NCBI GenBank assembly: GCA_004335835.1
Contig: RWJK01001774.1
Coordinates: forward strand, 5,228-45,792
From: Scenedesmus sp. ARA3
Lineage: Eukaryota; Chlorophyta; Chlorophyceae; Sphaeropleales; Scenedesmaceae
Direction of reading: 5' to 3'
Length of the DNA: 40,565 nucleotides
The notes under the pieces: model-generated
Told to the model about the DNA's origin: nothing
The model's database searches: none
What the model saw: the letters and a program-made list of their open reading frames with translations, nothing else
Position numbers and translations under genes: made by a program
Part shown: positions 1-40,565 of the stretch, piece by piece
How positions within the stretch are numbered: the first letter of the stretch is position 1
How the letters are laid out: each line of letters opens with the position of its first letter

Positions 1-5
1 GCTGC

Positions 6-39
<34 letters not shown>

Positions 40-61
40 GCTGCTACTGCTGCTGCTGCTG

Positions 62-113
<52 letters not shown>
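1..113. repeat. CTG trinucleotide repeat at left edge
   Basis: This is an almost pure run of CTG with occasional CTA interruptions. It opens the window and breaks off at a TGTGTGG transition. In this window long CTG runs on the sense strand normally sit at the 3' ends of introns, so this could be the remains of an intron of a plus-strand gene to the left. It could equally be a free microsatellite. The window also ends in CAG repeat, so both ends look like repeat-limited contig ends. Confidence 0.95.
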
Positions 114-114
<1 letters not shown>

Positions 115-1355
115 GTGTGGGTTGAGAGCAAGTTCAGGTGCCGGCAGCTTGGCGTATGGTCAACGTTTAAACGTGATGTTGGCGTGTTCCGCTGCCCTCT
201 GCCATCAGTGGTTGAGATGTGCCTGACACGGCGGAGCAGACTTTCAGAGCCGATTCACAGCACAGTTCATGCGAGGGCTTGCACTGTAGTATTTGCAGAA
301 TGTTACTACCAACTTTCAACTCTACCTGAGCTCTCACCAGTTGCTATTCTGCGTGATAGGAGGCCAGCACAGCTGAAGGCAGGGGTACAGCCGGACAATT
401 GGCACTCGGTGTCACCGGTCAAACCACACCGAACTGTGGAACTCCATGTCACAAAGAAAGTTTTATTTTAAATTCTTAAATTCATTTAAATTAAAGTGGT
501 TGTAGAGGGAGCTAGCTGCAGCGAGCGCTGCTAGGCTTGGCAAGCTTGGACAAGAGCTGATCATGAGGGGACCCCCGGGCTGCGTACAGTATAAAATTGG
601 TACAACGTGCAAGCAGGTCAATCATTGCAAGTAGAATGCAGGGTAATGAGTACTCACATGGCTAGAAGTGGTCCCCCAAAAGGCCACCATGGCTGCTGAA
701 CCTCAGATTGCAAGCATGTGCAGCTCCTGCTTCTGCTCCTATGTGTCTCTTGTATTACCTGCATTAATAACAACACCTCGTCAACGCCGTCCCAAAAGGC
801 CACAGGGCAACGCTAGCGGCCATATCTTGACACGGTGACCGACATAGCCCGAATTCAGGCTGCGCAAAGACCTGACCACCAATTGTGTTACTGGGTGGTG
901 CGGTGCCAGGCACCAAGATGCCACAAAACGACAATGAAGAAAAGGGACATGTCGTGCAGCTGCCTTAGCAGTACTGCCGCAGCAGCATCCTGTTCCGGTG
1001 AGGGGTGTGATGTCCACACAATCTGCAGTTGTGGACATCACAGCATGCTGTCAGATCCATCCAGGCTGGGTGACCCACCCCGGCTGCTGCCATGTACGCC
1101 GAAAGCACAGCACCAACGCTTTTGCTAGCTGCCATAGCTGTGCTTCTGCTGCAGCTGCGCTGCTCGGCACTTCTTTAGCAGAGCACAATGCTCTGGTGCA
1201 AAGACCAGCCACAAACTGTACACCCATGGCGTGATCAATTCCTGCCGCCGATCATTCTGCTCAGTTGGCACAGAGCAAGCTGCGGCCACACCATCTGCTA
1301 CACTCATACACCCTCACGCGCACAGATACAACAGACATGCGTTGTGCAGCTGTAG
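114..1355. other. intergenic, no recognisable gene
   Basis: Only short open frames of biased composition occur here, with no recognisable domain and no repeated exon pieces. The only structured element is the inverted repeat at 1006-1042. The region lies beyond the 3' end of LEO1 and probably includes LEO1 3' flank. Confidence 0.5.
1006..1042. repeat. perfect 13-bp inverted repeat (hairpin)
   Basis: The arms TGTGATGTCCACA (1006-1018) and TGTGGACATCACA (1030-1042) are perfectly complementary and are separated by an 11-nt loop. It could fold as a hairpin in DNA or RNA or act as a palindromic protein-binding site. It lies about 0.8 kb beyond the LEO1 stop codon. No function can be assigned. Confidence 0.6.
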
Positions 1356-1823
1356 AACCTCAGTCATCGTCATCGTCCAAGATGGCCCCACGCCGCACTT
1401 TGATGCCGGGCGCTGCCTTGTCAGCAGGGGCGCCTCCTCCTCCTCTGCTTCCTCCTCTTCTGAGTCGTAGCCGCGCAGCCAGCAAAGGCCCTGTGGCCGC
1501 TGCCAGGTGACATTCCAGAGCCTAACACACAAACAACTGCCAACGGCTCAATGACACAGCGCCGGTGTACAGCCAGCAGGCCTGCTGACCAAGCTTAGTC
1601 ATTGTCATCGTCAAGATGGCACCGCGCCGCACTTTGATGCCAGGCGCCGCCTTGTCAGCAGGCGCCTCCTCCTCTGCTTCTTCTTCCTCTGAGTCATAGC
1701 GCGCAGCCAGCAAAGGCCCTATGGCAGCTGCCAGGTGATATTTCAGAGCTCATCACACACAAACAACTGCCAACGGCTCGATGACAAGCGCCGGTGTACA
1801 GTTGGCAGGCCTGCTGACCAACC
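1356..1823 (-). repeat. two downstream partial copies of LEO1 terminal exon
   Basis: Two tandem units of about 232-235 bp follow the LEO1 stop codon. Each holds the 3' part of the last exon (1591-1705 and 1356-1474) plus a copy of the adjoining 3' flank, which shares the block around CTGCCAACGGCT. The coding copies begin near the GYDSEEEE segment and carry indels that shift the final Asp run out of frame. They would lie in or beyond the 3' UTR. Confidence 0.8.
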
Positions 1824-4800
1824 TCAGTCATCGTCATCATCCAGAATGGCCCCACGCCGCACTTTGATGCCCGGCGCTGCCTTGTCAGCAGGCGCCTCCT
1901 CCTCCTCTGCTTCTTCTTCTTCTGAGTCATAGCCGCGCTTCCTGCTGCTGCTGCCCCTGGGGGGCGGCGTGGTGCGCTTGGCCACACGCAGCCGCCGCTC
2001 TGCCGCTTCCTGCAAGCCAGCAAGCCAGCAGGCCAGCATGCAGTCAAATGTTACAGTTGCAAGCCGGCAGCAAGCCAGTGGCTACAATACGTGTGCAACA
2101 ATGATGAGGCCACGAACCAAGGCACGAGCAGGCCAACTCAAGCACACACAACGCTAGCAAGCACAGATGCCAGCAGTGCTCATTGGGTTGGTGGTTGAAT
2201 GGGCTGTCGCACTGCATGTCCCCTCTGTCAGCGGCCGCCGCCTGTACAGCTCGTCATCGTCTGCTGCTTCACTTGCCAGCATGATACACAAGCACAAATG
2301 CCAGCCACAGTGACAGGCACATGTATATACAGGTACACATACAAATTCAGCCCCACCTCCTCTTCTCTGTCAGCGGGCCGCCGCCTGTACAGTTCATCAT
2401 CATCTGCTGCTGCTGCCCCGCCCGCCTCGTCTTCCTCATCATAGCCCAAGTCGTCGCCACCGCCACCCTGCATTGGTGTCAAAAACGGCAATAATCAGGA
2501 AAAAAACAAAGGAACTGTTGTTGATTCTGGTTAACTCTGCTGCTGCCCCGCCGGCCTCGTCTTCCTCATCGTAGCGCAAGTCGCCGCCACCGCCGCCCTG
2601 CATGCGGCCACAATAAAGCAGTGATCACAGTAGGGCACAGGTCTAGTCTTTTTTTATTGTTGTTCAGCCAGCTTCCTTGTCATCGTAGCCCAAGCCGCCG
2701 CCACCGCCACCCTGCAAGAAACTACAACACCAGCAGTGATCAGGGAAAGGCACACATAGCTTTTGTTTTATTCTGTCGCGCGTTGTGAAACGCCGCTGCA
2801 GCGAAACCAGCACAAGCAGCTGCAGCCACACTCTCCTGCCAACCACTCCCAGCTGCAATCTGAGCACAGGGCACAGCCTGAGCAAACAATAACAAAATGT
2901 CTTGTATGTCGCAATCACAGCAGCAGCAGCAGCAGCAGCAGCAGCGGCAGGTGCTCACCGCAAACTCGTCCTCCTCCTCCAGGTATGCTGCAGTGTACAC
3001 ATTTCGCCGCTTGGGCGCTGCAGGCCGCGGCATCGAGCGCTCCCGCGCAGCCCTGCAGCAAGCAAGCACACAGCGCAGCACACGTGGCTTATGTTATGTT
3101 ACGTCATGTCATGTTGTGTTATCTTATGTCATGCTGTGCGGTATTACCTGGCAGCGCTGACGCTGCAGCTTGGTTCCACTGCCGGTTGCATTGCATATGC
3201 ATTGCCGTCAGTTCCACTGCCGATTGCATTGCATATGCATTGCAGTTGCAGTCTCATTGCTGCCTCCCATCTGACACAACAAAGATCTCTGTTTATTGCA
3301 GTGATCAGCACCCCGCCCTGCCTGGCTTTCCCCGCAGCCCCCGAAAACAGTCTCACTTGAGCCGCGCCTGCTCCTCTGCCCGCTTCTCAATCTCGATCTT
3401 CTCCAGCTCCGGGTTCTTGGCAGCGTAGTGCAGCCGCACCTGCAATCAAACGTTGAAAACACATGATTGTGTCATAGCATGGCAGCAGCAACAGCAGCCA
3501 GGTTCTCGATCTTCTCCAGCTCCGGGTTCTTGGCGGCGTAGTGCAGCCGCACCTGCAACATGTATAGTAAAGGGGTTGATTCATTTGGATGTTCGTTGCC
3601 GGCACAACACGCAACATAACACAAAACACACTGTGGAGTTGACTGCAACATTTCAGCAGAACTGCGAGGCCGCGCACACCTTGTCAACCTTCCTTGAGGC
3701 GTGCGCCACAGTCATCTTCAGCAGCTTGGAGCCAAGGCTAAGGTGAAACAAATGGCATGCACCTCCTTCACGCATGTCGTTGTCAAACCCAACACGCGAT
3801 ATAGTCTGATCAGAACCGAAGAGTGGCGCGCACCTTGTCCACCCTCCTTGACGCGTGTGCCACTGTCATCTTGAGCCGCTTGTGCAGCTTGGAGTTGATG
3901 TTGGCGGGGGCCACTGTCATGCGCGTGTTGAGGTGCGCCTGGCCCTCGATGACGTCATAACGCACCTGTTACAGCAGAAAACAACAAGAGACACTGCCGT
4001 TCAACTGCCGTCATGTACGCGTCAAGGTGTGCCTGGCCTTCAATGACGTCATAACGCACCTGTTAATAATGAGCGCCACGACGTACTGCACACAGGTAGG
4101 TGTGTGCCTGTAGCGTGCTGCTGCCCGATCACATTGAGCACCTCATCACCCAGCCTAGTCAACCCCAGTCAACCCTAGTCAACCCTGGTCAACCCCTAGT
4201 CAGCCCTTGTCAACCCCATGCAAACAACACCACTCACAGTTTACAAGTGTGAGCGTAATATTGCATTCTGCTGCCGGGTCATGGTGAGCATTTTATCGCC
4301 CAGCCTAGTCAACCTTGGTCAACCCCTAGTCAATTTTGGTCAACCCAGTCAAACTGCAGCTCACCGCGTACAGGTACGAGTGTGACTTTGCGTGCTGCTG
4401 CCGGGTCACATTCAGCACCTCATCCCCCAGCACGATGCTCTCGCTGCCATCGCTCCACTTGACATAGCGCGCGTTGCTCTCACGAGTGAGCTGCCCATCC
4501 TCCCCAACCCTGCACACAGCCGGTTGAAAGTTGGTTTCAACAGTCGTTGATCAAGAACAGAAGTTGCTGCTTGAGTGGAGGGAGAAGCACGGGTGGGCTG
4601 CATCGCCTATGCCATAAAGAGCTCGCTTGGCACAGTGCATATTGGTTGAAGGTGAGCGAGAATGGTAGAGAGTGCATACTGCACACTTGACAAAGCGTGC
4701 GTTGCTCTCACGCGTCAGCTGCCCATCCTCCCCGCCCCAGCCCTGCACACACGCGGTTTGAAGTTGGCATTGTCAGTTGGGTGCTGGTTGAATGGCGGGG

Positions 4801-7006
4801 GAGCGGCTGGCACAGTGTATGTCGGATGAGGTGAGCAGGAAGGGTAGAGAGTGCATACTGCACAATTGACAAACCGCGCGCTGCTCTCACGCGCCAGCTG
4901 CCCATCCTCCCCAACCCTGCACACAGGCAGACGACAGAAGACACAGGCAGTTGAAGTAACACAATACCCTCGTCAATGCTGCACGGCTGCATATTGACCA
5001 CAGCCGTCAACATCACACAAGCACGCAAAAAAGCCGCACCACAGCGCTGAAAAACAGCCGCAGCCCAACCCATAACCAGCCCCAGCCGCTCACTTCAGCC
5101 GCCAGCGCACGACGTAGATGTGGCGCAGGCGCGTCTTCACCACGTCAGCGGGCATGACAAAAGCAGGGAAACAACGACAACAACCAGCCCCAGCTGCTCA
5201 TTTCAGCCGCCAGCGCACAACGTTGATGTCGCGGGGGCGCGTCTTCACCACGCCCGTGTTGGGGTCCATGATCTCCTCTGCCCCTTTCTCACAATGGGCA
5301 GGGTGAAACCTTCACTGCAGCCGAAGTGGCAACCTGCAGAACCCCTACCACTCTGCACCCTGCTGCCACCAAACATGCAGAGCTGCAAACCCAAACACAC
5401 CTCCATAACCCCCGCCCAACCCAGAACCGTGAACGCGCAGCAGCTCACTTGAGGCGCCAGCGCACGACGTTTATGTCGCGCGGCCGCATCTTCACCACGC
5501 CAGTGTTGGGGTCCATGATCTCCTCTGCCCCTTCCTCAAACTGGGCAGGGTCAAACCTCAACCACAGCCGCAATGGCAACCTGCAGAACCCTCAACACGC
5601 CACTGCTGCCACCAAACATGCATAGCTGCAAACCCAACCAAACCTCCATAGCCACCGCCCAACCCAGAACCTTGAACGCGCTGCCGCTCACTTGAGGCGC
5701 CAGCGCACGACGTTTATGTCGCGCGGCCGCGTCTTCACCACGCCTGTGTTTGGGTCCATGATCTCCTCTGCCCCTTCCTCAAACAGCGCAGGGTCATAGG
5801 GCCGCGGCTCAATGCGTAGGATGTTGGGCACCTTGAGCAGCACCACGCTGTCGGCGGCAGGCCTGCAGGAATGCAGCAAACGTGCGGTTGGCAAGAGCCA
5901 GTTGGAACCAGTGGGGTTGTGGGTGGCTGCCTGAGATGCGTAGAATGTTGGGCACTTAGAGCAGCACCACGCTGTCGGCAGCAGGCCTGCAAGATGGCAG
6001 CAGTACACTTGATGTACCATGAGAAACAGCGCCGCGTCGTACGACCGCGATTCAATGCGTATGATGTTGGGCACCATGCTGTCAGCAGCAGGCCTGCAAG
6101 ACAGTTGCTTGTTGGCAGGCGACGCTATACCAGTGTCGTGCGGTTGCTGTCTCAGAGAAGCGCAGGGGGCAACACAGTGATGTTGACCTGCTGCATCATG
6201 CCTGGGATGCTGCGATGTGGGGAGCCTGCAGCCACAGTACACATTGCAGCAGCAAGCCTGCATGCAGCTAACATTGCAACAGACGCATGTGGTTGTCATT
6301 GAAGGTATGTGGTGGCTTGCTTGCGCTCCAGTTCCACACAAGTTGCAGCTCCAGCAGATGCTGTAGCGCTTGCTGTTTCAGTAGCTACTGCGCTGCTGCC
6401 TCTCCTGCAAGCTGCATGCATGCTCCTTGCCAGCTGCTGCGCCCCAGCCTGAGCACAGGCATCACTCAGGCCGCAACAGCACTGCCATGAAAGTGAAAAA
6501 TCTCACCACCGCTGCACAATAGAGTGATGTGCGCATGGCGCTACAGCTTGCGTCGGACCCTGTGTCACTTTTTGTCCACACCATGCTTGCTGCGCCAAAC
6601 ACACCTTGCTGCACTCCACCCGCCTGCAACACCCCACCAGAGCATCCCATCAACCATACACACATGCAGATGCACCCCCAACGCACCTCGGCAGCAGCGG
6701 CGCGTGCACATCGATAGGTGGCCCTCGCTCCTCCTGCGGCCCTGCTGCTGCTGCATCCTCGTCATCATCTTCCAGCCCTCCAAACAGCTCCCTTTCTTCA
6801 TCAGCTCCTAGGCCGCCTGCTGCATCACCCCCTGCAGCTGCTGCTGCATCGTCCATATCATCCTCTAAGCCAGCAGCATAATCTACCTCCTCGTCTGCTG
6901 CTTGCTGCGCTGCTGCGTCCTTGTCTTGCAGGACGTTGCCCTCGTGCTCCTGCTGCTGCTGGTCCTCATCATCATCGCCAAACAAGTCCTCCATTTCGTC
7001 CGACAT
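1824..7006 (-). CDS. LEO1: LEO1, subunit of the Paf1 transcription elongation complex
   Basis: LEO1 is a nuclear Paf1-complex subunit that travels with RNA polymerase II and supports histone modification during elongation. Eight exons join in frame: 7006-6687, 5862-5692, 4509-4365, 3965-3834, 3439-3357, 3052-2959, 2467-2357, 2009-1824 (1242 nt, 413 aa). The start carries the family's MEDLFG motif, and a second acidic ELFG motif follows. The Leo1 core spans about residues 107-285: VPNILRIEPRPYDP, INVVRWRLK, ESNARYVKWSDGS, then LKMTVAHASRR and NPELEKIE. The acidic tail has AAYLEEEDEF and ends in LDDDDD, as in other LEO1 tails. Length is close to yeast LEO1 and shorter than plant or animal forms. 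Donors are mostly GTGAGN and acceptors CAG. Most introns contain truncated exon copies. Identity rests on several independent motifs; the choice of exon 7 copy is the least certain junction. Confidence 0.93.
2228..2715 (-). repeat. copies around LEO1 exon 7
   Basis: The full exon lies at 2467-2357. Two 5' fragments with acceptors precede it in gene direction (2715-2662 and 2604-2539), each starting with a Gly-run codon block and ending soon after a GYDD/RYDE segment. One 3' fragment (about 2270-2228) follows, repeating ELYRRRP but with a deletion and no good donor. The nearest copy is used in the gene model because it is the only one that leads in frame to exon 8. Confidence 0.75.
3170..3245. 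repeat. direct repeat in LEO1 intron 5
   Basis: A block of about 31 nt containing TTGCATTGCATATGCATTGC occurs twice, 38-43 nt apart. Each copy holds the short palindrome GCATATGC. It lies inside the intron between LEO1 exons 5 and 6. No coding or regulatory role is evident. Confidence 0.6.
3500..3558 (-). repeat. 5' fragment copy of LEO1 exon 5
   Basis: This copy repeats the exon 5 acceptor and the codons for VRLHYAAKNPELEKIE, then diverges into CTGCTGTTGC-type intron sequence. The complete exon is at 3439-3357, just downstream in gene direction. It has an acceptor but no usable donor. Confidence 0.75.
3674..4063 (-). repeat. copies around LEO1 exon 4
   Basis: The full exon is 3965-3834. 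A 5' fragment (4063-4018) with acceptor precedes it and repeats VRYDVIEGQAHL. A 3' fragment (3736-3674) with donor follows and repeats LKMTVAHASRKVDK. Together they show the rule that upstream copies keep acceptors and downstream copies keep donors. Confidence 0.8.
4091..4922 (-). repeat. copies around LEO1 exon 3
   Basis: The full exon is 4509-4365. Two 5' fragments (about 4922-4868 and 4750-4686) repeat GEDGQL-RES and stop after the ARFVN/ARFVK codons, where the sequence switches to a shared TGTGCAGTATGCACTCT block. Two 3' fragments (4304-4235 and 4154-4091) repeat the codons around the histidine-rich 3' end with decayed donors. Confidence 0.75.
4153..4352. repeat. AGTCAACCC-type minisatellite in LEO1 intron 3
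   Basis: Degenerate 9-11 nt units of the type AGTCAACCC/TGGTCAACCC are repeated at 4153-4217 and again at 4302-4352. The two blocks are separated by a decayed copy of the exon 3 end, so the minisatellite was duplicated as part of the larger exon-intron unit. It does not match a known telomere repeat. Confidence 0.7.
5088..6100 (-). repeat. copies around LEO1 exon 2
   Basis: The full exon is 5862-5692. Upstream in gene direction lie two 5' fragments (about 6095-6040 and 5993-5935) that keep the acceptor and the PAADS codons. One is in frame but lacks VLLK; the other has a stop right after VVLL. Downstream lie three 3' fragments (5560-5447, 5310-5202, 5150-5088) that repeat RPRDINVVRWRLK; the middle one has lost its donor (GT to AT). 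The 5560-5447 copy is nearly identical to the parent. Confidence 0.8.
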
Positions 7007-8427
7007 GGCACCGAAGAGGCTGCAGCAGCAGAGCTAGGCAGCTGCTGAGCAGCAGCAGGCACCTGCGCCCCCTGCTGGGCCTGCGCTGCAAGCTACAGCT
7101 GCTGCTGCTGCTGTGCAAGGCTGACGTGCTGGTGCAAGTCCTTACAGTAGATGCGTTATAAAAGAAGCGTCGAGTCAGGGAATTGGAAGCAATCCATCAA
7201 AGGACATCCTGCGTATGAGTGAACAAGGGGCAGCACAACAGCAGTCACTGCTGGGGCATGGGCTCTTGGCTGAATAGGTGCAGGCAGCAATCTTGATCAC
7301 AATCAAAGAAAATCTTTCAAAAGATTACACCAATTGAAAAAGTTGCAGTGCTCTTGTTTGTGCGCTGTTACGTTAAAGGCCTTGAGTTTTGAGCAGCAAC
7401 ACCATGTCGACGCTGAAGATAGCTTTTCATGAAGCTTTATAATCTATACATCAGCAAACCTGCCGAACCTTTGCGGCAAACATAAGATCGCACCAGCTCG
7501 GGGGAGCTCACTGCACACATTCGTGCCGTAGGCTTGTGTCGTGCTCATATACCCACCCGCCGTATGTTTCTACCCTTGCATTTTCAAACTTGAGACAGCA
7601 ACATGAGCGATTGGCCGTCTCGGTAGTCTACAGCAGCGGGCTGCCGAGTGGGCTCGGCACCACGGCGATCTGGAGCCGTGAGCGGTATTCTGTGGAGCTG
7701 GAAGCTTTTGTAAGCCTGCTATAAGCAGGCAACACCTGCTTTCCCGACACCTTGTGAGTTACGGGCCTTGTTCTGGCCTCGCTGGCTCATGTTGTTGGCC
7801 TCAGCCGTAGCATGCTGGGGGTAGCGGGTCAGCCGAGGCCGCTGCGTCGTTGCTGTTGCAGCTATACAGATCAGCTGCGGTTGGCAGTTTAGGGGCCCCA
7901 CTGTCCCAGGGCAAGCCCTGAGCGGCAAAGCTCGGCATGCAAGGGCCGTTAGCATTCTCTAGCAGCTTACTTTCCAGGAATATGGGCATGCATGGCAGTT
8001 TGACGTTGCTGCACTGCAGCATTGACTGCCAGCTGGTGCTGGAGTGAGGCAGCGGCTGCCTAGTGTGCTTGACCTAGCTACTGCCTTGCTGGTGGGCAAG
8101 GAAAGCAGGGAGCATGCAGCTGCATGCAGATGTAAGGTGCATGCCATGCTTGTAACCGGACAAAGGAGCTGCTGATGTGCTTGCTATTCACGAAGCACGT
8201 TTGGGTATGGCTCTGGTGTGACTTTGCAGACATTCGGGGTGTCGGTTGGTACCCTTGCATCAGCGTAAGTGCACGTGAAGCTTGCATACACCTTGATTGC
8301 ATGCCTTGGCTCTGCAGGCAGCTTATGTGGCGTTCATTGAAGCTTTCCAGCAACAAATCGTTCACTTGTGCGTGCCTTTGAATTATTGCTGAACTGCTGC
8401 GTGTGCAGGGTGACTGGCACAGTAGCC
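7007..8427. promoter_or_regulatory. divergent intergenic region between LEO1 and the PHD-DDT gene
   Basis: About 1.4 kb separates the two divergent start codons, so both promoters should lie here. The only TATA-like word I see is TATAAAAG at 7157-7164 on the plus strand, far enough from the start at 8428 that a long or spliced 5' leader would be needed. Several CTGCAG/TGCAG acceptor-like sites (for example at 8404-8408) would allow a 5' UTR intron. No credible gene is seen between. Confidence 0.4.
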
Positions 8428-11400
8428 ATGACAGAGAACGGCGACGCAGCAGCAGCTGCTGCAGCAGTAGCCGACGCGCCAGCAGCAGTGGACCCAGCAG
8501 CAGCAGCTGCTGCGCCAGTACCAGCCGCGGCCGCAGCAGCTGCTGCAGACCCAGCAGCCGCGGCCGCAGGTGCTGCACCCGACCCTGCTGCAGCTGCTGC
8601 TGCTCCAGTCGACGCAGCAAAGCCTGCAGCAGCAGACACTAATGGCACCAGCCAAGCACCCGCGCCAGCAGCAGCAGCACGCGTGCACGCTGCAGCTGCT
8701 GCAGCCGCAGCAGCAGCAGGCCGGCCACAGCCACCCAGCCTGGAGCAGTGCAAAGTCCTGCAAGCAGTAATCAAGCTCTTAGAGCATCATGAGGATGCCC
8801 GGAAGATGCTGCCGCTAGCAGCAATGAGTGCTGAGACGCTGCAGCTCACCCTCACACACTCCCCACAGCCAATCAATGTAGCAGACGTGCTCTCAAAGCT
8901 GATGCCACACCTGGAGCCAGCTGTAGCACACGAGCTGTGGGAGCAGTTCAAACGCGGCAGCGTAGCAGCAGCAGCAGCAGCAAACGGCGCTGCGGCAGCA
9001 GCGCCCACCGCGACAGCAGCAGCGATCCTGAGTCAGGCGGCGCCGCTCGCGCCCGGAGCAGCAAACCCCGCGCACGCAAAGCTACGGAAGCAGGCGTATG
9101 CTGCGAATAACGCAAAGTGCTCGGTGTGTGCTGAGACGTACCACCCCAGTTTCAGCCCGCTGCTGCTGTGTGACTTCTGCCCCCAGGCACACCATGTGTA
9201 CTGCTTGGGGCTTGACTGGCCAGACCTGCCCGAGGGAGAGTGGGCTTGCCCCAGGTAGGTTTGTTGTTTGCTGTGTTTGTGTAAGCTTGCAGCAGCAGTT
9301 GGGGTTGTTGAGCCAGCAGCAGCTGAGCTGCAGCGGCCAGAAACTGCAGCAGCAGCGCTGGCTGGTGTTGGTGTTTCGATAATCAGCCCCTTCAAAACGG
9401 AACACAAATGCACATGCGTGCCATGCATCTGGGCAGTTGGCAGTATCCACCATGTGTACTGCTTGGGGCTTGACTGGCCAGACCTGCCTGAGGGGGAGTG
9501 GGATTGCCCCAGGTAGGTTTGGTTTATATGCTGTTACGTGCTTTGTTTGCAACATCGGAGGGGGTTGTTTGGTGCAGCCAGCAGCAGCTGAGCAGCAGCA
9601 GCGGATAGCGCGCCACGAACTGCAGCCGCAGTAGCACTTTCTGGTGGTGGCGTATCAGTGAAGCGCCTGTTCAGCATGGATCAGAAATGCAAACGCGTGC
9701 CATGCAATTGGGACGATCAGCAGTATCCTTTCTTTCACTTTGCACTCTTTGTGACACAAGTGGCACTTGTGTCACAACAGCTAGAATAAGCAGCAGTTTC
9801 TTTTTCATGCTTTTGCATGCTATCACGGTGCCCAGCACGCGCACGCTCACCAACCCTCTGCTGCCTCTGATTGCTGCTGCTGCAGCTGCCTGCCGCTGCC
9901 TGGCGGCCAGCGCAACGTAATTCAGCAGCAGCGGTGAGTTGCTGCCGGCCTGGCGTGGCCTGCTGCAGCTGTGGCTGCGTCTGCGGGCAATCAGCTGTGC
10001 ATGCACAGCTTGCGTTTGCCGGGCTCTGGTTGTTATCATACTTTGTTGCACAGCGGCAGAGTATGAGGTCCAGCTGAATGCTGCCGTATTAAGCAGAGAT
10101 GAGTATTCCAGTCCAGTGCAGCACAGAGCGTCTGCTGTGCAGTCGCTTGTACAGGCAGTAAACAGCTCCCCAAACGCTGTTCGATAATGTGGCGCTGTGT
10201 TGTACTTATCCATGTTTGTGCTCTGCCTTTTGATGCCTGTTTGGACAACAGCTTCTCAACACACTGTTTGATGATGTGGTTTTTGTCGCACTGTGTTATT
10301 TGCGTCATCCTGCAGGCTGCTGGCGCTGCAGCGCGAGCAGCAGATGCGGCTCAAGGCCTTTGCCGCAGGCGCAGCAGCAGACAAGGAGCGGCGCAAGGCA
10401 GATGAGAAGCTGGCAAAGGAAAAGCTCAAGGAGGAGCAGAAGAAGGCAGACAGCAAGCGCGCGAAAGGGTGAGTGCGTGTGAGCGTCTCTGGTTGGTGTG
10501 TGAAAGTTTGAGGCTGATGAAAAGCTGGCAAAGGAGAAGCTCTCAAGGAGGAGCAGAAGAAAGCAGACAGCAAGCGCGCAAAGGGGTGAGTATGGAAGCT
10601 GCAATCTGTGGCACCTGCTGCACATGCAACCCATGCAGATTCACGTCCAGTGTTACATTCATTGAGCCTGCTGAGTGTTACAACAACTGTTATTTTGACT
10701 GTTACATTACTGTTGTTTTGTTGTTTGCTTGCTTGCTCCTGCAGGCCCTTCCAGGTGGATGACATGGACCTTGCCATGGAGGAGGCAGCAGAAGCAGCAT
10801 GCCTGTCCAACCTGCTGAGTGTTACACTGACCGGTGTTTGACTGTCACATGATGTGTTATATTGTTATTTCTTGCTCCTGCAGGCCCTTCCAGGTGGACA
10901 ACATGGACCTTGCCGTTGAGGAGGCAGCAGAAGCACCATGCCTGTCCAGCCTGCTGAGTGTTACACCAATTGTTACTTTGACTGTCACATGACTGTTATA
11001 TTGTCATGTTTTGCTCCTGCAGGCCCTTCCAGGTGGATGACATGGACCCGGCTATGGAGGAGGCAGCAGACGCAGCACGCCTGTCCAGCCTGCTGAGTGG
11101 TACACTGACCGGTGTTTGACTGTCACATGACTGTTATACTGTCATTTCTTGCTCCTGTAGGCCCTTCCAGGTGGATGACATGGACCTTGCCGTGGAGGAG
11201 GCAGCAGAAGCAGCCCGCCTGACCAGCCTGATGACTCAGCTGCAGGATGCAGCAGAGCGGGAGGGAGGCGGCGGCAGGCGCGGATCGGCAGCAGCAGCAG
11301 CGGCGGCAGCCATGCCGTACGAGCCAGCGGATGTAAGTGCGGGGCGTGAGATTGCGGGTTTTGGAAGCAGCGTGTTTAGAATGAGCATTGCTGGGTTCAC

Positions 11401-14364
11401 AGCGGTACAATGCTACTTGCTTGGAGACGGCTGCGTAGTCAAAGCTTGCCTGCAGCTCTGTTCTTTGTTTTTTTTTCAACCCAGCAGTTGCCTGATTTAG
11501 CCGTGTGTTGAGCAACTACACATGAAGTGGTTGACAGCCTGACAGTAACTGGTGTTTTCAAGTAAACATTTTGGAGCTAGTTCTCTATTTATAATTCTTT
11601 TGTTTCTGCAGGATGCCGCGGAATCGGAGCATGGCCTGCCGCCGCTGCCGCCCAACCGCCGCATCGGCGCTTATGGCGCGTACGGCGCAGGCGGCGGCGG
11701 CGGTTACAGCGGTGCGTCAACCGCCAGCGAGCAGCTGCGGGAGGCCAGCGACAAGCTGCGGCGGCTGCAGGCCACTGCTGCCGGGCCGCCAGCACTTAAA
11801 GACACCATTACGGTGAGCTTAGGTTGATAGATGGGATTCTGAAGTATCAGCGGCTGGGCTGTTGTATCCTCTGAAAGCCTGATCGGCTGCTGCCGCGGGC
11901 CCGCTAGCACTCACAGACACCCTCACGGTCAGCTGAGGTCGTTGCAAACATTTGAAGATAGTGGGCAGCTGCGGGAGGCCAGCGACAAGTTGCGGCGGCT
12001 GCAGGCCACTGCTGCGGGGCCGCCAGCCCTGAAAGACACCATCACGGTGAGCTGATTGATATAAACAAGACAATGGGAGTGCCAGCAGCTGCTGGGCTGG
12101 TTGCAGTTGTGTTGCAGCGTGCGGTGCGGCTGCTGCGGTGTGCTGCTGACTTTGCTTGGCAGGGTCTGTTGCTTGTGTGAGCAACACCTGCAGCTGCAAG
12201 CTTATTCTTGCTGTTCTGTCACCATATACAAACTCCAGTAACAGAATCATCTTTGCATGTGGTATTGCCCTGCAGGACGAGCGCCAGCTGCACAGCCTGA
12301 TGGACGCCCTGGCTGTGGCCGAGTTCCTGTCCACGTTTGCCGGCGTGTGCGCTTCCGCCAACTGCCAAACCACACCCATAACCAAACAACACACGTCAGC
12401 TGTATGTGTCATGTTGTGAAATGCTCGCAGGACGAGCGCCAGCTGCACAGCCTGATGGACGCCCTCGCTGTGGCCGAGTTTCTGTCCACCTTTGCGGGCG
12501 TGTGCGGGGCCCCGCTGCTGGGCCTGGCGCAGCTGCAGCAGGCTGCAGCGTGGCCCCTAGATGGCCCGGAGCTGTTTGAGACGTACAGCAGTCTGGTCAA
12601 GTACCTACTGGCGCAGTGGGTGAGTGGGGTTCAGGGGTAGTTGGCTTTAGAGTGAGGGTGAGTAGGCTGCTGGATGGCCCGGAGCTGTTTGAGACGTACA
12701 GCAGCCTGGTCAAGTACCTACTGGCGCAGTGGGTGAGTGGGGTTCAGGGGTAGTTGGCTTTAGAGTGAGGGCGAGTAGGCTGCTGGATGGCCCGGAGCTG
12801 TGTGAAACATACAGCAGCCTGGTCAAGTACTTGCTGGCACAGTGGGTGAGTGCAATGAAAGTTTGGCTTGGGGTTGGATAGTGCCATGAGTGTGTTGGTT
12901 TCTGCAATGGTCGCCTGTGTGACAGCCGAAGTCTGTTCAAAGCGTTGTGGGTGTAACGATCGGCAGCATGTTTTGGGAGAGCCGCTGAAACAGAACACGA
13001 GCTGCCTTGGCCAGCTGTTGTCACACTCTCCAACTTTGTGCTGCCTGCAATTGCTGCGCTGCAGAGCCACATCGAGTCGGGCCATGTGGGCGCGCGCGTG
13101 CGGCGCTGGGCTCGTTGCCTGGAGCGCAGCAGCGCCATCGGCAGCTTCGATGCAGCGGTGAGTGCTGCTGCTGCTGCTGCTGCTGGGCTGCAGTATTCGA
13201 ATAGTCACACTCACTTTTTATTGGCAGGCTGGCGCCGAGGGCGTGACTCGCATGGTGCCCAATAGCCTTGTACCAACACACAATAAACCTCAACAAAAGG
13301 TTGGTTTGGCACTGATGTGGTTGCTGACAATATGCAGGCTGGCGCGGAGGGTGTCAATGGCATGGTACCAAACGGCAACGCCACCTGGCAGGAGCTGCTG
13401 CGCCGCTACTGCCTGCTGTCGCGCAGCAGCCTGCGCGTGAAGGACAGCGAGCTGAAGCCGGGGCAGTGCTACGCCAGCATGACGGATGACCTGATCATGG
13501 TGCATGCCGCGGTGGAGCTGGGCAAGCAGGTAACGTATTGGGTTCAACATATGTTGCATCCTTTATCATTTGTTTTTTCATACATGTGTTTTTTGATACA
13601 TTTGTGTTTGATGGGACAGCGAGCTGAAGCCGGGGCAGTGCTACGCCAGCATAACCGATGACCTGATCATGGTGCACGCAGCGGTGGAGCTGGGCAAGCA
13701 GGTAACATATTGTTAGAACATATGTTACAAATACTGACATGTGACGCACATGTCTTTTAAAGGGACAGCGAGCCTGGGCAGTGCTACGCCAGCATGACGG
13801 ATGACCTAATTATGGTGCATGCCGCGGTGGAGCTGCGCAAGCAGGTGTGAAGAGCGTTATAAAACATGTTATATCACGTGTTACAGGTGATGTGCAGCGT
13901 GTGTTGAGTCTGCTCGGGAGACCGGCTGATGGTAAGTGGATTGCGTCTGTTCCTGCCTCACGCGCGTCTGCTGCTGGGCGCGTTGTGGCTACCTCTGCTG
14001 TCAATCGCATGTTAGTTGAGTTGCGTGCTCAACGCTGCTGCTGCTTCTGCTGCTGCTGCTGCTGCAGGATGCGTGGCGGCTGCCGCCGGAGTTTCACCTG
14101 CGGCTGTTGCACGCGCTGTGCAATGACGTGGTCAACTGCTTCAACATGAAGGCGGAGATCAGCAGCAGGTGCGTCAACGTCATGTCGATGTGCCTGCATT
14201 AAAATGATCTATGTAAGAGTTGTACGTGCGATTTCAGTGATGTCTTGACTTTCATCGCCTACTGCATGCTGCCGCAGTATCCGCTGCTTTGATTCAGCAC
14301 AGCACATATAACGTATGTCAGCCTGAACGTAGGCAGAAAGCGCAGCCTTATGAACAGCCTCGGT

Positions 14365-14395
<31 letters not shown>

Positions 14396-17300
14396 AGGCT
14401 GGACACCAGCATCGCGCTGCAGATAGAAAAGTTCCACGCGGATGCAGAGGAGCGCAAGAAGGAGAAGGAGGCGGCGCGCATGCGGCGCGAGGCGGCACAA
14501 GCAGCACGGTGGGTGGGCTCAACACATATCCAAGGCGGCAGCGACAAGCGTGCTCACTCCTCGCCCCAGTTTCTGCTTGTTTGCTGACTTGCATGAACAA
14601 ACATGACGTACCATCATAAATAATTTAAGTTGCAAAGTACTGATGCTGCAGGGACAAGCGTGCGCGGGAGCTCAGCATGGCCTCAACGCCAGACTATCTT
14701 CAACGCGCAGCTGCTGTTGCTGCTACTGCTGCAGGGACAAGCGTGCGAGGGAGCTCAGCATGGCCTCAACACCAGCAGATGGCGGCACGCCAGACCCGCA
14801 GTTTGCAAACTCGGCAGCAGCAGACGGCGGCGCAGACGGCGACAGCAGCGCTGCGGAGCCTCCTCTGAAGCGTGCACGCAGCAGCAGCGGCATGGCGGGT
14901 GACTTTGGCGGCATTGACGGCACGCCTGGGCTAGGTGAGTAACTGCGTGCTTTGGGTGGAGTAGTTGGTACGCTGTCTGTTTTGGTGTTGCTTGCGCTGC
15001 CTGTTACGCTTTGTTCGTGTTGTGGTCAACTGCAAGCAGAGGTTCACCTGGGTGACCTTGCTCAGGAGGTTTTCGCAGTGCTGTGTTACAGCAGCGCTGC
15101 GGAGCCGCCGCTGAAGCGCGCGCGCAGCAGCAGCGGCATGGCGGGTGACTTTGGCGGCGTTGACGGCACGCCTGGGCTGGGTGAGTAACGCGTGCATTGG
15201 TGGACCATGTTGGTAGGTTATTTTTTTCTGTGTGGCTTGCGCTGCCTGTTTGCTTTGTTAGCGTTGTGGTCAACTGCTAGCAGAGGTTCACCTGGGTGAC
15301 CTTGCTCAAGAGGTTTTCGCAATGCTGTGTTACAGCAGCGCCGCGGAGCCGCCGCTGAAGCGTGCACGCAGCAGCAGCGGCATGGCGGGTGATGGGTTTG
15401 ACACGCCTGGGCTGGGTGAGTTTGTCGTGCATGGTGGATTGGTGTTTCCTGTATGGCGTTGCTGCGCCCTGTCAATATGCTCCAGCTGTTCAGCAGCAAT
15501 CAGAAACCTGGCATTCCTCTCAGCGCTGCCTTGTGCTCTCATTGAAGTTGTGCTTTTAAAAGGTTCAAAGGTCCAAAGACAACGCCCTGCCGGCACAGAG
15601 CTCGTGTAGGTTTGGGAACCCCTCTTTCATACTGCAATGAGGTTTTTCAATCCGCACACAGGTGGCACGCGCGGCGACACGCCAGACATGCCGGACCCAG
15701 CCGCTACTGCTGCTGCGGCCGTCATCCGTGCATGACTCTCACCCACTCTGTGCCGCACACTTGTTGTCTGCAGGCGGTGCCGACACGCGTGACGGCACGC
15801 CGGACCCAGCCGCCGCAGCCGCCGGCGCAGGCTTCGACCCGCGCGGCGGCGCTGCTGCTGCCGGCTGGCGCAGCGCGGAAGATCGGGAGGCGCGTGATGC
15901 TGCGCTAAGTGCTGAGCTGGCGCGTTATTCGATCCGCAGCGAGCCGCTTGGGATGGACCGGCACCACCAGCGCTACTGGCATATGCAGGTGGGGAGGTGT
16001 TGATTTTGTTGTTTAGTAATCGTTCGTAGTTGTGTTATTTGTGCGACAGTTGAGGTAAGCTGGCCCGCTACAGCATCAGGAGCGAGCCGCTTGGTACCTG
16101 CCGGCACCACCAGCGCTACTGGCACATGCAGGTGGGGATCGTTACAACCCCTGTTACTGTCTTTAGCGCTTGGACGTATAGCTGATTGCTAAGCTGGCGC
16201 GCTACAGCAGCCGCAGCGAGCCGCTTGGGATGGACCGGCACCACCAGCGCTACTGGCACATGCAGGCGGGGATCGTTACCACCCCTGTTACTATCTTTAG
16301 CGCTTGAACGTGTAGCTGAGTGCTAAACTGGCGCGCTACAGCAGCCGCAGCTAGCCGCTTGGGATGGATGGGCACCACCAGCGGTACTAGCACATGCAGG
16401 GAGGGAGGTGTTATTCTTGCCGGTGTTGTTGTTATCATGGTTGTTATCATGGTAGTGAGTTGAGCTGGCGCTTTGCAGCATCAGGAGCGAGCCGCTGGGC
16501 ATTGACCGGCACCATCAGCACAACCCCTGTTACCCTTATTGCCGCAGCTGTTGTTGCACCCGCATGCCTTATTTGCTGCTGCTGCCACCGCTGCTGCTGC
16601 TGCCACTGCAGAGCCTGCCCAGCATCATCTTTGTGGAGAGCGCGGAGGGCGACAGCTTGGGGCTCATCACCAACAGGAGCCAGCTGGACGCATTGATGGC
16701 GGGGCTTAACAAGCGCGGCAGCCGCGAGAGCGCCCTGCACCAGGTGGGCTTGAGTCAGGTGTAAAACAGTTGTTTGCAAATCACCAGCTAGCTTCATGGT
16801 GCCGAGCATGCACATGTCGAGTGATGGCGGGGCTCAACAAGCGCGGCAGCCGCGAGAGCGCGCTGCACCATGTGGGCTTTAGTCAGATGTAAAACTGCAC
16901 AGTTGTGTGCAAAAACACCAGCTAGCTTCTTGGTGCCGAGCATGCATGTATCGGGTGGTAGCGAGGCTCAACAAGCGCGGCAGCCGAAAGAGCGCGCTGC
17001 ACCAGGTGCGTAGATACAGCAGTTGTTGATGGACAGATCGATGAACAGATTGCTGCATGGTGCATGCATGGTGCATGCATATGTTGGGTAAGCTCAACAA
17101 GCGCGGCAGCCGCGAGAGCGCACTGCACCAGGTGGGGTTTTGAGGCATTAGGTTGCCTACAGAATGCTGGTTTTGCCTGTAAGCCTGCCAGTTGCTCGGC
17201 ATTGCTGGCTGTGTTTGTGGAGTGATGGCGGGGCCCACGCCGCGCCTGCGGCCCCCTCACATGCCGCTGCATTCCGTGAACTTAAAGAAGGCTGCTGCTG

Positions 17301-17690
17301 CTGCTGCTGCGCAGGTGCTCCAAAAGCGTTACGACGAGTTCTGCCGCTGCCTGCGGCCGCCGCACATGCCGCTACACGTGGCAGCAGTGCCGCGCAACAG
17401 GCGCAGCCGCCGCAACTGGCTCAAGGCGGCAGCGCGGGCGATGCCTGCAAATGTGAAGCTGGACGCGTCTGGCTGGCCGCTGCAGCAGCAGCAGCAGCAG
17501 CAGCAGGATGATGAGGCGCAGCCTGACTACCAGCAGCTGCTGGTGAGTTTATTTGTGCATAACATGTTACATACCATGTTTCTGTTGTTGATTTGTCGGC
17601 ATGTTGCGGTGCAGCTGAAGCCGCCCGTGACGGCTGCTGTGCTGCACATCGCCAATCAAGGGCCTCGTCGACTTTCATTACCCGAACAAT

Positions 17691-17723
<33 letters not shown>

Positions 17724-20700
17724 AGGCCGCCAGTGAAGCCACCGCAGTGGCTGCCTCACTGAGTGAGCTACAAGGCCTGGTCAGCAATCCATTCGCTTCA
17801 CCAAATGCTAAATGCTGCTGCTGCTGCTGCTGTGTTTGTTACTGCAGGCTGCCAGTGAGGCCACAGCCGTTGCTGCCTCACTGTCGGAGCTGGAAAGCCT
17901 TGTCAGCGGCCTGGTAGGGGCGGGCATCTACGACCTGTCGGTCAAAGACTGGCGGGCGCGGCTGCGCGGCAAAACCTCCGTTGACGAGCTCTGTGAGTGC
18001 CTGCTTCAACTCAGTTTCTGTTTTGCATTGGCTTGAATTTTGTGTGTTTGTGTTTCGTCAAGGTCCCAGCTTGCCTGCATTTGTTGCTTGTTGGAGGTTG
18101 CTGGCGGTCTTGTGTTTTGGTGGGCCTTGTCAGCGGCCTGGTAGGGGCGGGCATCTACGACTTGTCGGTGAAGGACTAGCGGGCACGGCTGCGCGGCAAA
18201 ACCAGCGTGGACGACCTCTGTGAGTGCCTGCTTCAACTCAGTTTTTGATTTGCATCAGCTTGAAGTGGTGTTTCATTGTGTTTTGCATCAGCTTGAAGCG
18301 GTGTTTCATTGTGTTTTGTCAAAGTCTCAGCTTTCATGTTGTTGCTTGGTCGAGTTCTGTGGCGTTCTGATGTTTTGGCGGGCCTTGTCAGCGGCCTGGT
18401 AGGGGCGGGCATCTACGACTTGTCGGTGAAGGACTGGCGAGCGCGGCTGCGCGGCAAAACCTCCGTTGACGAACTCTGTGAGTGCCTGTTTTACTACGCT
18501 TTTGTTTTGCACCGGCTTCAGCTGTGTATTATCGTGTTTTGTGAAGGTCCCAGCTTGCATGCACGCTGGTTGTCGCTTGTTGGAGGTGGCTGGCGTGCGT
18601 GTTTGGTGGGCCTTGTCAGCGGCCTGGTAGGCGCGGGCATCTACGACCTGTCAGTCAAGGACTGGCGGGCAAGGCTGCGCGGCAAAACCTCCGTTGACGA
18701 ACACTGTGAGTGCCTGCCCTGCTTGTTTGGTGTCTATTTTGCAACTGTGGCTGTTCTGGTTGCGCGGTAATCGGCTACATTGGTTTGCATCACAACAACG
18801 CCAAGTCTCATCGCTCGTGCTTAAAACGCCGTGAGCTTGTTTCATGGCATGTTGGTTGCTTTCATGTGTTGTTATGTGGTGTCTTGTTGTTGTTTTCATT
18901 GTGTGCTCATGCTGACCTGGCCCGATTTGGCAGCTGCATGGCGCACCCCGTGCCATGTGACTTATGCTTCCCGGGCAACAGCAGCAGTAGCTACCCCTGG
19001 GGCATCACCGGATGGCACGCAGCGCTGCTGTGCGTGCCGCTGCTGCTCCTGGGGAACACATCTTCTGTATGTGTCCAGTTGTTTGCCACTTTGTTGTGTG
19101 CTATGCTGGCTAGCTCCGTCATGCTGGCTCCTCGGTTGGCAGCAGCGACCTGCACTGCCACCCTCACTGCGAAGTATCTGAACCTCTCAAAGAGTGCCGT
19201 ACGCAACCTCACTGGTTATGTTGTGTCTGCAGCATTGCAACCTTGTATCAAATAACAAGAATGTGTTACTGTATTTGCAACATCCACAGGCCAAATGCTG
19301 GAGGATTTTGAGGCCGCGCTGTCGCACCTCTCGCCATCAAAACAGTGTCACCAACGCCCAACTGTTTGAGTGTCACCAAAACCCGCTGCATTGCTGCTTA
19401 TCCACCCTGCAGGCCAAATGCTGGAAGAGTTTGAGGCGGCACTGTTGCACCTTTTGCCACAAAACAGATAATCATCAGCTCACGCTTCAGCTTTTTGCAC
19501 CTGCTGTATGGTGCTGCTGATAAACCTTGCAGGCCAAATGCTTGAGGAGTTTGAGGCAGCGCTCTCCCGTATCGGGGACGGCCGCCCAGCCGGCGCCACA
19601 GAAGAGGCGATCGACGAGTTCATTCGGGAAGCAGACATCTACGAGGCAGAATTTGTCATGCCTGTGTCAGCAGCGGAGCTGGCAGAGCAGCAGGAGGCAG
19701 CAGCAGCAGCGGCAGCAGCAGCAGCGGCCGAGAAAGCCGCCGCCGCAGCAGCAGACGGCGGCGACGGGGGTGGTGATGACGATGCATGCGAGCCACCAGC
19801 GCTTGCTGCTGCTGCTGCCGCTGCGCGGCCGCCGCCGCCGAGCAATAAGAAGGGGAAGAAAGCAGCCGCCAGCAGCAGTAAGAAGGGAAAGGGAAGTGGC
19901 GGCAGCAAAGCAGGCGGCAGCAGCAAGAAAGGCGGGAAGAAGGGCTCGGCAGCAGCGTCTGCTGCTGATGGTGATGCGGATGATGACACAAACCCTGATG
20001 CTGCTGCTCACAGGGGCCCTATGGTCACGCTATTTTCGGGCGCCACGCGTGTGCGGAAAGCAGGGCACGTGAAGCAGGAGCAGCAGCAGCAGCAGCAAGT
20101 GAAGCAGGAGGCAGGGGAGTCGGGAGACGCTATGCAGGTGGATGGCGCTGCTGCTGCTGCTGTGGTGAAGAGCGAGCAGGAGGATGCTGCAGCAGCAGCA
20201 GATGGCAGCGCTGCTGCTGCTGTGAAGGCTGAGCAGCAGCAGCCGGATGAGGATGTCACAAAGATGGTGTCGCCACTGGAGGAGCTAGACGACTCAGGTG
20301 AGCCCATTTCGTTTTTTTGTTTGTGGCCTGCAGACGTTTAGGCAGAAAAGCACTACCAAGAACATTGTGCAGCAGCAGGCGCACACAGACAGCCTTCGCT
20401 TGCAGCTGTACATCAGACAGAGCTGGCGAGATGTGGCTGTGCCCTTGATGTCTAAATGCACAAGTCACTGGTTCATCAAGTACTGTACTGCATGTACTGC
20501 CTTTGAACAACTGCAGATGTCGAGGCGGAAAAGCGCTACCAGGAAAAGCGCGCAGCAGACAAGGCAGGCGAGCCGCTGCCGCCGCCTCCCGTGTTGCTCA
20601 TGACGCACTAGTCGCTGACGCATTGTGTTCTACCTGCTCTCTTCAAACAACTGCAGATGTCGAGGCAGAAAAGCGCTACCAGGAAAAGCGAGCGGCAGAG

Positions 20701-23700
20701 AAGGCGGGCGAGCCGCTGCCGCCGCCGCCAGTCGTGCTGTGGCGCTCCGCACGGGAGCTCGGTGTATGGGTGAAGGATCTGCGGCGCGCGCGCACCACAG
20801 GGGCACTGGGCGGCGCGGCGTATGCTGCCGCAGCTCTGGTGGACCGAGCACATGTGAGTGGGTTTGCCTGTTTCGTCGTCGCCATTGTGGTTGTGTGCAC
20901 AACAGGCCGAGGTGTTTGGGTGAAGGACCTGCGGCGTGCGCGCACCACAGGGGCACTTGTCGAGCGGCGGTGGAGCGGCGTACGCTGCTGCCGCGCTGGT
21001 CGACAGAGCACACATGAGTAGGCGGAGGACGTGTCTGGCAAGGGACATGGTGGGCTTGAGCAAACGGGTTGTAATTGGCCTTCCTTGCAACTCGTACCTG
21101 TTGCATTTGGCAACCTGGCTGATGCTGACACGATGCAAGGCGACCCCTGTACACTTGCGCAGCAACTGCCGTGCATCGCAGTGCCTAATGCCCCAAGCTT
21201 GTGTGTTCCCATGCTGCATCTGCACGCAGCGGCTGATGTCCAACCTCGCGCTGAGCCGCATCCGCACCGGCGTGGCAGCAGCAATCGCAGAGGACCGGCA
21301 GGCCTCCGTGTTCCGCAAGGAGCTGCTGCTGCTGCTGCCTCCTTTCCCACCCTCGCAACTCACATCTTTCACATCTTCTCTTCCAATACCATCAATAACA
21401 ACAATGCATTTTACATCGCACTCATACCGTACCCGCTCAGCAACTGTTCATCACTAAGCTGCTGCTTACTTTCATCATTCATGCCTGCAGCGGCTCATGT
21501 CCAACCTGGCCCTCAGCCGCATCCGCACCGGCGTGGCAGCAGCAATCGCAGAGGACCGGCAGGCCTCAGTGCGCCGCAAGGAGCTGCTGCTGCTGGGGCC
21601 CGCTCCCTGGGAGGAGGCGCTGGGCTTGACACGCGGCATGCTGGATGCTGCTGCTGAAAAGGCTGCGGCCAAAGACAACACAATCGTGACGTCTACGGGG
21701 CGTCGCATCAAGGTGTGTGTTTTGTACTTTGGTGGGGCTTGCAACGGGCTTTGGGGGATCTGTTGAAGTCTGCTAGTCTGCGATTGTGCTCGAAGTGGTC
21801 TGTGACCTGGGTTTTGAGCAGGCAGCTGCTATTGCTGCTGGGGCCTGCCCCCTGGGAGGAGGCGCTGGGCTTGACACGCAGCATGCGGGATGCTGCTGCT
21901 GAAAAGGCTGCGGCCAAAGACAACACAATCGTGACGTCTACGGGGCGTTGCATCAAGGTGTGTGTTTTGTACTTTGGTGGGGCTTGCAACGGCCTTTCGG
22001 GGGGTCTGTTGGAAGAAATTTTAAAGAGGAGTGTGCTGGTCTGCGATTGTGCTAGAAGCGGTCTGCGACTTGGGATTTGGGCAGGCAGCTGCTGCTGCTG
22101 CTGGGGCTGCGCCCTGGGAGGAGGCGCTGGGCTTGACACGCGGCATGCTGGATGCTGCTGCTGAAAAGGCGGCAGCAAAGGACATCACGATCGTGACATC
22201 CACAAGGCGCCGCATCAAGGTGTGTTCCTGGATATCATGCTATCCTAGCTTTTGGTTTTTCATTTGGACACGGCTGTGAATCTGAGAGGTCTCCTACTTG
22301 AGCGGAGTTGAAGTCAAGAGGAGCGTACAGATAATGCTGCTTCGGCACACAAAAACTGTGCGGACTCAAGTGTCTGCTGCAACGCGATCTCAGTGGTTGC
22401 CGCTTAAGAGCTTACACAGCTCTGCTGCGCTGTGATGCTGCTCTGCTGCCCTCTTCTGCTGCAGGGCACGGCCGCGCTGCAGGAGCCTCGCCGCAAGATG
22501 TCCGCCGGCGCTTCAACAGCGCATGGTTGATTTACACAGAAATTAAACGAGAATATATATTGCTGCTGCCCTGTGCTTAGCTCTTCTGCTGTCTGCTGCT
22601 GTGTACTGTGCAGCGCATGGCCGCGCTGCAGGAGCCGCGCCGCAAGATGTACGCGTGTCAAGCTTGCTGCTGAAGCCTGCTGTCCTGCCCTGCTGCCGCC
22701 CCGGTTGTGCCTTGGCTGTCTAGGGTTCCGCTGCGCTGCAGGAGCCGCGCCGCAAGATGTCTGTACTCAACCGCTGGCTACACTCAACCCCTGCCTACTG
22801 ACGCTCTGCCGCTCTGCTGTGCTCTTTCTGCTGCAGGGCACGGCCGCGCTGCAGGAGCCGCGCCGCAAGATGTCTGCGCGGCAGCGCTCCAAGCGCGGCG
22901 GCAGCGCAGCAGGCAGCGATGACGAGGCCTACTGGGCAGCAGGGGGCGGCGGCTACGGCGGTGATGAGTACGGGGACTATTATGGGGGCTACGAGGAGCA
23001 GCAGGAGGAGGCCTACCCGCTGCCTGAGGGGCGCTGGGGGCTGGAGTGCTGCGTGTGCGGCGGCTCAGGGCCGGAAGTGGCGTGCTGCGAGGTGGGCTGA
23101 GTGTGATGTTGTCTAGCTGCTATTATAGCTTTTCTTTTCAGGCGTTGTTTTGGCGTGCTGGTTGTGGCGGGCGGGTGTAGCGCCACAGGTTTTGGGCAGC
23201 AGTAGGCGGCGGCTACGGCGGTGATGAGTACGGGGACTATTATGGAGGCTTATGAGGAGCAGCAGGCCTACCCGCTGCCTGAGGGGCGCTGGGGGCTGGA
23301 GTGCTGCGTGTGTGGCGGCTCAGGGCCGGAGGTGGCGTGCTGCGAGGTGGGCGGGCGGGGTGTTGTGTTGTAGAGCTGTGCCAAAGCTTGTTGGGGGCGG
23401 CGGCTGCTTGGATGGGTGCCCTGGGTGGAGTGCTGCGCGTGAGGCGGTTCAGGGCCTGAGGTGGCGTGCTGCAAGGTGGGCTGAGTGTCATGTTGTGTAT
23501 TGGTGCTTTTGCAGGTGGCGTGCTGCGAGATCATTCGAATCTGAAGCACATGGTTATCGTGCACTGGTGGACTATGTGATACCTTCGCTGTGTTGTCTTT
23601 GCTTTTTTTTGCTGTATCGTCTTTGCTACATTGTCTTTGCAATGGGTGATCTTGGTGCAGGCATTGTTCACCTTGCACTTTATAACTGTGCAGCCTGCCT

Positions 23701-24818
23701 GCATGGCACTGACCCTGCCACGTCTGCGCTGCCACTCTGTGCACCTCTCTCCTGCTCATTCATACCTTCCAACGAGTCCTCGGCTGCTGCGTGCTGAATG
23801 CACCTGAGGTATCCCACTTCGCTGTAACAGCTATGCCCTGTTAATGCACTGCTGACCCTGCCGCTCTTTGCCCCACCACTCCACCCCTGCAGGTCCCTGG
23901 CTGCAGCGTGCTGATGCACCTGGGCTGTGCAGGCATGCCCGATGCAGACTTCTACTACTGCCCTGACCACTGCATGAGCCTGCAGCAGCCCTGGCTGCAT
24001 GCGGTGCCCCCTCCAGACAAGTATCCTGCTGCTGTTTGCCCCGCCGCTCCACCCCTGCAGGTGCCCGGCTGCAGCGTGCTGATGCACCTGGGCTGTCAAA
24101 CATTGCTCTGCCACCTATGCTCTGCGTGCTGAACATTCTGCTGCTGTTTGCCCCACCACTCCACCCCTGCAGGTCCCCGGCTGCAGCGTGCTGATGCACC
24201 TGCGCTACCAGATGTTGCATTGTCAACTATGCCCTGTCAGTGCACTCCTGACGCTGCCGCTCTGTGCCCCGCCACTCCACCCCTGCAGGTGCCCGGCTGC
24301 AGCGTGCTGATGCACCTGGGCTACCAAATGCTCTACCAGCTATGCCTGTTTGTGCACTACTGTTTTGTGCACTACTGCTGACCCTGCCGCTCTTTGCCCC
24401 GCCATTCTACCCCTGCAGGTGCCCGGCTGCAGCGTGCTGATGCACCTGGGCTGTCAACTTTGCTTTGCTAGCCATGCCCTGTTGATGCATTGCTGACCCT
24501 GCCGCTCTTTGCCGCACCATCCCTGCAGGTCCCCGGCTGCAGCGTGCTGATGCACCTGGGCTGTCAAATGTTGCCTTATCAACTATGCTCTGTCTGTGCA
24601 CTGCTGACCCTGACGTTCTCTGCCTCGCCATTTCACCCCTGCAGGTGCCCGGCTGCAGCGTGCTGATGCACCTGGGGTGTGCAGGCATGCCCGATGCAGA
24701 CTTCTACTACTGCCCTGACCACTGCATGAGCCTGCAGCAGCCCTGGCTGCACGCGGTGCCGCCTCCGGACAAGTACCCCCAGCCACACGCGCCGCCAGTG
24801 AAGCCCAACGCGACCTGA
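8428..24818 (+). CDS. PHD-DDT-WHIM-PHD chromatin-remodelling factor subunit (ISWI partner-like)
   Basis: Twenty exons join in frame (4620 nt, 1539 aa): 8428-9254, 9886-9933, 10316-10468, 11161-11332, 11612-11812, 12431-12619, 13065-13157, 13338-13529, 14068-14168, 14398-14508, 14735-14934, 15774-15988, 16612-16743, 17315-17542, 17848-17992, 19533-20297, 20657-20853, 21491-21712, 22837-23091, 24645-24818. The order is: Ala-rich start; PHD finger about 230-278 (KCSVC, LLLCDFC, HHVYC, final Cys from exon 2); Lys/Glu-rich helix 292-343; DDT about 468-540 (LMDALAVAEFLSTFAG); WHIM1 about 575-660; coiled coil 660-705; WHIM2 near 820 (EPLGMDRHHQRYW); WHIM3 835-878 (LMAGLNKRGSRE); Lys/Ala linker; C-terminal PHD-like finger 1470-1525 (CCVCGGSG, MHLGC, CPDHC). 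DDT and WHIM motifs contact ISWI ATPases and linker DNA; PHD fingers read histone tails. No bromodomain or homeobox is seen. Individual exon choices are inferred from phase and motif continuity. Confidence 0.85.
9189..9728 (+). repeat. tandem unit with copy of PHD-encoding exon end
   Basis: A unit of about 260 bp starts inside exon 1 at ACCATGTGTACTGC and runs through the donor into the intron up to CAGTATCC. It occurs twice, with the second exon piece at 9450-9514. The second copy still reads HHVYCLGLDWPDLPEGEW with a GTAGGT donor. The joining point is visible as CAGTATCC followed by ACCATG at 9442-9450. Confidence 0.85.
9886..9933 (+). other. 48-nt exon completing the first PHD finger
   Basis: This short exon is flanked by a CTGCTGCTGCAG acceptor and a GTGAGT donor. 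It is the only sequence between 9254 and 10316 I found that fits phase 2 on both sides. It supplies the codon TGC right after the split serine, giving W-A-C-P-S-C. That restores the last zinc ligand of the C4HC3 finger, which direct joining to the next exon would lose. It then encodes LPLPGGQRNVIQQQ. It is listed within the gene above and kept separate because its inclusion decides whether the PHD finger is functional. Confidence 0.7.
10511..10586 (+). repeat. 3' fragment copy of exon 3 of the PHD-DDT gene
   Basis: It repeats the Lys/Glu-rich end of exon 3 (codons for ADEKLAKEKL) with a two-base insertion that breaks the frame and a retained GGTGAG donor. It follows the complete exon 10316-10468. 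Confidence 0.75.
10745..11160 (+). repeat. three regular 5' copies of exon 4
   Basis: Acceptor-plus-exon starts occur at 10745, 10884, 11023 and finally 11161, the complete exon, a spacing of 139, 139 and 138 bp. Each short copy repeats PFQVDDMDLA and the Glu/Ala run, then switches to intron sequence at CTGCTGAGTG before a donor. All four keep the CTCCTGCAG or CTCCTGTAG acceptor. Confidence 0.9.
11880..12052 (+). repeat. 3' copies of exon 5
   Basis: The complete exon is 11612-11812. The first copy (about 11885-11930) is short and decayed. The second (11965-12052) repeats QLREASDKLRRLQATAAGPP and ends in a good GTGAGC donor. Confidence 0.75.
12276..12845 (+). repeat. copies around the DDT-domain exon 6
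   Basis: A 5' copy at 12276-12357 repeats the acceptor and the codons up to FAGVC. The complete exon is 12431-12619. Two 3' copies then end at donors 12732 and 12845, exactly 113 bp apart and 113 bp from the parent donor at 12619. The copies repeat ELFETYSSLVKYLLAQW, the end of the DDT core. Confidence 0.85.
13229..13846 (+). repeat. copies around the WHIM1 exon 8
   Basis: One 5' copy (13229-13268) keeps the acceptor and AGAEGV, then breaks off. The complete exon is 13338-13529. Two 3' copies (13616-13701 and 13764-13846) repeat GQCYASMTDDLIMVHAAVEL. The first keeps a GTAACA donor; the second has GTGTGA. Confidence 0.8.
14653..15416 (+). repeat. copies around exon 11
   Basis: A 5' copy at 14653-14698 repeats DKRARELSMAS. 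The complete exon is 14735-14934. Two 3' copies ending at donors 15180 and 15415 (spacing 246 and 235) repeat SAAEPPLKRARSSSGM and the final Gly. The basic PLKRAR stretch resembles a nuclear localisation signal, so inclusion of a copy would duplicate it. Confidence 0.8.
15661..16520 (+). repeat. copies around the WHIM2 exon 12
   Basis: A 5' copy (15661-15722) repeats the DTPDMPDPAA region. The complete exon is 15774-15988. Three 3' copies end at 16131, 16265 and 16399, and a fourth fragment lies near 16460-16520, at spacings of 143, 134 and 134. They repeat RHHQRYW. Their donors degrade in order: GT, then GC, then lost; the third copy also has a stop in place of Trp. Confidence 0.85.
16800..17135 (+). 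repeat. 3' copies of the WHIM3 exon 13
   Basis: The complete exon is 16612-16743. Three copies of the end LNKRGSRESALHQ follow, ending near 16869, at 17005 and at 17131. The first has lost its donor (ACCATGTGGG); the other two keep GT. Part of the same block and of exon 14 recurs around 17225-17280. Confidence 0.8.
17725..18705 (+). repeat. copies around exon 15
   Basis: A 5' copy (17725-17800) repeats AASEATAVAASLSEL. The complete exon is 17848-17992. Three 3' copies end at donors 18219, 18477 and 18705 (spacing 227, 258, 228) and repeat GAGIYDLSVKDWRARLRGKT. The first has a TAG in place of the Trp codon; the second and third remain open. All keep GTGAGTGCC donors. Confidence 0.85.
19290..19532 (+). 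repeat. two 5' copies of exon 16
   Basis: Acceptor-linked starts at 19290 and 19413 precede the complete exon start at 19533 (spacing 123 and 120). Each repeats CQMLE and then shifts into intron sequence. Confidence 0.8.
20517..21015 (+). repeat. copies around exon 17
   Basis: A 5' copy starts at 20517, 140 bp before the complete exon start at 20657, and repeats VEAEKRYQEKRA up to the proline run. A 3' copy (20909-21014) repeats GVWVKDLRRARTTGAL, but has a frame-changing indel and an ATGAGT in place of the GTGAGT donor. Confidence 0.8.
21230..22219 (+). repeat. copies around exon 18
   Basis: A long 5' copy (21230-21341) repeats LMSNLALSRIRTGVAAAIAE. The complete exon is 21491-21712. Two 3' copies end at donors 21957 and 22219 (spacing 245 and 262) and repeat WEEALGLTR through the final Lys with GTGTGT donors. 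Each 3' copy is preceded by a GAGCAG or GGGCAG that could serve as an acceptor. Confidence 0.85.
22465..23530 (+). repeat. copies around exon 19 (first half of C-terminal zinc finger)
   Basis: Three 5' copies start at 22465, 22614 and about 22724 before the complete exon at 22837 (spacing 149, 110, 113). They repeat AALQEPRRKM. Three 3' fragments end near 23346, 23475 and 23529 and repeat the PEVACCE zinc-ligand end. The first of these 3' copies lacks several codons and has a frame change. Confidence 0.8.
23893..24644 (+). repeat. array of acceptor-linked 5' copies of terminal exon 20
   Basis: Exon starts preceded by CCCTGCAG occur at 23893, 24061, 24173, 24289, 24419 and 24529, before the complete terminal exon at 24645 (spacing 168, 112, 116, 130, 110, 116). 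The first copy is almost full length, to DK. The next five keep only about 36 nt, GCSVLMHL plus one or two codons, then return to intron sequence. A more decayed copy may lie near 23776-23810. This is the densest acceptor array in the window. Confidence 0.9.
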
Positions 24819-24959
24819 TGGGGTAAAAGCTTATATGACCAGGGTGGTGTGTTATCAGTTGAGAAGAAGTGACAAGCGGCTGGCAGCTTGCAAGCAGTTT
24901 TGGCTGCAAGGCTGGGAGGGCAGCGGGGCCAAAATTGCAGGCAACCAGGTGTGCTGCCT

Positions 24960-25056
24960 ATGTTCTGGTGATGCAGCCCTGGCTGCGCACGTTGCGGCAG
25001 CCAAACAAATCCCTGCAGCCACACGCGCCGCCAGTGAAGCCCAACGCAACTTGACA
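24960..25056 (+). repeat. copy of the PHD-DDT gene end after its stop codon
   Basis: It repeats the last codons of exon 20 (PWLRTL and HAPPVKPNAT equivalents, followed by a stop) and part of the flank GTGTATGACCAG. It lies about 150 bp beyond the true stop at 24818. Confidence 0.75.
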
Positions 25057-27634
25057 CTGTTAGGCGTGTATGACCAGCATTGATCTTTATGCAAGGAGTT
25101 TTCCAATGATCAGTACAGGGCTCTGCTTCAAGCACGCGGTCGCTGGCAGGCGTCTAGATCCAGCAACATGCACCAGGGTGTGTGCGTTGTGTTCGATGGG
25201 GCTTACGCAGCCGGTCTGCTGAGCGGTGCAAAGCTCGCTTGCGGCAAAGATGCAGCACTGAAGCTGCGTGTCGGTGCTGGCCGCAGGCAGGAGGTTGCTG
25301 TTGGGGCGCAGCCACGCATGCGGCTGATGCAGGGTGGCACATGTTCTGCTGTCGCATGCGTTGGGTGGTTCCCACATATTTGCTGATCAATGAGCTTGTT
25401 GATGGTGCTTTTGGGCTTGCGTGTGCTGTGGCGGCGCTGTTACATTGCGCTCAATTGCACAGGAACACCTTGAATGTGTTATTGTGTTCGGGCAGCTAGT
25501 GCAATGCTGGTGCGGTGCCAAATGCTGCTGGGGTGCCTGCAAGCAGCGCTCCTGTTTACAGCATTGCGGCATGCTGCGCATTGCCGACGCCTGAGCTTGC
25601 TTTTGGGTCGCTTTGAGGGGTTTTGGCTGCTGCTGATCTTTTTCCACTGTTACGAGAAGAAGAGTCCGCAATTGTCTGCAATAGAGAGCATGCAAGCAGG
25701 TTGGTAACAGCGGGGCTGCTGGCAGCTGTGGTGACCTGGCATGAACAACGTGTGACGCTTGGCATCATGCCCTGAGGGCAGGCACCCCATGCCAGCAGAG
25801 GCGGCCAACTGGCAGCTGCACTCACTATGCTACCAACCTTTCATGTCGCGGGTTGCTAGCACAGTCAGCTACTGCATGCAAGCCTGCTGGTCTGGTAAGC
25901 CTTGCTTGAACCCAAAAAGATTCGTTGGACATGTGTCAGATCATCTGAATAGTATGTTTGCTGGCACCTGCTTGGACGGGCAGTGCTGCTACTGGACACC
26001 AATGGCATTGGTGTCACGGGCAGAATAGTGCCGCATAATCAAAACAAACTACAGCGATTGAACGGCAGCAGCCAATCATTGAGGAGGACCAGCAGTGCTG
26101 GTCGTCATGCTATCATACTAGGACTTTGCCGGTGCTGTGATGTCAAAACACATTGGGATGCTTGTTACAGTGCACTGTGTGGCGCCAGGCGCCGCCTACC
26201 ACCTTCGAACAGCTGAGTCAACTGGAGCAACACAAGCTGAGCTACCAACGCACGTCACGTTTGCAAAGCCTGCAACATGCAGTAATGCAACCTTTTCTAA
26301 ATGCCCATATGTGGCAGTGCGTGCCGCCATCATGCCAAGTTAAGCCATCCTGCAATAGCCTGGTGCACGATGCCGTGCACAATACAAAATATGGCTGTTT
26401 CGCGTCCATGCAGTGCGTACGTGCCTACTACAGCATAGGGTGCTCTGCAGCCTGAGGCCCAATGCAGGTTCAAGACGCTATGCAGAGTTGCAAACTTACA
26501 GAATTTGCATATGAAAGTGCCACGTTGTTCACGCCGACACCTGCAATGCTTTTGAAAGTTGGCAAACAACGGCGGTGCAGCTGCACAGTGCAGCCGCATT
26601 GGCAATGCAACACCTTGCAATTGTTGACAAGGCAACTCAGCTCAACCCTGCAGTACTGCTAGCTGCACCAAATCCTGCCATGCTGCAATAACAATTGTAT
26701 AGTGCAATACATCCCCCTCAAGCGGCCGAGGCAGTTGAATGCACCTCAAAGGGGTAGGGCAAGTGCCTTTGCATTGAAGCAGTGAGTGTCAATGTGTACT
26801 CCACCGCGATCAATATGCATGCTACATCCCCTCAACTACAAGTGTCAGATGCTTGTAACATCCAAGATGTGCCAACATGCAGTGCATGAATTCCTTGGTG
26901 CAGTCCATAGCCAGCACCTGTTTCCATCAGCATTCCTGCTCGTACATAACTCTAACAATCCAAAACCAACACACGCAGGTGGCACAAGGAGCTCCACACA
27001 GCAGCTGTTGCTGCTGACACCCTGCAGCCGGGCGCCTCAAGAGACACTGCAACCGGCCCTGCAGACATGCACAGCAGATAAGGCCTTTGCAAGTGTGCTG
27101 TTTTGTGACATGCAGACATGCAGGTAGCACTCCCACGGCAATAACAGCGGCAGCCACAACTATGCTAGGCATGCAAGCAGGTAGGCTTCTAAATATCCAC
27201 AGCAGCAGCTGCAAGGAAGCAGGCACGAGCGCTCAGCAGCGCAACACAGACAGCGCCGCACCATGGGTGATCATGAACCACAGAAACCCAAACATTCCAC
27301 CAGCAGAGCACCGCAGAAGGCAATCATTTTGTCAACAGCTGCTGGCAGGACACAGCTAGCTGCCCACTTACTCACTTGCCGCCAGATGCCTGGTTCTGCA
27401 TCTCCTGAGTGTGGGGCTGCAGCAGCAGCGTGCGCCAGCAGCACACATCAGCAAACAGATCAGCAGCCGATCGCAAATAATATTATGACAGCTATGATAG
27501 TTGATGACTGGCAGAGCTTGCAGGGGACAGTCAGCAGCAGGCAGGTGTCCTGCATGCATGCTGTCTGCACTGTTCATTGATGGCGATGCAGTCAGACTGC
27601 CTGCCACTTCGGCAGATCATGAACATGTAGCACG
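25057..27634. other. intergenic, no recognisable gene
   Basis: About 2.6 kb with only short open frames of mixed composition. I see no conserved motif, no exon copies and no long CTG run. GC content is visibly lower than in exons. It separates the 3' ends of two convergent genes: the PHD-DDT gene (plus) and the small Cys-rich gene (minus). Confidence 0.5.
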
Positions 27635-28016
27635 CTATCCAGCACAGACGAAGCTGGTCTTTGGGTCAATGGTGCCCAGAATGTGTGCCAACTGCATTGT
27701 TTTAGTGCCGCAGATCACCTTGCACTTGCAGCGCTCAGCCTCTGGCACGCCAGCCAGGGCCTGCATGGACAGACACAGCACATGAACAGAAACGCATGTG
27801 TTACAATCTCGATTGCAGCAGTCAAACTGCACAACTGGCATGATGCAAGTTGCCAAGCAGGATGTTCGCCAGGACATGCTGCACTGCAGTGCAGTTGCAT
27901 TGACCAAACTCATGACCTGTGCGTCACAAGCCTCAGGGACTCACAGAGTCGACATGCATGCCGCAACCAGCCCAGGAGGCCTTCCCGCAGGCAGAACAGG
28001 TGACCTTGCGACACAT
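27635..28016 (-). CDS. 65-aa cysteine-rich conserved small protein, two exons
   Basis: Exon 1 is 28016-27945 and exon 2 is 27760-27635, joined in phase 0 across a 184-nt intron with a GTGAGT donor and a CATGCAG acceptor. The product starts MCRKVTCSACGKASWAGCGM, continues HVDSALAGVPEAERCKCK and ends at a TAG. The pattern of VTC-x2-CGK, W-x-GCG-x-HV, AL-x2-VP and RC-x-C matches a small uncharacterised family I recall from plants, algae and fungi. The paired cysteines suggest a zinc-binding site, but this is inference. The last 25 residues are not part of the usual family core and could instead be replaced by another splice form, since AAG-GTGATC could act as a donor. No exon copies are seen around it, unlike its neighbours. 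Confidence 0.75.
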
Positions 28017-29075
28017 GGTGGCGATGGTGTTGAAAGGACGGGTTAAACAACAGCAAGGTAATGGTCATGAGCAGACAGGAAGTCACACAATCGGCAGTGC
28101 TGTAACAGGTGGTTCAACGGTAGAACAAACACTTTAACGTGGCAGGCGCAGAGCACAGCAGATCAGCTCGTTGCCAGAGAACCCGCCACAACACCCTGCT
28201 GAAAAGCCCTGTTGTTGTCATGTCATGTGCTTCGTGAGTGATCAGGCACTCAGCTAACTTTCGACAGCTTAAATTTTAAGTAGCTGTTGACCGGATGATA
28301 GCTTGGCTGCGGTCAGCTGATGCCGTTGGTGCCTGTCTGCAGTGCTAGGACGCAACGCTCTGGTCTACGTGGCTCAGATTTGGGAGTTTGGTTGTATCAT
28401 CAGTTCGCGCACGTGTTTAGGAACCGATCACGTCTTCTAGCAGTAGCTGTGACACCCGCTGCTCGGGGTAGCTGCAGCACTCCAGACTCGCGCCACGCTT
28501 CAGCAGCGCCGCCTAACGGCCTCATTGTGCACAATCAGCGTCAGTAGTCGGCGTGTACGGGCTGCACGGCTGATCAGGTAAGCAACGTGTGCTGCTGGTG
28601 CCGGAAAGCAGCACTCACCGCGCCTTGGACTTGGTGCTTCCTGCACAGTGATCTGGCCTCCCAAACCGCAATGATCGCTGATTGCGGACCAACTCATAGA
28701 CTGGGGATTGTGCTGTGACCCGCAGCATGCTTGATTCAAGCAGCACCCAACAGCAGCAGCAAGCAGCAGTTCTCAGTGTCTCTTCTGCAGCATGGCAGTG
28801 CCACTCAAGCATGCAGCATGTTGCATGGGTACAGGCATAACCTGTAACCTTATCATTCAGCCTGCATGCTCTGATGTACACTTGTCCTTTGGGCACGCCT
28901 CCGCTGCTGCAGGCATTGCCGATGCTTTGCTGCAGGACACAGTAACCGCAGCTCCTGCACCACGCAAGCTGCCCTGCAGCGTTACCTCCCCACAGCAGCA
29001 GCAAGCCAGCAACAGTAGAGCTGGTCGCCGTGCATACCTCTTAATCACAGTAGTCAGCAGCCAATCCAATCATCA
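28017..29075. promoter_or_regulatory. divergent intergenic region between the small Cys-rich gene and the first GYF gene
   Basis: About 1.06 kb between two divergent start codons. I see no clear TATA box and no gene. Short AT-rich words such as TTAAATTTTAA near 28270 stand out from the GC-rich surroundings. It should hold the promoters of both genes. Confidence 0.35.
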
Positions 29076-32000
29076 ATGGAAGCAGCAGCCCCTCCAGGGT
29101 TTATGGTAAAGCGCGGCGCGCGGGGCAAAACCTCGAGCGACCTAGACCGCGCCGCATCCCTCTCCTCAGCCCCGAGCCTTACATCAGCTGCAGCAGTATC
29201 CCCTTCCGCTGGATCTGGCCAGGACGATGCGCCTTTCGGCTATGAGCGGGTGCCTCCAGTGACAGCAAGCGTGGCTGCGTTTCAGCGGCGCTGCGAGTGG
29301 TTCTATGTTGATCCCTCGGGCGAGGAGCACGGGCCTGTGCCGCTGCAGAAGATCCTGAACTGGCACAAGAAGGGCCACTTCCCAGAGGACGTGAAGGTGA
29401 GGCGGCGGCGGGAGACAGTACACAATGCACCAGGAAGCGATGGCTGTTCCTGCACGACCGTACCTGGCACAATGTTCTCAGGGCTGTGTCATCTGTGGTA
29501 TTGCATTTCGGTTGCTCGCGCCCTGCTGCCGCTGCTGTCATGTCATGCAAAGCAGCTGCTCAGGTCATTGCTTGCTGCCTGCACACCATTAGCACAAACA
29601 ATGGCACGCCAACCACGCTGTTCCCTGCTTGCTGTTGCTGCAGGTGCGCTGCCGCTCGCCTTGGTTCCCTGTGGGTCCGCTGGTCAGGGCCATTGAGGAC
29701 GCACCCGACGCAGACACACCCACAGCAGCAGCACTCTCCCGCGCACCTGGCAGCAGCGCATTCTGCGACGCAGGACCCTTCAGCGCTGCTGCTGCTGCCG
29801 CGCTCGTGCCGCCGCCTCCACCACCGCCGCCGCCGCGGCCGGCCGGCATTAGTGCGGCCGGCAGCGTTCCTGCAGGCTTTCCTGCAAGCGCCGGCGGCGG
29901 CCCGCCGGCTGCGATGAGTCATGACGATGAGCTTAAAGCGCTGTTTGTTGGAGATGCATGGGGCGGCGAGCCTATGTGGTACTACTTTGACCGCAGCGAT
30001 CAGGTGCAGGGGCCCTTTAGTGCCCGGGAGATGATTGGCTGGGTCAGCAGCGGCATGCTGCTGGAGGAGACGCGCATGTGCGGCGCGGACGCCAAGCTGG
30101 GGGTGAGTTGTTATTTCTGTTATGTTGTGTTACAAAAGCACGTGTGATGTTTTGTGTGAGATGCTGTGATGCAAGGTGGTGTGGCATGCTGCTGGAGGAG
30201 ACGCGCATGTGTGGCGCGGACGCAAAGCTCGGGGTGAGTTATCAAAGACTGTTACTTGGTGTCTCATTTGTTACATATGTGTTGTTACCTCTGGTTTCTG
30301 TGATGTGGGGTGGCGGCATGCTGCTGGAGGAGACGCGCATGTGTGGCGCAGACGCAAAGCTCGGGGTGAGTGTGCATATCTTGATGATATAAATGCTTGT
30401 GTATTTACGATTGGCATGTTGCGTGTTGGCAGGCTGCTGGGGGAAACGCGCAGGTGCGGCGCCGACGCCTGTCGCTGCTTCTGTGGCCGGCTTGTGTAGT
30501 GCGGCAGTAGCAGTGTGTTGAGTTTTGAAGCAATGCTGCCGACGTTGAAGTTGCGCCGACATCTGCAGCTGTTGGGGCCACCTTCACCCTTCAGGTCTCT
30601 GCACTGCAACCCTCACGCCAATGCTGTGTTTTACTTGCTTTGACTTGTGTTGACTTTCCGTTGACCGCTGCAGATCCCGCCCGGCCGCAGCCTCTACCAG
30701 CCCCTCTCAGAGCTGCTCCTAGCAGTGCGCCGCGGAGAGCGCTACTCACCAGCAACCTTGGACTCCCTGCGCCGCAAGGGCTCGCTGCCAGTCGCCGGCG
30801 CTGCTGCTGCTGCTGCTGGCGGTGCTGCAGCCGGAGCGCTGCCAGCCCCACCCCCACCCCCTCCACCACCCAGGAGAGCCGACTCTCTCAGTAGCGGCTT
30901 AGGCGATGCATCTGCATCTGCAGCAGCAGCAGCAGCAGGCGGCTACGGGCCGGCTGCTTCTGCATTTGGACCACCTGGCAGGGCGTCAGATGCACCTACT
31001 TGGAGGAGGGATATCCCTCCACCTAGCGGAGGTGGCGGTGGCAGCGCAAGCAGCAGCGTGAGCGGTGCTGCAATGCTGAGAGTGAGCAAGGCAGACAGCA
31101 GTGATGGTGGCGGAGAGGCTGGGGGAAGTGCCCCTGGTAGTGCCCGTGCATCTGGGGGTGGTGGCGGTAATGCTGCGTCAGACGGCGGCGGCGGCGCTGG
31201 TGCTGAGTCAGCAGCAGCAGCAGCAGCAGCAGGGGGCAGCAGCGGCGGCAATGCCAGTGCAGGTGGTGGTGAGGGTGCTGATAGCGCTAAGGCTGCAAGC
31301 TACCACAGCATCAATGCAGCTGCATTGAATGCGGCGCTGGCGCCAGATCAGGATTTCGAATACGGCGAGGATTTCAAACGCCAGCGGCAGGCGCAGGGTT
31401 CAGCCTCGGGGCAGGGTTCAGGGGCCCAGGGCGGCAGGGGTGCTGCTGCTGGCGGGCGTGGCTTTGGGGGAGCTGCAGCAGGCAGGGGTAAGCCAATGCA
31501 GGGCCCTGATGGCGCAGAGCAGCAGCAGCAGCAGCAGCAGATGGGCGCACCAGGGAGTGCACCACTAGCTCAGGTGTCTGCTGCATCGCTGCAGCAGCTG
31601 CTGCAGACGGCCAGCGCTGCCGGCGCCTCGCCGGAGCAGCTGCAGATGCTGCTGGCTAACATGCAGCAGCACCAGCAGCAGCAGCAGCAACAGCAGATGC
31701 AGGCCGCACAGGCTCAAGCTCAGGCGCAGCAGCAGGCAGCCGTTGCAGCGGTGCAGAAGCAGGCACAGGCGGCAGCCATGGCGGCAGCAGGCATGCCAAA
31801 CCTTGCAGGGCTGCAGGGTTTACCGGCCGGCCTGATCAACCTTGGACAAAACCCTGGATCTGGCCCTGGATCTAATGGCCCGGGCAGCATGGGTGGGATG
31901 CTGGTGCCTGCTTCTGCACCCATTGCACTTGCTACTGCTGCCAGTGGCCCAGGGGGCTTGCAGGGACTGCCAGCTGGCATTGCTGCAAGCCTGATGAACC

Positions 32001-32112
32001 TGCAGCTGCAGCAGCAGCAGGGGCGGCAGCAGCTGATGGCGACTGCAAGCGGGCCGATGCTTGTGACGCTGACAAATGCAGGACAGCAGCAGCAGGGGCA
32101 GCAGCAGCCAGG

Positions 32113-32147
<35 letters not shown>

Positions 32148-32629
32148 GGCAGCAGCCTCGTCAGCAGATGGTGCAGGTGCCGCAGCAGATGATGGCAGCA
32201 ATGAACCAGCAGCAGCTGCAGCAGCAGCTGCAGGCGATGCTGCTGCAGCAGCAGCAACAGCAGCTCATGCAGCAGCAGCAAGCCCAGCAGGCGGGACAGC
32301 AGGGGCAGCAGCAGCAGCAGGGTCAGGCTCAGGGCCAGCAGCAGCAGCAGCCTCCACAGCAGCAGCAGGGCCAGCAGCAGCAGCAGGCACAGCAGCAGCT
32401 GCTGCAGCTTCAGCAGCAGCAGCTCCTGCAGCTGCAGCAGCAGATGCAGCAGCAGGCCCAGCAGCAGCAGCAGCAGCAGCAGATGCAGCAGGCTGCACTG
32501 CCTCGTATGGTGTCAGTGCCTTCTGGCGGTGGCCCGCCTGGCATGCCCAATGCTGCAATGTTGGCTGCTCAGGGCCAAGCGGCACTGGGGCAGCAGCATG
32601 CTCAGCAGCAGCAGCAGGGCAGGATGTAG
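29076..32629 (+). CDS. tandem GYF-domain protein with long Gln-rich tail
   Basis: Three exons (29076-29396, 29644-30102, 30674-32629) join in phase 0 to encode 911 aa. GYF domains bind proline-rich ligands and act as adaptors in splicing, translation repression or trafficking. The first domain spans about 75-125 (WFYVDPSGEEHGP, then ILNWHKKGHFP). The second spans about 219-290 (WYYFDRSDQVQGPF, MIGWVSSGML, LYQPLSELL) and crosses the second intron. Between them is a polyproline run (about 163-171) that could itself be a GYF ligand. From about residue 300 the protein is Gly/Ser/Ala-rich, and from about 540 it is Gln-rich with Met and Leu, resembling prion-like or coactivator tails. Start chosen at the first ATG before GYF1. 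The last codons are echoed downstream of the stop. Confidence 0.85.
30181..30470 (+). repeat. 3' copies of exon 2 of the first GYF gene
   Basis: After the donor at 30102, copies of the GMLLEETRMCGADAKLG end recur with donors at 30233 and 30365 (spacing 131 and 132). A shorter decayed piece lies near 30432-30470. The first two remain open and keep GGGGTGAGT donors. Confidence 0.85.
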
Positions 32630-32699
32630 ACCGGCTTGTGCATTGGCTTGTATGCCAGCTGAAAATGCAGCTGAGCTGTCTGCATCCTATGCCTGTTGG

Positions 32700-32796
32700 C
32701 TGGGCAGGGCCCAGCAGCACTAGGGCAGCAGCACACTCAGCAGCAGCAGTAGCACTCAGCAGCAGCAGTAGCACTCAGCAGCAGCAGCAGTAGATC
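32700..32796 (+). repeat. copies of the first GYF gene's 3' end after its stop
   Basis: Blocks of the type CACTCAGCAGCAGCAGTAG repeat two to three times after the stop at 32629. They are preceded by GGGCAGGGCCCAGCAGCACTAGGG, which matches the coding end around LGQQHAQQQQQ. The flank ATGCCAGCTGA-TGCAGCTG-GCTGT also occurs twice. Confidence 0.7.
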
Positions 32797-34509
32797 ATAT
32801 GCCAGCTGATGTGCAGCTGGGCTGTTTGCATGGATGCTATGCGGTTTCGCAGTGCTAGTGCTGACTACCACCGCTTGATTACCGCTTGCGTCTGCTGCAA
32901 GACTCAGCACTGTGTGCAGTAAGGTTCTTCCTTGTCCTTGCATTGTTCAAGCAGCTTGGCACCAGTGCGTTATGTCAGGGTTTGTTGGTGGTTGGGTGTG
33001 ACTTGCGCATTGAGAAATGGCCTCCGTGCATGGCTGCATGGTGCCTTGTCACTGTGTGCGTGTTGGACTGTGTTGGCATACTGCTATGCCTCATGAGTAA
33101 GGCATGCATGTTATAACATAGTTACAAGCGTATGTCATATGCACGTGGCGTTGTTGGTAGCATATGGCTGTGCTGGGCACTTGCCCGCTTTCTGTGTGGT
33201 TTGTTGTGTGGTAGATTATCATACCAGGGTGCTCGGGGGTAGTAATGTCGCCAGAAGAAGTAGAGGGGTGCTTTGTAGTGTTTTGCTAGGCTATCAGCAC
33301 TTGACAAATCGTTGATAGTCGACAGGCTGCACAGGGCATTTGCGGCCATTCAGCTTTGCTTGTTGGGGCTGTCGTTGCATTTGGCCTATGGTTTGAGCAG
33401 CACCCAGACCGCTGGTTTGGTATGGTTGACAATCTTGCCTTGCACTGCGGTTGTTGCATGCCATGTTTTGCAACGCACTGATGCAGGTACGCATACCTGC
33501 TGTGGCACTGCAAATTGTGTGTGCGTTGGTCCGAGGTGGCGGCCTGCTGCTCAGCATAATAGCGTTGTTTCCATGGTACATGGTGGTGCAGGTGGAGCAA
33601 GCAAAATGGTGAAAGTTTCAGGCGTTTGGGTTGCACGTGGGTCCTCAATTGACGGTGGAACACGGATGAGACGCGACAGCATTGCTGAGCAGTAGGTGAC
33701 AGTGAAGATGAGCCTGCAGCTGCAGGCCATTTGCCCCCTGGCGTAAGATGGGCCTCGATGCCAACATGTACGGATTTAAACGTATCTGATGATAGTGAAT
33801 GGTCGCTTGTTGTGCCGATCAAGGTGTTGACCTGCGAAAGGGTTATAGGAGCCTGCAGCGCTCCCCAAGCGACGCAGTGGGTTGGCTGAGCGAACCGCTT
33901 CCATCCCTGTGATAGCACCACTGACAAAGCTCGTCTGACGGTTTTGTCAGTGATTACAACAGGGTGCTGCATAGTCCGCAGCCGATACGCCATTGATGAA
34001 CGTGTGAGTGCACAGGAAAGGTTAGGGCAGTTTCCCTTGCACATTGCGTTCTGAGCGATCGGCAGCTACGTAAACACATAGCAGTAGGTCTGCACATCAT
34101 CCACTGGCAGCGGCCAAGTGTGCTGGTAAGCAACGAGTGACTCTGGCTGCTCTTCACGTTGTAGTCGAGAAGTGCTCTTTCAGCTGGATGATCAGCGCAA
34201 GCGTCACATAATGTCAACAATAAATATATGATCATTGGTCTTGTAGAGGTTCGGCATTGTAAGCTGCTGCTGGTAACGCAGGGTGCTGTCCAACTGCCGT
34301 GCACCCGCCCTGCACCCATCACAGCGTTGGTGTGGACAACCACGCCTTCAGAGAAGTGCCTGCAACACGTAAATAAATCTCATTTCACCTGGCATCGCTT
34401 ACCTGGTCTTGCAGGGACACAACAGCAACAGCAGCAGTGTACAGCAGCGGTGTACAGCAGCAGTGCACCACTGCTCCTCCTGCAAGTAGCACAGCACTGA
34501 CACTTCACC
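32797..34509. other. intergenic between the two GYF genes
   Basis: About 1.7 kb without a supported gene. A 252-codon open frame on the minus strand (34044-33286) is long for chance, but its product is Cys/His/Ser-rich, nearly free of acidic residues and has no recognised motif. The stretch TAAATATA at 34221-34228, about 290 bp before the next start codon, could be a TATA-like element of the second GYF gene. Confidence 0.4.
34221..34228 (+). promoter_or_regulatory. TATA-like element upstream of second GYF gene
   Basis: TAAATATA is the most AT-rich word in the region upstream of the start codon at 34510. The distance would imply a leader of about 250 nt. There is no other support. Confidence 0.2.
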
Positions 34510-37054
34510 ATGGGCAGTCGGTGGTGGCAGCATGACGACCGCACAGGCGGCGAGGCGCCGCGTGCAGCATATAACAGCGGCCATAGTGCTGCATACGGCC
34601 GCCAGCAGGACGCCGCGCAGCAGCAGTACAGCGCCGCACAGCAGCAGCAGCAGCAGGCTGCACTGCGTGCAGATGCGGAGCCGTTCAAACCGCAGGGTCC
34701 AGCACCTGGGTTTAACAGGGCAGCGCAAACCGCCAGCAAGGCAGCAGCACTGCCCAAGGTGTGGGAGTACGAGGACCCTCTGAAGGATGTGCACGGGCCC
34801 TTCGACGCTGCACAGATCATCAACTGGTTTGCGCAGGTGGGCTGGGCGTTTGCAGGAAAGCTTGCAGGAGTTCTGCAGGGCATCTTTGAGGCGATCTTGC
34901 TGGACAGCAGTCGAAATAGCCTTGCACAGAAGATGAGCAGGAGAGTTGGCAGGGCAGCTTGCAGGACAGCTTGCAGGACAGAGTGTAGGGCGGCTTGCAG
35001 GAGCCTGGGTGCCAGGCATGCGTGCTTAAGAGTGCAATGCCAGCCGCACGGCAGGCGTAATTGCAGCACGTGCTGCCTTTGCCAGAGGCAGCAGGGGCGC
35101 TAGAGTGGCGAGCTTGTAAAAGGACGAATATGTAGTAAACGCCTGGTTACGCACGCTCAAGCAATGCTGGACCTGACATGGACTGCTTGGCTGCGACAGG
35201 CAGGCGGCGCAGCCCACAAGCTTGCACCTGTGCTGCAACCGCATTTTGCATGTAGCTCTTTACACAGCTCACTTCATCCGGCTACTCTCAAATGCTTTAC
35301 ATGCCAAACAACTTTGAAACCCCATGTTAACAGCTGCCCAGCTCCTGAAGACGGCATCACATCACAGTGACACATATCCATCGTTGTTCGTTGGTGCTGC
35401 TGCTGCCACCTCCTGCAACCTGCTGCAACCCGCTGCCTGCTTTGATGCTGCTTGCAGGACTGGTTTGGCACCGACCTGAAGATCCGCAGGATCGGGCAGT
35501 ACTGGACAATGCTGGAGTATGTGCTCGAGGTGGGCCACAGCAGCAGCAGCAGCAGCAGCAGCAGGCATAGGTTCGATTGCAGTAGCTGCGCCTTTTGTCT
35601 GGAGTGAAAAAGCTCAGCAGTGTGCCAGCACATCAGGGCGGTCCCCGGGTCATGTGACACCACAGCCCTGTGAGCTGTGAGGGTTGTGTGTACGCATTGG
35701 TCTAGCTGGCAGACAATAGCAAGACTGCAGGTAGCAAGACTGCATCTTGGCAGATGGTGATGCTGGCAGGACAAGGCAGACTGCAAATGCAATTTCATGC
35801 ACACTCCAGCCCGCTGCAGCAGCTGCACGCAAAGGCCCAGAACAGTCCCGTTGTGTCATTCGAGTTGCGCATGCTTACCAAGTGTCAGCCTGTTTGCCTG
35901 CCTGCTCTTCACATATAGTCAACATGTAGTCAACATAGAATCAATGTGTGCAATGTTTCCGCTGCTGTAGGAGCTCAAGGCTGAAGCCAGGGGCACAACA
36001 GGGCCCTCTGCAGGAGGCTACCTCAGCGCTCCGCAGCAGCTGCCCCAAACTGCCACCACACCAGCAGCCAACTTTGCAGCAGCAAGGAGCCATGCGGCTG
36101 TCAGTGCAGCACCTGCAGCTGCTGCTGGAGTTGCTGCCGGCGGTGCTGCGGCGGCTGCGTACGGCCGCAGTGCCGGTGCCAGCGGCGTGCGAGGCCGCGG
36201 CGCGACAGCAGCAGCAGATTACGGCGATTATGGCGCCGGCGGAGACTACGGCGCACCTGCTGCTGCTGCTGCTGTTGATCAGCGGGGTGGCGGCGGCTGG
36301 GACGGCGGCGCCGGCTGGGGTGACAGTGCAGCCGCCGGCGGCCGAGGGGGTGGTGGGCGCGGTGGTCGGCTGGCCATGGGTATGGGCGGTGGCAGGGAGC
36401 GGGAGCCGCGGCAGTGGGAGCAGCATGACGATCGGCTTGCAGGAGGCAGTGCCACAAGCGATCCGAGATCTGCTGCTGGTTACTCAGCTGGTGTGCAGCT
36501 GGGCACTGACGGCAAATGGGAGAGGGGCCATGTGATCAGCGGCGACAGGCGGGGAGGAGATAGGGGGCTCGGAGGCGGCGGCAGGGACAGGGTGGCAGGC
36601 GGCGGCAGGGCGGGCGATTACAACCAAGGCGGCGGCGGCGGCAGCGGTTATCAGGATTACGATTCGTACGGAGATGATTACGGCAGCAGCGGCAGGCGCG
36701 GCGGGCGGCAGGCCGGCGGCTACGATCGTGCAAACAAGATCCTTGAGGGAGATGATGATGATGAGTATGGCGGCAGCAGTAAGGGTGGCGTGCGGGGCAG
36801 GGGTGCACGTGACGCACGGGGCCCGGGCGCTGCTGCTGCTGCCGCTGCTGCAAATGCTGCTCTAGGTCAGCCAGGTGCAGCTGGGGCAGGCCCTGCTGAA
36901 GCGCCACGCCCTGCTGCTGGTAGGGAGAGGCGAGCAGGGGCTGGTTCCGCTGCTGCAGCTGCTGCTGTCGCTGCCGCAACAGCTGGCATTGCAGGAGTGA
37001 CAGTTGGCAGTGGCAGCAGCGGCGCAGCAGGCGGTGATGGCTGGGGTGATGCAC

Positions 37055-37086
<32 letters not shown>

Positions 37087-38448
37087 ACAGGGGTTGATGG
37101 CTGGGGGGACAGTGGAGGTGATGCGCCAGCAGCAGCAGCAGCAGCAGGTGATGGCTGGGGCAGCAGCCCCAGCAAGCCAGCAGCAGCAGCAGCAGTAAAG
37201 AGCACAAAGGCTGCTGTCAAAGCAGCAGCAGCCAGCACAGGAAAGCCCGCAGCAGATGAGTCGGCTGCTGGGCCAGCAGCAGCAGCAGCAGACAAGGCAG
37301 CGGCAGCAGCAGCAGCAGCAGCTGACAACTCAGCGCTGCCTGCTAGCCTGGACTCACCTGCAGCTGGGCCAGCAGCTGCTGCTGCTGATGCATCTACTGC
37401 TGCTGCTGCTGAAGATGGCTGGGGTTCTGGTGCCACCCCAAGCCCTAAGGCGTCAGAGCCAGACACAGCAGCAGCAGCAGCAGTGGACCCACCCGCCGCC
37501 GTCGATGCAGCAGCAGCCGCCACTGCTGCTGAGTCAGCCGCCGCCACTGCTGCTGAGTCAGCAGCCGCCACTGCTGCTGAGTCAGCAGCCGCCACTGCTG
37601 CTGAGTCAGCAGCCGCCAGCGGCTGCTGCAGCGGCAGCAGTACGCCGGCAGCCAAGCCGCCAGTGCTGCCTCGTGCCTCTTCCAGCTCTCCCCGGGAGGG
37701 CTCCCCAGCCCGCCAGGAGCAGCAGCAGCAGCAGGATGAGTCAGCAGGGTCAGGTTTAGACAGTGCTTCTAAGCCCAAGCTGTCAGGCGTGCGGGCGCTG
37801 ATTGCGCAGCAGGAGCAGCAGCTGCGGCAGGCGGCAGCAGCAGCAGCAAAGCCTGGTTCCCGGACCACCACGCCGCCTCGCTCGCCCATCCGGCCTGTTT
37901 CGAGCTTTGAGAGGCTCTCGCAGGCTGGCGCCGGCAGCAGCAGCGGCGCGGCGAGCCCTGCTGCTGCTGCTGCTGCTGCTGGCGGCTCTCCAGGGTTTGG
38001 CTCGAGGCCCAGCTCAGCAGATGGCAAGGCAGAGGGTGGTAAGGAGGAATCCAAGCCAGCAGCGGCAGCAGCAGCAGCAGCAGATGTTGACAAGCCGGCC
38101 GCAGCAGAGGAGGGCACGCCGGCAGCAGCAGCAGATGCTGACAAGCCAGCAACAGCAGCAACAGCAGCAGCTGAGGAGGGGAAGCCAGCAGCAGCAGCAG
38201 CAGCAGATGTGGGCGTGGAGGTCAAGGATGCCAAGGCTGTGTCAAGCCTCACTGCAGGCATTTTCAGCAGGGTGGCTGGCGCTCTGTCAGGCCTGGCTGG
38301 CGGCGGCTCACCTGCAGCAGCAGCAGCACCACCACCATCAGCAGCAGCAGCAACAGCAGATGGTGGTGACGATGACAAGCAGGCAGGCGAGAAGGCGGAG
38401 GGCGCTGCTGCTGAGGCTGCTGTGGCTGCAGTGAAGGATGCGCTGTGA
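34510..38448 (+). CDS. GYF-domain protein with GW/WG motifs
   Basis: Three exons (34510-34836, 35458-35529, 35971-38448) join in phase 0 to encode 958 aa. A single GYF domain spans about residues 78-140 (VWEYEDPLKDVHGPF, QIINWFAQDWFGTDLKIRR, MLEYVLEEL) and is split by both introns. The rest is low complexity: Gly/Arg-rich with an RGG cluster (about 255-270), then Ala-rich with Pro/Ser. Tryptophans in the tail are mostly in GW or GWG context, near 243, 249, 490, 510, 527 and 616. Such motifs bind Argonaute proteins in other systems, and a GYF protein with GW motifs (NERD) is known from Arabidopsis, so a silencing or translational-repression role is possible but inferred. Four tandem AATAAES repeats occur near residues 650-680. 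The gene is unlike its GYF neighbour outside the domain, so it is not a recent duplicate. Confidence 0.83.
34840..35010. repeat. GCTTGCAGGA-type short repeats in intron 1 of the second GYF gene
   Basis: The word GCTTGCAGGA and variants (GCTTGCAGGACA, GTTCTGCAGG) recur at least six times. Each contains TGCAGG, the acceptor consensus of this genome, so the intron is full of acceptor-like sites. Confidence 0.6.
37512..37616. repeat. 24-nt in-frame repeat encoding AATAAES
   Basis: Four near-identical units of GCCACTGCTGCTGAGTCAGC are repeated in frame within the second GYF gene. The copies are almost identical, so the expansion is recent or homogenised. Confidence 0.85.
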
Positions 38449-38509
38449 GCAGCTCAGCAGGTAGTGCTCGATTAGGGGGCGGCTTGTCTGCAGCAGCAAC
38501 CGCAACATC

Positions 38510-38716
38510 ATCATCAGCAGCAGACGGCTGCAGTGAAGGATGCGCTGTGAGCAGTGGGTTGAAGCGCAGGAGGAGGCACAGCCAGCAGCAACAGCAGCGC
38601 TGTACTGCTACGTTGCAGTAGCAGGCGGCTGCAGTGCTGTAAGCAGCTGCCTGACCAGGGTGACGGCTCGCCTGCAGCATCAGCAGCAGACGGCTGCAGT
38701 GAGGGATGCGCTGTCA
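38510..38716 (+). repeat. copies of the second GYF gene's end after its stop
   Basis: GCAGTGAAGGATGCGCTGTGA, the last codons and stop at 38428-38448, recurs at 38534-38550 and, with substitutions, at about 38694-38714. The preceding CAGCAGCAGACGGCT is also shared. This follows the same pattern as in the other genes. Confidence 0.8.
38638..38642 (+). terminator. candidate polyadenylation signal TGTAA
   Basis: TGTAA is the usual polyadenylation signal in chlorophycean algae. It occurs 190 nt after the stop of the second GYF gene. A further TGTAA lies at 39185-39189. No transcript evidence is available to choose between them. Confidence 0.3.
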
Positions 38717-39363
38717 GCGGTGCCTGATCAGGAGGCTTGTGCTGGTTTGTTTTGTTAACTGTTGTTACCTAGGGTGGGCATAGTCCCACTGGCTGGTCTG
38801 TTGCAGCTGCAGAGCTTGTTGTGCAGGGCTGTTGACAGAGACTTTGCATGTTGCATGTAGGCATTCTGAACACCTGTCACAGGCATGCTGTGCTACTGGT
38901 GTCTTAAGACTTCTACGTGCCTGCGCACGTGCACATGAGGTGGGGCGTTGATGCTGTCTGGTAGTTGCTGGTGTTTCATATGCTTGCCCTGTAGCAGCTG
39001 CAGGCGCCTGGATGAATGCCGACACAGCTGTTGCAGCCACAGTCCCGGACAGCAGTGCTGTGTGTGCAAAAGTAGTTGTGTTTCCATTTACTTTGTTGTG
39101 TTCTACACATTGTTGAGCCTCATACGCTTGATCAGGCAACCCCGGCTGGACTCGCAAGCTTGCTGATAGCTGTTCTTGGATGCATGTAACAGAGACGGCG
39201 GAAATGGCAAGACCCGTGTCATGATGATGACGAATCTCGAACCCTACTAGGGTTTTAGTAAAACCTTGTCAATGAGTGTGAAGAACGTTGGTGATTGCAC
39301 ACCAATCCTTACAGAAATGTGATCAGTCAGTCAACACATCATGCAAGCAGTTTGTGCGCTGCA

Positions 39364-39600
39364 ATGGCAGCCCTGAACAGCACACCTGCGCTCTCTGAAA
39401 GTGAGGCACTCGGCGGCCTGTGTGGTGCTGTTGCACTGCTGCAGCGGAGATCAACAAATTGCGACCTATCGAGTTACAATGACACTCTGAAAGTGCAACA
39501 GCAAATGCGTACGACAGGACATCACGTTGACAAGTACTTGCAGCAATCCCAAAGTATGAGTTCTGTCATCAGCGGGCTTGACAGCAGCAAAAAGGGGTAA
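39364..39600 (+). CDS. possible small intronless protein, 78 aa
   Basis: This open frame begins MAALNSTPALSESEALGGLC and ends GLDSSKKG before TAA. It has a more balanced amino-acid composition than the chance frames around it and looks mostly helical, with hydrophobic spacing through its middle (for example TLKVQQQMR and YLQQSQSMSSVISGL). Codon use is less GC-rich than in the other genes. I do not recognise the family. It may be a real small gene, an exon of a larger gene or chance. Confidence 0.3.
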   Translation: MAALNSTPALSESEALGGLCGAVALLQRRSTNCDLSSYNDTLKVQQQMRTTGHHVDKYLQQSQSMSSVISGLDSSKKG

Positions 39601-40086
39601 AAAGTGCATGCAGACAGCAGTACTACTCTACATAGTATGGAAGCTCAGTGGATGCACAGTATCAAGTGCAGTATCAAGTGAAGCACTAAGTGCAGCAACC
39701 ACAGCAACAAGCTGAAACACATGTTGAAACCCTGCAAGGCGGCGCTCTTGTCATTGCAAGCAATCAATCCTTCAGTCATGCAGCCTGCCAGTTTAGGTAA
39801 GTTCTCAACCAACCGGTCAGTACTGTACTCCCCTTGCGAAACCCAACGCAAGCAACCCAGCCAGCACGCTTCAGGTAACAGTAGGCAACCACCCAAGCTG
39901 CTGCTTGAACAGCCCACTCGGAGCATCGGGAGACTTGAGGCGGGGTTTCCTATTCCAGCATTGCTTGAAGGTGCACGCCCATGTGTACTGCGTACATTTG
40001 TCCTGTCTTTTTACAGCCACCCCCGTCAGCACCCTTGCCAAGGTCCTTGGGCAGGTTTTTGTAAAGTTTAAGCCACGCGACAGCGC
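39601..40086. other. no supported gene
   Basis: Short open frames on both strands without recognisable motifs. It contains the short repeat AGTATCAAGTGCAGTATCAAGTGAAGCAC near 39658. It probably includes the 3' flank of the minus-strand gene at the right edge. Confidence 0.4.
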
Positions 40087-40411
40087 TCAGGCAGTCTCCA
40101 CGTGCCAGTGGAGGCTCTTGTTCAGCTGCGCAGTAACGCGTAGACAGCCAGTTGCCAGGTAATTGCAGTAGCCACCAGAGACTTTTAAGCAGTCTCCACG
40201 TGCCAGTGGAGGCTCTTCTTCAGCTGCGCAGTAACGCGTAGACAGCCAGAAGCCCCTACAGGCTTCACGTACAGTAGCACAAGTGCTCACGCAGTCTCCA
40301 CTGCAAGCAGTGGCTCTTCTTCAGCTGCACACCCAGTGCGTATGCAGTCGCCTGCGAGCTTCAGCACTTGCTTCAGCAGTTGCAGACAACTGCAGTAGCC
40401 ACCATGATTGC
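40087..40411 (-). repeat. three downstream copies of the edge gene's terminal exon
   Basis: Copies of the end LKKS-HWHVETA lie near 40087-40130, 40186-40230 and 40288-40330, after the complete exon in gene direction. Two of them keep a stop in the same place (LNKSLHWHVETA and LKKSLHWHVETA); the third is disrupted. The intervening GCGTAACGCGTAGACAGCCAG-like flank is also shared between the first two. Confidence 0.8.
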
Positions 40412-40501
40412 TCAGGCAGTCTCCACATGCCAGCGGTGGCTCTTTTTCAGCTGCGCAATGAGTGCGGGCACGTCCATGCCGCGGTGCTCACGGCCCATTG
40501 T
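40412..40501 (-). CDS. terminal exon of a gene running off the right edge
   Basis: Reading leftward, a long CTG run ends in CATGCAG and is followed by an open exon in phase 0: TMGREHRGMDVPALIAQL, then KKSHRWHVETA and TGA. It encodes 29 C-terminal residues. The upstream exons are outside the window. The family is not recognised from this short end. The alternative is a short gene starting at the internal ATG, but the intron-like CTG tract and the downstream copies favour a terminal exon. Confidence 0.55.
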   Translation of the reverse strand, partial: TMGREHRGMDVPALIAQLKKSHRWHVETA

Positions 40502-40506
40502 CTGCA

Positions 40507-40507
<1 letters not shown>

Positions 40508-40565
<58 letters not shown>
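40508..40565. repeat. CAG trinucleotide repeat at right edge
   Basis: An uninterrupted AGC/CAG run continues to the last base. On the minus strand it is a CTG run directly upstream of the edge gene's terminal-exon acceptor. The true length is unknown because the window stops inside it. Confidence 0.95.

Follow-up and report, generated by a model that had tools for sequence, protein, structure and literature searches.

Truncated copies of exon ends beside intact exons in Scenedesmus sp. ARA3

Why should the exons of a green alga be flanked by partial copies of themselves, and what keeps such copies exon-like? The question arises from a 40,565-nucleotide stretch of the genome of Scenedesmus sp. 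ARA3 (the window, whose coordinates are used for all feature positions), a green alga whose proteins match those of Tetradesmus obliquus. A first-pass annotation of this stretch had counted roughly 70 truncated copies, or echoes, next to intact exons, and a self-comparison of the window finds 81 local repeat pairs, 80 of them direct and one a palindrome of 29 nt. Together with 47 alignments in a PHD-finger gene and 12 in a Leo1 gene, these pairs establish the copies as real, and the 59 alignments in these two modelled window genes make a figure of about 70 plausible (Table 1).

Samples, counts and controls

The PHD gene was modelled by spliced alignment of T. obliquus UniRef A0A383VPI7, and the Scenedesmus NREL 46B-D3 protein yields the same main exons; Leo1, the only other window gene modelled, was read in part and by eye. 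Elsewhere in the genome, a chaperonin family search matched 11 contigs, and five of the eight loci fetched were used, with L026, L030 and L031 excluded from all counts for their poor models from distant paralogues. L027, the richest chaperonin gene with 24 of the 40 chaperonin copies, was not a blind pick, because it and L026 were fetched after the family search had shown overlapping matches; the model of L032 contains two doubtful mini-exons. The echo count is based on 74 exons, from the 20-exon PHD gene and the five chaperonin genes, with models drawn from outside proteins, and an alignment was counted as edge-bearing if it reached 3 nt past the exon edge. Two CAG-repeat matches between two real exons were dropped from the 49 alignments found in the PHD gene, leaving 47 (46 distinct copies, one echo of the 5' end of exon 15 having been caught by two overlapping alignments), and removal of a match 6.5 kb away reduced the chaperonin copies from 41 to 40. 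The total comes to 87 alignments to exon ends, representing 86 distinct copies.

Table 1. Positions of modelled exons and their echoes in the window
Feature	Position	Strand	Basis or remark
PHD-finger / PF15613 gene, 20 exons	8428..24815	+	A0A383VPI7 spliced alignment; PHD domain; Pfam list of homologues
PHD exons 1-10	8428-9254, 9886-9933, 10316-10468, 11161-11332, 11612-11812, 12431-12619, 13065-13157, 13338-13529, 14068-14168, 14398-14508	+	
PHD exons 11-20	14735-14934, 15774-15988, 16612-16743, 17315-17542, 17848-17992, 19533-20297, 20657-20853, 21491-21712, 22837-23091, 24645-24815	+	
PHD exon 1 echo, 3' end with donor	9448..9569	+	
PHD exon 3 echo, 3' end with donor	10529..10591	+	
PHD exon 4 echoes (3), 5' end with acceptor	10694-10818, 10823-10957, 10977-11096	+	also TRF array
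PHD exon 5 echoes (2), 3' end	11890-11939, 11965-12061	+	
PHD exon 6 echo, 5' end	12272..12351	+	
PHD exon 6 echoes (2), 3' end	12680-12792, 12783-12852	+	
PHD exon 8 echoes (2), 3' end	13614-13729, 13771-13846	+	
PHD exon 11 echo, 5' end	14644..14674	+	
PHD exon 11 echoes (2), 3' end	15088-15239, 15332-15421	+	
PHD exon 12 echoes (4), 3' side	16058-16138, 16181-16272, 16315-16412, 16461-16519	+	last: 17 nt short of edge
PHD exon 13 echoes (3), 3' end	16822-16937, 16961-17008, 17092-17139	+	
PHD exon 15 echo, 5' end	17688..17785	+	
PHD exon 15 echoes (3), 3' end	18124-18264, 18382-18518, 18610-18717	+	
PHD exon 16 echoes (2), 5' end	19287-19323, 19381-19443	+	
PHD exon 17 echoes (2), 5' end	20328-20375, 20506-20592	+	
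PHD exon 17 echo, 3' end	20914..21022	+	
PHD exon 18 echo, 5' end	21226..21334	+	
PHD exon 18 echoes (2), 3' end	21818-22011, 22091-22225	+	
PHD exon 19 echoes (3), 5' end	22436-22509, 22596-22650, 22722-22763	+	
PHD exon 19 echoes (2), 3' end	23193-23366, 23423-23499	+	
PHD exon 20 echoes (6), 5' end	23833-24026, 24037-24096, 24149-24202, 24229-24320, 24374-24454, 24474-24564	+	
PHD exon 20 echo, coding-sequence end	24973..25054	+	without donor
Leo1 gene, four exons	5862-5692, 4509-4365, 3965-3834, 3439-3357	-	read by eye; Pfam Leo1
Leo1 first listed exon echoes (2), 5' end	6101-6024, 6002-5936	-	
Leo1 first listed exon echoes (3), 3' end	5553-5389, 5304-5193, 5144-5056	-	
Leo1 second listed exon echoes (2), 5' end	4926-4863, 4767-4684	-	
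Leo1 second listed exon echoes (2), 3' side	4304-4175, 4154-4092	-	second: about 5 nt short of edge
Leo1 third listed exon echo, 5' end	4026..4065	-	
Leo1 third listed exon echo, 3' end	3672..3728	-	
Leo1 fourth listed exon echo, 5' end	3504..3558	-	
GYF-domain gene, exon end with donor and two downstream repeats	30050..30371	+	132-bp period, 2.5 copies; by reading

The copies had been said to flank nearly every exon, a description that suits the window genes better than the chaperonins. Echoes stand at 15 of the 20 PHD exons and at all four listed Leo1 exons (12 copies, all on the expected side, one stopping about 5 nt before the edge), but at 20 of 54 chaperonin exons, or 11 of 42 without L027, and L028, one of the five chaperonin genes, has none. 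Copies were also anticipated beyond this contig, and 13 of 16 stretches from other contigs contain them.

Chance or low complexity was rejected as the source of the echoes: on the reverse strand the PHD gene gave 11 matches, all of them CAG/CTG runs, Leo1 gave none and the chaperonin genes one, and the two CAG matches had been removed. Against the four other chaperonin loci, a search space four times as large, chaperonin exons gave 13 matches, presumed to reflect paralogy. That the echoes are artefacts of assembly, from mixed haplotypes or collapsed repeats, is extremely improbable, as copies differ by 0 to 25% and follow one size law across many contigs. Against it stands also UniRef A0A383W8E2, which comes from a different T. 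obliquus genome, taken here to be UTEX 393: one CCT-epsilon exon 11 copy is annotated there as an in-frame exon, and the third downstream CCT-epsilon copy here encodes the extra peptide with one residue different. The UTEX 393 genome was assembled from Illumina reads (PMC5255914).

Geometry and size of the copies

Every edge-bearing copy follows the side rule proposed in the first-pass annotation, as 39 of 39 upstream copies keep the 5' edge of the exon and 45 of 45 downstream copies keep the 3' edge (20 and 24, respectively, in the PHD gene). The 87 alignments include no whole-exon copy and none on the wrong side of its exon (0 of 47 in the PHD gene), and the three that fail the edge rule all belong to the PHD gene, where two reach 2 nt past the edge and one stops 17 nt short. 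These 84 of 84 sides, with inner truncation points that on reading are common to copies in several arrays, agree with the earlier proposal of tandem duplications whose two breakpoints fall one inside an exon and one inside an intron. The window and 16 stretches of other contigs together hold 176 direct pairs at offsets of 30 to 600 versus 3 inverted pairs within 1 kb, and pair offsets in this set peak at 105 to 150 and 225 to 270 bp, with none below 60. For the nearest copies, the offset is a multiple of three in 12 of 45. Similarity in the intron part is retained in 50 of 83 copies, as expected of a duplicated unit; it is absent from the other 33, whose offsets fall in the same size classes. 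The suggestion that introns expand by this route is also consistent with their lengths, the median being 622 bp for introns with copies (n = 31) versus 279 bp for those without (n = 40). The accessible part of PMC5966456 gives a mean intron of 462 bp in T. obliquus versus 230 to 302 bp in four other green algae.

Our preferred explanation, to which we give slightly less than an even chance, is that echoes were born as tandem duplications of about 80 to 170 or 220 to 260 bp carrying one splice site and were kept exon-like as they recombined again and again with the working exon; this second step of recurring exchange we infer from sequence comparison. At birth, the ends of a staggered break would be joined, and the size of the stagger would set the length. 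Small tandem duplications at staggered breaks, as described in the available portion of PMC8355091, are likewise short, direct and adjacent, with a length that follows the break stagger, but that work concerns mainly mouse cells and does not include later exchange. Side geometry and direct orientation would equally follow if short tandem duplications arose at random, those at exon edges survived thanks to the intact exon, and all then decayed neutrally. Random placement, however, predicts exon contact in 54 of 89 local pairs, and 79 touch an exon.

Divergence and splice signals

Copy-versus-exon mismatches in the exon part number 93, 65 and 304 at codon positions 1, 2 and 3, a third-position ratio of 3.85 (bootstrap over exons, 3.04 to 4.99; 3.89 without L027), compared with 1.47 to 1.59 for simulated neutral duplicates, whose spectrum was taken from 259 intron mismatches with no CpG context. 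The ratio rises to 5.96 (4.20 to 9.71) among the 33 copies whose flanks no longer resemble those of the exon, with differences of 0.20 at third positions and 0.03 to 0.04 at positions 1 and 2. Codon bias is milder in the 16 copies that look youngest, those with more than 0.9 identity in the intron (40 third-position differences versus 23 and 12). The share of alignments that stop no farther than 15 nt from the exon is 49%, versus 4 to 18% in simulation.

Splice signals persist in most copies, with AG retained in 37 of 39 5' copies and GT in 38 of 45 3' copies, three of those 45 edges being modelled coding-sequence ends rather than donors. Thirteen 5' copies have 8 nt or less of aligned intron; 12 of the 13 keep AG, and 12 belong to the 33 flank-less copies. 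In these 13, pyrimidines make up 0.658 of the sequence before the acceptor, close to the 0.651 of real sites, with an intronic YAG background of 0.479. Acceptors score 10.4 in copies, 10.8 in their exons and -1.5 in the intronic background, and donors score 6.7 in copies, below the 8.75 of their exons. The decoy splice sites foreseen in the first-pass annotation are present in this sense, with acceptors equal to real ones in strength and donors weaker. Gene conversion between old arrays that was confined to the exon part, with neutral intron parts, was rejected because the pyrimidine tracts are unfaded.

The copies had been regarded as merely tolerated leftovers, and here the evidence points the other way. 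Neutral decay of simple duplicates draws support from stops or frameshifts in 16 of 83 copies, from changes private to one copy (75 synonymous versus 82 not, nearer neutral than the pairwise ratio) and from the milder codon bias at high intron identity. The codon ratio and alignment ends nevertheless lie far outside the simulated values, and codon bias, lost intron similarity beside a retained exon part and splice signals, and real-like pyrimidine tracts where almost no intron aligns together lead us to disfavour this reading as very unlikely.

Copies could instead derive from a diverged allele, fragments of which were joined on when unlike homologues exchanged unequally, in which case coding differences would be old and synonymous and introns would have differed from birth. 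The concentration of differences at third positions in the flank-less class is what such an origin would produce, but the offset size classes that these copies share with the rest argue against it. On reading, two copies of one CCT-epsilon exon 9 array also share an inner breakpoint, with flanks unlike each other and the exon's, so that under a diverged-allele origin an identical illegitimate junction would have had to form on two occasions, and we consider this origin unlikely. Too few residues differ from A0A383VPI7 for them to mark haplotypes (the echo agreed with our sequence at 8, with UniRef at 4 and with neither at 1).

Direct selection on coding and splice signals would act if the spliceosome picked echo splice sites for some transcripts and the fragments were translated. 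Near-real acceptor scores, codon bias and the in-frame annotation in A0A383W8E2 are in line with such use, as are three variant transcripts of one S. acutus gene, with intron retention or exon skipping, in the accessible part of PMC12899622, which gives S. acutus as a synonym of S. obliquus and in that part makes no mention of exon copies. We find it quite unlikely that use of this kind explains the copies: inserted fragments would disturb conserved proteins, offsets are mostly not multiples of three, 16 of 83 copies are broken, and a boundary listing read by eye reveals no rule of GT or AG at truncation points. Splicing at AGGT within the repeat, or at GT/AG at the truncation point, was rejected as a general route on the same listing. 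The gene models keep intact exons whole.

With recurring exchange, arrays would gain and lose copies by unequal exchange, and a fragment exchanging with the working exon would over time serve as a real exon end in some alleles. Such service would expose the fragment and its splice site to selection as intron parts drift, and copies dropping out of exchange would decay. Lesions affect 11 of the 24 copies farthest from their exons, compared with 3 of the 38 inner ones and 2 of the 21 that stand alone, a pattern that fits exchange fading with distance and fits greater age equally well; contrary to expectation, the outermost copy is not the best preserved. Relations based on exon parts and on flanks disagree in 16 of 31 resolvable triples, several resting on one or two sites, and of the 14 informative site pairs, 10 are incompatible with a single tree, although the sites are few and recurrent mutation could mimic this. 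At 364 and 367, all three copies of PHD exon 4 carry the residues of NREL 46B-D3, which both T. obliquus proteins lack, suggesting that this array is old. A broader proposal, possible in our view but doubtful, is that most genes of the genome hold spare exon ends in their introns, part-time copies of an acceptor with the start of its exon or of an exon end with its donor, which recombine into service via the short exon repeat and stand under coding and splice selection.

Known systems and wider meaning

Tandem exon duplication, as in mutually exclusive exons, yields complete copies with both splice sites, in direct orientation beside the exon. Echoes are likewise additional direct-orientation copies adjoining an exon, but 0 of 87 is a whole exon and each edge-bearing copy has one splice site only. 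AGGT-type intron gain by tandem duplication also involves a duplication that crosses an intron-exon boundary and inherits its splice signals from the parent. There, one event made a new intron, whereas the echoes are numerous, partial and spread over several genes, leave the intact exon in place and stay exon-like. Introner elements, in the available portions of PMC3488318 and PMC9860276, share with the echoes a mass growth of intron sequence in algae but consist of sequence common to many genes; CCT-epsilon exon 7, the one exon tested here, has four genome matches, all at its own locus. Such exon copies were not apparent from titles or abstract openings in a literature search that covered few subscription journals, and the accessible part of PMC8780407 has nothing on them.

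These arrays offer a natural experiment in how introns lengthen and in how splicing picks the right site among near-perfect decoys. If copies exchange with working exons, introns would constitute a reserve of functional exon ends. Such a reserve is, to our knowledge, predicted neither by theories of intron gain nor by theories of pseudogenes. Echoes also carry a warning for annotation, as the public gene model A0A383W8E2 takes one of them for an exon.

Half-exons beside intact exons

Exon models were taken from outside proteins with a purpose-written spliced aligner because circularity was to be avoided: the 20-exon PHD-finger model came from A0A383VPI7, and models for five chaperonin genes were built on Raphidocelis, Chromochloris and Scenedesmus NREL 46B-D3 proteins. 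A family search matched 11 contigs, from which eight chaperonin loci were taken and five gave usable models; this sample was not fully blind, since two loci (L026 and the CCT-epsilon locus L027) had shown overlapping matches in the family search beforehand. Each exon of at least 40 nt was searched with 60 nt of intron per side against 3 kb of surroundings, leaving out of the count two CAG-run matches between real exons. Reverse-strand controls gave 11 matches in the PHD gene, every one CAG/CTG, and a single match in the chaperonin genes, while chaperonin exons searched against the four other chaperonin loci gave 13 matches, presumably between paralogues.

These six genes yielded 87 copy alignments, one copy being covered by two of them. 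Under an edge rule of 3 nt, 45 lie downstream and carry the 3' exon edge (in three, the end of modelled coding sequence, with no donor), 39 lie upstream with the 5' edge, and 3 fall below the rule; among the 87 there was no whole-exon copy and none on the wrong side. The first-pass annotation had attributed such truncated exon ends to tandem duplication, and the geometry upholds it, every edge-bearing copy being direct and on the predicted side. Self-alignment of the window, a dot-plot-type check, confirmed the local repeats: 80 of 81 pairs no more than 2.5 kb apart are direct. The intron part of the unit is still similar in 50 of 83 copies (1 of 84 had too little intron for the test), and in several arrays, judged by reading, the copies have a common inner truncation point. 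Tandem duplication across one splice site would produce all four features: direct orientation, the side rule, common truncation points and intron-part similarity. Staggered-break repair is known to yield short tandem duplications (PMC8355091); by inference, copies in this alga may be born in the same way.

The claim that nearly every exon is so flanked stands for the PHD gene (15 of 20 exons) and for Leo1 on the minus strand, where 12 further copies accompany all four exons read by eye, and fails for the chaperonins (20 of 54), giving 35 of 74 exons with at least one copy across the PHD and chaperonin genes. CCT-epsilon has copies at 9 of 12 exons and the other four chaperonin genes together at 11 of 42; the CCT-zeta locus (L028) has no copies, no local repeats and short introns. 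Local repeats thus vary strongly from gene to gene.

Departure from neutral decay

The further claim, that copies are simply tolerated while one intact exon survives, is not supported by their pattern of change. Exon-part mismatches fall at codon positions 1, 2 and 3 as 93, 65 and 304 (5241 aligned positions), which gives a codon ratio (position 3 over the average of the first two) of 3.85 (bootstrap over exons, 3.04-4.99; 3.89 without L027). Simulated neutral copies of constrained exons, given the intron-part substitution spectrum and a similar detection rule, reached 1.47-1.59 across five age distributions. Alignments end no more than 15 nt outside the exon in 49% of real copies versus 4-18% of simulated ones. 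In 33 of 83 copies the intron part has no detectable similarity, yet the exon part is 76-100% identical, and the codon ratio is 5.96 (4.20-9.71) in these versus 2.88 (2.02-4.11) in the other 50.

Splice signals follow suit. Thirteen 5' copies with at most 8 nt of aligned intron, 12 of which belong to the 33, keep AG in 12 cases and have a pyrimidine content before the acceptor of 0.658, close to the 0.651 of real acceptors and well above the 0.479 of intronic YAG sites. In the full set of copies, 37 of 39 5' edges retain AG and 38 of 45 3' edges retain GT, three of these 45 being coding-sequence ends. Decoy-like splice sites, as expected from the copies, are present: scored with a matrix from real sites, copy acceptors approach their exons in strength (10.4 versus 10.8), and donors are lower (6.7 versus 8.75). 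Two observations count against full constraint. A stop or frameshift occurs in 16 of 83 copies, with a concentration in the outermost copy of an array (11 of 24), and changes confined to a single copy (36/40/84 by codon position) divide almost evenly into synonymous (75) and non-synonymous (82).

Some copies are dead, but the set as a whole has remained exon-like and keeps good splice signals next to unrelated flanks. In this one assembly, the pattern suggests that copy lineages act for part of their history as the functional end of the exon. If copy and exon recombine across the short exon repeat, the intervening unit would be lost and the copy's splice site put in service, and exchange among alleles of unlike array length could expose both splice sites to selection while introns diverge by drift. 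Conflicting relations among copies fit such exchange: exon-part and flank similarity give different groupings for 16 of the 31 triples that could be resolved, and a single tree does not accommodate 10 of the 14 informative site pairs, several cases in these tests depending on one or two sites. At CCT-epsilon exon 7, similarity to the exon is 96% for the more distant 5' copy, whose flank is unrelated, and 86% for the nearer one, whose flank is related. That the copies are captured diverged alleles is a live alternative. So is their use in splicing, in favour of which the available part of a Scenedesmus acutus account describes one gene with intron-retention or exon-skipping transcript variants, although exon copies go unmentioned there (PMC12899622).

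Work on potato RdRp describes one case of a duplication spanning an exon-intron boundary (PMC4974935); that is a single boundary duplication, whereas this alga has arrays of half-exons. Our literature search, judged by titles and abstract openings, found no earlier account of such arrays, and part-time service of copies as exon ends, if true, would be a novelty beyond that of the arrays themselves.

Spread, spacing and intron length

The repeats are not confined to one contig, the case that would have spoken against a general process. Among 16 stretches (126 kb) from other contigs, chosen at even steps of contig number, 13 hold local direct repeats of at least 40 nt and none holds inverted ones of that length. 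One of the 13, L012, has 31 distant repeat pairs as well as offsets of 482-573, unlike the exon copies, and looks like another repeat family. Window and stretches together give 176 direct pairs (at least 30 nt, offset 30-600) versus 3 inverted (within 1 kb), with no offset below 60 bp and maxima at 105-150 and 225-270 bp. Nearest-copy distances in 45 arrays of the six genes form two classes, 83-172 and 218-261 bp, with a gap between. Exons are touched by 79 of 89 local pairs in these genes, versus a mean of 54 and a maximum of 66 under random placement (300 trials).

Intron growth, also proposed at first pass, agrees with the lengths: introns holding copies have a median of 622 bp (n=31) versus 279 bp (n=40) for those without. 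Mean intron length is given in published work as 462 bp in Tetradesmus obliquus versus 230-302 bp in four other green algae (PMC5966456).

Locations of the array, loci and other window features
Feature	Location	Description
CCT-epsilon exon 11 array	L027:7768-8574	six downstream copies, period near 107 bp
CCT-zeta locus (L028)	C837:15800-20600	12 exons
Sampled stretch L012	C496:20001-26139	
Triplet runs (GCT)n and (GCA)n	window 1-115 and 40509-40565	at both window ends
Long CAG-type runs	window 32084-32491, 35971-38448	in open frames; coding potential polyglutamine and polyalanine
Near-perfect palindrome	window 9749-9777	29 nt, first intron of PHD gene

The CCT-epsilon array in a second genome

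The right end of the window is the end of its contig, which is 45.8 kb long and of which the window forms the final 40.6 kb, in an assembly of 87.3 Mb and 1,567 contigs. Judged by two proteins, CCT-epsilon and PHD-finger, the source genome is T. obliquus or very near it. The CCT-epsilon product has no substitution in 527 residues against T. obliquus A0A383W8E2, a 15-residue insert of that entry excluded, and 24 of 1529 aligned residues separate the PHD product from T. obliquus A0A383VPI7; A0A383VPI7 therefore represents another genome of the same species. Both entries presumably come from strain UTEX 393. The UTEX 393 genome is an Illumina-read assembly (PMC5255914).

The extra 15-residue peptide of A0A383W8E2, DNMVRVEQYAMRAFA, lies in frame. 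Each of the six copies downstream of CCT-epsilon exon 11 codes for a version of this peptide, and the version in the third copy is one residue away from it; such an array is therefore present in the second genome, where a copy was annotated as an exon, and this counts against an assembly artefact. GHUV01022605.1, from a transcript-derived relative, departs from the common sequence exactly at the exon 11 donor, as if an intron had been retained.
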